NCBI RefSeq assembly: GCF_900101985.1
Contig: NZ_FNAR01000022.1
Coordinates: forward strand, 1-45,107
DNA from: Bhargavaea beijingensis
Lineage (GTDB): Bacteria; Bacillota; Bacilli; Bacillales_A; Planococcaceae
Length of the DNA stretch: 45,107 bases
Reading direction: 5' to 3'
Below, one piece after another: positions 1 to 45,107 of the stretch (within the stretch, counting starts at the first letter, position 1; every line of letters begins with the position of its first letter). The notes beneath the pieces were generated by a model. The model saw nothing but the letters and a program-made list of their open reading frames with translations, did not search any database and was not told where the DNA came from. Both the position numbers and the translations under genes were made by a program.

Positions 1-53
1 TCCCCTTGGGGGCGGGTGCTTTTTGGATCCGGGGATGTTGGCGGTGGTGTTGG

Positions 54-512
54 ATGGGTCGGGAGATTGCACTATAGGACGCGGAAATGCAATATGGGTC
101 GGGAGATTGCCGTATGGGTCGGGGGATTGCACTATGGGTCGGAAGATTGCACTATGGGACGCGGAAATGCAATATGGGGTGCGGAAATGCGATATGGGTC
201 GGAAGATTGCACTATGGGACGCGGAAATGCAATATGGGTCGGGAGATTGCCGTATGGGTTGGGGGATTGCACTATGGGTCGGGAGATTGCCGTATGGGTT
301 GGGGGATTGCACTATGGGTCGGGAAATTGCACTATGGGACGCGGAAATGCAATATGGGGCGCGGAAATGCAACATGGGTCGGGAAATGCACTATGGGACG
401 CGGAAATGCACTATGGGACGCGGAAATGCAACATGGGTCGGGAGATTGCACTATGGGACGCGGAAATGCAATATGGGGTGCGGAAATGCAACATGGGGCG
501 AGGAAATGCAAT
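54..512. repeat. Tandem array A, 23 units of 20 bp
   Basis: Twenty-three head-to-tail units run through the region, all exactly 20 bp apart except the unit starting at 374, which is 19 bp. Consensus is ATGGGWCGSGGARATTGCAMT-like with two interleaved subtypes: one carries TCGGGAGATTGC, the other ACGCGGAAATGC. Between 234 and 333 two subtypes alternate as a 40-bp dimer. Because 20 is not a multiple of 3 and no unit contains a stop in the plus direction, all three plus frames stay open for about 165 codons; this is a by-product of the repeat, not coding. A related array closes the window at 44951-45107. Positions 1-53 are G-rich and may be a decayed edge of the array. Confidence 0.95.
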
Positions 513-582
513 ATAACCACTACAGCTAAACGGTCCCAGTCGGACGCCGCCCCTCCGATGAATACCTTTTCGCCGCGTTGAC

Positions 583-605
583 CATCCTCCTGAAGAAGGA
601 GGATG
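583..605 (+). promoter_or_regulatory. Hairpin covering the sodC ribosome binding site
   Basis: CATCCTCC (583-590) is perfectly complementary to GGAGGATG (598-605), with a 7-nt loop. The right arm contains the whole GGAGG of the sodC ribosome binding site, so the SD would be hidden when the stem forms. Whether it forms in the transcript is inference. Confidence 0.5.
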
Positions 606-611
606 ATTGAA

Positions 612-1175
612 ATGAAGAAATGGATATACGCATCAGCAGCGACAGTTGCAGTGCTTGCCGGATGCGGCATGCAGACGGGCGAGGAAGAGGTAAAGATTCC
701 GGTCATGAGCGAGGGAGTCACCACCGCAGTAGAGTCGGACCTGATCAATACCGAAGGGGAGACGGTCGGAACCGTCCTCCTGACAGGAGACAAGCAGGGA
801 ACGGGCATCCGGATTACGGCGGAGGGGCTTGAACCCGGAACCAAGGCCATTCATGTGCACGAAAAGGGCGACTGCACGCCGCCCGACTTCAAGTCCGCGG
901 GGGCCCACTTGAACCCGGAACATAAACAGCATGGGTTTGAAAACCCGAAAGGCTTCCATGCCGGAGATCTGCCGAACATTGAAGTGGACGATGAGGGCAA
1001 GGTCGATCTCGAAACGGTTTCACAGTATATCTCCCTGAAGGAGGGCCATCCGGGCTACTTGCTGGATGAGGACGGCAGTGCGGTCGTCGTCCATGAAGGA
1101 CCGGATGACTACAAGACAGACCCGGCAGGAAATTCGGGTTCCCGCATCGCCTGCGCAGCATTCAACAAAAAATAA
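612..1175 (+). CDS. sodC: Cu/Zn superoxide dismutase lipoprotein
   Basis: A 187-residue protein of the SodC family, which dismutates superoxide outside the cytoplasmic membrane. A short signal peptide ends in a lipobox LAGC near residue 18, so it should be a membrane-anchored lipoprotein. The copper-site motif HVHEKGDC, followed by GAHLNP and a later HAGDLPNI, gives the expected His/Asp metal ligands; the C-terminal SRIACAAF carries the second Cys of the conserved disulfide. The ATG at 612 is preferred to the one at 603 because AAGGAGG (596-602) lies 9 nt upstream of 612 but touches 603. B. subtilis SodC-like YojM is a relative that lacks some copper ligands; here the first His pair is intact. 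Monocistronic, ended by the hairpin at 1183-1211. Confidence 0.9.
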   Translation: MKKWIYASAATVAVLAGCGMQTGEEEVKIPVMSEGVTTAVESDLINTEGETVGTVLLTGDKQGTGIRITAEGLEPGTKAIHVHEKGDCTPPDFKSAGAHLNPEHKQHGFENPKGFHAGDLPNIEVDDEGKVDLETVSQYISLKEGHPGYLLDEDGSAVVVHEGPDDYKTDPAGNSGSRIACAAFNKK

Positions 1176-1182
1176 CCAAGCA

Positions 1183-1211
1183 AAAACCGCACGCCGGCCG
1201 CGTGCGGTTTT
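1183..1211. terminator. Bidirectional terminator, sodC / CAP protein
   Basis: Perfect 11-bp arms AAAACCGCACG / CGTGCGGTTTT around a short GC loop, between two convergent genes, with A and T runs on the two sides. Confidence 0.85.
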
Positions 1212-1218
1212 CATATGC

Positions 1219-2358
1219 TCATTTAAACAGGAAGTTCTCCGTATAGTATGGCTGGTCTTCTCCATTGAAGGCGACACCGACGCCGAGCATGCGGAAGTCT
1301 TCGTTCAGGATGTTTTTACGGTGGCCGAGCGAGTTCATGAGCCCTTCATGGGCGAAGATGCTGCTCGGCTGGCCGTAGGCGAGGTTCTCTCCGGCGCCCC
1401 GGAACTGGATGCCGTCTTCCGCCATCCGGTCGAACGGCGATTGGCCCTGCTGGTTTTCATGGGCGAAGTAGTCATTCACCGCCATGTCCTCGCTGTGCTT
1501 GACCGCAGTGGCGGCAGTGCGCCCGTCCCAGTCGAGGACCCCATAGCCGTGCGCCACTCGCGCGGCGTTCGTCAGGTCGAACAGCTGGCGCTCGAACCCT
1601 TCCTTCAATTCGGGATCTGCGGCTCCGTAAAGGGCGCCGTGCGCCTGCTCGAGTTCCTTTTCGATGATTTGGACGGCGGTGACGGTATCGTTCCGGTGGA
1701 GATCATAAAAGACGGTGACATAACTGTTGTCGATCTCGAACACGTCGTACTCGCCGTTGCTTTGGATCAGAAAAGCACTGCGCCCTTTGACGATGCGGTC
1801 GAGCGGGCGCCCGTATTCCGCCCGGACGGAAGCTTTCCGGGAACCGTAGGCGATGCCGCTCGTGGAGGCGATGATGTCCTGGTTGGTGTACAGGCCATTC
1901 ACGCGGCCATCACCGTCAAATGACACCATCGCGAAATTGTGGTAGCCGTCATGGTAGGCGTGCCATTCGGTGCCGTATTCGTTCGTCGTGGAGCGGGCGG
2001 GTTCACCGAGCTCTGCCTGGACAAGCTCCCGGGGGTCCCCGATTCCGATATTGTGCACGGTGATCGGAACGGACTCCGGCCGCTCGAGCTCCGGCTTTTC
2101 AGCCTCCGCGCCGGAAGACTGGTGGGCACGCTCGTCCTTGACGGACTGCTCCAACTTCGCATAAAGCGAATTGGCGCCTTCATTCAGCTTGCCGATGGCC
2201 AGATCGACCGCTGGCTGCCCGCCGATGTCTGCAATCAGCTTGTCTGCCCGGTCAAGGAATGACAGATCGACGACGCGGGACAGCGGTTCTTCCCAGAGCG
2301 GGCGGGCAAGAAAGACCAGGACGGCAAAAAGAATCAGTCCGAACAACCGTCTCACCAT
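1219..2358 (-). CDS. CAP-domain (SCP/PR-1 type) secreted protein, YlbC-like
   Basis: A 379-residue protein with an N-terminal signal anchor (residues 5-20, hydrophobic). A middle region of about 130 residues resembles the CAP-associated N-terminal domain (IGDPRELVQAELGEP, repeated later as ASVRAEYGRP). The C-terminal CAP domain has the hallmark HSEDMAVNDYFAHENQQGQSPFDRM and GENLAYG, then HRKNILNEDFRMLGVGVA. The conserved His and Glu residues of the CAP cavity are present. B. subtilis YlbC has the same order. The substrate of these bacterial CAP proteins is not known. The ATG at 2358 lies 7 nt from AAAGGAGGTG; the in-frame TTG at 2364 is too close to the SD. Confidence 0.85.
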   Translation of the reverse strand: MVRRLFGLILFAVLVFLARPLWEEPLSRVVDLSFLDRADKLIADIGGQPAVDLAIGKLNEGANSLYAKLEQSVKDERAHQSSGAEAEKPELERPESVPITVHNIGIGDPRELVQAELGEPARSTTNEYGTEWHAYHDGYHNFAMVSFDGDGRVNGLYTNQDIIASTSGIAYGSRKASVRAEYGRPLDRIVKGRSAFLIQSNGEYDVFEIDNSYVTVFYDLHRNDTVTAVQIIEKELEQAHGALYGAADPELKEGFERQLFDLTNAARVAHGYGVLDWDGRTAATAVKHSEDMAVNDYFAHENQQGQSPFDRMAEDGIQFRGAGENLAYGQPSSIFAHEGLMNSLGHRKNILNEDFRMLGVGVAFNGEDQPYYTENFLFK

Positions 2359-2405
2359 GCACAATCACCTCCTTTATCTTTCCATTTTACCACCCGGACA
2401 TCCTG

Positions 2406-2417
2406 TTCATGCATGAA
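2406..2417. promoter_or_regulatory. 12-bp palindrome upstream of the CAP gene
   Basis: TTCATGCATGAA is a perfect palindrome about 50 nt upstream of the CAP start codon; a TAAAAT that could be a -10 lies between. A possible operator, function unknown. Confidence 0.3.
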
Positions 2418-2500
2418 GGCATAATAAATCCCGGGTGCCACAAAAAGTCTTTATGATAAGGACAGCAACCATGAAGAGGATGTTCCTTTCAAAAGAAAAC

Positions 2501-2522
2501 AAAAAGACCCGATCGGGGTCTT
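2501..2522 (-). terminator. Terminator of the DUF3298 gene
   Basis: On the minus strand AAGACCC / GGGTCTT arms are followed by TTTTTG. It lies just past the stop codon of the gene at 2539-3321. Confidence 0.75.
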
Positions 2523-2538
2523 GGAAAAAGGCGGACGG

Positions 2539-3321
2539 TCAAAGCCGTCCGGTATATTCTTCTTTCAGGAAATCGCGCACTTCATCCAGCGGGAGATCCG
2601 CCCGGACGACGCCTGCGGCTCCAACCGCGACTTCATATTCGTCGAAATAAATCGAGAGCCGGTCATTGCGGATTGCCCATTTCCAGGAGGTCGGATCGTT
2701 CAGCGCCATTGCAAGCAAGTCGTTGAAGAGTTTGTCTTTCAGCTGTTTCTGCTCCAGCAGGTGCTCTTTCACCATTTTCTGGAGAACCGGGCCGTCACGT
2801 TCGAGATCGAACAGGTCCGCCAGTTCAACGATTCGGCCCTCGGAAGGATCGATGTTAAACGGCTTGATCTTCATCGTGCCGTTTTCGCCGCCGGTGTACT
2901 GATACGACGTGTAGAGCAGGCTGTAGAGACTGCCGTGATGGGGCAGCTTTTCCGCTGTCAGCCTGAGTTGGGCCCGCTCGCCGTCTGCAAGCAGAGTTTT
3001 ATATTCATCGACACTGTCTTCAAAAAGGTCTTTCTGCTCGTCGATCCACTTGGTGATCGGCTTTTCTACTCCTTGATGATCCGCCGTCACCATATTGATG
3101 TCCATCGTATACCATTTTGTCTGTTCCGTAACCGTCTGAAGCTGAAGGCCGGGAGTTTCCGGAAGTTCCTTCGTTACGGCCGCGTCCGCGATAGCCGGGT
3201 TTTCGCCGATCCCATCCGGCTTACCGGTCTGCGAAAAGGCGATTCCAAGCATGGCGGTAAGGGCCAGCATGGCCGATAGGGTCCATGCTGGCCAGCCGGG
3301 CCGCTTCATTCGCGTTTTCAT
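2539..3321 (-). CDS. Membrane-anchored DUF4163/DUF3298 (RsiV/PdaC N-terminal type) protein
   Basis: A 260-residue protein with one N-terminal hydrophobic segment (about residues 12-30) and an extracellular domain of the DUF4163-DUF3298 type. It is clearly paralogous to the first 260 residues of the deacetylase at 7763-9205: both share the HQ-(V/A)-(E/N)-x-I-x-x-WID block, the NDPTSWKWAI / GDPDNWKWSI block and the FDEYEVAVGAAG / WDEYEIAAGAAG block. Here there is no deacetylase domain. In RsiV this domain pair binds lysozyme, and in PdaC it precedes the catalytic domain; what a stand-alone copy does is unknown. The start is not well fixed: AGAAGGG is about 13 nt from the ATG. It has its own terminator. 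Confidence 0.8.
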   Translation of the reverse strand: MKTRMKRPGWPAWTLSAMLALTAMLGIAFSQTGKPDGIGENPAIADAAVTKELPETPGLQLQTVTEQTKWYTMDINMVTADHQGVEKPITKWIDEQKDLFEDSVDEYKTLLADGERAQLRLTAEKLPHHGSLYSLLYTSYQYTGGENGTMKIKPFNIDPSEGRIVELADLFDLERDGPVLQKMVKEHLLEQKQLKDKLFNDLLAMALNDPTSWKWAIRNDRLSIYFDEYEVAVGAAGVVRADLPLDEVRDFLKEEYTGRL

Positions 3322-3543
3322 AAATGTAAATCAGCCCTTCTATTTTTTGGCCGCCTGTTTTTTATATGTTCGGGCGACCCCCCTAATAACTCGTACAGTA
3401 TACCATTGATTTGCGCCTGAAGGGAGGGGAAATGACAAAAGCATGCAAGGATGCGGGGTTTGTGAAAATATCTCGGATGGAAATGGGGTTCTTATCAACC
3501 TCCCGACCAACAATCAATTCAAGCGGAATACTTTTCGGAAAGA

Positions 3544-3573
3544 AAAGGCCTCCCCGCACTCAGGGAAGCCTTT
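3544..3573 (-). terminator. Terminator of the alcohol dehydrogenase gene
   Basis: Arms AAAGGCCTCCC and GGGAAGCCTTT pair with one mismatch; on the minus strand they are followed by TTTTCTTT. The 3322-3588 interval otherwise shows no convincing gene. Confidence 0.7.
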
Positions 3574-3588
3574 CAATGATAGGACCGC

Positions 3589-4734
3589 TTAAGGTTTCAG
3601 GATGACTTTTGTGCATTCATCCCCATGTTCATAGAACGTCTTGTACGCAATAGGCGCTTCCTCGAGGGGGACGATGTGGGAGATGATTTCGGTCGGGTCG
3701 AATTGTTTTTCGGTGATCATCCTGAACAGCTCCGGCATGAGGTGGGGCACGGGCGCCTGGCCGGACTTGATCGTGATGTTGCGCTCGAAAAATCGCCCGA
3801 GCGGGAAGGCGTTGTACCACAGGCCATAGACGCCGGTCAGCTGGACGGTGCCGAATCGCCGCACGGCGCGGTGGGCAGTACGGAGCGCGGTGAGCGAACC
3901 GCCGTGGAGTTTCATCTTGTGCTGCACCTTTTCCGGAACGGTCTTTTCTCCGTCCATTCCGACGCAGTCGATGACGACATCGGCGCCGCCGGATGTGAGT
4001 TCTTTGAGATAGTTGCCGGTCTCTTCCGGGTCTCGGTAGGTGACCGTTTCAGCCTTGTTCATTTCTCTCGCCTTGGCCAGCCGGTACGGCACATGATCAA
4101 CGGCGATCACCCGCTTGGCGCCCATCATCCAGGCGAACTTCTGGGTCATGAGGCCGATCGGTCCGCTGCCCAGGACAATGACCGTGTCGCCCTTTTTCAC
4201 GCCGGAGTGGAGCACGCTCCAATAGGCGGTCGGGAGAACATCCGACATGAAGAGGACCGCTTCATCAGGAACTTCGGCAGATTCCGGGATGACGAATGGC
4301 AGGAAGTTGCCGAACGGCACGCGCATGTACTCAGCCTGTCCGCCCGGATGGTTGCCGAACATTTCTGTATAGCCGAAGTAGCCGCCGAAGTCGGTGCCCG
4401 GCGTCGGGTTACTGTCAGGGTGTTCGCACTGGCTTTCCATGTCATGTGTGCAGTACCAGCATTCGCCGCAGGCAACGTTGAACGGGATGACGACCCGGTC
4501 GCCTTTTTTGACTTTCGTGACGGCGGGGCCGACTTCTTCGACGATGCCCATCGGTTCGTGGCCGATGACGTATCCGGGACGGGTCATGATGGAGCCTGCA
4601 TAAATGTGCAAGTCCGATCCGCAGATGGCGGTGGAGGTGATGCGGAGGATGATGTCGTCGTCTTTTTCGATTTTGGGGGCTTCCACGTTCTTGACCTGGA
4701 TGTCTTTTGTGCCTTGGAATGTCACTGCTCTCAT
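3589..4734 (-). CDS. Zinc-dependent alcohol dehydrogenase, formaldehyde-dehydrogenase-like (MDR family)
   Basis: A 381-residue medium-chain dehydrogenase. Catalytic zinc ligands sit in CGSDLH and GHEPMG; the structural-zinc cysteines are in the CGECWYC...C segment, and the cofactor fold shows GSGPIG. The insertion NPTPGTDFGGYFGYTEM and the long C-terminal half match the glutathione-independent formaldehyde dehydrogenase branch found in Bacillus. The substrate cannot be read from sequence; a short-chain alcohol or formaldehyde with NAD is likely. The start at 4734 has AAAGGAGG 8 nt upstream; the much longer upstream open frame lacks dehydrogenase similarity and runs into the divergent genes. 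It is transcribed alone. Confidence 0.88.
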   Translation of the reverse strand: MRAVTFQGTKDIQVKNVEAPKIEKDDDIILRITSTAICGSDLHIYAGSIMTRPGYVIGHEPMGIVEEVGPAVTKVKKGDRVVIPFNVACGECWYCTHDMESQCEHPDSNPTPGTDFGGYFGYTEMFGNHPGGQAEYMRVPFGNFLPFVIPESAEVPDEAVLFMSDVLPTAYWSVLHSGVKKGDTVIVLGSGPIGLMTQKFAWMMGAKRVIAVDHVPYRLAKAREMNKAETVTYRDPEETGNYLKELTSGGADVVIDCVGMDGEKTVPEKVQHKMKLHGGSLTALRTAHRAVRRFGTVQLTGVYGLWYNAFPLGRFFERNITIKSGQAPVPHLMPELFRMITEKQFDPTEIISHIVPLEEAPIAYKTFYEHGDECTKVILKP

Positions 4735-4771
4735 TTGTCGAACGCCTCCTTTGGGGATGTCTCCCTTAATA

Positions 4772-4795
4772 GTTTCCGCTTTCCGGTCCGGGTAA
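4772..4795 (+). promoter_or_regulatory. Weak sigma-B-like promoter candidate
   Basis: GTTTCC, 12 nt, GGGTAA resembles the sigma-B consensus GTTTAA / GGGTAT (4 of 6 and 5 of 6). It faces the small membrane protein and pentapeptide genes. A TATACT further down could instead be a sigma-A -10, so this is tentative. Confidence 0.25.
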
Positions 4796-4878
4796 ACGCC
4801 GGGGGGTGCGAAGGAGCTGGCGGACAGGTATACTTGGAACATGAAAACCCGCAAATTGCGGGCCTGGGAGGAAAGCGC

Positions 4879-4977
4879 ATGATTTTCGGAATGGACAGTG
4901 TCCCGATGTGGTTTTACGTTCTCGCAATCTGCGTGGTGATTCTGTTTGTCCTCTTCGCCGAGTGGTGGACGAGGTGA
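4879..4977 (+). CDS. Small single-span membrane protein (32 aa)
   Basis: A 32-residue ORF: a short N-terminus, one strongly hydrophobic helix (roughly residues 10-26) and the ending EWWTR. GGGAGG lies 8 nt upstream of the ATG. Its last codons supply the GAGGTGA that serves as ribosome binding site of the next gene, 5 nt downstream, so the two are probably translationally coupled. I do not recognise a family. It is too short for standard gene callers and could be overlooked. Confidence 0.6.
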   Translation: MIFGMDSVPMWFYVLAICVVILFVLFAEWWTR

Positions 4978-4982
4978 ACGAT

Positions 4983-5612
4983 ATGAAAATCCGTGCGCCG
5001 AAATTGGCGGCAGGATTGCCGGAATTCTCCTGGGAAGGCGCATTCGAAGAAGAGGATTCGTCCATTCGCGCATCCTGTGTGGAGGGCGGACAGGCGATTG
5101 CCGGCGGCCGGGTCATCTTCGACGGCGTCGTGTTCAGGAAAACCGATTTCCGCGGATTCCGCGCACCTGCCTCAGAATTGATGGATGTCGTGTTCGATGG
5201 GTGCGACTTGTCGAACGCGGACTTTTCCCGGTCTTCGCTGCACCGATGTGAATTCCGGGGAACGAAACTCACCGGTGCCGTCTTCAGCGAATCGATGCTA
5301 CAGGACGTGCGTTTCACGGATTGCGCAGGACGTTATTCGAGCTTCAACTTCTCGAAGCTGCGGAATGTCGCATTCGGCGGCTGCGAGCTGGAGTCGGCCG
5401 ATTTCGTCGGCTGTTCGTTGAAAGCCGTCGCATTCGGCAAAAACCGGCTCGATGACATCAGCTTTCTCGATACGGATCTTAACGGCATCGACCTGACCAA
5501 AGCGGAATTCAGCCGGATCACCGTGACGCCGTCAAAACTTGCAGGATGCAAAGTGACGCGCGAGCAGGCAATCGGCTTTGCCCGCACGTTCGGGCTCGTC
5601 GTGGAAGAATAA
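4983..5612 (+). CDS. Pentapeptide-repeat protein, YjbI-like
   Basis: 209 residues; from about residue 45 the sequence runs in units with Phe or Leu every fifth position (VVFDGCDLSNADFSRSSLH and so on), through about residue 185, the pattern of the right-handed quadrilateral beta helix. Cys is frequent in the turns. No signal peptide or membrane span, so cytoplasmic. Some relatives mimic DNA and shield gyrase; nothing here says whether this one does. The ATG at 4983 follows GAGGTGA, which overlaps the stop of the 32-aa membrane protein. Confidence 0.85.
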   Translation: MKIRAPKLAAGLPEFSWEGAFEEEDSSIRASCVEGGQAIAGGRVIFDGVVFRKTDFRGFRAPASELMDVVFDGCDLSNADFSRSSLHRCEFRGTKLTGAVFSESMLQDVRFTDCAGRYSSFNFSKLRNVAFGGCELESADFVGCSLKAVAFGKNRLDDISFLDTDLNGIDLTKAEFSRITVTPSKLAGCKVTREQAIGFARTFGLVVEE

Positions 5613-5661
5613 GCAGCGAGAATGCTGGATAGAACAGAAAGAGACAAGGAAGGTGTTTAGC

Positions 5662-6129
5662 ATGCTCAGTTTTCAAGAAAAAGAAGCCATCATCGCGAAC
5701 TTCCCGGAATTGACCCGGAAGGAAGTATCGATGGGGCGCGTGAACTACCATTACGAAGAATCGCTCCATGAGAAGAAGATCGTCGTGCGCCACCTGCATG
5801 AAAACGGCAACGGCTTTGTCTACGTCGGCAAACTGCCCCAATACGAGGCGGACAAAAAAGGGTTTATCAACATCCGTGACTTCTCGGAGGACGAGCTGGA
5901 AGAAGTGATCGCCGAATCGATCCGCTACCTCTCAGCCGACCCGGCTGGCGAACCGGTCAATGAAGCGTGGGTGAACCGTGAAGGCATCGAACTCCATCTG
6001 AAAGAAGAGAACGGCTACTTCAACTTGTATTATGGGGAGAACCTTGAAGAAGGGTTCGACTCCGCCAAGGAAGCACGCCTGTACTTGAAGGAAGAAGGCT
6101 TCCGCCTGAAATCGGGAGGCGCCATGTAA
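5662..6129 (+). CDS. Conserved hypothetical protein, acidic, soluble
   Basis: 155 residues, rich in Glu and aromatic residues, with no signal peptide or membrane span. Two segments look structured: residues 1-90 (ending in NIRDFSEDELEEVIAESIRYL) and 100-150 (a beta-rich GYFNLYYGENLEEGFDS segment and a short helix). AAGGAAGG lies 8 nt upstream of the ATG. The gene is 49 nt downstream of the pentapeptide gene and its stop codon overlaps the next small ORF as TAATG, so it probably belongs to one transcript from 4879 to 6637. I do not recognise the family. Confidence 0.75.
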   Translation: MLSFQEKEAIIANFPELTRKEVSMGRVNYHYEESLHEKKIVVRHLHENGNGFVYVGKLPQYEADKKGFINIRDFSEDELEEVIAESIRYLSADPAGEPVNEAWVNREGIELHLKEENGYFNLYYGENLEEGFDSAKEARLYLKEEGFRLKSGGAM

Positions 6130-6230
6130 TGGATGGCAAAAAGTTCGTCATTGTATTCCTCACAATCTTCATTCTCGTCATCCTCGTCGTCCTGCTTAGT
6201 TTCTGGGTGTTCTACCAGGTGGATCAGTGA
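6129..6230 (+). CDS. Small single-span membrane protein (33 aa)
   Basis: A 33-residue ORF, start overlapping the upstream stop as TAATG, and its own TGA overlapping the GTG of the HIT gene. The residues form a short charged N-terminus (MDGKK), an aliphatic helix of about 22 residues and the tail FYQVDQ. The double overlap argues for real, coupled translation. Function unknown; it is the second such tiny membrane protein within 1.3 kb. Confidence 0.6.
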   Translation: MDGKKFVIVFLTIFILVILVVLLSFWVFYQVDQ

Positions 6231-6637
6231 GCGGCGGACACTGTCCGTTCTGCGACCTTTCCCTGATGGAAGGGCAGGAAATCGTACTGGAAAATAACCT
6301 TTGCCGATTCCTGACGATGCCGCAGGAAGTGCTGAAAGGCTCCGGGGTAATCGTCCCGGCAGCCCATCGCGGGACGGTATTCGACCTCACGCCCGAGGAG
6401 TGGCAGGCAACACAGGATCTGCTGAAGGAAGCGAAGAAGCTGCTTGATCGGGAATTTTCGCCGGATGGCTACAACATCGGGTGGAATGCCGGCGGGACCG
6501 GGGGCCAGCACATCCCGCACGCCCACCTTCATGTCATTCCGAGATTTGCTGATGAACCGTACGCGGGAAAAGGAATCCGGCATTGGCTGAAAAGCCATGA
6601 CAACATAAGACAGGCCCCCGTAAACAAACAAGGTTAA
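6227..6637 (+). CDS. HIT-family protein (nucleotide hydrolase/transferase)
   Basis: 136 residues with the histidine triad HAHLHVIP near the C-terminus, preceded by NIGWNAGGTGGQHIPH, and two CxxC-type cysteines at the N-terminus (CPFC) typical of zinc-bound bacterial HIT proteins. The family hydrolyses or transfers nucleotidyl groups from dinucleoside polyphosphates and AMP conjugates; the true substrate is unknown. The GTG start at 6227 overlaps the stop of the 33-aa protein, with AGGTGG just upstream. Last gene of the run, followed by a terminator. Confidence 0.85.
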   Translation: MSGGHCPFCDLSLMEGQEIVLENNLCRFLTMPQEVLKGSGVIVPAAHRGTVFDLTPEEWQATQDLLKEAKKLLDREFSPDGYNIGWNAGGTGGQHIPHAHLHVIPRFADEPYAGKGIRHWLKSHDNIRQAPVNKQG

Positions 6638-6640
6638 TGG

Positions 6641-6669
6641 GCGCTTCCGTATCCCGGAAGCGTCTTTTT
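6641..6669 (+). terminator. Terminator after the HIT gene
   Basis: CGCTTCCG / CGGAAGCG arms followed by TCTTTTT. Confidence 0.85.
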
Positions 6670-6682
6670 AAAAGAGAAATAC

Positions 6683-6692
6683 GGGGGGGGGG
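6683..6692 (+). promoter_or_regulatory. Run of ten G in the EamA ribosome binding site
   Basis: Ten consecutive G form the SD of the EamA gene, 6 nt before its ATG. Homopolymers of this length are prone to slippage, which would alter SD-start spacing. Confidence 0.55.
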
Positions 6693-6698
6693 AGCACG

Positions 6699-7619
6699 AT
6701 GGGCAACACTTCAAGAAAAACAGGGTTTTTCCTTGTCATCACGGGAGCGGCATTGTGGGGCGTCGGCGGCACCGTCGCGCAAAAGCTGTTCCAGCAGTAT
6801 GGAATCGACATCAACTGGCTCGTCACGACCCGGCTTCTCATTGCGGGGCTGCTTCTTTTGGCTGTCCAATATCTGATGAAGGACCGCTCCCAGATCATCG
6901 GTGTCTGGAAAGAAAAGCGGACAGGAATCCAACTCATCGTGTTCGGGCTTCTCGGCATGCTGGCGGTCCAGTATACATACATGGCTTCCATCCGGCACGG
7001 CAATGCCGCGGTGGCGACATTGCTCCAGTACTTGGCGCCGGTCATGATCATTGTTTACCTGGTCCTCCGCAGGCAGGCTGTATTCCGCCGGGTAGACTTG
7101 GCAACAGTCATTCTCGCGCTCGGAGGCTGTTTTCTTCTGCTGACGAACGGGTCGCTTTCCGGCCTGTCCGTTCCGGCGCCGGCCGTCATCTGGGGTGTGC
7201 TCTCAGGTGTGTCTCTCGCCTTTTACACACTATACGCCATTCCGCTGCTTGCACGGTTCGACTCTTTGGTCATTGTCGGCTGGGCGATGGTCATCGGCGG
7301 AGTGGCGCTGAGTTTCATCCATCCTCCTTGGCGGATCGACTTGTCGGGACTGAACACTGAAGCATTCGGCTACATCGCTTTCGTCATCATTTTCGGTACG
7401 ATGATCGCGTTCTGGTTTTACATCGAAAGCCTCCAGAACCTGGCACCGAAGGAAACGAGTCTTCTTGGCAGCCTGGAGCCGCTGGCGGCGGTGCTGACGA
7501 CTGTCTTCTGGCTGGGCGTACCGTTCGGCTTTTATCAGTGGCTGGGCACAGCCAGCATCATCGGGATGATTCTGCTGTTGGCTCTTTCGAAAAAACAGGA
7601 TTCTATAAAAAGTGAGTAA
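6699..7619 (+). CDS. EamA-family (DMT superfamily) transporter
   Basis: 306 residues with about ten hydrophobic helices arranged as two EamA repeats (residues 10-140 and 155-295); each begins with the typical pattern ([14 protein letters not shown] and [17 protein letters not shown]). Members of the drug/metabolite superfamily export amino acids, other metabolites or drugs; no feature fixes the substrate. The gene stands alone between two terminators. Its ribosome binding site lies in a ten-G tract at 6683-6692, which is unusual for this genome, where AGGAGG is the rule. Confidence 0.88.
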
Positions 7620-7656
7620 GACAGTTGCGCCCTTGGGGAACAACTGTCTTCTTTTT
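7618..7656 (+). terminator. Terminator after the EamA gene
   Basis: AAGACAGTTG / CAACTGTCTT arms followed by CTTTTT. Confidence 0.85.
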
Positions 7657-7684
7657 GAACAAAAGGTGAAACAGTAGTGAAATA

Positions 7685-7706
7685 TTTGTAATGTCTATGT
7701 TACAAA
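7685..7706. promoter_or_regulatory. Inverted repeat upstream of pdaC
   Basis: TTTGTAA, 8 nt, TTACAAA, about 57 nt upstream of the start codon. It is one base too wide for the GlnR/TnrA site TGTNAN7TNACA. A TGAAAC at 7667 may be an ECF-type -35. Probably an operator; the regulator is not known. Confidence 0.4.
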
Positions 7707-7762
7707 AGAGGTTTTTCCTGTATCCTTAGGGAGTCTTAGCATTTCGTGAAAGGAAGTTTCTT

Positions 7763-9205
7763 GTGATTAAACGATTAAAGTTCCCTGCGTGGGTCGTCAT
7801 CGGAACGGCGATGATTTTGATTGTGGCCGGGGTTATACAGCTTTTTGATTCTGCGGGCCTCCGCAAATCGGCAGAAAACGTAACGACTATCAGTAAGTAT
7901 CCCGGGCTTGACCTCCATACGCTGACCAAGGAAACGGATCACTATACCTATTCCATCAGCCAGCCTGAAACGGAGCATCAGGCCATCAATGAGTCAATCA
8001 ATCAGTGGATCGACGGTGAGAAAGGAGCGTTTCTCAAAGAAGTCGAAATATCCAAAGAGTCCTTGGACGACACCATGAGGGCGCATCTCAACATTCAAGT
8101 CGAAACAAACCGGATGTCGGAGAACTTCTATAGCCTGGTATTCCGCTCTTATTCAATCACCGGGGGTGCCAACGGACAAAACAAGGTGAACGTTTTTAAC
8201 CTGGACATGACGAACGGCCGTCTCCTCGAACTGGGCGATGCTCTGGAACTGGACGGGGAAAACATTGATCAGCTAAAGGAAATCATCTGGGAAGGGCTGC
8301 AAAGCAATCAGGAATGGCAGCTTTATGTGGACGAAACCCTTTTCAATGAAGTGATGGGAGATCCGGACAACTGGAAATGGTCAATCGACAACGGGCATTT
8401 CACCTTGTACTGGGATGAATATGAAATCGCGGCGGGCGCCGCAGGGGAAATGGAACTGGATATCCCGATCGAGAAAATTGCGGTTTTCCTGAAAAAAAGC
8501 ATCCAATCATATCTGGCGATGCCAGAAGAGCAGGTCCGGGAACTGGACGCGATCCGGGAACGCGAACAGCTGAAACTTGACCCGGACGGCAAGTACATCG
8601 CGCTGACATTCGATGACGGCCCAAGCGCCGCCGTCACCCCGAAAATCTTGCAGGCACTCAAGGACCATAACGCCAAAGCGACCTTTTTCATGCTGGGAAG
8701 CCAGGCGGAGTACTACCCGGGCCTTGTCAGGGAAGTGGCGAAGGCCGGCCATGAGATCGGCAACCACTCCGGAAGCCATCCGGATCTTTCCAAGGCGGAC
8801 GCTGCGAAAATCCGTGACGAAATAGCCGGAACGACCAAGACCATCAAAGACGCGGCGGGAGTGGACGTCAACCATTTCCGGCCGCCGTACGGTGCGTACA
8901 ATGAGGGCGTCATCGACTACATGAACGAGACCGGACAGTCGATCATCCTCTGGTCGGTGGACTCGCTGGACTGGAAATACCGCAATTCCGAGACCGTCCG
9001 GCAGACGATTCTCCAGCAGGCATCACCTGGTGCAATCGTTCTGATGCACGACATCCACCCGACAACCGCCGATGCGTTGCCGGACCTCCTGAGCGCGCTC
9101 GAACAGGAAGGCTATGAGTTCGTGACGGTCTCCCAGCTGCTGGAATGGAAAGGGCAGGCAGGGGTCGGGCCGTACTTTGGCAGCAGGCAGGCTTCCGGAA
9201 AATAA
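7763..9205 (+). CDS. pdaC: PdaC-like polysaccharide deacetylase with DUF4163/DUF3298 N-terminal region
   Basis: 480 residues: N-terminal membrane anchor (about 8-28), a DUF4163/DUF3298 region (about 45-255), and a NodB-type deacetylase domain (about 270-465). Catalytic motifs are all present: TFDDGP, HSGSHP, RPPYGAYN, WSVDSLDW and LMHDIH, supplying the metal-binding Asp-His-His and the catalytic base. B. subtilis PdaC has this architecture and deacetylates N-acetylmuramic acid in peptidoglycan, conferring lysozyme resistance. The GTG at 7763 follows AAGGAAG. Its N-terminal half is paralogous to the stand-alone protein at 2539-3321. A hairpin without a good T-run follows (9209-9239). Confidence 0.88.
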   Translation: MIKRLKFPAWVVIGTAMILIVAGVIQLFDSAGLRKSAENVTTISKYPGLDLHTLTKETDHYTYSISQPETEHQAINESINQWIDGEKGAFLKEVEISKESLDDTMRAHLNIQVETNRMSENFYSLVFRSYSITGGANGQNKVNVFNLDMTNGRLLELGDALELDGENIDQLKEIIWEGLQSNQEWQLYVDETLFNEVMGDPDNWKWSIDNGHFTLYWDEYEIAAGAAGEMELDIPIEKIAVFLKKSIQSYLAMPEEQVRELDAIREREQLKLDPDGKYIALTFDDGPSAAVTPKILQALKDHNAKATFFMLGSQAEYYPGLVREVAKAGHEIGNHSGSHPDLSKADAAKIRDEIAGTTKTIKDAAGVDVNHFRPPYGAYNEGVIDYMNETGQSIILWSVDSLDWKYRNSETVRQTILQQASPGAIVLMHDIHPTTADALPDLLSALEQEGYEFVTVSQLLEWKGQAGVGPYFGSRQASGK

Positions 9206-9208
9206 CCA

Positions 9209-9239
9209 ATGCGGCTGCTCCAATGGAAGACAGCCGCAT
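9209..9239 (+). terminator. Hairpin after pdaC
   Basis: ATGCGGCTG / CAGCCGCAT arms; the following GTCCTT is a poor U-tract, so termination may be partial. Confidence 0.5.
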
Positions 9240-9291
9240 GTCCTTACCGTTATTTATCCCTGAAATTATGAAGCGCAAATGGAGGGAGTAC

Positions 9292-9669
9292 TTGGAAATA
9301 CGATGGTTACTGATAGGCGTGATTGCAGCCGTTGCCTCTATAGGGTTTATGAACAAATGGCATTATCCTTCACTGCCGATAGAGTCCGTGACACCGAGAG
9401 AAGCCATCCAAAAAATGAATGCGTCTGAGCAGGACTTGGTGGAGATATCAAGAAAAGGTGATGGGATATGGTACATCATGGAGCTCACCAAGAGTGGGAT
9501 GGAAGGCATTGACGATAAAATCATTGCATTTTTAGACGGTAAAGGATGGAGCTTCACAGAGAAAGAAGGAAGCGGGCTGTTCTTTGAAAAAGACGATGAG
9601 CGCCTCATTGTCAGTACGGAGATGTGGACAAAGCATTATGTCCTCGTGAGAATCCCATCACAAATATGA
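9292..9669 (+). CDS. Hypothetical membrane-anchored protein
   Basis: 125 residues if started at the TTG at 9292, which has GGAGG 6 nt upstream; the upstream in-frame ATG at 9268 has no ribosome binding site. One N-terminal membrane helix (about residues 5-20) is followed by an extracellular, alpha/beta-looking domain with a repeated IIAFLDGKGWSFTEKEGSGLFF segment. Not recognised. It follows pdaC by 86 nt and may be read through the weak hairpin there. Confidence 0.6.
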   Translation: MEIRWLLIGVIAAVASIGFMNKWHYPSLPIESVTPREAIQKMNASEQDLVEISRKGDGIWYIMELTKSGMEGIDDKIIAFLDGKGWSFTEKEGSGLFFEKDDERLIVSTEMWTKHYVLVRIPSQI

Positions 9670-9679
9670 ACACAATGGA

Positions 9680-9711
9680 AAAGGCGGCCGCCCATCGGAG
9701 CAGCCGCCTTT
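9680..9711. terminator. Bidirectional terminator
   Basis: AAAGGCGGC / GCCGCCTTT arms between convergent genes. Confidence 0.8.
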
Positions 9712-9729
9712 CTCATACCGTTATTCAAC

Positions 9730-11877
9730 TCAATGCCAATTCCCGCCCTTATAAGGCCCTTTGCGGAACGGCATCCACCAGTTCCATTTTCCGAACAGTT
9801 TCATGAGGCTCGGTACGAGGAGGAGGCGGATGATGGTGGCGTCGATGGCGACGGCGATTGCGATGCCGACGCCGATCTGCTTGACCGGCATGACTTCCGT
9901 GAACGCGAAAGCGCCGGTGAGGACGATCATGATGAGCGCCGCGGACGTGATGATCTTGCTGGTCACGGAAAGGCCTTCGACGGTCGCGCGGTCGTTGTCG
10001 AAGTCCTTCGTGTATTCCTCCTGGATGCGCGAGATGAGGAACACTTCGTAGTCCATGCTGAGTCCGAAGACGAGGCTGAAAACGAGCACCGGGATGATCA
10101 GCGCGATCGTGCCGGCTTCCAGGCCGAAGTGGCCGTACTGGAAGATGTAGACGAGCGCGCCGAACGCCGCGGACAGGCCGATGACGTTCATGATGATCGC
10201 TTTCAGCGGAATCAGGACGGAGCGGAACGCGATCATGAGGATGATGTACGTCGAGACGATGATGATTCCAAGCACATAGCCGATCTTGTCCCAGATCTCA
10301 TCGAAGATTTCCTGGTTGAACTTCGGATAGCCGCCGACTGACAGGTTCCACTCGGTGTCCTTTTCTGCCCAGTCGCGCGCCCAGTTCTGGGCTTCGGCCG
10401 ACGCGCCTTCCGGCTTCAGTGTGACCGGAACGAGAAGAGAGTCGCCTTCGATGAAGGAATCAAGGAGCGGTTCAACGGCAGCGGCCGTCTCCGGCATCTG
10501 CGTGGCCTGCAGCCAGGTGTCGGCGTCTTCGATCTCCCCCTCGGTGAAGATGGTGGACACTTCGTCCGTGCGGCTGTCGTCAAGAAGGGCATCCTGCAGC
10601 TTCTCGATTTCACGGATGCCATCCTCATCTTCCCAGCCGCCCTCGCGCTCGGCGATGATGTAGGCAGTGGAGTTCGAGAGGCCGAACTCGTCCTCGATCT
10701 TCTCGAACGCCTGACGGGTGTCATTGGAGGACGGGAGCGAGTCCATCTCAGGAATCGTCAGCTCCATGTCTTTCACCGGGATCATGCAGACGCCCAGGAT
10801 AATGAGGGCGCCGATCGTGATAAGCACCGGGCGCCTGATGACGCGCTCCGCGAACTTGCGCCAGCCGCTCGCGCCTTCCTTCACCTTGAGGATCGTCCAC
10901 TTGTTCAGACGATCGCCGAGGACGAGGAGGATTGACGGCAGGAGCGTGAGTGATGACAGGACGGCCAGTGACACGACCGCCATGCCGCCGACACCGATGT
11001 TCTTGAACAGGTCGATTTGGATGATGAACAGGGCACCGAGACCGATGAATACGCAGAACGCCGAGAACAGGACGGACCGCCCCGCGGTGAGGATCGTCGT
11101 CCGGACCGCTTCATCAACCGGCTGCTTTTTCCGCTCCTCGCGGTATCGGTTGATGAACAGGAGCGAGAAGTCGATGCTGAGGGCAAGGCCCAGCATCGGG
11201 ACGATGTTCAGCATGAAGATCGATAGGTCCATCGACTGTCCGATCAGCGTCATCGTGCCGAATGTCGTGATGATCGTGGCGACCCCCACAAAGAACGGCA
11301 CAAGTGCCGCGACGACCGATCCGAACGCGAGCAGCAGGACAATCAGGGCAATCGGCAGCCCGATCGTTTCCGCCTTGACCAGGTCGCGCTGGCTCGCTTT
11401 ATTGATATCTTCGCTGATCGCGGTGCCGCCGGTGAGGACGGCGCCGTCATGATCGGCGGTTTCCTGGATGGCTGACACCGCTTCAGTCATGTCCGCGTCT
11501 TCTTCGAAATGGAGAAGGGCATAGGAGAGGTTCTCGGTATGGAGGGAGTTATCTTCCAATGGGGACACGATGTCCTCCGCAAGCCCCAGGTCTTCCACAT
11601 CCGACACCGCCGTTTTGATTTCCTCATCGGTCATGTCCTCGAAGACGAGGAACATCGTCTCCGCCGGCAGGCCGAACTCCTTGGTCAGCCGTTCGGCCAC
11701 TTGTTCATATTCGCCGTCCATCCGGAAGCCGTCCCCTTCCAGGACCCCCGGCAGCTTGATGGCCTGGAACGCCATAACGGCGGCGATCACGATCCAGAGC
11801 GCAATAATCCATTTCGGAAACCGGATGACGAGATTCGCAAACATGCGCAAAAGGCTTCTTCCTTTCAGGTCAAACAT
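9730..11877 (-). CDS. MMPL-family (RND superfamily) transporter, YdfJ-like
   Basis: 715 residues, with the twelve-helix layout of the MMPL family: one helix, a long extracellular loop (about residues 45-165), a five-helix bundle, and the same arrangement again in the second half. The conserved block GLALSIDFSLLFINRYREER and its second-half counterpart GLSMDYEVFLISRIQEEY carry the Asp-Tyr/Phe pair used for proton coupling. Relatives export lipids or drugs; the substrate is unknown. The ATG at 11877 has only a weak GGAGA; an in-frame TTG at 11850 has AAAGGAAG exactly 7 nt upstream and may be the true start. Flanked by a terminator downstream and array B upstream. Confidence 0.88.
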   Translation of the reverse strand: MFDLKGRSLLRMFANLVIRFPKWIIALWIVIAAVMAFQAIKLPGVLEGDGFRMDGEYEQVAERLTKEFGLPAETMFLVFEDMTDEEIKTAVSDVEDLGLAEDIVSPLEDNSLHTENLSYALLHFEEDADMTEAVSAIQETADHDGAVLTGGTAISEDINKASQRDLVKAETIGLPIALIVLLLAFGSVVAALVPFFVGVATIITTFGTMTLIGQSMDLSIFMLNIVPMLGLALSIDFSLLFINRYREERKKQPVDEAVRTTILTAGRSVLFSAFCVFIGLGALFIIQIDLFKNIGVGGMAVVSLAVLSSLTLLPSILLVLGDRLNKWTILKVKEGASGWRKFAERVIRRPVLITIGALIILGVCMIPVKDMELTIPEMDSLPSSNDTRQAFEKIEDEFGLSNSTAYIIAEREGGWEDEDGIREIEKLQDALLDDSRTDEVSTIFTEGEIEDADTWLQATQMPETAAAVEPLLDSFIEGDSLLVPVTLKPEGASAEAQNWARDWAEKDTEWNLSVGGYPKFNQEIFDEIWDKIGYVLGIIIVSTYIILMIAFRSVLIPLKAIIMNVIGLSAAFGALVYIFQYGHFGLEAGTIALIIPVLVFSLVFGLSMDYEVFLISRIQEEYTKDFDNDRATVEGLSVTSKIITSAALIMIVLTGAFAFTEVMPVKQIGVGIAIAVAIDATIIRLLLVPSLMKLFGKWNWWMPFRKGPYKGGNWH

Positions 11878-11990
11878 AGATTATTTTTCTCCAATAGTTT
11901 ACATGAAAGGAAGAGGGTTTGTCGTGCGGGAAGGGCAGGGGGATTGAAAAGCGGATGGAGGCATATCGTAACCGTGACAAGGAGGGTTCT

Positions 11991-12062
11991 GATCTTTCGT
12001 GAGGTGTTATTGATCATTCACGAGGGGTTATTGATCTTTCGCGCGGTGATGGTGATCTTTCG
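11991..12062. repeat. Array B, four units with a 21-bp period
   Basis: The 9-bp core GATCTTTCG (one copy GATCATTCA) starts at 11991, 12012, 12033 and 12054, exactly 21 bp apart, between the MMPL and carD genes. Flanks between cores are only partly conserved (GAGG, GGTTATT). The 11878-12124 interval holds nothing else but the carD terminator. Confidence 0.75.
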
Positions 12063-12081
12063 CAGGATTCCCCGCTCCCGC

Positions 12082-12111
12082 AAAAAAACGCACCCCGTTT
12101 CCGGGATGCGT
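12082..12111 (-). terminator. Terminator of the CarD-family gene
   Basis: On the minus strand ACGCATCCCG / CGGGGTGCGT arms followed by seven T. Confidence 0.85.
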
Positions 12112-12124
12112 CTATGGATCATGA

Positions 12125-12622
12125 TTATTGTGGGGTGGCCGCCAGGATGCGCTCTTCCACCTGGTTTGCCACATCTTCGACCGAGATGCCGAGCGCCATC
12201 GAAAGCTCCCTGAACAAAATCGTCTGGACATGGTTCAGGAGCTTGCGGTCCTGGTCATAGATTTTCTGATCGGTGTTGAGTTTTTTGTCCATGAGTGCGC
12301 CGGTGACTTCCGCGATCTTCTGGCGGTCGCCCGACTGTACAAGGCTCTGGTAAGCACGCGCCCGCTGTTTCGGGTTTTCCACCCAGTCGATGCCCCGGCT
12401 TCCGAACACGTCCATCAGTTCCTCGGCTTCCTTGCGGTTCATTGTCCGCATGAGCCGCTTTTTCTTGCCGTCCACCGGCGTGCTGATTTTCAGCGTCTGT
12501 TCTCCAATGGGATGGAGTACATAGTAAAGTCGGGTCTCGCCAAACAGATCCTTCTTGCAAATGTCATCGATTTTGCACAGTCCGTGCTCGGAATAGATGA
12601 CCACATCACCGATCTCAAACAT
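12125..12622 (-). CDS. CarD/CdnL-family RNA-polymerase-binding regulator
   Basis: 165 residues. The first 60 or so form the CarD/TRCF RNA-polymerase-interaction domain (MFEIGDVVIYSEHGLCKI, then TRLYYVLHP); the rest is helical with the ERAYQSLVQSGD-like RARAYQSLVQSGDRQKIAEV block typical of CdnL. Such proteins bind the beta subunit and stabilise open complexes at promoters. The ATG at 12622 has GAGGAGG 8 nt upstream; the next upstream ATG sits only 2 nt from it. A near-consensus promoter lies at 12667-12695, inside the palindromic region shared with the divergent marR gene, so the MarR protein may control it. Confidence 0.85.
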   Translation of the reverse strand: MFEIGDVVIYSEHGLCKIDDICKKDLFGETRLYYVLHPIGEQTLKISTPVDGKKKRLMRTMNRKEAEELMDVFGSRGIDWVENPKQRARAYQSLVQSGDRQKIAEVTGALMDKKLNTDQKIYDQDRKLLNHVQTILFRELSMALGISVEDVANQVEERILAATPQ

Positions 12623-12666
12623 CCGCATGGCCTCCTCATGGCATATTGTCAACTAAGTTTACATTC

Positions 12667-12695
12667 ATTGTAACCTTAACCGGTCTGATTGTCAA
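12667..12695 (-). promoter_or_regulatory. Sigma-A promoter of the CarD-family gene
   Basis: On the minus strand TTGACA (12695-12690), 17 nt, TACAAT (12672-12667). The -35 lies inside the left arm of the palindrome at 12678-12718. Confidence 0.75.
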
Positions 12696-12731
12696 ATCGG
12701 TTGACAATCAGACCGGTTGACAATCAGACCG
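12678..12731. promoter_or_regulatory. Palindromic operator with three copies of one half-site, carD/marR intergenic
   Basis: AACCGGTCTGATTGTCAA (12678-12695) is a perfect inverted repeat of TTGACAATCAGACCGGTT (12701-12718), with a 5-bp centre. A third copy TTGACAATCAGACCG follows at 12717-12731, 16 bp after the second. Each copy carries its own TTGACA. It overlaps the -35 boxes on both strands and is the natural binding site for the adjacent MarR protein. Confidence 0.75.
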
Positions 12732-12745
12732 ATGCTTGTCATGAT
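12717..12745 (+). promoter_or_regulatory. Promoter of the marR gene
   Basis: TTGACA (12717-12722), 17 nt ending in TGT (extended -10), CATGAT (12740-12745). The -35 belongs to the third operator copy. Confidence 0.6.
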
Positions 12746-12785
12746 AATCCCGTTAAGAAACCGGATATGGAGAGGAAGGGTCAGG

Positions 12786-13226
12786 ATGCAGGAAATGAGC
12801 GGCCTGGACTTGATCGATCTGCTGGGAGAGCGTCATTTCGGGCTTCGGCGCATTGCCGAGGAACTGTGGAATGAACGCGGGGACGTCGCGATTTCCAACT
12901 CGGAATGGTTTGTCATGACAAGAATCGGCAGCGGGGAGCCGACCATCGCCGAAGTGAGCCGGCAGGTTGACATCACCCGCCAGGCGACCCACAAACTGAT
13001 CCGGAAAATGTTGGAAAAGGGGCTCGTCGCAGTGTCTGACGATGAGCGGAATAGAAAAGTGAAGCGTGTCCGCCTGACGGAACTTGGGTACAAGTGCTAT
13101 GAGAACAATGAAGAGCTGAAAGCGGAACTGGAGGCCCGGATCGCCGAGGCGATCGGGACCGATAAGGTGGCGGCGCTCAAAGCGATCCTTGCAATGGATT
13201 GGGGATTGAAAAACAGGGAATCGTAA
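12786..13226 (+). CDS. MarR-family transcriptional regulator
   Basis: 146 residues with a winged helix at about residues 35-105: EWFVMTRIGSGEPTIAEVSRQVDITRQATHKLIRKMLEKGLV gives helix-turn-helix and recognition helix, then DDERNRKVKRVRLTE is the wing with the usual basic residues. Flanking helices would dimerise. The ATG at 12786 has GGAAGGG 5 nt upstream. It faces the CarD-family gene across a perfect 18-bp inverted repeat that overlaps both promoters, so autorepression and control of carD are likely. The ligand is unknown. Confidence 0.88.
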   Translation: MQEMSGLDLIDLLGERHFGLRRIAEELWNERGDVAISNSEWFVMTRIGSGEPTIAEVSRQVDITRQATHKLIRKMLEKGLVAVSDDERNRKVKRVRLTELGYKCYENNEELKAELEARIAEAIGTDKVAALKAILAMDWGLKNRES

Positions 13227-13261
13227 AGGAGAGAGTCAAAGAAAGCAGGAGGGGAATCCAG

Positions 13262-13483
13262 GTGGAGAATCTGTCGGCAGCCGAAAAGATTCTTTTCGGG
13301 ATTGCTTTGGTGATTTTTGTGGCATCGATTTTCAACCGTGATCTGTTCCGCTTTATGTTCCTTGCGTTTGCGTTAGCCTTCGTCTACCGGGTCATCCGGC
13401 CGAAGGAAGGGGAAAAGCGGGGATGGAACCTGCTGATCGTGGCGTTGCTGCTGATGGGGTTCCTGCTCGCCAATCCGTGGTGA
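13262..13483 (+). CDS. Small membrane protein, two or three helices
   Basis: 73 residues from the GTG at 13262, chosen because AGGAGGGG lies 7 nt upstream; the longer open frame overlaps the end of marR. Hydrophobic stretches at about 9-22, 27-41 and 54-69 with basic residues between them. Family not recognised. It starts 35 nt after marR, so it is probably cotranscribed with it and may be what MarR regulates. Confidence 0.7.
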   Translation: MENLSAAEKILFGIALVIFVASIFNRDLFRFMFLAFALAFVYRVIRPKEGEKRGWNLLIVALLLMGFLLANPW

Positions 13484-13489
13484 AACCAA

Positions 13490-13521
13490 AAAACGCCGTC
13501 TCCCGGAGGAGACGGCGTTTT
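13490..13521. terminator. Bidirectional terminator
   Basis: Perfect 14-bp arms (AAAACGCCGTCTCC and its complement) around a 4-nt loop, between convergent genes. Confidence 0.9.
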
Positions 13522-13538
13522 AGTAGTCGTTAAATGGA

Positions 13539-13739
13539 TTACATTTTTACGACGTTCGCAGCTTGAAGACCGCGTGGGCCTTCTTCGATTTCGAATTCTA
13601 CTTCTTGACCTTCATCAAGGGACTTGAACCCGTCTTGCTGGATAGCGGAGAAGTGTACGAATACATCGTCGCCATCTTCGCGCTCGATGAAACCGAAGCC
13701 CTTTTCTGCGTTAAACCATTTTACTTTACCTTGTTCCAT
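13539..13739 (-). CDS. Cold-shock protein, CspB/CspD type
   Basis: 66 residues, the normal length of the family: a five-stranded OB fold with RNP1 KGFGFIE and RNP2 VFVHF, and the aromatic and basic residues that bind single-stranded nucleic acid. These proteins act as RNA chaperones. The ATG at 13739 follows AAGGAGGA; the longer frame upstream is leader. A good promoter at 13863-13891 implies an untranslated leader of about 115 nt, as expected for a cold-shock mRNA. Confidence 0.95.
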
Positions 13740-13862
13740 GTTTGTTTCCTCCTTGCGTGCCACCTGGCACACGTGTGTTACTATCCTTGCTCAAGTCTTG
13801 ATGTGTCAGGATGAAGTGAATTCCACCCGAACGTCATTGCCGAACAAAAATAATTCTTCTAC

Positions 13863-13891
13863 ATCATAACAGCCCACCCAGATCATTGCAA
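13863..13891 (-). promoter_or_regulatory. Promoter of the cold-shock gene
   Basis: On the minus strand TTGCAA (13891-13886), 17 nt, TATGAT (13868-13863), start point near 13856. The leader contains a small hairpin GTGCCA / TGGCAC just before the ribosome binding site. Confidence 0.7.
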
Positions 13892-13912
13892 GTGAAATGC
13901 CGAAGAGTTTTG

Positions 13913-13934
13913 AGAAGACAGACCTCTGTCTTCT
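13913..13934. terminator. Hairpin between csp and nfeD promoters
   Basis: Perfect 10-bp arms AGAAGACAGA / TCTGTCTTCT, followed on the plus strand by TTTCT. It could insulate the two divergent promoters or be an operator. Confidence 0.5.
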
Positions 13935-13958
13935 TTTCTGAATAAATTGAGAAAAAAT

Positions 13959-13985
13959 TGAAACCATTTAAATCCTTGTCACGTA
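13959..13985 (+). promoter_or_regulatory. Sigma-W-like promoter of the nfeD-floT operon
   Basis: TGAAAC (13959-13964), 17 nt, CGTA (13982-13985), with the T-rich stretch after the -35 seen in sigma-W promoters. The equivalent yuaF-floT operon of B. subtilis is in the sigma-W regulon. Confidence 0.7.
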
Positions 13986-14017
13986 TTACAAATAAGCAAA
14001 CAGAGGGGGTGGAGAAG

Positions 14018-14560
14018 GTGGTCGTGTTCGGGCTTGCGGTGGAGCAGCTTTACCTGACCGTACTGGTCGTTGCCGGGCTTGCGACCGTGTTGTACCTGTT
14101 TTTCGGAGATGTGGCAGACGGTGCCGGGGAGGCATTGCCTCTCCTGAATCCGGCGGTGATTCTGGCATTCATGACGTTTTTGTCGGCTTCCGGGTTCATT
14201 TTCGAAAATGTGACGGAGCTAGGAAGTGCCCTGATCCTTACTGTGTCTGCAGCGATTGCGGCGGTGCTGTCGTTTCTTCTTTATTTCTTTGTCCTTCTTC
14301 CGCTGCGGTCCGCTGAGGCCTCGACCGCCTATACCGAGGAATCGCTCCTCGGCCAGGTTGGCCGCGTGATCACGCCGGTTCCGGAAGACGGGTTCGGCGA
14401 GGTCGTCATTGAAACGGTGAACGGACTCATTTCCAAGCGGGCGGCTGGCCTGGAAAATGCCGCAATCGACTACGACAGGGAAGTGCTGATCATCGAGATC
14501 CTGGAAGGCACGCTCATCGTGAAGGAATACGAACCGTTCCGGTTCAAAGAGCTGTCCTGA
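14018..14560 (+). CDS. NfeD-family membrane protein, YuaF-like
   Basis: About 180 residues: three membrane helices (roughly 8-30, 45-70 and 75-100 from the start) and a C-terminal soluble OB-type domain (SLLGQVGRVITPVPEDGFGEVVIETVNG...). It lies directly before a flotillin gene, the canonical NfeD-flotillin pair; YuaF in B. subtilis is similar in size. NfeD proteins support flotillin assemblies in the membrane. The start is uncertain: GTG codons at 14009, 14018 and 14024 are all possible; 14018 has GAGGGGG 8 nt upstream. Any ATG further upstream falls inside the promoter and is excluded. Confidence 0.8.
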   Translation: MVVFGLAVEQLYLTVLVVAGLATVLYLFFGDVADGAGEALPLLNPAVILAFMTFLSASGFIFENVTELGSALILTVSAAIAAVLSFLLYFFVLLPLRSAEASTAYTEESLLGQVGRVITPVPEDGFGEVVIETVNGLISKRAAGLENAAIDYDREVLIIEILEGTLIVKEYEPFRFKELS

Positions 14561-14616
14561 ACCTTTCTCCACCATTTATTCGCATGTTTGGGTTTAATTA
14601 AAAGGGGGCTGTAAAA

Positions 14617-16191
14617 ATGGTTTGGATTGCAATTGGGATTGTCGCGTTCGTGCTTCTGGCCATCATCGGCGTGTACGTGACGCGCTACCGCACCGCGGGG
14701 CCGGACGAGGCGCTGATTGTCACGGGAAGTTATCTCGGTACGAAAAATGTGCACACGGATGAATCAGGGAACAAGATCAAGATCATCCGAGGCGGCGGTA
14801 CGTTCGTCTTCCCGGTTTTCCAGCAGGCGGAACCGCTCAGCCTGCTGTCGAGCAAGCTTGAGGTGACAACACCTGAAGTGTACACCGAGCAGGGCGTGCC
14901 TGTCATGGCGGACGGAACGGCGATCATCAAGATCGGCGGTTCGATCTCCGAGATCGCGACGGCCGCCGAGCAGTTCCTCGGCAAGGCAAAGGAAGACCGT
15001 GAGAACGAAGCGAAGGAAGTGCTGGAAGGCCATCTCCGTTCGATTCTCGGGTCGATGACGGTCGAGGAAATCTACAAGAACCGCGATAAATTCTCCCAGG
15101 AAGTGCAGCGCGTCGCCTCGCATGATCTCGCGAAAATGGGGCTTGTCATCGTTTCCTTCACGATTAAAGACGTCCGTGATAAAAACGGCTACCTCGACTC
15201 GCTCGGGAAGCCGAGGATTGCACAGGTCAAGCGCGATGCCGATATCGCGACGGCGGAAGCGGAAAAGGAAACTCGCATCAAGCGGGCCGAGGCCGACAAG
15301 GAAGCCAAGCAGGCGGAACTGTTCCGCGCGACGGAAATCGCCGAGTCCGAGAAGGAAAACCAGCTGAAGGTTGCGGAATATCGGCGTGAACAGGATGTCG
15401 CAAAGGCTCGCGCCGACCAGGCGTACGAGCTGGAATCCGCCCGCGCCAAGCAGGAAGTCACCGAGCAGGAGATGCAGGTGCGTATCATTGAGCGCCAGAA
15501 GCAGATCGAGCTCGAGGAAAAGGAAATCCAGCGAAGAGAGCGCCAGTACGACTCCGAGGTCAAGAAAAAGGCGGACGCCGACCGCTATGCCGTCGAACAG
15601 AGCGCGGCCGCGGAAAAGGCGAAGCAGCTTGCCGAAGCGGATGCCGAGAAATACCGCATCGAAGCCCGCGCAAAGGCCGATGCCGAAAAGATCCGGCTCG
15701 ACGGAATCGCGAAGGCCGAATCCGAGCGAGCGCAGGGTGAATCGGAAGCGGACGTCATCCGCCTGAAAGGTCTTGCCGAGGCGGAAGCCAAGCGCAAGAT
15801 TGCCGAAGCATTCGAGCAGTATGGCCAGGCTGCGGTGCTCGACATGATCGTCCGGATGCTTCCGGAATACGCGAAAAACGTCGCGGCCCCGATCGGCAAC
15901 ATCGACAAGCTGACGGTCGTCGACACGGGAAGCGGCGAAGGCGGCGGCGCCAACCGCGTCGCAGGCTACGCCACCGGCCTCATGACGAGCCTGCAGGAAT
16001 CACTCAAGGCGAGCTCCGGCATCGACGTGAAGGAAATGCTTGAGAACTACTCCGGCAAGCACAACCTGCGCCCGAGTCTGGACGACATCGCATTCGAGAT
16101 GAAGGAAAAGCGGGAGAAAGAGGAAGCACCTGTGTCCGTTGCAGTGGATGAGGAATCCCCGACGGAAGACGCGGAGCAGGTGGAAGTTTGA
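14617..16191 (+). CDS. floT: Flotillin
   Basis: 524 residues, close to B. subtilis FloT. One N-terminal membrane-inserted helix (about 3-20), an SPFH/band-7 domain (about 30-190), then about 230 residues of highly charged coiled coil with repeated Ala-Glu-rich motifs (AEKETRIKRAEADKEAKQ), and a C-terminal segment with a GEGGG linker. Flotillins organise functional membrane microdomains and respond to envelope stress. The ATG follows AGGGGGC. It lies 56 nt after nfeD in the same transcript. The third gene of the B. subtilis operon, yuaI, is absent; a terminator follows. Confidence 0.95.
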   Translation: MVWIAIGIVAFVLLAIIGVYVTRYRTAGPDEALIVTGSYLGTKNVHTDESGNKIKIIRGGGTFVFPVFQQAEPLSLLSSKLEVTTPEVYTEQGVPVMADGTAIIKIGGSISEIATAAEQFLGKAKEDRENEAKEVLEGHLRSILGSMTVEEIYKNRDKFSQEVQRVASHDLAKMGLVIVSFTIKDVRDKNGYLDSLGKPRIAQVKRDADIATAEAEKETRIKRAEADKEAKQAELFRATEIAESEKENQLKVAEYRREQDVAKARADQAYELESARAKQEVTEQEMQVRIIERQKQIELEEKEIQRRERQYDSEVKKKADADRYAVEQSAAAEKAKQLAEADAEKYRIEARAKADAEKIRLDGIAKAESERAQGESEADVIRLKGLAEAEAKRKIAEAFEQYGQAAVLDMIVRMLPEYAKNVAAPIGNIDKLTVVDTGSGEGGGANRVAGYATGLMTSLQESLKASSGIDVKEMLENYSGKHNLRPSLDDIAFEMKEKREKEEAPVSVAVDEESPTEDAEQVEV

Positions 16192-16202
16192 TGAAATCAA
16201 TG

Positions 16203-16242
16203 AACCCGGACCCGGCCTTCTCGGAGGCTTGGGATCCGGGTT
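16203..16242 (+). terminator. Terminator after floT
   Basis: AACCCGGA-CCC / GGGATCCGGGTT arms with a one-base bulge, then TTTAGTTT. Confidence 0.75.
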
Positions 16243-16452
16243 TAGTTTATCCCCTGATCGTCAGAATAAGATAGCGGATAAAAGCCTTCGCCAGGGAGAT
16301 GCATACCATTTTTAAAGCTTTAAATTCCCCGGAAGCCGAGTCTGCTCGAGTGCGCTATTGAAAAATTGGGTTCTGAATGGCGTGAAAGTGCGTACTATAT
16401 ATAGAAGGTTTTCCTGAATTGCCGGACGTCCGAGGTGATTGAATGGGAGCGT

Positions 16453-16480
16453 TTGAAAAAAGTTGTCGCGGTGGTATACT
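16453..16480 (+). promoter_or_regulatory. Promoter of the candidate antitoxin RNA
   Basis: TTGAAA (16453-16458), 16 nt, TATACT (16475-16480); start point near 16487. No plus-strand gene follows, only hairpins ending at 16629. Confidence 0.55.
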
Positions 16481-16486
16481 GAAACC

Positions 16487-16629
16487 AAAGGAATCAGACG
16501 CATGAAAAAGCCATCCGGCTGCAACCGGATGGCCCAGCGAACGGTGCAACTGAGGCCTGCCCGTAATAAGGATCATCCAGAAAATGACCTCACCTATCGA
16601 GCGGCGAACTCAGCAGGGGGTCATTTTTT
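16487..16629 (+). ncRNA. Candidate antitoxin RNA of a type I toxin-antitoxin locus
   Basis: A roughly 140-nt transcript is predicted from the promoter at 16453-16480 to the terminator at 16581-16629 (AAAATGACC / GGTCATTTT arms then TTTTT). It contains no convincing ORF. It would be antisense to the 3' part of the toxin mRNA and to the last codons of the toxin ORF, the converging overlap typical of such loci. Inference; no homology search was possible. Confidence 0.45.
16505..16533 (-). terminator. Terminator of the toxin mRNA
   Basis: Perfect 9-bp arms GCCATCCGG / CCGGATGGC with a 6-nt loop; on the minus strand followed by TTTTT. Confidence 0.75.
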
Positions 16630-16704
16630 GTTCGTTGATTCCATAATAGCCACGCATAGCGCCGCGAAAGTAACTGCGAACATTAGCGCTTCATATATGG
16701 ACAA
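16621..16704 (-). CDS. Putative holin-like type I toxin peptide (27 aa)
   Basis: A 27-residue peptide beginning MSIYEALMF and ending ESTNKK, with a single hydrophobic helix between. The (M)xIYE-L start and the Asn-Lys-Lys end match the putative holin-like toxin family of Firmicutes. The start is a TTG with AGGGGGTGA about 8 nt upstream; no ATG in frame would give the family N-terminus. The leader can form CACTCCCC / GGGGGTG pairing (16711-16731) that hides the SD, as in other type I toxin mRNAs. An antisense transcript overlaps the 3' end. Confidence 0.6.
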   Translation of the reverse strand: MSIYEALMFAVTFAALCVAIMESTNKK

Positions 16705-16793
16705 AGGCCTCACCCCCTCTCGCGGGGAGTGGGCAGACCACCCTTTGCAAACCGTATCGCTGTCCATTAAGTTTAACATGCCAAAAACCATCC

Positions 16794-16836
16794 GCCCCTG
16801 CTCCGGAAGAATCATTTTCGGGCAGGGGCTTTTTTT
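16794..16836. terminator. Terminator near the gtrA end
   Basis: GCCCCTG / CAGGGGC arms followed by seven T on the plus strand and, on the minus strand, by a later TTTTT, so it may serve gtrA. Within 16192-16845 I see only this, the toxin-antitoxin candidate and the floT terminator. Confidence 0.7.
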
Positions 16837-16845
16837 GATGATTTT

Positions 16846-17283
16846 CTAATGGCCTTTTTCGGACAGGCGGTCGCCTTGCTTCCCCGCGAACACCCACGCC
16901 CGCTGAATCAGGAAACCGGCAATGAACAGGCCGAAGTCGACGAGCACTTTCAGGGTCGTTTCGTTGATGAACCTGAACAGGAAATGAAGAACGGTGACAA
17001 ATGCGGCGGAAGCGGCCATGTTGAACAGGACGAGCGCCGCGTACTTCAAGAAAGAATTTTTTGACCCGGATTGAAAGACGAGACGCCGGTTGACGGTGTA
17101 GTTGAATACTGCGGAAATCGTACGGGCGATGACGGTCGCAAATGTGATATACATGACCGGCGAGTCTTCCTTAAGCCACTTCGAGAACACCCAGAACAGG
17201 CCGATATCGATGGTAAATGAGGCGATGGCCGACAGCGTGAACCAGCTGAAGGTGCGGTACGTCTCTTTCCGGATTCTCTTCAT
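16846..17283 (-). CDS. GtrA-family membrane protein
   Basis: 145 residues with four membrane helices, the GtrA layout. The conserved first-helix block FSWFTLSAIASFTIDIGLFW and the FNYTVNRRLVFQ motif between helices 2 and 3 are present. GtrA proteins are thought to help move undecaprenyl-linked sugars across the membrane for glycosylation of surface polymers. The ATG at 17283 follows AAAGGAGGTG. No glycosyltransferase lies next to it. Array C occupies the divergent region upstream. Confidence 0.88.
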   Translation of the reverse strand: MKRIRKETYRTFSWFTLSAIASFTIDIGLFWVFSKWLKEDSPVMYITFATVIARTISAVFNYTVNRRLVFQSGSKNSFLKYAALVLFNMAASAAFVTVLHFLFRFINETTLKVLVDFGLFIAGFLIQRAWVFAGKQGDRLSEKGH

Positions 17284-17347
17284 GGCCGCACCTCCTTTCA
17301 TAGGTCCCATACCCTTACCGCTGCCGGGTGAACCGGGGCGGGGTGAT

Positions 17348-17402
17348 GATATTTCCCGGCATCTTAATGATATTTCCCGGACAGTTGGTGATTTTTCGCC
17401 GG
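17348..17402. repeat. Array C, three units with a 21-bp period
   Basis: GATATTTCCCGG starts at 17348 and 17369, and the related GATTTTTCGCCGG at 17390, exactly 21 bp apart, in the divergent gtrA / ABC transporter region. Confidence 0.7.
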
Positions 17403-17491
17403 ACCTTAAGAAAATCTTCACTTTCCCCCTCGCTTTTCCTTCAGGTTTCCCTTCTATACTGAAGTCAGCACTCATTATTGGAGGAATGAAC

Positions 17492-18190
17492 ATGATCGAA
17501 GTGAAGGGGCTGTCCCACTCGTTCCGGGTCGGCAAGAAGGGGAAAGAGACGGAAGTGCCCGTCCTGAAAGAATTGTCTTTGAAGGCGAAGGATGGGGAGA
17601 TTGTGTCGATCGTCGGACGGAGCGGTTCGGGGAAGTCGACGCTGTTGCATATCCTTGCCGGATTCCTGCAGCCGGATACGGGACGGGTGCTCGTCGACGG
17701 AACAGATCTTACCGCGATGAACGAAGCGCAGCGGGCGGCGTTCCGGCTGGAGCGGTTCGGGTTTGTCTTTCAGAACTTCCAATTGATGCCCGGGCTGACG
17801 GCGTTCGAAAACATCGAGCTGCCGCTGACGCTTAAGGGCGTGCCGGCGCCGGAGCGGAAGCGGAAAGTGGAGGAACTGATGGAGAGCACCGGCCTGGCGG
17901 CGATCCGCGGGCATTATCCCAACGAACTGTCTGGCGGACAGCAGCAGCGGGTCGGGATTGCTCGGGCGCTCATCACGGAGCCGCCGGTCATTTTCGCGGA
18001 TGAGCCCACGGGAAGCCTCGACTCCGAAACCGAGCAGGATATCCTGAACCTGATTTTGTCGCTTAACCGGAAATACGGCATCACGTTTGTCATCATCACG
18101 CATGACGACGAGGTGGCGGCCATCGCGAACCGCCAGTACCGGATGCACGACGGAGAGCTCACGGAAGGGGGCCTCCGCCATGTCGTTTAA
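17492..18190 (+). CDS. ABC transporter ATP-binding protein, MacB/LolD type
   Basis: 232 residues. Walker A GRSGSGKST, Q-loop FVFQNFQLMPGLTAFEN, signature LSGGQQQR, Walker B VIFADEPTGSLDS, and the switch His in THDDEV are all present. The MPGLT block after the Q-loop marks the MacB/LolD subfamily, which pairs with FtsX-type permeases. The ATG at 17492 has GGAGG 7 nt upstream; the ATG at 17486 is too close. It overlaps the permease gene by 11 bp, so the two form one exporter. Confidence 0.92.
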   Translation: MIEVKGLSHSFRVGKKGKETEVPVLKELSLKAKDGEIVSIVGRSGSGKSTLLHILAGFLQPDTGRVLVDGTDLTAMNEAQRAAFRLERFGFVFQNFQLMPGLTAFENIELPLTLKGVPAPERKRKVEELMESTGLAAIRGHYPNELSGGQQQRVGIARALITEPPVIFADEPTGSLDSETEQDILNLILSLNRKYGITFVIITHDDEVAAIANRQYRMHDGELTEGGLRHVV

Positions 18191-19463
18191 GGACCAGATC
18201 GCATTTGTCCGCCAGCACATCCGGCGGAACCGGCTCCGGGTGTTCATGACGGTGCTGGCCGCGACGATGGGCACGGCCTTCCTGATCGTTCTCGCATCGG
18301 TCGGCTTCGGGCTGCAGAAGACGATCAAGGACGACATCCTGTCGAACCAGATGGTGACGCAGATCGAAGTGTACAGCGAAGACATGACAGACGCGAAAAC
18401 CGATGCGATGAAGAAGATCGGGCATGTCGAGACGGTCGTCCACCGCAAGCAGCTGGTGCCGATGGCTTTGGGCGAACTGGAGGGCCATACCGGCAGCATG
18501 AACACATACTTCACAGACTTTAAGGATGAACAGGCCTCCGGCTTCAAGCTTGCGGAAGGGCGTTTTCCCGAAAAGCCGGGCGAGGTGATTGTCGGATCCC
18601 AATTTGCCGAGCAACTGATTGATGAAAGCAAGGAATTGGAGGAAGGCGAAGAACTGGCGACCTATGAGGGGAAAGTCATCGGACAAACATTCACGTTCTC
18701 ATTCGAAGGCAGGAATGATGAAAACGCATCGGCAGCCTGGCCGTTCACCATCGTCGGCGTCAAAGAGGCACCGGGCAAGGACTGGGCGTTCGACGGGTAC
18801 CTGTACCTGGATGAATCGTTCATGGAAGAGATGGAGTCGGCATACGCGGCAGCCTCCAAGGATCGGTCCGAAGAGGAAGACATGCCGTTCACCAACAGCC
18901 AGGTGAACGTCTATGCGGACGATCTGGCCAACGTAAAGTCCATCACACAGGCGCTTAAGGATGATGGGTACGCGGTTTATTCAGTTTCCGAGGAGATCGA
19001 ACAGATTGACGTGTTCTTCCTGGCGCTGAAAGCGGGTCTTATTTTTGTCGGGACGATTGCGATCCTGATTGCCTCGATCGGCATCTTCAACACGATGACG
19101 ATGGCGGTGACGGAGCGGACGCGGGAGATCGGTGTGATGAAAGCGCTCGGTGCCGGACCGAAACTGATCCAGCGGCTGTTCCTGATGGAAAGCGCATGGA
19201 TCGGGCTCGTCGGCACGGTCATTGCGGTGGTGATCTCTTATGGCGTGAGTTTTGCGGCGAATGCGGTTCTGCCGATTATTGTGGACGCAGCGCTCGGCGG
19301 GGAAACGGGCGACTCATTCGAAGTGACGTTCTCCGTCATCCCGTGGCAGCTTGTCCTGATTGCATCCGCCATCTCATTGACCGTCGCCATGATCTCCGGC
19401 TGGCGTCCTGCGCGCAAAGCGACCAAAACGGATGTGATCGGTGCGCTTCGGCATGAGCTTTGA
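18180..19463 (+). CDS. ABC transporter permease, FtsX/MacB type
   Basis: 427 residues: N-terminal helix (about 22-45), a large extracellular MacB-PCD domain (about 50-285), then three helices in the FtsX domain (about 290-420) with the conserved ASIGIFNTMTMAVTERTREIGVMKALGA coupling segment. The acidic extracellular domain is typical of the YknZ/MacB group, which exports peptides, toxins or lipoproteins, or protects against them. The ATG overlaps the ATPase gene; GGAAGGGGG lies upstream. No accessory membrane-fusion protein is next to it. I see no good terminator after it. Confidence 0.9.
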   Translation: MSFKDQIAFVRQHIRRNRLRVFMTVLAATMGTAFLIVLASVGFGLQKTIKDDILSNQMVTQIEVYSEDMTDAKTDAMKKIGHVETVVHRKQLVPMALGELEGHTGSMNTYFTDFKDEQASGFKLAEGRFPEKPGEVIVGSQFAEQLIDESKELEEGEELATYEGKVIGQTFTFSFEGRNDENASAAWPFTIVGVKEAPGKDWAFDGYLYLDESFMEEMESAYAAASKDRSEEEDMPFTNSQVNVYADDLANVKSITQALKDDGYAVYSVSEEIEQIDVFFLALKAGLIFVGTIAILIASIGIFNTMTMAVTERTREIGVMKALGAGPKLIQRLFLMESAWIGLVGTVIAVVISYGVSFAANAVLPIIVDAALGGETGDSFEVTFSVIPWQLVLIASAISLTVAMISGWRPARKATKTDVIGALRHEL

Positions 19464-19548
19464 GTGGTCGAAAGAAAGTAAGTTTCAATAAGGAATTTTC
19501 AAAAAACACATTGCTATTTCAAGATTATTATGGGAATATGGGCTGGCC

Positions 19549-19707
19549 GTGAACGAAAGAGTATTTATCGGATTATTCGATCTTCTCCTTTCGATTGCAT
19601 TATCTTCTGTTGTATTTGCCGAAGAGAACAATGGTTTTCCTGGATGTGAGATTTATAGTGATGCACCAATTGGATTCACCGTTAAGAACCGTTTCAGCAA
19701 AAATTAG
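19549..19707 (+). CDS. Possible small secreted peptide (52 aa)
   Basis: A GTG-started ORF of 52 residues with an N-terminal hydrophobic stretch ending VVFA, a plausible signal-peptidase site, then about 28 polar residues. The ribosome binding site is weak (GGG run only). The region is visibly AT-rich compared with its neighbours. It might be a remnant of a larger gene. The rest of 19464-19765 shows no other feature. Confidence 0.3.
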   Translation: MNERVFIGLFDLLLSIALSSVVFAEENNGFPGCEIYSDAPIGFTVKNRFSKN

Positions 19708-19765
19708 CGATGATTTAATGACTAAGTAATTTCCAATGCCATCAACATCGTAAGGGGGCGATGAA

Positions 19766-20200
19766 TTGGACACGCCGGTGTTAGAAGCCTGGCAACCAGT
19801 CACAAATTTAGAGAGGAACGACGTTTGTCAGACGAGAATAGAGATTAACGGAAAGGGATTGACCATCTATTTGGAAGATCTCAAGGGAAATAAAGTCCGG
19901 GTCATCTATGATCAAATGTCCCAGATCCATGACGTTGTCTGGACGTTTAGATACACTGCCGAAGGTCCGAGAAATGATTTAGTGAAACCCATGCAAGAAG
20001 CGGATGCAAGAGCGATCGGTTTAAACAAGGAAAAGGAGTGCTTCTATAAAGTACTCAACTCGGATTTAATCCGGTGGTTTGATCAACTGCCGTGGATGAG
20101 TAGCAAGGATTTTCCGGATGTGGAGCATCATCTTTATTTCACGATGAATGAAGTGTACGAAGTGGTTGCGGATTATGAACCCAGATTTGTTTTTGAATAG
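19766..20200 (+). CDS. Hypothetical protein in an AT-rich island
   Basis: 144 residues from a TTG at 19766 with AAGGGGG 7 nt upstream. No signal peptide or membrane span; the middle reads as beta strands (RIEINGKGLTIYLEDLKGNKVRVIYD) and the C-terminus is acidic and aromatic, somewhat like small immunity-type or DUF proteins, but I do not recognise it. Codon use is more AT-rich than fumC next to it, which suggests later acquisition. A good terminator follows. Confidence 0.65.
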   Translation: MDTPVLEAWQPVTNLERNDVCQTRIEINGKGLTIYLEDLKGNKVRVIYDQMSQIHDVVWTFRYTAEGPRNDLVKPMQEADARAIGLNKEKECFYKVLNSDLIRWFDQLPWMSSKDFPDVEHHLYFTMNEVYEVVADYEPRFVFE

Positions 20201-20209
20201 TAAACAGAG

Positions 20210-20241
20210 AACGGGCAGCTGACACAGATCAGCTGCCCGTT
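20210..20241 (+). terminator. Terminator
   Basis: Perfect 13-bp arms AACGGGCAGCTGA / TCAGCTGCCCGTT with a 6-nt loop; only a short T run. Confidence 0.75.
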
Positions 20242-20464
20242 TGCATGGTTGAAGCCTGCCCGCCGGTGGGGTCGGGCGGCTTGATAGATCGTATTCGGAG
20301 AGTCCTTTATTTATGCGGGTTCGTCGTCTCACCGGATAAACACGGCGGCTGATACCTCTTCGACGACGGCCCTTCTCTCTGCATGCCTTCTATTGTTTCT
20401 TCCCCGAAAATGTAGCAAAATAGAGAAGGATTGAATTTCAGCAGACCCGAAAGGATGAGGAATG

Positions 20465-21847
20465 ATGGAATACCGCATTGAACGCGATACGATCGGCGAG
20501 ATCCAGGTACCTGCGGACAAGCTGTGGGGCGCGCAGACGCAGCGGAGCAAGCAGAACTTTAAAATCGGCTGGGAGAAAATGCCGATGGAAGTCGTCCGTG
20601 CATTCGCCAACCTGAAAAAGGCGGCAGCGATCACAAGCAACGAGCTCGGCAACCTGTCCGGTGCAAAGGCGAAAGCGATCGCGGCGGCGGCCGATGAAGT
20701 GATCGAAGGCAAGCTCGACGACAACTTCCCGCTCGTCGTCTGGCAGACCGGTTCCGGCACGCAGTCGAACATGAACATGAACGAAGTGCTTGCCCACCGC
20801 GGCAACCAGCTGCTTGAAGAGTGGGGCGAGGAAGACCGCCTCCACCCGAACGATGACATCAACAAGTCGCAGTCGTCGAACGATACCTACCCGACAGCGC
20901 TCCACGTTTCCGCGGTCGTTGCCGTTCTGGGCGATCTTCTTCCGGCGATCGACAAGCTGAAGGCGACGCTTGATGAGAAAGCCAAGCAGTTCGACGACAT
21001 CATCAAGATCGGCCGTACGCACCTGCAGGACGCAACACCGCTCACACTCGGCCAGGAAATCAGCGGCTGGGTACGCATGCTGGAAAAAGACCGTGTCATG
21101 ATCGAAACGGCAGTCGAGCAGATGAAAGAACTTGCAATCGGCGGCACGGCAGTCGGCACAGGCCTGAACGCGCCTGCAGGCTTTGGCGACAAAGTTGCGG
21201 CACAGATCTCCAAACAGGTCGGTATCGAGTTCACGTCCGCGGAAAACAAATTCCACGCGCTCACAAGCTATGACGAAGCCGTCTTCACGCACGGCGCGAT
21301 CAAAGCGCTCGCGGCGGACCTCATGAAAATCGCGAACGACGTGCGCTGGCTGGCGAGCGGCCCGCGCTCCGGCATCGGCGAAATCACAATCCCTGCAAAC
21401 GAGCCGGGCAGCTCCATCATGCCGGGCAAGGTCAACCCGACACAGAGCGAAGCCATGACAATGGTTGTCGCCCAGGTCATGGGGAACGACGCGACGATCG
21501 GATTCGCCGCAAGCCAGGGCAACTTCGAGCTGAACGTCTTCAAGCCGGTCATCGCCTACAACTTCCTCCAGTCGGTGCGCCTGCTGTCGGATGCAATCAT
21601 CAGCTTCAACGACAATTGCGCGGTCGGTATCGAGCCGAACCATGAGAAGATCCAGGAACTCCTGGACAACTCGCTCATGCTCGTTACTGCCCTGAACCCG
21701 CACATCGGCTACGAAAACGCGGCGAAAATCGCGAAGACCGCCCACGCGGAAGGCACGACACTGAAAGAAGCTGCCATCAAGTCCGGCCTTCTGACAGAAG
21801 AGCAGTTTAATGAATGGGTCGTTCCGTCAAAAATGATCGGACGATAA
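20465..21847 (+). CDS. fumC: Class II fumarate hydratase
   Basis: 460 residues, the usual length. Fumarase interconverts fumarate and L-malate in the TCA cycle, as a homotetramer without an iron-sulfur cluster. The superfamily signature [11 protein letters not shown] is present, as are [14 protein letters not shown] and [10 protein letters not shown] from the substrate pocket and [10 protein letters not shown] with the catalytic His. The N-terminus MEYRIERDT matches B. subtilis CitG, so I take the second of two adjacent ATGs (20465). AAAGGA lies upstream. Codon use is strongly biased, as for a highly expressed gene. Monocistronic. Confidence 0.97.
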
Positions 21848-21857
21848 TGAATGGATG

Positions 21858-21887
21858 CAGCCGGGGACTCGGATCCCCGGCTGTTTT
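21858..21887 (+). terminator. Terminator after fumC
   Basis: Perfect 10-bp arms CAGCCGGGGA / TCCCCGGCTG, then TTTT. Confidence 0.9.
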
Positions 21888-21914
21888 CAATTTTGAATGT
21901 GGGGAGATACGGTT

Positions 21915-22075
21915 TCGTCATTCGGGCCGGGAGTCTCGTCATTCGTGGCTGCAGTCTCGTCATTCAAGCCTGCGGTTTCGCCATTCGTCACCCGCCCCTT
22001 CGCGAATGACGAAACTGCGGAGCGGAATGACGAAACCGGAAAGCCGAATGACGAAATCAAACCGGTGAATGACGA
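21915..22075. repeat. Array D, inverted 4+4 repeat with a 21-bp period
   Basis: TCGTCATTC starts at 21915, 21936, 21957 and 21978 (last copy TCGCCATTC); its complement GAATGACGA ends at 22012, 22033, 22054 and 22075. All spacings are 21 bp, and the two halves are exactly symmetric about 21993-21997. Inner flanks also pair (GCGGTTTCGCCATTCG against GCAGTTTCGTCATTCG). It lies between the fumC terminator and the PCYCGC gene; the rest of 21848-22186 has no gene. Confidence 0.85.
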
Positions 22076-22186
22076 AACCGGATTGCCAAAAATTCCGGAA
22101 CGTGGGCTGTCCGGCTGTTTTCACTTTTTGCTCACAGCATCCATCTGCAGATTCCGGTATAGTGGTACGCAAAGGAGTGATTCCAT

Positions 22187-22735
22187 ATGAAAAAACGGTT
22201 CATCTATATACTTGCAGCGCTTGGGCTCGTTTTGTCTGCATGCGGCAACGACGCGGCGGGGGAGAGCGAAGCCCATGAAGACGAAGCAACACATGAAGGG
22301 CACGACCATGCCGCTCCAACTGACCGGGAAGTGAAGGAAGGCCAGACCGTTCTGCCAAATGGCGACCTGCAGGAAGTGACGGCATCCGCGGAGGAACTGC
22401 CTTCATTCCTCGCCGACAAGCCGGAAGACATGCAGCTTGTGTATCAAGTGGCGGGTTCCGCGACGGACATTCTGGAATGGATGCCATGCTATTGCGGCTG
22501 CGGGGATAGCGCCGGACATAAAAGCAACATGAACTGCTTTATCTCGGAGGTTCGTGAAGACGGGTCGGTTGTCTGGGATGACCACGGCACGCGCTGCCTC
22601 GTCTGCCTGGAAATCGCGGTGGAATCCGTGAAGATGGCACAGGACGGCAAGTCGCTCAAGGAAATCCGCGAGACGATCGATGAAACCTATAACGAAGGCT
22701 ATGCAGAGCCAACCCCGACGCCGATGCCGGCGTGA
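22187..22735 (+). CDS. PCYCGC-motif lipoprotein
   Basis: 182 residues with a signal peptide and lipobox LSAC near residue 19, then a low-complexity His/Glu/Asp linker (about 25-45) and a conserved domain with PCYCGCG, GHKSNMNCFI and GTRCLVCL. The Cys and His clusters look like a metal or heme-related site, but the function of this Bacillales family has not been settled. The His-rich linker is compatible with metal binding. AAAGGAGTG precedes the ATG. Monocistronic, followed by two hairpins. Confidence 0.88.
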   Translation: MKKRFIYILAALGLVLSACGNDAAGESEAHEDEATHEGHDHAAPTDREVKEGQTVLPNGDLQEVTASAEELPSFLADKPEDMQLVYQVAGSATDILEWMPCYCGCGDSAGHKSNMNCFISEVREDGSVVWDDHGTRCLVCLEIAVESVKMAQDGKSLKEIRETIDETYNEGYAEPTPTPMPA

Positions 22736-22740
22736 GGGGG

Positions 22741-22767
22741 AAGCGGGGCGAATTCGCCCCGCTTTTT
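22741..22767 (+). terminator. Terminator after the PCYCGC gene
   Basis: A 24-bp perfect palindrome AAGCGGGGCGAA / TTCGCCCCGCTT, then TTT. A second small hairpin AGCCCCG / CGGGGCT follows at about 22792-22811. Confidence 0.9.
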
Positions 22768-22892
22768 ATATGGAGAAAAAAGGAGCCCCGCAAACGGGGC
22801 TGCGGCGGCGAACTGGCCCCTTGCCGCCGCGCCCCCAATCCCCCCTGATCATCCGCACCATATGCTACACTTTCCCTAAAGGGGGTCATACG

Positions 22893-23552
22893 ATGAACAA
22901 CCAACCATTTTTTGCTTCGTGGAGCGGAGGCAAGGATTCGGCGCTTGCGCTGCACCGGGCGATTCAAAACGGCGGGAGGCCGGTGCGGCTGCTGACGATG
23001 TTCGACGGGGAGGGGGACCGGTCGAAATCGCACGCGGTCAGCGAGACGGTCATCCGTGCACAAGCGGGGGCGATGGGGGTGCCACTCGTGATCCGGCGCG
23101 CCGGCTGGACGGATTATAAGGAACAGTTCCTTTCGGGGCTGGATGAGATGAAAGAGGCGGGGATCCAAACAGGCGTATTCGGTGACATCGACCTGGAGGA
23201 TCACCGCAAGTGGGTGGCCGATACCTGTGCGGAGAAGGGAATCGAAGCCGTGCATCCGCTCTGGGGCATGGGCCGCACGGAAGTGGTCCGTTCCTTCATC
23301 GCCGCCGGCTTCCGGGCGACGGTCGTTGTCGGTCATGATGAGCGGTTTCCGGCCGGATGGGTCGGACGGGCATTCGACAATGAACTGATCGGCGACATGG
23401 AAAGCCGCGGCATCGATCCGTGCGGGGAAGCGGGCGAGTTCCATACGCTCGTGACGGACGGTCCTCTTTTTAAAGAACCGCTCCGTCTCAACCAGTCCGA
23501 TTTTCTGAAGCGGGATGGCTATTCATTTGCCCGAATGGAGCTTGAGAAATGA
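22893..23552 (+). CDS. Dph6-related ATP pyrophosphatase (diphthine-ammonia-ligase-like)
   Basis: 219 residues. The PP-loop SWSGGKDSALALHRA at the N-terminus and the later EFHTLVTDGPLF block identify the Dph6/MJ0570-type adenine-nucleotide alpha hydrolase family. In eukaryotes Dph6 amidates diphthine; bacteria have no diphthamide, so the bacterial substrate is unknown. The ATG at 22893 has AAGGGGG 7 nt upstream. Its stop overlaps the start of the TPR gene (ATGA). Confidence 0.85.
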   Translation: MNNQPFFASWSGGKDSALALHRAIQNGGRPVRLLTMFDGEGDRSKSHAVSETVIRAQAGAMGVPLVIRRAGWTDYKEQFLSGLDEMKEAGIQTGVFGDIDLEDHRKWVADTCAEKGIEAVHPLWGMGRTEVVRSFIAAGFRATVVVGHDERFPAGWVGRAFDNELIGDMESRGIDPCGEAGEFHTLVTDGPLFKEPLRLNQSDFLKRDGYSFARMELEK

Positions 23553-24157
23553 AAGCGGCGTTCGATGCGTTCGGGCGGCAGGATTGGCCGGAAGCGGAGC
23601 GGCTGTACCGCGCACAGCTTGCCGATCCCGAACAAGAAGAAAACGCGATGCATATGCTCGCGTTCACCCTGGCGATGAAACATGATTTTACCGGGGCCCG
23701 CACTCTTTACGAAGAGCTCCTCCGCAGGGCGGAGCAACAAAATCACGATGAGTCTTCCGCCATCTCGATGCACCAGCTCGCAATGGTCTGCCGGATGGAG
23801 GGGGATGCGCCGGCCGCAAGAAATTGGCTGGAGCGGGAGCGGGCACTCCGCCTGGAACGGCTATCGGATGATCATGCCGGGCATTCCGCCAACGCCTATG
23901 AATTCGGCGAAACAGCGATGATCGAAGGCAACCTTGAAGAAGCGATCGGGGCTTTCCGGCTGGCACTCCGTCAGGGAAAGAAAGCGGGGGATGCCATCTG
24001 CATCGCCTGTGCCTGGCGGGGAATCGGCCAGGCAAGCGTCCGGTACGGGCACAACCCGGGCCCTGCCTACGAACAGAGCATCAATGCCTTCCGGAGGGCC
24101 GGAGACGTCAAAGGCGAAGAGGAAGTCCGCCGCCTGCTTGAAGAACAGTCCGGATAA
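23549..24157 (+). CDS. Tetratricopeptide-repeat protein
   Basis: 202 residues built of helical pairs with TPR spacing: residues 4-35, 36-70, 71-105, 115-150 and 160-195 each show the W/L-G/A-Y/F-A pattern (for example EAIGAFRLALRQGKKAG). No signal peptide, so a cytoplasmic protein-protein adaptor. Its ATG overlaps the stop of the ATP-pyrophosphatase gene, implying coupled synthesis and probably a shared function; the partner is unknown. Confidence 0.8.
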   Translation: MKAAFDAFGRQDWPEAERLYRAQLADPEQEENAMHMLAFTLAMKHDFTGARTLYEELLRRAEQQNHDESSAISMHQLAMVCRMEGDAPAARNWLERERALRLERLSDDHAGHSANAYEFGETAMIEGNLEEAIGAFRLALRQGKKAGDAICIACAWRGIGQASVRYGHNPGPAYEQSINAFRRAGDVKGEEEVRRLLEEQSG

Positions 24158-24160
24158 CAA

Positions 24161-24187
24161 AAAAAGCACCGGTTATCGGCGCTTTTT
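24161..24187. terminator. Bidirectional terminator
   Basis: AAAAAGC / GCTTTTT arms with an inner CCG / CGG, between convergent genes. Confidence 0.75.
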
Positions 24188-24214
24188 CCGGGCAAGCCGC
24201 CCGGCATGGGCAAA

Positions 24215-24580
24215 TCAGATGACCGTATAATCTTTCGGACGAACCGTCCGCTGCGTCCGGATGAATGTCATCGCGTCCAACAGTTCGTCTTGTGACAACC
24301 GCCGGCCGTCCAGGCATAGCTCGTATTTATCGAGCATGTCGCCGGCTGCCTCCTTGATTTCGACGGAGACGGGTTCTCGGGCCAACAAATAGTCGGTGGT
24401 CACTTGGAAGTAGTCTGCAAGGGCGATCAGCTGGGGATAGGTCGGCAGTTTCTTGTCGAGTTCGAACGTCCAGATCAGGCTTTTGGCAACGCCGATCGTC
24501 TCTGCCAACTGCTCGGGGGACACGACATGCTGAATCCGGAGGGCCTTTAGACGCTCGCCGAATGTGAGGGATTCGTTCAA
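24215..24580 (-). CDS. XRE-family helix-turn-helix regulator
   Basis: 121 residues. The HTH covers about residues 8-62: FGERLKALRIQHVVSPEQLAETIGVAKSLIWTFELDKKLPTYPQLIALADYFQVTTDYLL. The remaining 55 residues are charged and helical. The TTG at 24580 has AAAGGTG 6 nt upstream and gives the usual family N-terminus; the longer frame runs back into the promoter. A TTGTCG-17-TATATG promoter candidate at about 24636-24664 overlaps the terminator of the nucleoside phosphorylase gene. Targets unknown. Confidence 0.8.
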   Translation of the reverse strand: MNESLTFGERLKALRIQHVVSPEQLAETIGVAKSLIWTFELDKKLPTYPQLIALADYFQVTTDYLLAREPVSVEIKEAAGDMLDKYELCLDGRRLSQDELLDAMTFIRTQRTVRPKDYTVI

Positions 24581-24656
24581 TGCTAACACCTTTCCGTTTA
24601 AGAAATTAGAAAATTTGAATTCCTCTGATAGCATATCATATATCGCGCGGAAAAGA

Positions 24657-24686
24657 AAACGACAACCCATTGGGCTGTCGTTTTTT
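24657..24686. terminator. Terminator of the nucleoside phosphorylase gene
   Basis: AAAACGACAACCC / GGGCTGTCGTTTT arms with one mismatch, 3-nt loop; T runs on both strands. Confidence 0.85.
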
Positions 24687-24692
24687 GCAGGT

Positions 24693-25514
24693 TTACGCCA
24701 TTTCGGCGAGAACGCCTTTTACAAGGCCTGAGAATTTCGTTTTGACCTGTGCGGCGACCTCGATGACTTCGCCGTGGCTGAGCGGCTGGTCCAGGATGCC
24801 GGCCGCCATGTTCGTCAGGCAGGAAATGCCGAGCACACGCATTCCGCCGTGTGCGGCGACAATCACTTCCGGCACGGTGGACATGCCGACCGCGTCGGCG
24901 CCGAGTGTGCGGATCATGCGGATTTCTGCAGGGGTTTCATATGTGGGGCCGCTCCACCAGGCGTAGACGCCTTCGCGCAGGCTGAAACCGAGTCCTTCCG
25001 CGACGCCGGCCGCCTTCGTCTGCAATTCCTTGCTGTACACTTGCGTCAGGTCCGGGAAGCGCGTGCCGAGTTCCTCGTGGTTCGGGCCGATCAGGGGATT
25101 CGTGCCGGTCAGGTTCAGGTGATCGGTGATCAGCATGAGGTCCCCGGGATTGAAGTTTTTGTTCACCGAGCCGCATGCGTTCGTGATGATGAGGTCTTCG
25201 ATGCCAAGCGCCTTCATGACGCGGACAGGGAACGTGACTTCTTCGAGCGAATAGCCCTCGTAGTAGTGGTAACGTCCCTTCATTGCCGCGACCGTCTTGC
25301 CGTTCAGCTTGCCGATGACCAGCTCGTTGGCATGGCCGACAGCCGAAGAAGTCGCGAAATGCGGGATTTCCGCATACGGGATGGTGATGGAATCTTCGAT
25401 CTCGTCGGCAAGAGATCCGAGGCCGGAGCCGAGGATCAGCCCGACCGTCGGGCGGTGGTCCGTCTTTCCCTGGATAAATGAAGTGGCTTCCCAGATATGA
25501 TTGAACAGAGTCAT
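24693..25514 (-). CDS. pupG: Purine-nucleoside phosphorylase, trimeric type
   Basis: 273 residues, the length of trimeric (low-molecular-mass) PNPs such as B. subtilis PupG. It splits guanosine and inosine with phosphate. Seen in the sequence: LGSGLG (phosphate loop), GRYHYYEGY with the catalytic His, ITNACGSVN, YAWWSGPTYETPAEIRM and GMSTVPEVIVAAHGG, with the base-binding Asn in CLTNMAAG. The ATG follows AAGGAGAG. Most downstream gene of a minus-strand set with a methyltransferase and a nitroreductase; usual Bacillus partners (drm, deoD) are not here. Confidence 0.94.
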   Translation of the reverse strand: MTLFNHIWEATSFIQGKTDHRPTVGLILGSGLGSLADEIEDSITIPYAEIPHFATSSAVGHANELVIGKLNGKTVAAMKGRYHYYEGYSLEEVTFPVRVMKALGIEDLIITNACGSVNKNFNPGDLMLITDHLNLTGTNPLIGPNHEELGTRFPDLTQVYSKELQTKAAGVAEGLGFSLREGVYAWWSGPTYETPAEIRMIRTLGADAVGMSTVPEVIVAAHGGMRVLGISCLTNMAAGILDQPLSHGEVIEVAAQVKTKFSGLVKGVLAEMA

Positions 25515-25588
25515 CTGAATCTCTCCTTGTCTTTCGTCGGCCTGTACGGCCCGTTCTGATTGCGTTCATGCCCGCGGACAGAAAATCT

Positions 25589-26767
25589 TCATCCGAGGAC
25601 GGGGGCGAGTTCTTCCTTCAATTCCCGCTCCATGAAAGGCTCCGCGCCGAGCATGTCCCGGAACGCCTTGTATCGGGACACCCGTCCGGCATCGGCCGTC
25701 CGCCCGGTCTTGTAAGCGCGGATCATGATGTTTTTTGGCGTGTTCGCCATGTCGATGAATTCAAGCAGTTGCGCGTCGTAGCCGAGCAGGCTGAGCAGCT
25801 CGGCACGGATCGAGTCGGTTGCCAGTGCCGCAAAGCGCTCTTTCACGAGTCCGTGCTGAAGCATGATGCCGAGTTCCGGGGTATCAAGCTGACTGAACAA
25901 TTCGTGCTGGCAGCACGGGACGCTCAGGATGACACGCGCCCCCCAGCGCACCGCGCGGGCAAGCGCCATGTCGGTCGCCACGTCGCAGGCGTGAAGGGTC
26001 ACGACCATGTCGACGGCGGTCTCGTCATTATAGTCATTGATGTCGCCGACCAGAAACTCCAGGTCGTCCCCGTAGCCGAGGTCGGCGGCAATCTGCCGGC
26101 ACTCCTCGATGACTTCTTTTTTCAGGTCGAGGCCGGTCACCCGGACATCAAGCTGCTTTTCGATCCTGAGGTAATGGTAAAGGGCGAATGTGAGGTAGGA
26201 CTTGCCCGAGCCGAAGTCGAGGATGCGGATCGTCCGGTCTGCCGGAAGGTGGGTGAGGCTGTCGGAAATGTATTCGGTGAAGCGGTTGATTTGCCTGAAC
26301 TTGTCCGCCTTGCCCTTTTTCACTTTACCGTCCGCGGTCTGTACGCCGAGCCGCACGAGAAACGGATAAGGCGTCCCATCCTCGAAGATATAACGTTTTT
26401 TGCGGTTGTGGGAGAGGTCCGGTCCCGCTTTGGTTTCGGTCTGGCCGGTTTTCCAGGAAACCTTCAGCTTCTTAGAGAGCCGGATCTGCACGTCTTCACC
26501 GGTGAAGGTTGCCTGCATTTGGCGGAAGGTGCGGAGCAGTCTGTCAAGGACAGGGCGCACTTGTCCGGCCGGCACGTTTTCGTGCTTCAGGATCCGCTCG
26601 TACTGATATTCGAACTGGATATGAAGCTCACCGCGAAGCTCGACAGGCTTCAGCCTGATGCGCTTGAGTTCCTCAGACTTGAGGCGGGGCTGGCTGATGG
26701 TTGCCTTGACCAGCGTGCCGTTCGCCATGCGGGAAGCAAGCGCATCCATCATCTCATCAAACTCCAT
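25589..26767 (-). CDS. SAM-dependent methyltransferase (Methyltransf_32 type)
   Basis: 392 residues. An N-terminal 150-residue region of unknown fold precedes a class I methyltransferase domain: motif I ILDFGSGKSYL, then VTGLDLKK, a motif with TLHACDVATD, and VPCCQHE, the last being characteristic of the PF13679-type family. RNA is the likely substrate class, but this is inference. The ATG at 26767 has AAAGGAGG 7 nt upstream. It lies 31 nt after the nitroreductase gene and 74 nt before pupG. Confidence 0.82.
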   Translation of the reverse strand: MEFDEMMDALASRMANGTLVKATISQPRLKSEELKRIRLKPVELRGELHIQFEYQYERILKHENVPAGQVRPVLDRLLRTFRQMQATFTGEDVQIRLSKKLKVSWKTGQTETKAGPDLSHNRKKRYIFEDGTPYPFLVRLGVQTADGKVKKGKADKFRQINRFTEYISDSLTHLPADRTIRILDFGSGKSYLTFALYHYLRIEKQLDVRVTGLDLKKEVIEECRQIAADLGYGDDLEFLVGDINDYNDETAVDMVVTLHACDVATDMALARAVRWGARVILSVPCCQHELFSQLDTPELGIMLQHGLVKERFAALATDSIRAELLSLLGYDAQLLEFIDMANTPKNIMIRAYKTGRTADAGRVSRYKAFRDMLGAEPFMERELKEELAPVLG

Positions 26768-26798
26768 AAGTTGTCCTCCTTTCTGATTGGACGGCCGG

Positions 26799-27572
26799 TT
26801 ATTCGAACCGGAACCCCTGCTTGGCAAGAAACGCTTTCAGGTGCATACGGCGCGGCTCCTTCAGGAATGCCGCCATGTCCCCGGACCAGGTGGCGTCTTT
26901 CCGGTTGCTGCCGCGGCTCAGGTAATAGCCGTTCATCGTCCGGTCGTATTCGGACAGTTGCTCTTCATACTTTTCACTATTGTACTCATTCTCATGCAGC
27001 ACGGCATTTACCGGGAGGCGCGGCTTCACTTCGTTGCGGAACTTCGGCACGCCGATCGTCATGCCATAAAGCGGCGCGACGCCTTCCGGCAGGCCGAGCA
27101 CGTTGCTGATTTCTTCGGGCGCGTTCCGGACGCCGCCGATATAGCAGATGCCGTAGCCTTCCGATTCGGCGGCAATGGCGACGTTCTGCGCAAACAGCGC
27201 CGTATCCGTGACACCGACGACGAGCGCTTCGGCGTTGGAGTAGACAACTTTTTCACCTTGCAGGGAGGCCGCGGCTTCCAGGCGGCGGAAATCCATGCAG
27301 AAAACAAGAGCCGCCCCGGCAGTCAGGAACTGCTTCGGGTTTTTCGAAAGCTCGGCCAATGCCTCTCGTTTGGCCGGATCGGTCACGTGGACCACCGAAT
27401 ACGCCTGGACAAAGTGGGAACTCGCCGCATGCTGGCCGGCGCTGACCAGCCGTTCGACCGTTTCCCGGCTGATGGGCACGTCTTCGTAATCGCGGACGGA
27501 CGAGTGGGAGCTAAGAAGATCGATGATCAATTGATAGAAGACCCCTTTCAAGTATGCGTATTCATCCATCAA
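26799..27572 (-). CDS. NfsA/NfrA-type NAD(P)H nitroreductase (FMN)
   Basis: Up to 257 residues. The nitroreductase fold is recognised from SSHSSVRDYEDVPIS at the N-terminus (FMN phosphate-binding Arg/Ser), the AGQHAASSHFVQAYSVVHV block, and the GYGICYIGGVRNAPEEISNVLGLPEGVAPLYGMTIGVP segment of the NfsA group. It reduces nitro compounds, quinones or flavin. Relatives start a dozen residues further in, so the TTG at 27530 (243 residues) may be the real start, although its SD, AAAGGGG, is 11 nt away; the ATG at 27572 has only AAGG. Confidence 0.85.
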   Translation of the reverse strand: MMDEYAYLKGVFYQLIIDLLSSHSSVRDYEDVPISRETVERLVSAGQHAASSHFVQAYSVVHVTDPAKREALAELSKNPKQFLTAGAALVFCMDFRRLEAAASLQGEKVVYSNAEALVVGVTDTALFAQNVAIAAESEGYGICYIGGVRNAPEEISNVLGLPEGVAPLYGMTIGVPKFRNEVKPRLPVNAVLHENEYNSEKYEEQLSEYDRTMNGYYLSRGSNRKDATWSGDMAAFLKEPRRMHLKAFLAKQGFRFE

Positions 27573-27660
27573 ACCTTAGCTTATCAAAAGAGTTTTAGGG
27601 TAAACAATTTCAGAGGTCTGCACAAGGCGGAAATACATACTGAAAGGGGAGAAACAGAAG

Positions 27661-29250
27661 ATGAGCACTTTCTTCGAAAACGTGTCGCTGACAGCAATGA
27701 TCCTGTTTATCCTGCTAATCATCGTGCCGATTGTGATGCTGATTTGGCTGTTTTTCTATGACCGCGGCCAAAAGCAGCACTCCATCCTGCGGAATTTCCC
27801 GATTCTCGGGCGGGTCCGGTACTTTCTTGAAAAGACGGGACCGGAGTTCAGGCAGTACCTGTTCTCCGACGACAACAGCGGCAAGCCGTTCAGCAGAGAA
27901 GAATACTTGCATATGGTTCTTCCGGGCAAGTACAAAAGCTCGCTGATCGGCTTTGGCTCGAAGCGTGATTTCGAGGAACCCGGCTATTACATCCGGAATG
28001 CCATGTTCACGAAACAGAATGAGGAAATGCGTGTTGACAACTCCGAACTGGTCGACACCCGCCATTATGTGATCGACGATGAGGGGCTGTTTACGCGGCG
28101 TGAGCATATGGAAGATATTCCGGCTCTGCCGTGGCTGCTGCCGCCGGATGATGCGGTCGTCATCGGGCCGGATTGCCGCGAGCCGTTCCATGTGCGGAGC
28201 CTCCTCGGACAGTCGGGGATGAGTTACGGAGCCCTGGGCAAAAATGCAATCACCGCCCTTTCGAAAGGGATCGGCATGGCGAAAGGTGCCTGGATGAACA
28301 CCGGAGAGGGCGGGCTGTCGGATCATCATTTGGCGGGCGGTCCGGAAATTATCGCCCAGATCGGCTCGGGACTTTTCGGTTACCGGACGCCTGAAGGGGA
28401 ATTTGATATTAAAAAGGTGAAGGAGAAGGCCGCTATCCCGAATGTGCGTGCGTTTGAACTGAAGATTGCACAGGGTGCGAAGATGCGCGGCGGTCACGTT
28501 GAAGGCGAGAAAGTGACCGAGGAGATTGCGAAAATCCGGACCGTCGAGCCGTATACGACCATCAACAGCCCGAACCGATTTCGCCAGTTCGAGGATTATC
28601 CGGCGATGTTCGAGTTTATCGGGGAGATCCGTGAAGCCGGCGGGAAGCCTGTCGGTATCAAGGTGGTCATCGGCAGCAAGAGTGAGGCCGATGAACTGTC
28701 GAACTGGATGAAGAAAACGGGAAAAGGCCCGGACTTTATCTCGGTCGACGGCTCGGAAGGCGGCTCCGGCGCGACTTACCAGGACCTGGCGGACAGCCTC
28801 GGCCTGCCGATCAAGACGGCGCTCTCCATTCTCGACGATTCGCTCCGGGAACATGGCGTGCGCGACCGGGTGAAAATCATCGCATCCGGCAAGATCACCA
28901 CGCCCGACAAAGCAGCCATTGCACTCGCCCTCGGGGCAGATCTCGTGCAGGTGGCCCGTGGCTTCATGATTTCCGTCGGATGCATCATGGCGCTGAAGTG
29001 CCATACGAATGAATGCCCGGCCGGTGTCGCGACAACCGACGAAGACCTTCAGCGAGCGTTGGTCGTGGATGAGAAGAAGTACCGGGTGACGAATTACATT
29101 TTGACGATGCGCGAAGGGCTCTTTCGCATCGCGGCGGCGGCCGGCCTCGATTCGCCGACAAAGCTGAACCGCAGCCACCTTGTGTACATGGATGAAAGGG
29201 GCCGCGCACATCCCGTCCATTCCCATGACGAGCATTTGAGTGTGCGATAA
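27661..29250 (+). CDS. yerD: FMN-binding glutamate-synthase-family protein, YerD-like
   Basis: 529 residues: an N-terminal membrane helix (about 10-32) followed by a region homologous to the FMN and iron-sulfur part of the glutamate synthase large subunit. Seen: GQSGMSYGALGKNAITALSKG, NTGEGGLSDHH, the FMN-site VDGSEGGSGATY, and the cluster-type CIMALKCHTNECPAGVATTD cysteines. B. subtilis YerD has this layout. There is no amidotransferase domain, and no small subunit nearby, so the reaction is not certain. AAAGGGGAG precedes the ATG. Monocistronic with a terminator. Confidence 0.9.
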   Translation: MSTFFENVSLTAMILFILLIIVPIVMLIWLFFYDRGQKQHSILRNFPILGRVRYFLEKTGPEFRQYLFSDDNSGKPFSREEYLHMVLPGKYKSSLIGFGSKRDFEEPGYYIRNAMFTKQNEEMRVDNSELVDTRHYVIDDEGLFTRREHMEDIPALPWLLPPDDAVVIGPDCREPFHVRSLLGQSGMSYGALGKNAITALSKGIGMAKGAWMNTGEGGLSDHHLAGGPEIIAQIGSGLFGYRTPEGEFDIKKVKEKAAIPNVRAFELKIAQGAKMRGGHVEGEKVTEEIAKIRTVEPYTTINSPNRFRQFEDYPAMFEFIGEIREAGGKPVGIKVVIGSKSEADELSNWMKKTGKGPDFISVDGSEGGSGATYQDLADSLGLPIKTALSILDDSLREHGVRDRVKIIASGKITTPDKAAIALALGADLVQVARGFMISVGCIMALKCHTNECPAGVATTDEDLQRALVVDEKKYRVTNYILTMREGLFRIAAAAGLDSPTKLNRSHLVYMDERGRAHPVHSHDEHLSVR

Positions 29251-29257
29251 CCGCCAA

Positions 29258-29289
29258 CACGCTGTCCCTAAAGGGCAGCGTGCTTTTTT
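29258..29289 (+). terminator. Terminator after yerD
   Basis: CACGCTGTCCC / GGGCAGCGTG arms with one bulge, then CTTTTTT. Confidence 0.85.
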
Positions 29290-29338
29290 GGGTGAAAATA
29301 AATTTCTAAACCATCCGAAAAATGTGTTAACATACAAC

Positions 29339-29352
29339 TGAAAACGATTTCA
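29339..29352 (+). promoter_or_regulatory. Catabolite-responsive element (cre) candidate
   Basis: TGAAAACGATTTCA matches the cre consensus TGWAANCGNTNWCA at every position. It lies 16 nt before the start of the acyl-CoA synthetase gene, where bound CcpA would block transcription. Confidence 0.7.
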
Positions 29353-29367
29353 AAAGGGGGCGTTTGG

Positions 29368-31011
29368 ATGGCACTGCTCGATAAAACTGTCGGAGAGGTG
29401 GTCCGGGAAAAGGCGCGGGAGTTTCCGGACGTGGAAGCCTATGTGTATCCGGAACACGGAATCCGGAAAACATACCGGGAGTTCGACGAAGAAACGGACC
29501 GTCTGGCGAAGGCTTATCTCGGGATGGGGATCAAAAAAGGGGAACATGTGGCCATCTGGAGCGACAACAAGCGCCAGTGGTTCCTGAGCCAGTTCGCGAC
29601 CGGCAAGATGGGGGCCGTGCTCGTGACGGTGAACACCAACTACCAGGCGGCGGAACTCGAGTACCTGCTAAAGCAGTCCGAGTCGACGACGCTCATCTTG
29701 GACGAGGGGTTCAAGGGGACAAGCTATATCGACATCGTCCGACAAGTATGTCCGGAAGCCGAGGTCTCGGAAAAGGGCGAGATCTCGTGCAAGAACCTCC
29801 CGCATCTGAAACGGATCATTCTCATGACGGAACGTGACGAGCCGGGGATGTTCAAATGGTCCGAGTTCGAGGCGAAGGCTGACGGCGTCCCGGACAGGGA
29901 ATTGGAAGAGGTGTTCCGCTCATTGGATCCGGAAGACGCCATCAATATGCAGTACACGTCGGGCACGACCGGCTTTCCGAAGGGGGTCATGCTGACACAT
30001 AAGAATATCGTCAACAATGCGCAGCTGATCGGCGACCGGATGAAGCTGACCGAAAAAGACCGGCTGTGCATCCCGGTGCCGTTTTTCCATTGCTTCGGCT
30101 GCGTTCTCAGCACACTGACAGCAGTCACGCACGCATCGACTTCTGTCATCATCGAGCAATTCAACCCGCTCACCGTGCTGAAGGCCGTCCAGGATGAGAA
30201 GTGCACGGCGCTCAACGGGGTGCCGACCATGTTCATCGCAGAGCTTCAGCATCCGGAGTTCAAGAATATCGACACATCGAGCCTCCGGACCGGGATCATG
30301 GCCGGCTCCACGTGCCCGATCGAGGTGATGAAGCAGGTCATCAACGAAATGGGGGCCGATGAAATCACGATTTGCTATGGTCAGACGGAGTCGTCGCCGG
30401 TCATTACTCAGACGACGACGGATGACCCGATCGAGAAGCGCGTGGCGACCGTCGGCAAGCCGCATCCGTACGTCGAAGTGAAGATCATCGACCCGGTGAC
30501 CGGCATGGAAGTTTCTCAGGGCGAACCGGGCGAGTTGTGCACACGCGGCTACCACGTCATGAAGGGCTACTATAACAATGAAGAAGCGACCCGCCAGGCG
30601 ATCGATGAGGACGGCTGGCTCCACACCGGCGACATCGCCGTCATGGACGAAGACGGTTATATCGACATTACGGGCCGCATCAGGGACATGGTGATCCGCG
30701 GCGGGGAAAACATCTATCCGCGTGAAATCGAAGAATTTCTCTATACCCATCCGTCTGTGAGTGACGTCCAGGTGGTCGGCGTGCCGGACCCGAAATACGG
30801 AGAAGAACTGATGGCCTGGATCATCCTGAAGCCGGGCGGGCAAGAGACGGAGGAGTCAATCCGCGAGTTCTGCGAAGGGAAGATTTCCTACCACAAGATT
30901 CCGCGCTACATCGAGTTTATCGACGAGTACCCAATGACCGCATCGGGCAAGATCCAGAAATTCAAGCTCCGTGAAATGTCCGAGCAACGCACCGGCATCG
31001 GGGCGCAATAA
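29368..31011 (+). CDS. Acyl-CoA synthetase (AMP-binding), YngI-like
   Basis: 547 residues. The AMP-binding motif YTSGTTGFPKG is intact, then CYGQTESSPV (A5), the adenylate-binding WLHTGDIAVMDEDGYIDITGR (A7-A8), and the catalytic Lys in ASGKIQK near the C-terminus. It activates a fatty or other carboxylic acid with ATP and CoA; medium or long chain is likely from the overall similarity to YngI, but the chain length cannot be read. The ATG follows AGGGGG. A cre box between promoter region and SD suggests repression when sugars are plentiful. No fad genes adjoin it. Confidence 0.92.
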   Translation: MALLDKTVGEVVREKAREFPDVEAYVYPEHGIRKTYREFDEETDRLAKAYLGMGIKKGEHVAIWSDNKRQWFLSQFATGKMGAVLVTVNTNYQAAELEYLLKQSESTTLILDEGFKGTSYIDIVRQVCPEAEVSEKGEISCKNLPHLKRIILMTERDEPGMFKWSEFEAKADGVPDRELEEVFRSLDPEDAINMQYTSGTTGFPKGVMLTHKNIVNNAQLIGDRMKLTEKDRLCIPVPFFHCFGCVLSTLTAVTHASTSVIIEQFNPLTVLKAVQDEKCTALNGVPTMFIAELQHPEFKNIDTSSLRTGIMAGSTCPIEVMKQVINEMGADEITICYGQTESSPVITQTTTDDPIEKRVATVGKPHPYVEVKIIDPVTGMEVSQGEPGELCTRGYHVMKGYYNNEEATRQAIDEDGWLHTGDIAVMDEDGYIDITGRIRDMVIRGGENIYPREIEEFLYTHPSVSDVQVVGVPDPKYGEELMAWIILKPGGQETEESIREFCEGKISYHKIPRYIEFIDEYPMTASGKIQKFKLREMSEQRTGIGAQ

Positions 31012-31015
31012 TGCG

Positions 31016-31050
31016 AAAACCGTCCGGGCATGGAGCCGGGACGGTTTTTT
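31016..31050 (+). terminator. Terminator after the acyl-CoA synthetase gene
   Basis: AAAACCGTCC / GGACGGTTTT arms then TT; short T run follows. Confidence 0.85.
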
Positions 31051-31140
31051 GATGGGGCGAGGCGGGCGCCCGCGTGAGCGGATATGATGACGTCTTAAAG
31101 ATCTGTCCGGCCCTTCACTGAAAGTCTGACACCGTTCATG

Positions 31141-31166
31141 AAAAAGACCGCATCCTGTGCGGTCTT
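31141..31166 (-). terminator. Terminator of the DUF2188 gene
   Basis: AAGACCGCA / TGCGGTCTT arms; on the minus strand followed by TTTTTC. It begins at the stop codon. Confidence 0.8.
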
Positions 31167-31537
31167 CAGCTTTCATAAAGTGTGTCTTCCAGTTCTCCGT
31201 CCCCCTTGTAGATGTTCAGGATGCCGTTTTGGTCATTGACACGCGGCTTGGCTTTTTCAAGAAGAACGTCTTTCGTGTCTTCCCGCAGGATCGCCCTGCC
31301 GCTGCCTTTTTTCCGGAGCACCCATTCCTCTCCGTCTTCCCTCACTTCATACACCGGCCTTGCGCCGCCGTCGCCGCCGTGCACATATTCTCGTGCACGG
31401 TCCAATGCAATCGGGATGGCGCGGTTGTCCTCATAGCCGTCACGCAAGAGGGCATTGGCAATCTCGATCGCTTTTTCCCTGACCGGCTCGTCCAGGTTCT
31501 TGAACGAGTCCGGATAATCCTGTTTGTTCCAAGGCAT
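31166..31537 (-). CDS. ydaT: DUF2188 general-stress protein, YdaT-like
   Basis: 123 residues. The first 50, MPWNKQDYPDSFKNLDEPVREKAIEIANALL and so on, are ChaB-like and match YdaT; the C-terminal 55 (PVYEVREDGEEWVLRKKGSGRAI) form a DUF2188 domain. B. subtilis YdaT is a sigma-B general-stress protein linked to ethanol survival. The ATG at 31537 follows AAGGAGGCG. A well-formed sigma-B promoter at 31565-31589 would put the start point about 18 nt before the ATG. Biochemical role unknown. Confidence 0.85.
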   Translation of the reverse strand: MPWNKQDYPDSFKNLDEPVREKAIEIANALLRDGYEDNRAIPIALDRAREYVHGGDGGARPVYEVREDGEEWVLRKKGSGRAILREDTKDVLLEKAKPRVNDQNGILNIYKGDGELEDTLYES

Positions 31538-31564
31538 TCCGGATCGCCTCCTTATACTATGCAA

Positions 31565-31589
31565 ATTCCCCCTGAAGGAAAGGTTAAAC
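31565..31589 (-). promoter_or_regulatory. Sigma-B-like promoter of ydaT
   Basis: On the minus strand GTTTAA (31589-31584), 13 nt, GGGAAT (31570-31565); consensus is GTTTAA and GGGTAT with 12-15 nt. Confidence 0.7.
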
Positions 31590-31699
31590 GTCATGGGTCC
31601 GTCAAAAAAGGGGCTATTTCCGGGTGCTTAGTCATTCGGGCCTCTTCATTATCCTGCTGTGGGCGGGGCACCATCCGACATTTCTGTCATTGCCGGTCG

Positions 31700-31713
31700 A
31701 TTTCCCGGGAAAT
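31700..31713. promoter_or_regulatory. 14-bp palindrome in the ydaT/putP interval
   Basis: ATTTCCCGGGAAAT is a perfect palindrome. A CATTTC lies 20 bp upstream of its GATTTC, so it may be a decayed repeat array of the kind seen at 17348. A hairpin GGAGCG / CGCTCC follows at about 31719-31733. Nothing else in 31538-31842 besides promoters. Confidence 0.35.
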
Positions 31714-31842
31714 AATGGGGAGCGACGCGCTCCATTTTCCGGCAATATAATTGTATTTTCTTTCTATTCCATTTCTCCAAATTGGCAGTCATATAGACAT
31801 GGGTCTTATGATAGGATGAAATACAGAAAGGAAGTGAACATC

Positions 31843-33330
31843 TTGTCAGACACAACGTTTAAATTAATCGCAATCATCATCTACATGGCAGCCATGCTGC
31901 TGATCGGCTGGTATGCCTATAGGAAAACTGCCAACCTGACGGATTACATGCTCGGCGGGCGCTCCCTCGGACCTGCGGTGACCGCGCTCAGCGCCGGGGC
32001 GGCAGACATGTCCGGCTGGCTGCTCATGGGCTTTCCGGGAGCCATCTACCTCGCCGGGCTGGGTGAAGCCTGGATCGGGATCGGCTTGACCATCGGTGCT
32101 TATCTGAACTGGTTGTTTGTTGCACCAAGGCTCCGTGTCTATACACAGGTTTCAAGCAACTCGATCACCATCCCGAGCTATCTGCAGAGCCGGCTCAAGG
32201 ATCGATCGCCGTTCCTGCGGATCGCTTCCGGCCTGATCATCCTGATTTTCTTCACATTCTATGTGTCTTCCGGAATGGTTGCCGGCGGCGTCTTTTTCAA
32301 AAGTTCGTTCGGCCTCGACTATCATACCGGCCTGATCATCGTCTCACTTGTTGTACTTGCCTACACCTTGTTCGGCGGCTTCCTTGCCGTCAGCTACACG
32401 GACTTCGTCCAGGGCCTCATCATGTTCCTTGCGCTGATCATGGTTCCGGTCGTCGGAGTTTTCCTGACGGGAGGGCCTGCTGAGACGATCAGCACGATCC
32501 GTGAAGCCGAACCGTTCCATCTGAGCCTGATCGGAGGCACGACCACGGCCGTGATCATCTCCTCCCTCGCCTGGGGGCTCGGATACTTTGGCCAGCCGCA
32601 TATCATCGTCCGCTTCATGGCGATCAGTTCCGTCAAGGAAACACGTTCCGCCCGCCGGATCGGAATCGGCTGGATGCTGCTCAGCCTGATCGGTGCCACG
32701 CTGACAGCCCTCGTAGGGTATGCGTATTTCCAGCAGAATCCGCATTTGTCGCTGACCGATCCGGAAGCCATCTTTATCGAGATGGGGCAGATCATCTTCC
32801 ATCCGTTTATCGCCGGAATCATTTTGTCCGCCGTGCTGGCGGCCATCATGAGTACGATTTCCTCACAGCTGATCGTCACTTCTTCGGCACTCATCGAAGA
32901 CTTGTACAAGGCGATCATCAAATCGGACGCGGATGACAAGACGTATGTCCTGTATGGGCGGCTGGCTGTCCTTTTCGTGGCGATTGTGGCATTTATCCTG
33001 TCCTGGGAGCAGAACGGTACCATCCTGAAGCTTGTGTCGTTTGCATGGGCAGGTTTTGGAGCAGCATTCGGTCCGGTGATTCTCCTGTCGCTCTACTGGC
33101 GGAAGCTCACCTCCCAAGGGGCGCTGTGGGCCATGATCACCGGAGCGATTGTCGTCATCATCTGGGGGAACGTCAAGGTCCTGAGCGGTACGCTCTATGA
33201 GATCGTGCCCGGGTTTATCCTGAGCCTGCTCGTGGCGGTACTGGTCAGCAAGGCGACCTACCGGCCGAACAAAGAGATCGAACAGGAGTTTACGGAGTCT
33301 CTTGAGATGCTCGAACGTGAACGCAAGTAA
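31843..33330 (+). CDS. putP: Sodium/proline symporter
   Basis: 495 residues with the 13-helix layout of the SSS family. The TDYMLGGRSLGPAVTALSAGAADMSGWLLMGFPGAIY block (helices 1-2 with the Na+-site Ala and Ser) and GFLAVSYTDFVQG are PutP-specific. It imports proline with sodium, for nutrition or as an osmoprotectant (OpuE role). The TTG at 31843 has AAAGGAAG 8 nt upstream; the longer frame contains promoter sequence. It converges with a betaine-type BCCT carrier and shares a terminator with it. No putBC genes adjoin, which favours the osmotic role. Confidence 0.93.
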   Translation: MSDTTFKLIAIIIYMAAMLLIGWYAYRKTANLTDYMLGGRSLGPAVTALSAGAADMSGWLLMGFPGAIYLAGLGEAWIGIGLTIGAYLNWLFVAPRLRVYTQVSSNSITIPSYLQSRLKDRSPFLRIASGLIILIFFTFYVSSGMVAGGVFFKSSFGLDYHTGLIIVSLVVLAYTLFGGFLAVSYTDFVQGLIMFLALIMVPVVGVFLTGGPAETISTIREAEPFHLSLIGGTTTAVIISSLAWGLGYFGQPHIIVRFMAISSVKETRSARRIGIGWMLLSLIGATLTALVGYAYFQQNPHLSLTDPEAIFIEMGQIIFHPFIAGIILSAVLAAIMSTISSQLIVTSSALIEDLYKAIIKSDADDKTYVLYGRLAVLFVAIVAFILSWEQNGTILKLVSFAWAGFGAAFGPVILLSLYWRKLTSQGALWAMITGAIVVIIWGNVKVLSGTLYEIVPGFILSLLVAVLVSKATYRPNKEIEQEFTESLEMLERERK

Positions 33331-33336
33331 TCATAA

Positions 33337-33372
33337 AAACAACCGGAAAGCCGACTGGTTTTCCGGTTGTTT
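33337..33372. terminator. Bidirectional terminator, putP / BCCT
   Basis: Perfect 13-bp arms AAACAACCGGAAA / TTTCCGGTTGTTT. Confidence 0.9.
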
Positions 33373-33417
33373 AATAGGATCGATTCCGAGCCGGCCAAAC
33401 ACCGGGTCGGAATTTCT

Positions 33418-34986
33418 TTATTTTTGGGATCGCTCCACTTTTTCTTTTTTCGACATGTTCTCCAAGCGCTGGAATTGACGGAGATCACGCTTTTGGATCG
33501 GCAAAGGCTCCCTTTTCAGGAGGATGATCATGGAGAACATGAGCATGATGAGGATGATGCCGAATGGAAGCGCCGAAGCGAGCGAGGCGGTTTCCAATCC
33601 GTCGATGCCGCCTGTAAAGAGCAGGACGCCGGCAATGGAGCCCATGAGCACTCCCCAGATCAGCTTGGCGGGCATTTGGGGATTCAGAGAGCCGCCGGAA
33701 GTCATGCTGGCCAGGATATAGGTGGCCGAGTCGGCGGATGTGACAATGAAAGTGAAAATCAGCAGGATGGCGAGGACGGAGAGCATTCCCGGGAAAGGAA
33801 GCGTCTGCTCGAACGTCGTGAACAGGGCGGATGTGACGTCCTGATTGACCATCTCCGCAATGTTCGTGCCTTTGTTCAGGTCATTGTAGATGGCCGTACC
33901 TCCGAACACGGCCATCCAGAACATGGCGATCGCCGGCGGAATGATCAAAGTGCCGATAATGAATTCCCTGATCGTCCGGCCGCGCGATACACGGGCGACG
34001 AACGCACCGATGAACGGAGACCAGGCCATGACCCAAGCCCAATAGAAGACAGTCCATTCCTGGACCCAGAGCCGGTCTTTATAAGGCTCAAGACGGAGGC
34101 TGTACTGGACGAAGTTGGTGATGTAGTCTCCGAGCCCGACCACAAACGTTTCCAGGATAAAGACAGTCGGTCCTGCAAAAAACGTGAACAGCAGGAGACC
34201 CAGCGCAAGACCCAGGTTGAGGTTGCTGAGATAGCGGATTCCCCGATGCAACCCGGTGGTGGAGGACAGCAGGTAAGCGACCATCATGACAGCGATGATG
34301 CCGAGCTGGACATACGGGGAAATCTTGATGCCGGCGACGGCATTGAGTCCGCCGTTCATCTGAAGGACCCCAAGGCCGATTGACGTGGCCATCCCCATGA
34401 TCGTCGCGATGACCGCAAGGATATCAATCGCATTTTTCACCGGTTTGGATGTTCCGACAATCGGCTCGAGTGCCGTGGAGATAAGGCCGTTCTTCCTTTT
34501 CCTGAATTGCAGGAAGGCGATGACGAGGCCGGTCAGGGTGAACATGACCCATTGGTGCATGCCCCAGTGGAACATGGAGTAGCCCATCGCATTCCGGGCG
34601 GTGTCCTCGGTCATCGGTTCCAAATCGGTGAAAGCCGGCCTGTACATATGGCTCATCGGCTCCGCTACGCCCCAGAAAACAAGACCCGCTCCGAAACCGG
34701 CCGAAAAGAGCATGGCGGTCCAGGTGAAAAATGAGAATTCGGGTTTTTCATCATCAGCACCAAGACGGATGCTGCCGTACTTGCTCAGAGCGACCCCAAG
34801 CAAAAAGATGATAAAGATAAAGACGGCCAGCAGGTAGAACCAGCTGAATTTGTCGATCGTAAAGTCATAGACAACGGAGGCGACCGACGCAAATGCGTTT
34901 GGTGCAACCGCTCCCACCAAGACAAGTGCCAGGATAAAAATGGCGGATACAAGAAAGACTGGATTTTTCCAGTTTGATCTGTCCAT
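33418..34986 (-). CDS. BCCT-family glycine betaine transporter, OpuD-like
   Basis: 522 residues, twelve helices. The glycine-rich stretch FSAGFGAGLVFWGVAEP and the substrate-box WTVFYWAWVMAWSPFIGAFVARVSRGRTIREF carry the aromatic cage of BCCT carriers. The C-terminal tail is charged, as in osmotically activated members. It takes up glycine betaine or a similar compound with sodium. The ATG follows AAGGAGAGG. A perfect 10-bp-arm inverted repeat upstream (35013-35035) covers the probable promoter. With convergent putP it forms an osmoprotectant-uptake locus. Confidence 0.93.
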   Translation of the reverse strand: MDRSNWKNPVFLVSAIFILALVLVGAVAPNAFASVASVVYDFTIDKFSWFYLLAVFIFIIFLLGVALSKYGSIRLGADDEKPEFSFFTWTAMLFSAGFGAGLVFWGVAEPMSHMYRPAFTDLEPMTEDTARNAMGYSMFHWGMHQWVMFTLTGLVIAFLQFRKRKNGLISTALEPIVGTSKPVKNAIDILAVIATIMGMATSIGLGVLQMNGGLNAVAGIKISPYVQLGIIAVMMVAYLLSSTTGLHRGIRYLSNLNLGLALGLLLFTFFAGPTVFILETFVVGLGDYITNFVQYSLRLEPYKDRLWVQEWTVFYWAWVMAWSPFIGAFVARVSRGRTIREFIIGTLIIPPAIAMFWMAVFGGTAIYNDLNKGTNIAEMVNQDVTSALFTTFEQTLPFPGMLSVLAILLIFTFIVTSADSATYILASMTSGGSLNPQMPAKLIWGVLMGSIAGVLLFTGGIDGLETASLASALPFGIILIMLMFSMIILLKREPLPIQKRDLRQFQRLENMSKKEKVERSQK

Positions 34987-35012
34987 GTTCCTCTCCTTCA
35001 GTAATTTGGTTT

Positions 35013-35035
35013 TATTATGTAAAGGTTACATAATA
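35013..35035. promoter_or_regulatory. Inverted repeat upstream of the BCCT gene
   Basis: TATTATGTAA, AGG, TTACATAATA: perfect 10-bp arms. On the minus strand CATAAT inside the right-hand arm could be the -10, with TATACA about 18 nt upstream. An operator for a dimeric regulator is likely; which one is unknown. Confidence 0.6.
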
Positions 35036-35084
35036 GATGTATACCCGAGGGTAACGAAGATGAACGGGGCCTTCAAGGCTAAAA

Positions 35085-35141
35085 CGGGAATTGACGAAAA
35101 AGTTGGGTCCAAATGACTAACCTTGCCGGGAAATATCGAAA
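35085..35141. repeat. Possible decayed 21-bp-period array
   Basis: Read on the minus strand it contains GATATTTCCCGGC, identical to the array C core, then GTCATTTGGACCC and TTCGTCAATTCCCG at roughly 21-22 bp spacing. Weak. Confidence 0.3.
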
Positions 35142-35153
35142 GGAGAGAGCAAA

Positions 35154-35855
35154 TTGAAACTGGACCATGCAGTTTACTTCAGCAACCAGACACCTGAGGA
35201 AGATGCAAAAGCGTGGAAGAAGCGGGGGATGAACGGGGCACCGGGTGGCCGCCATGACCAGTGGGGAACACAGAATGCGCTTTACTATGCACGCAATGCC
35301 TATATCGAAGCGCTGTCTGTAGAAAAACCGGAAATCGCCGAAGGGAGCGGGCAGCCACTGGCGCGGCTGCTCATTCATGATCTGAAGGCATATGGTTCCG
35401 GATGGGGGACCGTGTGCCTGCGGCCGGGGAATCTGTACGAATTCGAGAAACAACTGAATGAAAAAGGCTATCGGACGACGGGCGTTCAGGATGCTTCCCG
35501 GAGGACGGCATCGGGTGATTTGCTGGAATGGAAATTGCTTTTCATTGATGAGGAAATCGGAGATGGACTGCCCAATCCGTTCTTCATCGACTGGGGAATG
35601 GATGAGTCCGCGCGTATGGAGCAATTGCTTTCTTCAGGAACAATGCCTCAAGAAAACTTGGCATCCCGCATCACGGAGGCAGTGTTCAAAGTCCGTGATC
35701 CGCAGGCGACCGCAGGCCGGTGGGCCGAGTTGCTCGGACTTGGCCAGCCGGCTGGCAACAGGCTGGCGCTCGGCAATGCAGAACTTGTCTTTGTGAAGGG
35801 TGAAAAGCCGGAGCGCCTGGCAGACGTCGCCATTGCCCATGAAGACACGCGCTGA
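35154..35855 (+). CDS. VOC-superfamily (glyoxalase-like) protein
   Basis: 233 residues. The first half (LDHAVYFSNQTPEEDAKAWKKRGMNGAPGGRHDQWGTQNALYY) matches the PF13468 glyoxalase-like group, with a second related module at about 185-230 (VFKVRDPQATAGRWAELLGLG). The metal ligands typical of glyoxalases are not obvious beyond His5, so catalysis is uncertain. The TTG at 35154 has AGGAG 8 nt upstream. It precedes hflX by 55 nt and may be cotranscribed. Confidence 0.82.
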   Translation: MKLDHAVYFSNQTPEEDAKAWKKRGMNGAPGGRHDQWGTQNALYYARNAYIEALSVEKPEIAEGSGQPLARLLIHDLKAYGSGWGTVCLRPGNLYEFEKQLNEKGYRTTGVQDASRRTASGDLLEWKLLFIDEEIGDGLPNPFFIDWGMDESARMEQLLSSGTMPQENLASRITEAVFKVRDPQATAGRWAELLGLGQPAGNRLALGNAELVFVKGEKPERLADVAIAHEDTR

Positions 35856-35910
35856 AGTTCCGCAGGACGGGTATACTGTGGACAGGCAGCCTGAACTGGA
35901 GGGATTTCAT

Positions 35911-37188
35911 ATGGAAGAAATACTGGAACGCGCGGTGCTCGTCGGCATCCGTCTCGACGACGATGAGCAGTTCGATTATTCAATGGAGGAACTGGCAAGC
36001 CTGGCGGAGGCCTGCGGCGTGGAAGTCTCAGGAATGATCACACAAAATCTTGAGCGTCCGAATCCGAGCCACTACATCGGCTCCGGGAAGGTGGGGGAGA
36101 TCCTCACGTTCCATGACTCTACGGACTCCAACCTCGTCATCTTCAACGATGAGCTGTCGCCATCGCAGATCAGGAACCTGGAAACGGAACTTGATACGAA
36201 GGTGATTGACCGGACGATGCTGATTCTGGATATATTCGCAAGAAGGGCGAAAACCCGTGAGGCCCAGCTACAAGTGGAATTGGCACAACTGCAGTACATG
36301 CTGCCGAGACTTGTCGGCTTGCGCGCGTCGCTCAGCCGGCAGGCCGGCTCGACAGGCGGCGGCGTGGCGACGCGCGGTCCCGGTGAAACAAAGCTGGAGC
36401 TTGACCGCCGGAGAATCGAGGACCAGATTGCGCGGCTTCGCCGCGAACTTGAATCGGTGAAAAACCACCGCGAGACGCAGCGGAAACGTCGGGTAAAACG
36501 GGACGTTCCGGTCGTTTCGCTTGTCGGCTATACCAACGCGGGCAAGTCGACGATCATGAACTCGATGCTTGCAGGAATCGGGGACGGTGCCGGCCGCCAA
36601 GTCCTTGAGCGGGACATGCTGTTTGCGACGCTGGATACTTCGGTCCGGAATATCCATCTGCAGGACAACCGGGAGTTCCTGCTGACCGACACGGTCGGGT
36701 TCGTCGGGAAGTTGCCGCACCACCTGGTGAAGGCATTCCGCTCGACGCTCGAAGAAGCGGCGGATGCCGACCTGCTTCTTCATGTCGTCGACGTATCGCA
36801 CCCGGAACACCGATACATGATGGACGTCACCGAGGATACGCTTGCCGGCATCGGAATCGAAGGGATCCCGGAAGTACACGTCTACAACAAGTCCGACCTG
36901 GCAGGCCTCGAGCATCCGAAAAAGCAAGGGAACAGCATCTGGATCTCCGCGAAGGAACCCGATGATATCCGTGAGCTGACCGAATGGATCGCTTCGAAAA
37001 TCTTCGGCGACTACGTACGGGCGAAGCTACTGATTCCGTTCGACCGTGGGGATGTCGTTTCGTTCCTGAATGAGCATGCCGATGTAAAAGAAACCGAGTA
37101 TACGGAAAACGGCACCCTCATGGATGTTGAAATCCGGGAGGCCGACCGGAACCGGTTTGAAGAATTTTCCGCTCCCCCGGAGAATTGA
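35911..37188 (+). CDS. hflX: GTPase HflX
   Basis: 425 residues: an N-terminal HflX domain (about 1-195, with ERPNPSHYIGSGKVGEI), the GPGETKLELDRRRIEDQI helix that precedes the G domain, then a Era-type G domain with Walker A GYTNAGKST, switch DTVGFVGKLPHHLV and NKSD. HflX splits stalled 70S ribosomes, notably under heat stress. The ATG at 35911 has GGAGGG 7 nt upstream; the longer frame overlaps the VOC gene. Ends at a strong terminator shared with the convergent binding-protein gene. Confidence 0.95.
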   Translation: MEEILERAVLVGIRLDDDEQFDYSMEELASLAEACGVEVSGMITQNLERPNPSHYIGSGKVGEILTFHDSTDSNLVIFNDELSPSQIRNLETELDTKVIDRTMLILDIFARRAKTREAQLQVELAQLQYMLPRLVGLRASLSRQAGSTGGGVATRGPGETKLELDRRRIEDQIARLRRELESVKNHRETQRKRRVKRDVPVVSLVGYTNAGKSTIMNSMLAGIGDGAGRQVLERDMLFATLDTSVRNIHLQDNREFLLTDTVGFVGKLPHHLVKAFRSTLEEAADADLLLHVVDVSHPEHRYMMDVTEDTLAGIGIEGIPEVHVYNKSDLAGLEHPKKQGNSIWISAKEPDDIRELTEWIASKIFGDYVRAKLLIPFDRGDVVSFLNEHADVKETEYTENGTLMDVEIREADRNRFEEFSAPPEN

Positions 37189-37213
37189 TCTGTGCCATCT
37201 TCATCAACTTTAA

Positions 37214-37247
37214 AAACTCCCTTCCGCAAAAGCGGGAGGGAGTTTTC
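37214..37247. terminator. Bidirectional terminator, hflX / binding protein 1
   Basis: 15-bp arms from AAAACTCCCTTCCGC with one G-U pair, 4-nt loop. Confidence 0.9.
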
Positions 37248-37256
37248 ATTCTTCAA

Positions 37257-38855
37257 TCATTCAGACAGCGTGACGTCTTTTAGCTGATAATAGCCGCTCG
37301 GATCCACACTGAATCCTTGGACACTGTTGGCGACGCCGGCCAGGTATTCCTGGTGATGAATGTAGGCAATCGGGGCTTCCTCGATCAGAATCTGCTGAAG
37401 CTGGTTGTAGATTTGTTTGCGCTTCGCTTCATCGGTTTCCGCGCGGCCGGCATCAAGAAGCTTGTCGACTTCGGGATTGCCATAGAATGACTTGTTCGCT
37501 CCCGTCCCTTTCTGGGTTGAGTGGAAAAGGGAGTAGAGCCCGTTGTCTGCATCGCCGGTCGCGTTGGACCAGCCCAGTTGGTACATGTCCTGGTCGCCGG
37601 CGGTCAGCTTTTCGAGATAACTGCCGAATTCCATCTGTTCAACCTTGACATCGATGTTCAGCTCTTTCAGCTTCTGTTGGAGCAGCACCGCGATGTCGAT
37701 TCGCTGCGGATTATCATTTGTGATGAGTGTCGTGGAGAAGCCGTCGGCATAGCCGGCTTCTTCAAGGAGTTGCTTGGCTTTTTCCGGGTTGTATCCGAGC
37801 CCTTCGATGCTTTCGTTGTAAGCGAAGGTGCCCGGTGCAAGCGGGCCTTTGGCCGGCACGCCATGTCCGTCATAGATGCCGTTTACGATTTCTTCATTGT
37901 CGATCATCATCGAGATCGCTTGGCGGACACGAACATCATTGAACGGTTCTTTTTCCGTATTGAACCCGACAAACGAGAGGGCGCGGGAAAGCTGCTTATT
38001 GACCGTCGCGTAATCGCCACTTTCAATTTGCGCCACTTCGTTCGGCTGGAGCGGATCGATGATATGGGCGTTGCCGGTTTCAAGCTCTGCAAGACGCGTG
38101 GCGCTTTCCGGAATCACGTTGAACGTGACAGTGTCGACGTTCGGTGCGCCGTCCCAATAGTCCTCATTTTTGGCGAGCTTGACCGACACTCCCGGCTCCC
38201 AGCTTTCAAACTTGAAGAATCCTGTGCCGACGGGATGCTCGTTGATGGCAGCCCCCGGTTCCTCGCCGCTCTCCATCGCCGCATAGTCCTCATCAATCAG
38301 TTTGGGGCTGATAATGGAACCGCCGGAGTGCGACAGGTGGGAGAGAAGCGGTGAAAACGGATAGGCTGTTTTGATCTGGACGGTGTGCTGGTCAATGACT
38401 TCGACACTTTCAATCATTTCATACAGATAGGCCTTGCCGGATGCGACATCCGGGTCGCGGACGCGGTCGAAGGTTTTCTTGACCGCTTCGGCAGTGAAGT
38501 TTGTGCCATCGTGGAACTTGACGCCTTCGCGGAGCTTGAACTCCCATGTCGTCTCATCGACCATTTCCCATTCTGTTGCCAGGCTCGGAACGATCTCATT
38601 CTTGCCGTTCAGTTCAACAAGAGTATCGAACAGATTGTTATGGATGTTGTTGGACGGAACATCGTTCGAGCCCTGGGGATCCAGTGTGGAGGCGTCGGAA
38701 AGGACTGCCAGGATCAGGTCGCCCCCTGCCGCTGCCTCGCCTTCGCCGTTTCCGGCATTATTGCCGGTGTCTGCCTGGCCTCCGCCGGCACATGCCGTGA
38801 GAAGCATGGACAGCATGAGTGCCGGGATCAGGAGCAGTTGTCTGCTTTTTCTCAT
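37257..38855 (-). CDS. Family-5 peptide ABC transporter substrate-binding lipoprotein 1
   Basis: 532 residues. The signal peptide ends in lipobox LTAC; the mature protein has a low-complexity linker, then the SBP family 5 fold (EWEMVDETTWEFKLREGVKFHDGTNF is its signature region). Carriers of this family deliver di- or oligopeptides, nickel or glutathione to OppBCDF-type permeases. It is highly similar from end to end to the next gene on the minus strand (binding protein 2), so the pair arose by duplication. Promoter TTGTCC-17-TATATT at 38909-38937 with a CodY-like dyad. Both presumably feed the plus-strand permease. Confidence 0.92.
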   Translation of the reverse strand: MRKSRQLLLIPALMLSMLLTACAGGGQADTGNNAGNGEGEAAAGGDLILAVLSDASTLDPQGSNDVPSNNIHNNLFDTLVELNGKNEIVPSLATEWEMVDETTWEFKLREGVKFHDGTNFTAEAVKKTFDRVRDPDVASGKAYLYEMIESVEVIDQHTVQIKTAYPFSPLLSHLSHSGGSIISPKLIDEDYAAMESGEEPGAAINEHPVGTGFFKFESWEPGVSVKLAKNEDYWDGAPNVDTVTFNVIPESATRLAELETGNAHIIDPLQPNEVAQIESGDYATVNKQLSRALSFVGFNTEKEPFNDVRVRQAISMMIDNEEIVNGIYDGHGVPAKGPLAPGTFAYNESIEGLGYNPEKAKQLLEEAGYADGFSTTLITNDNPQRIDIAVLLQQKLKELNIDVKVEQMEFGSYLEKLTAGDQDMYQLGWSNATGDADNGLYSLFHSTQKGTGANKSFYGNPEVDKLLDAGRAETDEAKRKQIYNQLQQILIEEAPIAYIHHQEYLAGVANSVQGFSVDPSGYYQLKDVTLSE

Positions 38856-38898
38856 GGTGCTTATCCCCCCTTTTTTACCGCGAATTATGTCTAATGCG

Positions 38899-38913
38899 AT
38901 ATTTCAGAAATAT
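38899..38913. promoter_or_regulatory. CodY-like box at binding protein 1 promoter
   Basis: ATATTTCAGAAATAT, a perfect dyad, matches the CodY consensus AATTTTCWGAAAATT at 11 of 15 positions. It overlaps the -10 and start point. Confidence 0.5.
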
Positions 38914-38937
38914 ATCACATGATTTCTGGGCGGACAA
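38909..38937 (-). promoter_or_regulatory. Promoter of binding protein 1
   Basis: On the minus strand TTGTCC (38937-38932), 17 nt, TATATT (38914-38909). Confidence 0.7.
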
Positions 38938-38988
38938 TAGGGATTCGTCATTGTTTTCTCGTCAAGCGGCCCTGTTAATGAATATAAA

Positions 38989-39017
38989 AGAGCCTTCCCG
39001 CAAATGGGGAAGGCTCT
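38989..39017 (-). terminator. Terminator of binding protein 2
   Basis: AGAGCCTTCCC / GGGAAGGCTCT arms; on the minus strand followed by TTTTAT. Confidence 0.85.
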
Positions 39018-39024
39018 ATTCAGA

Positions 39025-40653
39025 TTACTCGGACAGGGTGACGTTTTTCAGTTGATAGATACCGGAAGTATCAATATCAAAGCCTTTGACGTTGTTTGCG
39101 AGTCCTGTCAGGTATTCTTGGTGGTGAATATAGATCATTGGCGCATCTTCGATCAGATGTTCCTGAACTTTGTTGTAGATATCCTGACGGGCTTCAGGAT
39201 CGGTTTCCTGGCGGCCTTCGTCAAGGAGCTTATCGACTTCAGGGTTTTCGTAGAACGAGCGGTTGCCCGGGTCCCCCTTCTGGGACGAGTGGAAGAGGGC
39301 ATACATGCCGTAGTCCGCGTCGCCTGTCGGGTTGGACCAGCCGAGGATGAACATGTCGTGCTCACCTGCAGCTGTCTTTTCGAGGTACGTGCCGAATTCC
39401 ATCTGTTCGATCTTGACGTCGATGCCGACTTCCTTCAGTTCCTGCTGGAGAAGGACCGCAGAGTCAACACGCTGCGGGTTGTCGTTTGTCCAGATCGTCG
39501 TGGAGAAACCATCAGCGTAGCCTGCTTCTTCAAGCAGCTTTTTCGCTTTTTCAACGTTGTTCTCAAGCGGCTTGGCGTCTTCATTGTAGCCGAAGATGCC
39601 AGGCGCAAGAGGGCCTTTCGCCGGGATGCCGAATCCTTCGTAAACGCCGGAGATAATGTCTTCCTTGTTTACGAGCATCGAGATCGCCTGGCGGACGCGG
39701 ACGTCGTTGAACGGTTCTTTTTCCGTGTTGAAGCCGATATACGAGAGGCTCGAAGATGGCTTCTGGTGGACCGTGCCGCTGCCGGAGTCGTTGATCTGCT
39801 GGACTTCGTTGGGCTGGACCGGGTCGATGATGTGCGCGTTGCCCGTTTCAAGCTCGGCCACGCGTGTTGCTGCTTCAGGGACAACCTTGAAGGTGACCGA
39901 GTCGACCTTGGCCGGTTCGTTCCAGTAGTCTTCGTTTTTCACAACCTTGATCTCGGAGCCCGGTTTCCAGCTTTCAAACTTGAAGTAGCCGGTTCCCACA
40001 GGAGTCTCGGAGATGACGGAGCCCGGCTCTTCGCCGTTTTCCATCGCCGCATAGTCTTCTTCGATGGACTTAGGGCTGATGATGCTGCCGCCGTTATGGG
40101 ACAGGTGGGCGAGAAGCGGTGCAAATGGGTATGCTGTCTTGATCTGGACTGTTTGGTCATCGACAACATCCACGCTCTCGATCATCTCGAAAAGGAAGTA
40201 GCGAGGAGAAGCGACTTTCGGGTCGCGAACTCGATCGAGGCTCTTCTTGACTGCCTCAGCGTTGAATTCTTCGCCGTCATGGAATTTGACGCCTTCCTGG
40301 AGCTTGAACTCCCAAGTCGTGTCGTCGATTGCGTTCCATTCCGTCGCAAGGCCAGGTTCGATCTCATTGTTGTCATTTCGGTTGACAAGTGTTTCAAAGA
40401 TGTTTGCCTGGATGTTGGAGGACGGAACATCGTTTGATCCAGCCGGGTCAAGCGATGAAGCATCGGAAAGGACTGCGAGAATGAGGTCGCCGCCTTCTTC
40501 GCCGCCTTCAGTTGTTCCATCTTCGCCCTGGCTGCCGTCTTTGCTTCCGCTGTCGGATGCGTTATCATTTCCGCCGCCGGCACAAGCCGCGAGGAACATG
40601 GAGACGACCAGCATCAGGACCAAGAGCAACAATGAGCTGCGCTTATTCTTCAT
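39025..40653 (-). CDS. Family-5 peptide ABC transporter substrate-binding lipoprotein 2
   Basis: 542 residues with lipobox LAAC, then an Asn/Ser/Gly/Glu-rich linker of about 40 residues and the family 5 domain. The two paralogues match throughout, for instance both end in YQL(K)-(D/N)-VTLSE. The ATG at 40653 has AGGGGGAG upstream; the longer frame would read back through the promoter at 40714-40742. It diverges from the permease operon, so it is the likely principal receptor; the two copies may differ in peptide preference. Confidence 0.92.
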   Translation of the reverse strand: MKNKRSSLLLLVLMLVVSMFLAACAGGGNDNASDSGSKDGSQGEDGTTEGGEEGGDLILAVLSDASSLDPAGSNDVPSSNIQANIFETLVNRNDNNEIEPGLATEWNAIDDTTWEFKLQEGVKFHDGEEFNAEAVKKSLDRVRDPKVASPRYFLFEMIESVDVVDDQTVQIKTAYPFAPLLAHLSHNGGSIISPKSIEEDYAAMENGEEPGSVISETPVGTGYFKFESWKPGSEIKVVKNEDYWNEPAKVDSVTFKVVPEAATRVAELETGNAHIIDPVQPNEVQQINDSGSGTVHQKPSSSLSYIGFNTEKEPFNDVRVRQAISMLVNKEDIISGVYEGFGIPAKGPLAPGIFGYNEDAKPLENNVEKAKKLLEEAGYADGFSTTIWTNDNPQRVDSAVLLQQELKEVGIDVKIEQMEFGTYLEKTAAGEHDMFILGWSNPTGDADYGMYALFHSSQKGDPGNRSFYENPEVDKLLDEGRQETDPEARQDIYNKVQEHLIEDAPMIYIHHQEYLTGLANNVKGFDIDTSGIYQLKNVTLSE

Positions 40654-40700
40654 GCAAATTCTCCCCCTATTTTGTTTTTTGATATTGCGCAATCGACCGC

Positions 40701-40715
40701 AATATTCAGAAAGAA
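40701..40715. promoter_or_regulatory. CodY-like box at binding protein 2 promoter
   Basis: AATATTCAGAAAGAA, within the dyad ATATTC-AGAAA-GAATAT, matches the CodY consensus at 11 of 15 positions and overlaps the start point. Confidence 0.5.
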
Positions 40716-40742
40716 TATACCATACCAAATAGTCGGTGACAA
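40714..40742 (-). promoter_or_regulatory. Promoter of binding protein 2
   Basis: On the minus strand TTGTCA (40742-40737), 17 nt, TATATT (40719-40714). The rest of 40654-40973 is AT-rich; I could not identify the plus-strand promoter with confidence. A small CGGCA / TGCCG hairpin lies at about 40936-40951 in the leader of the permease operon. Confidence 0.75.
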
Positions 40743-40973
40743 TAGCCGTTCTTTGAAATCGGCTCAAGGTTGGTATAAATGTAGAGAGCCTTTCGCGATT
40801 CAACCCGGTAGTGTCGAAAAGAGAATTTGAAAGTATCGAAAATTGTATCATTTTTGTATTTTTCATTTTTAAATATTGTATGTCGAATTTGCACTATTCA
40901 TGGTAAACTATCGATTACACATATTGAGAAAAAGGCGGCACTTAACTGCCGTTATGGGGAAAGAGGGATTACT

Positions 40974-41867
40974 ATGTCTGAGCAAACAGCCAAAGCCACT
41001 ACAAGTGAAAAGGCTTACAATCCTCGCCTCGAGCTTTACAAGGGCTTTTGGAGACGGTTCAAAAAGAACAAGTCGGCCCTTGTAGGCGGGATTATTGTGC
41101 TGTTTTTCATCTTGTTGGCCATCTTCGGGCCGATGCTGGTGAATACCAACCCGAACGCCACGGACATCGCCAATAAGCTCCAGCCCCCGTCCGGGGAGCA
41201 CTGGTTCGGCACTGACAACTACGGGCGGGACATTTTCGCGAGGATTGTCCACGGCACAAAACTTACGCTCGTCGTAGGCTTTGTTTCCGTTATGATCGGC
41301 GGAATCATCGGTGTCCTGTTCGGAATCGTTTCCGGCTACTACGGCGGTAAGGTGGATACGATCATCATGCGCCTGATGGATATCCTGCTCGCCTTCCCGG
41401 GGATTCTCCTTGCGCTCGCAATCGTGAGCGTGCTCGGCGGCAGCCTCCAGAACATGATTATCGCGATCGGGATTTTCTCGGTTCCGACCTTTGCGCGGAT
41501 TGTTCGCGGATCGACACTGTCCGTCAGGAAACTGGAATACATCGACGCCATGCGGGCGCTTGGTGCATCTGATTTCCGGATTATCTTCAAGCATATTCTT
41601 CCGAACGTCCTGTCCCCGATCATCGTCCAGGCGACACTCCGGATTGCGACCGCAGTCCTGACGGCGAGCGGCCTGTCCTTCCTCGGGCTCGGCGCCCAGC
41701 CGCCGACTCCGGAATGGGGCGCGATGCTGTCGGCCGGACGGTCGTATATGGCGGAGTCGCCGCACATGATTCTGATTCCGGGACTGGCCATCGTCCTCGT
41801 CGTTCTTGCATTCAACATCTTCGGCGACGGACTGCGCGATGCGCTTGATCCGAAGGCGAACAAATAA
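40974..41867 (+). CDS. Peptide ABC transporter permease, OppC/DppC type
   Basis: 297 residues: an OppC N-terminal segment (RRFKKNKSALVGGIIVLFFILLAIFGP) with the first helix, then five more helices. The GTDNYGRDIFARIVHG block and the EAA loop MRALGASDFRIIFKHILPNVLSPIIV, which contacts the ATPases, are intact. The ATG at 40974 has GAGGG 7 nt upstream. First gene of a four-gene operon; the usual order places the B permease first, so the order C-B is unusual. Confidence 0.93.
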   Translation: MSEQTAKATTSEKAYNPRLELYKGFWRRFKKNKSALVGGIIVLFFILLAIFGPMLVNTNPNATDIANKLQPPSGEHWFGTDNYGRDIFARIVHGTKLTLVVGFVSVMIGGIIGVLFGIVSGYYGGKVDTIIMRLMDILLAFPGILLALAIVSVLGGSLQNMIIAIGIFSVPTFARIVRGSTLSVRKLEYIDAMRALGASDFRIIFKHILPNVLSPIIVQATLRIATAVLTASGLSFLGLGAQPPTPEWGAMLSAGRSYMAESPHMILIPGLAIVLVVLAFNIFGDGLRDALDPKANK

Positions 41868-41882
41868 GGAGGGAGAAGCGAA

Positions 41883-42824
41883 ATGCTCAAATACATCATC
41901 CGGCGGGTCCTTCAGACCATCCCGGTGCTTATCGGTGTCTCCATTCTCGTCTTCTCCCTGATGCACCTGATCCCGGGCAACCCTGCCCAGATCATTGCGG
42001 GAGAAGGTGCTTCGGAGCAGACAGTCAGGCAGATCGAGGAGCGCCTCGGCCTGAATGACCCGATCCATATCCAATACTTCAACTATATGAGCGGCGTCCT
42101 CCAGGGCGACCTCGGCAATTCCGTCCGGAGCGGCCGCGCTGTTTCCGACGAGATCGCAACACGCTTCTGGGTCACGGTGGAGCTGTCCTTCTATGCCACC
42201 GTCCTCGCCGTCTTCCTCGGACTGATGGCGGGGATCATCTCGGCGGTCCGCCGCTATACGCTGGCGGACACCGCCATCATGATCGTGGCGCTGTTCGGAT
42301 TGTCCATGCCGAACTTCTGGCTCGGCCTTGTCCTTATCGACTGGTTTGCCATCGGCGGGGATTGGCTGCCGGAGTGGGCAAAACTTCGTCCTTCGGGATG
42401 GGGAGACTCCTGGCGGCAAGTCATCCTGCCGGTCATCACGCTCGGAACAGGCGGCGCGGCGATCATCGCCCGCATGACCCGGTCTTCGATGCTTGAAGTC
42501 ATCAACCAGGATTACATCCGGACGGCCCGGGCAAAAGGGCTCACCGACCGCATCGTCACTTACCGGCACGCGCTCAAGAATGCGCTCATCCCGGTCGTGA
42601 CGGTCGTCGGGCTTGAATTCGGCGGCTTCCTCGGAGGCGCTGTCCTGACAGAGACGATCTTTGCCATCAACGGCATGGGCCGGCTGACAGTCCAGGCCAT
42701 CACCCAGCGGGACTTCCCGATTGTCCAGGGTGCCGTGCTGGTCCTCTCCGTCCTGTTCGTTTTCGTTAACCTGATCGTCGATATTTCATATAAGCTGCTC
42801 AACAAGCGGATCGACCTGAACTGA
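41883..42824 (+). CDS. Peptide ABC transporter permease, OppB/DppB type
   Basis: 313 residues, six helices. The start MLKYIIRRVLQTIPVLIGVSILVFSLMHLIPGNPA is typical of the B subunit; the RLGLNDPIHIQYFNY and the EAA loop TARAKGLTDRIVTYRHALKNALIPVVT are present. It pairs with the C permease to form the channel. It begins 15 nt after the previous gene with GGAGGGAG upstream of its ATG. Confidence 0.93.
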   Translation: MLKYIIRRVLQTIPVLIGVSILVFSLMHLIPGNPAQIIAGEGASEQTVRQIEERLGLNDPIHIQYFNYMSGVLQGDLGNSVRSGRAVSDEIATRFWVTVELSFYATVLAVFLGLMAGIISAVRRYTLADTAIMIVALFGLSMPNFWLGLVLIDWFAIGGDWLPEWAKLRPSGWGDSWRQVILPVITLGTGGAAIIARMTRSSMLEVINQDYIRTARAKGLTDRIVTYRHALKNALIPVVTVVGLEFGGFLGGAVLTETIFAINGMGRLTVQAITQRDFPIVQGAVLVLSVLFVFVNLIVDISYKLLNKRIDLN

Positions 42825-42859
42825 TCGGTCCCGGCCAACGGCCCAAGGAGGAAAGATCA

Positions 42860-43885
42860 TTGGAAGAAACGATTTTGGATGTGCGCGGCCTGCGCACCTC
42901 TTTCTTCACGGACGAGGGAGAAGTCAAAGCCGTCGATGGCGTGAGCTTCTCCGTCCCGAAAGGTAAAACATTAGGAATCGTAGGCGAGTCGGGATCCGGC
43001 AAGAGCATCACCTCTCTGTCGATCCTCCGGCTTCTTGCGGAAAACGGCAAGGTGGTCGACGGCGAGATCCGGTATAAAGGCGAGAATATCCTGGATTTCT
43101 CGGAAAAGAAGATGCGAAGCCTCCGGGGGAACAAGATCTCGATGATCTTCCAGGAGCCGATGACCTCGCTGAACCCGGTCTTCACGGTCGGCCAGCAGAT
43201 TTCAGAATCACTTACCACCCACCAGGGAATGAACAAAAAGCAGGCGATGGCCAAATCCGTCGACTTGCTGAAGCTGGTCGGCATCCCGTCTCCGGAAAAG
43301 CGCGTGACCCAATATCCTTATGAACTGTCAGGCGGTATGCGCCAGCGTGTCATGATTGCGATGGCTTTGGCCTGCAATCCGGAAATCCTTGTCGCGGACG
43401 AGCCGACAACCGCGCTTGACGTAACGATCCAGGCACAGATACTTGGCCTGATCAAAGATCTTCAGAACCGCCTCGGCATGTCTGTGATTCTTATCACGCA
43501 TGATCTTGGCGTCGTCGCGGAAACTTGTGATTATGTCGCTGTCATGTACGCGGGACAGGTTGTCGAATACAGCGATGTGCGGACACTGTTCCGCAAGCCG
43601 CGCCATCCGTATACGGTCGGGCTGCTCAAATCGCTGCCGCGTCCTGATGCCGACCAGGAAAAACTGGTCCCGATCCACGGCATGGTGCCGTCGCCGTTTA
43701 ACATGCCGAAGGGCTGCCGGTTTGCTCCGCGCTGCCCGGCGGCGACCGATCTTTGCCGCGAAAAACTGCCGGATCTGTTTGATGACGGAGAAGGCAACCA
43801 GGTACGCTGCTGGATCTATGATGAAGAATGGCCGGGTCCGAAGGAGGTGGATGTCTTTGGAGAAAAGAGAATTGCTCAAGGTTGA
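42860..43885 (+). CDS. Peptide ABC transporter ATPase, OppD/DppD type
   Basis: 341 residues. Walker A GESGSGKS, signature LSGGMRQR, Walker [14 protein letters not shown] and the switch His in THDLGV are present. The C-terminal oligopeptide HPY-type extension has the [20 protein letters not shown] cysteines (cluster-like Cys pattern typical of D/F subunits). TTG start with AAGGAGG about 9 nt upstream. It overlaps the next gene by 35 bp. Confidence 0.93.
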
Positions 43886-44888
43886 TGGGCTGAAGCAGCA
43901 CTTCCCGATCAAGGGCGGCTTCTTCGGCCGCACGGTCAACCATGTCAAAGCGGTCGATGATATCAGCTTCACTGTGTATGAAGGGGAAACCGTCAGCATC
44001 GTCGGTGAATCCGGGTGCGGAAAATCCACAACCGGGCGCGCGATCCTCAGGCTTGAGGAACCGTCAGACGGAAAGGTGTACTTCGAAGGCACCGACCTCG
44101 CTTCCTTGTCGAAGTCGGAAATGCGGAAATACCGGAAGGATCTCCAGATTATCTTCCAGGACCCGTACGCCTCGATCAACCCGCGCCAGTCGATTTCGGA
44201 TGTCCTGAATGAAGCGATGGAAATCCAGAATGTGCTTCCGAGGAAAGAGCGCCGCAAGCGGATCATCGAACTGCTGGAAACGGTCGGATTGAACGGCAGT
44301 CAGGCTGACCGCTATCCGCATGAATTTTCGGGTGGCCAGCGCCAGCGGATCGGCATCGCCCGCGCGCTGTCGGTGAACCCGAAGCTCATCATCTGCGACG
44401 AAGCCGTATCGGCGCTCGACGTCTCCATCCAGGCCCAGGTGTTGAATCTGCTTGAAGAGTTGCAGGATGAGTACGGACTCACCTATCTGTTCATTTCCCA
44501 TGACCTCGGTGTGGTCCGCCACATCTCGGACCGTGTGATCGTCATGTATCTTGGGAAGATTGTGGAGATCGGAGACAAAGTATCGATCTTCGACAGCCCA
44601 AAACACCCGTACACGAAGGCGCTCCTGTCAGCGATTCCCGTTCCGGATCCGGATCGGGAGCGGGAACACGTCGTTCTCCGCGGCGATGTGCCTTCGCCGA
44701 TTGACCCGCCATCGGGTTGCCGCTTCCACACGCGCTGCCCGTTCGCGCAGGAAAAGTGCCGGGTCGACGTGCCGGAACTTGTCACGCACGATGGCATGAA
44801 GCAAGGCCACGAAGCCGCCTGCCACTTCGTCGAAGAAATCGAAAGCGGCCAGCTTAAACCGAACTACATGGAAAAAGCGGCTTTTTAA
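43851..44888 (+). CDS. Peptide ABC transporter ATPase, OppF/DppF type
   Basis: 345 residues. Walker A GESGCGKST, signature FSGGQRQR, Walker B LIICDEAVSALDVSIQAQVLNL and THD-type switch SHDLGV are intact; the DEA in place of DEP in the Walker B region is common in F subunits. The C-terminal part has the same Cys-rich GCRFHTRCPFAQEKC extension as the D subunit. The ATG at 43851 is only 3 nt from GGAGG; the TTG at 43857 is 9 nt from it and may be the real start. Terminator follows. Confidence 0.92.
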   Translation: MSLEKRELLKVDGLKQHFPIKGGFFGRTVNHVKAVDDISFTVYEGETVSIVGESGCGKSTTGRAILRLEEPSDGKVYFEGTDLASLSKSEMRKYRKDLQIIFQDPYASINPRQSISDVLNEAMEIQNVLPRKERRKRIIELLETVGLNGSQADRYPHEFSGGQRQRIGIARALSVNPKLIICDEAVSALDVSIQAQVLNLLEELQDEYGLTYLFISHDLGVVRHISDRVIVMYLGKIVEIGDKVSIFDSPKHPYTKALLSAIPVPDPDREREHVVLRGDVPSPIDPPSGCRFHTRCPFAQEKCRVDVPELVTHDGMKQGHEAACHFVEEIESGQLKPNYMEKAAF

Positions 44889-44906
44889 TTAATATAGAAG
44901 GAATTC

Positions 44907-44936
44907 AAACCCGTTGCCGGAAAGGCAGCGGGTTTT
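44907..44936 (+). terminator. Terminator of the peptide importer operon
   Basis: AAACCCGTTGCC / GGCAGCGGGTTT arms with a G-U pair, then TTTTCC. Confidence 0.85.
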
Positions 44937-44950
44937 CCGATTGGAATTGC

Positions 44951-45107
44951 TTACGGAGCGGATTTGCCATATGGGTTGCGGATTTGCAGTATGGGGCGCG
45001 GGTTTGCCGTATGGGATGCGGATTTGCAGTATGGGGCGCGGGTTTGCAGTATGGGATGCGGGTTTGCCGTATGGGTTGCGGGTTTGCCGTATGGGTTGCG
45101 GATTTGC
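44951..45107. repeat. Tandem array E, 20-bp units running off the window end
   Basis: Eight units start at 44951, 44971, 44991, 45011, 45031, 45051, 45071 and 45091 (the last cut by the window end). The consensus ATGGGNYGCGGRTTTGCMGT is related to array A (ATGGGN, then CGSGG, then TGCNNT at the same positions). Confidence 0.93.

Follow-up and report, generated by a model that had tools for sequence, protein, structure and literature searches.

The window analysed here, a stretch of 45,107 bp from Bhargavaea beijingensis, contains intergenic arrays of short repeats that fall into two classes, one with a period of 20 bp and the other with a period of 21 bp. In the 21-bp class (arrays B, C, and D) a core of about 12 bp is kept and about 9 bp are drifting. 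We consider there to be about an even chance that each of these arrays offers several sites to sequence-specific DNA-binding proteins, for which a boundary role would be the likeliest because the arrays are found at the 3′ ends of genes, about half of them past a recognisable terminator. All five intergenic arrays that had been claimed in a sequence-only reading of this DNA were found, each of them between called genes, with C being weak (Table 1), and the observation is real and more extensive than first noted. The common 20/21-bp period proposed at that time holds in that both periods are present, but they belong to separate classes (20 bp for A and E; 21 bp for B, C, and D). A lag scan of the window and 400 kb of its own genome (lags 13–30, with a threshold of 40 matches per 63-bp window) identified 31 regions at lag 21, five at lag 20, one at lag 30 and none at any other lag in this range, and the excess at lags 20–21 is thus present in the sampled genome. 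Outside Bhargavaea, sampling covered 4–40 kb per genome, and 220 and 240 kb in two genomes. Array C, which consists of two exact copies of GATATTTCCCGG (at 17348 and 17369) and a diverged third unit at 17390, was absent from both the TRF output and the lag-scan regions of the window. Two further places that had been taken for decayed copies proved to be of other kinds: 31679–31713 contains a perfect palindrome, resembling a Noc-binding site, and 35085–35141 holds one exact minus-strand core.

Table 1. Positions of the arrays and related features in the window.
Feature	Position	Strand	Description	Detected by
Array A	54–497		20-bp class, about 22 units, 60-bp higher-order period, contig start	TRF
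Array B	11990–12064	+	21-bp class, 4 units, core TGATCTTTCGCG	TRF
Array C	17348–17401	+	21-bp class, 3 units, B's type, divergent gap; weak	
Array D, overall	21912–22078		Period 21; 4 forward units, then 4 inverted	
Array D, forward arm	21912–21987	+	4 units of TTTCGTCATTCR, type I	
Array D, centre	21988–22002		15 bp separating the facing cores	
Array D, inverted arm	22003–22078	−	4 units of CGAATGACGAAA	
Array E	44957–45107		20-bp class, 7.5 units, reaches contig end	TRF
Palindrome ATTTCCCGGGAAAT	31700–31713		Perfect; 10 places in the genome, 0 for reversed control	
Lone exact C core	35126–35137	−	No array	

The arrays of the 20-bp class are homogeneous over the whole unit, show higher-order periods of 40 and 60 bp in the TRF analysis, and are located at both ends of the contig. 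Positions 54–171 of array A match, at 100% identity, the 118 bp with which contig C33 of the same genome ends, and array E is likewise identical to C6:25370–25520, which is less than 300 bp from the end of that contig. A and E are also related to each other, with 72–76% identity across their matched parts. They constitute a separate, satellite-like class that is prone to slippage, and their presence at the two ends of this contig broke the assembly; the 20-bp class accounts for break points in short-read assemblies of this genome.

For the 21-bp class, 103 arrays were collected from six genomes, four of them Bhargavaea, and a crude typing of their cores (single linkage at 80% across 9 or more bases) gave about 29 types. 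This clustering did not show the arrays to be unrelated and the earlier claim of a family was not refuted by it. The part of that claim which stands is that most types have one half of the core in common, but there are many core types rather than one. A YTCR half-site is present in 18 of the 29 types, compared with a mean of 3.5 and a maximum of 9 in 200 column shuffles, and it is missing from the remaining 11. Arrays B and C are of one type (TGATnTTTCsCG) and D is of another; it is the WYTCR end, not the whole core, that is common to B, D, and most other 21-bp types, and C, which ends in TTTCC, is without it.

The type to which D belongs (type I) is the commonest in this genome, with 102 adjacent core pairs genome-wide and none for the reversed control. 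The start-to-start distance between its cores on the same strand is 21 bp in 229 pairs, whereas the next commonest distance is seen in three pairs. Facing arms are found only in type I, and in 36 of 40 facing pairs the centre between them is 15 bp long; the two-armed layout of D adds to what had been noted earlier. The units are non-palindromic direct repeats, mostly four or five per arm. Across 315 type I units, whose cores were pre-selected at no more than two mismatches, the information content is 1.4–2.0 bits at 11 successive positions and at most 0.2 bits at six free positions. In three orthologous comparisons, based upon loci chosen through type I matches, differences were observed at 9/242 core positions (3.7%) versus 47/112 spacer positions (42%).

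None of 94 arrays lies within a called gene. The gaps containing arrays (n = 78) comprise 45 tandem, 26 convergent and 7 divergent ones, and in relation to a comparison set of 452 gaps of at least 150 bp (281 tandem, 63 convergent, 108 divergent) divergent gaps are depleted (OR 0.31, p 0.003, Fisher) and convergent gaps are enriched (OR 3.1, p 0.0001, Fisher). In the tandem gaps the array is closer to the upstream 3′ end in 36 of 45 cases. A terminator is present between the stop codon and the array on 51 of 97 gene-end sides, and only beyond the array on 12; on the remaining 34 none was recognised, whether before or beyond the array. Array B is located past the terminator (about 12083–12113, read by eye) of the minus-strand gene 12125–12622. 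Outside type I, the orientation of the arrays relative to transcription was the same in 17 cases, opposite in 16 and unassigned in 13, and within type I only 1 of 92 core deviations is compensated across the arms. As the arrays ignore the direction of transcription and their arms are not compensated, the signal is carried by DNA rather than by RNA.

The earlier suggestion of a DNA-binding protein on phased sites provides the best fit for the 21-bp class in view of the exact steps, the kept core beside a drifting spacer, and the indifference to orientation and arm compensation, but its binder was not found; no family of probable DNA-binding proteins with multiple copies was seen in the approximately 15% of the genome that was clustered (1,252 called proteins from four sampled genomes, compared all-against-all, with the leading clusters judged by eye). 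The protein, its cooperativity and the boundary role are what we infer from these features. The putative proteins would sit side by side on one face of the helix and bind cooperatively, mostly at four or five sites per arm. Each core type would be read separately: the YTCR half would provide a common contact in most of them, and the contact made with the second half would vary. In D and other type I arrays, the two arms facing each other across a 15-bp centre imply that a symmetric nucleoprotein complex may form. A bound array would halt read-through transcription or contain supercoils between neighbouring genes.

Among other explanations, it is possible, if somewhat unlikely, that the arrays are dispersed selfish or neutral repeats resembling BIMEs, which a core-recognising enzyme copies to gene ends, where they are tolerated away from promoters and have no host function. 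Tolerance of this kind would equally lead to avoidance of divergent gaps, and rapid gain and loss agrees with it: in an unselected mapping, 21 orthologous gaps could be compared, of which two have an array in each copy, five retain one or two cores, and 14 retain none. Such fast turnover is odd for an important boundary. Abundance is also species-specific, as TGTACTTTC pairs number 39 in genome G003 and none in our genome. Additionally, one array pair is 83.6% alike over 140 bp, a near-copy of the whole array, C41:58932–59393 of this genome contains five tandem modules, and faint common spacer letters are seen in the unit beside the type I centre. The near-copy and the spacer letters show that copying has some part, and they count against the protein-binding interpretation, as do the fast turnover, the sides that have no recognised terminator (34/97) or have it only past the array (12/97), the types that have no YTCR (11/29), and the choice through type I matches of the loci behind the conserved-core figures. 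However, arrays of one type mostly share their core and little besides, their 21-bp steps remain exact, and PF01797, the REP-associated transposase, gave matches in 5 of 14 control genomes but in none of the six from Bhargavaea.

It is highly improbable that the 21-bp arrays are pure satellites, in which replication slippage multiplies the units and the common core reflects shared descent only. Expansion by slippage, which the sequence-only reading had also offered, suits the 20-bp class and in part the gain of 21-bp units, some of which have identical spacers (neighbouring spacers match at 3.39 of 8 positions versus 2.67 in random pairs), but it does not account for conserved cores amid saturated spacers. 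Slippage copies core and spacer together, whereas the 21-bp spacers are near random and the cores persist from locus to locus and between species; nor would it single out lag 21 or a 15-bp centre. A purely structural role, in which phased cores bend the DNA or provide a seat for a general nucleoid protein and no reader is sequence-specific, is suggested by the two-turn phasing and by cores that are AT-richer in a genome of 55% G+C; we regard it as quite improbable, since the information content of type I indicates conservation of letters rather than of composition. The placement at gene 3′ ends and the complementary arms of type I would also suit transcribed elements that serve mRNA 3′ ends as hairpins, attenuators or protein sponges. 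This is extremely improbable in view of the lack of arm compensation (mirrored spacers match at 158/684 positions, 23%), the independence from transcription and the terminators that precede the array on 51 of 97 sides. The compensation result (1/92) likewise led us to reject an RNA hairpin or cruciform, and the sole Rfam match in the window, a cspA thermoregulator, is not at the arrays.

The arrays fit no bacterial repeat known to us. BIMEs are placed at gene ends, like the arrays. REP/BIME elements are dispersed, intergenic and present in many copies and several types per genome, with a short shared motif and a variable part (REP examples in PMC2817692), all of which resembles the arrays; however, REPs are palindromic, whereas the array cores are not and their units follow head to tail at 21 bp. 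In the absence of a palindromic unit and a cognate Y1 transposase, a REP/RAYT system was rejected. LytTR-type operators (AgrA, RcoM, CoxC) have short direct repeats spaced by roughly two turns of the helix, those of CoxC being at 18–21 bp and the canonical pair consisting of 9-bp repeats 10–13 bp apart (PMC11347149). The 21-bp type I pairs share this spacing, but in the operators a single promoter carries two or three repeats, whereas the arrays mostly have four or five, at 3′ ends and of many types. A LytTR regulon was rejected, as three domains (the number in our genome, G001 and G010 alike) contrast with about 29 types over six genomes, and the gaps are seldom divergent (7/78), and in most of the tandem ones (36/45) it is the upstream 3′ end to which the array lies closer. 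More generally, about 29 types would require many readers. BldC binds cooperatively and head to tail to variable numbers of direct repeats, although its described sites are at promoters and have shorter, AT-rich repeats (PMC5859096). The BldC filament serves only as a physical model for the arrays. Plasmid iterons are direct repeats of about 20–22 bp, one part of which is conserved and another variable, at a replication origin; as the arrays occur at dozens of chromosomal gene ends and are of many types, their identity with iterons is unlikely.

Three other candidates were rejected. Because a constant YGARW beside a variable stretch suggested a TAM and seed, RNA-guided TnpB/TldR targets were considered; PF07282 was detected in 0/6 Bhargavaea genomes and in 6/14 control genomes. 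Coding for heptapeptide repeats (21 bp being seven codons) found some support in open frames (3.45 versus 3.06 in spacer-shuffled controls) and spacer stop triplets (103 versus 141), but with column composition kept the protection of a type I frame never exceeded 1.9 sd, and no codon position is left free in the core. Lastly, among the 43 stretches in which the exact type I pair was found, 18 come from MAGs outside Bhargavaea, mostly Planctomycetes or Verrucomicrobia. In these MAGs the pair belongs to GTCATTC-rich stretches of a different kind, and hence it appears to reflect convergence rather than exchange with PVC bacteria.

Our searches of open PMC papers showed no account of such arrays, and the claim of novelty extends only as far as these searches. 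Beyond the protein-binding interpretation favoured here, we put forward as an unlikely extension a genome-wide boundary system, in which fast-evolving proteins, whose contact with YTCR is fixed and whose contact with the remaining half changes rapidly, would coat phased arrays at 3′ ends, with arrays and readers chasing each other so that sister species differ in code. Such a difference is seen even at one and the same gene end, with ATCGTAACnTTC at C33:300585 of this genome and TGYGTAACACTC plus TCCCGCCACTC in B. ginsengi. If the protein-binding interpretation holds, gene ends in these bacteria bear a dispersed, sequence-coded and helically phased element, and the presence within one core of a fixed and a fast-changing half raises the evolutionary question of what drives the change in code of whole arrays.

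Arrays A, B, D, and E of the five intergenic arrays described in the sequence-only reading were recovered by TRF and the lag scan, while C is weaker, having three units and being recognized by eye only. Their treatment as one 20/21-bp family could not be maintained, as the period is 20 bp in A and E and 21 bp in B, C, and D, and two classes are thus distinguished. Arrays of the 20-bp class are long and homogeneous, with higher-order periods of 40 and 60 bp; in the 21-bp class a core of about 12 bp is kept and about 9 bp are free to drift. The B. beijingensis genome consists of 2.99 Mb in 43 contigs, of which the window (C26) is one. The last 118 bp of contig C33 show 100% identity to window positions 54-171 (in array A), C6:25370-25520 shows 100% identity to array E, and relatives were found at the ends of C6 and C32, both ends of C30 and the start of C12. 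Because these copies and relatives sit at contig ends, the 20-bp arrays are assembly breakpoints in this genome, although they are not confined to ends (one relative lies inside C38); C11 also carries a relative. The window also carries a perfect palindrome that occurs 10 times genome-wide, against none for the reversed control, and resembles a Noc-binding site.

The autocorrelation check proposed for lags 20-21 revealed a clear excess. In the window and a further 400 kb from this genome (C33:1-320000, C41:150001-230000), scanned at lags 13-30 with at least 40/63 matches, 31 regions were detected at lag 21, five at lag 20, one at lag 30, and none at the other lags. Within intergenic gaps, lag 21 yielded 32-35 regions depending on threshold and every other lag at most three. 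Since C33 and C41 were chosen for their hits to type I (the core type of array D, with two facing arms of four units), the array densities of 4.4 and 22.5 per 100 kb, respectively, are biased upward, most so for C41. In the whole genome, 102 adjacent type I core pairs were found at up to two mismatches, and none for the reversed pattern.

The lag-21 counts listed by genome in the table were taken at a threshold of 37/63 matches; other lags gave at most six regions there, the higher values being lag 20 or multiples of 3, the latter as from coding DNA. Among 18 other Planococcaceae genomes (samples of 4-40 kb), lag-21 regions were present in G001 and G007 only, and 20-kb samples of 20 genomes from the same class but different families contained four, three of them coding-looking by eye. 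Type I is present in six of the eight Bhargavaea genomes searched (B. beijingensis included) and in 0/143 genomes from 18 other genera of Planococcaceae; by named records, 25 of 43 stretches matching it are from Bhargavaea. Another core type, TGTACTTTC, forms 39 pairs in B. ginsengi, 1-7 in four congeners and none in B. beijingensis. A dispersed element of G001, GTTTCCATAATATGACTTCGGTAGAATAAAT with a few 21-bp units, may be a small relative that is mobile or has been copied, and a 21-bp periodic stretch with ATTCGC and AATCGTATC cores, from another family, possibly represents the 21-bp class outside the Planococcaceae. Separately, GTCATTCG-rich intergenic stretches (GAATGACGAA repeats, about 7 bp) were seen in Planctomycetes/Verrucomicrobia-type MAGs, and in L077, L091, L094, L101, L109, and L114 they seem to overlap the beginning of a reading frame judged by eye to be sulfatase-like.

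Features of the window and of the genomes compared
Feature	Location	Strand	Remark
Array A	window 54-497		period 20
Array B	window 11990-12064		period 21
cspA thermoregulator	window 13489-13897	minus	window's sole Rfam match at gathering score
Array C	window 17348-17401		period 21
Array D	window 21912-22078		period 21
Palindrome ATTTCCCGGGAAAT	window 31700-31713
Array E	window 44957-45107		period 20
Lag-21 regions	B. beijingensis		35 in 445 kb
Lag-21 regions	B. ginsengi (G003:C7)		24 in 400 kb
Lag-21 regions	G086 (Bhargavaea)		29 in 220 kb, including two masked N runs
Lag-21 regions	G067 (Bhargavaea)		12 in 200 kb
Lag-21 regions	G007 (outside genus)		4 in 220 kb
Lag-21 regions	G001 (outside genus)		7 in 240 kb, one coding-like
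Dispersed element	G001:C1 sample 21985, 24624, 58133, 122995, 162693
Periodic stretch	L196 16669-16774
GTCATTCG-rich stretches	L076, L077, L079, L082-L084, L089-L092, L094, L096, L099, L101, L109, L114		MAG loci

The type I consensus, YRRTYTCGTCATTCR, was derived from 315 units (B. beijingensis samples and loci of other strains), in which each of 11 consecutive positions carries 1.4-2.0 bits, figures inflated by the pre-selection of cores at up to two mismatches; three positions before the core and one after it carry 0.5-0.9 bits and six others at most 0.2. Same-strand starts are 21 bp apart in 229 pairs, the next commonest distance occurring in three. Between facing arms the gap is constant in 36/40 cases (17 bp between 11-mers, 15 between 12-mers), and diverging pairs show six different gaps. 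This layout was found again, with different spacers, at orthologous loci of other strains, and in three comparisons (B. beijingensis with L095, L033, and L035) differences amounted to 9/242 in cores and 47/112 in spacers. Refinement was carried out for 114 arrays, of which 103 scored at least 8 (94 from Bhargavaea, four from G007 and five from G001); these fall into about 29 core types, multi-unit facing arms being limited to type I. The half-site YTCR (YGAR on the other strand) occurs in 18/29 types, compared with a mean of 3.5 and a maximum of 9 in 200 column shuffles, and is the top pattern of its form, followed by RAGY (14/29), which overlaps it; CGCGCATAGA, CTGTAnGTTAAG, and GATAAAGATAACG are among the types lacking it. 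Three AYTCR copies at lag 21 were matched 128 times in eight samples, and four times in total at the other lags of 16-26; with the reversed motif 11 matches remain at lag 21, a consequence of the periodicity of further core letters.

None of the 94 arrays from the four Bhargavaea samples lies inside a called gene. They occupy 78 gaps (45 tandem, 26 convergent, and 7 divergent), against a background, array gaps included, of 281, 63, and 108 gaps of at least 150 bp; gene calls and terminators came from simple custom scripts, so that gene starts are rough. In 36/45 tandem gaps the array is closer to the upstream 3' end. A terminator separates stop codon and array on 51/97 gene-end sides (2/97 with the pre-array stretch shuffled) and lies solely beyond the array on 12; on the other 34, none was recognized either before or after it. 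Across all gene ends, 382/1,252 are followed by a terminator within 110 bp. Outside type I, YTCR in tandem gaps points with transcription in 17 cases, against it in 16 and is unassigned in 13, and type I arms point with it in four and against it in six.

Array gaps mapped without selection gave 21 comparable pairs (eight further gaps had non-adjacent flanks), in which both genomes have an array in two (one of the same type, one of changed type), one or two cores remain in five and none in 14. Between B. beijingensis and B. ginsengi these counts are two, five, and seven of 14 pairs, and for pairs involving the distant G086 zero, zero, and seven of seven. Shrinkage is seen at C33:278623, where five units correspond to one in B. 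ginsengi, five in CC-171006 and six in DSE10, and at C33:300585 the core type differs from that at the same gene end of B. ginsengi. One array pair is 83.6% alike across 140 bp, some neighbouring units are recent duplicates, and across 35 elements the unit adjoining the type I centre shows a faint spacer consensus; beyond these cases, arrays of one type share little except the core. Two arrays of G086:C2 (sample positions 23266-23409 and 24365-24508), about 1.1 kb apart and identical over the full 143 bp, are a recent local duplication. To the reading that the arrays are neutral or selfish repeats whose presence at gene ends is tolerated we give about a quarter of our credence.

Pairing between arms, as RNA or cruciform, is excluded (1/92 core changes compensated), and a coding function is unlikely. 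As, in addition, the direction of transcription has no influence on array orientation and the helical phase is exact, the reading left is one of proteins that would bind double-stranded DNA side by side on one face. BldC, which binds variable numbers of direct repeats head to tail, is a precedent already solved (PMC5859096), and LytTR proteins provide one for a two-turn site spacing (PMC11347149). As readers of the arrays, LytTR, TnpB, and RAYT were each tested and none fits, and the genome portions sampled yielded no paralogous binder family. The largest small-protein cluster among the sampled proteins is a 136-aa family (C33:24463-24903 and relatives), with about nine members in the sampled part of this genome and five in B. 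ginsengi. Each known family tested differs from the 21-bp arrays in a defining feature, and full-text searches of open PMC papers listed nothing resembling them. The mode of binding proposed for the arrays has precedents, and we give an even chance to their being protein-binding boundary arrays.
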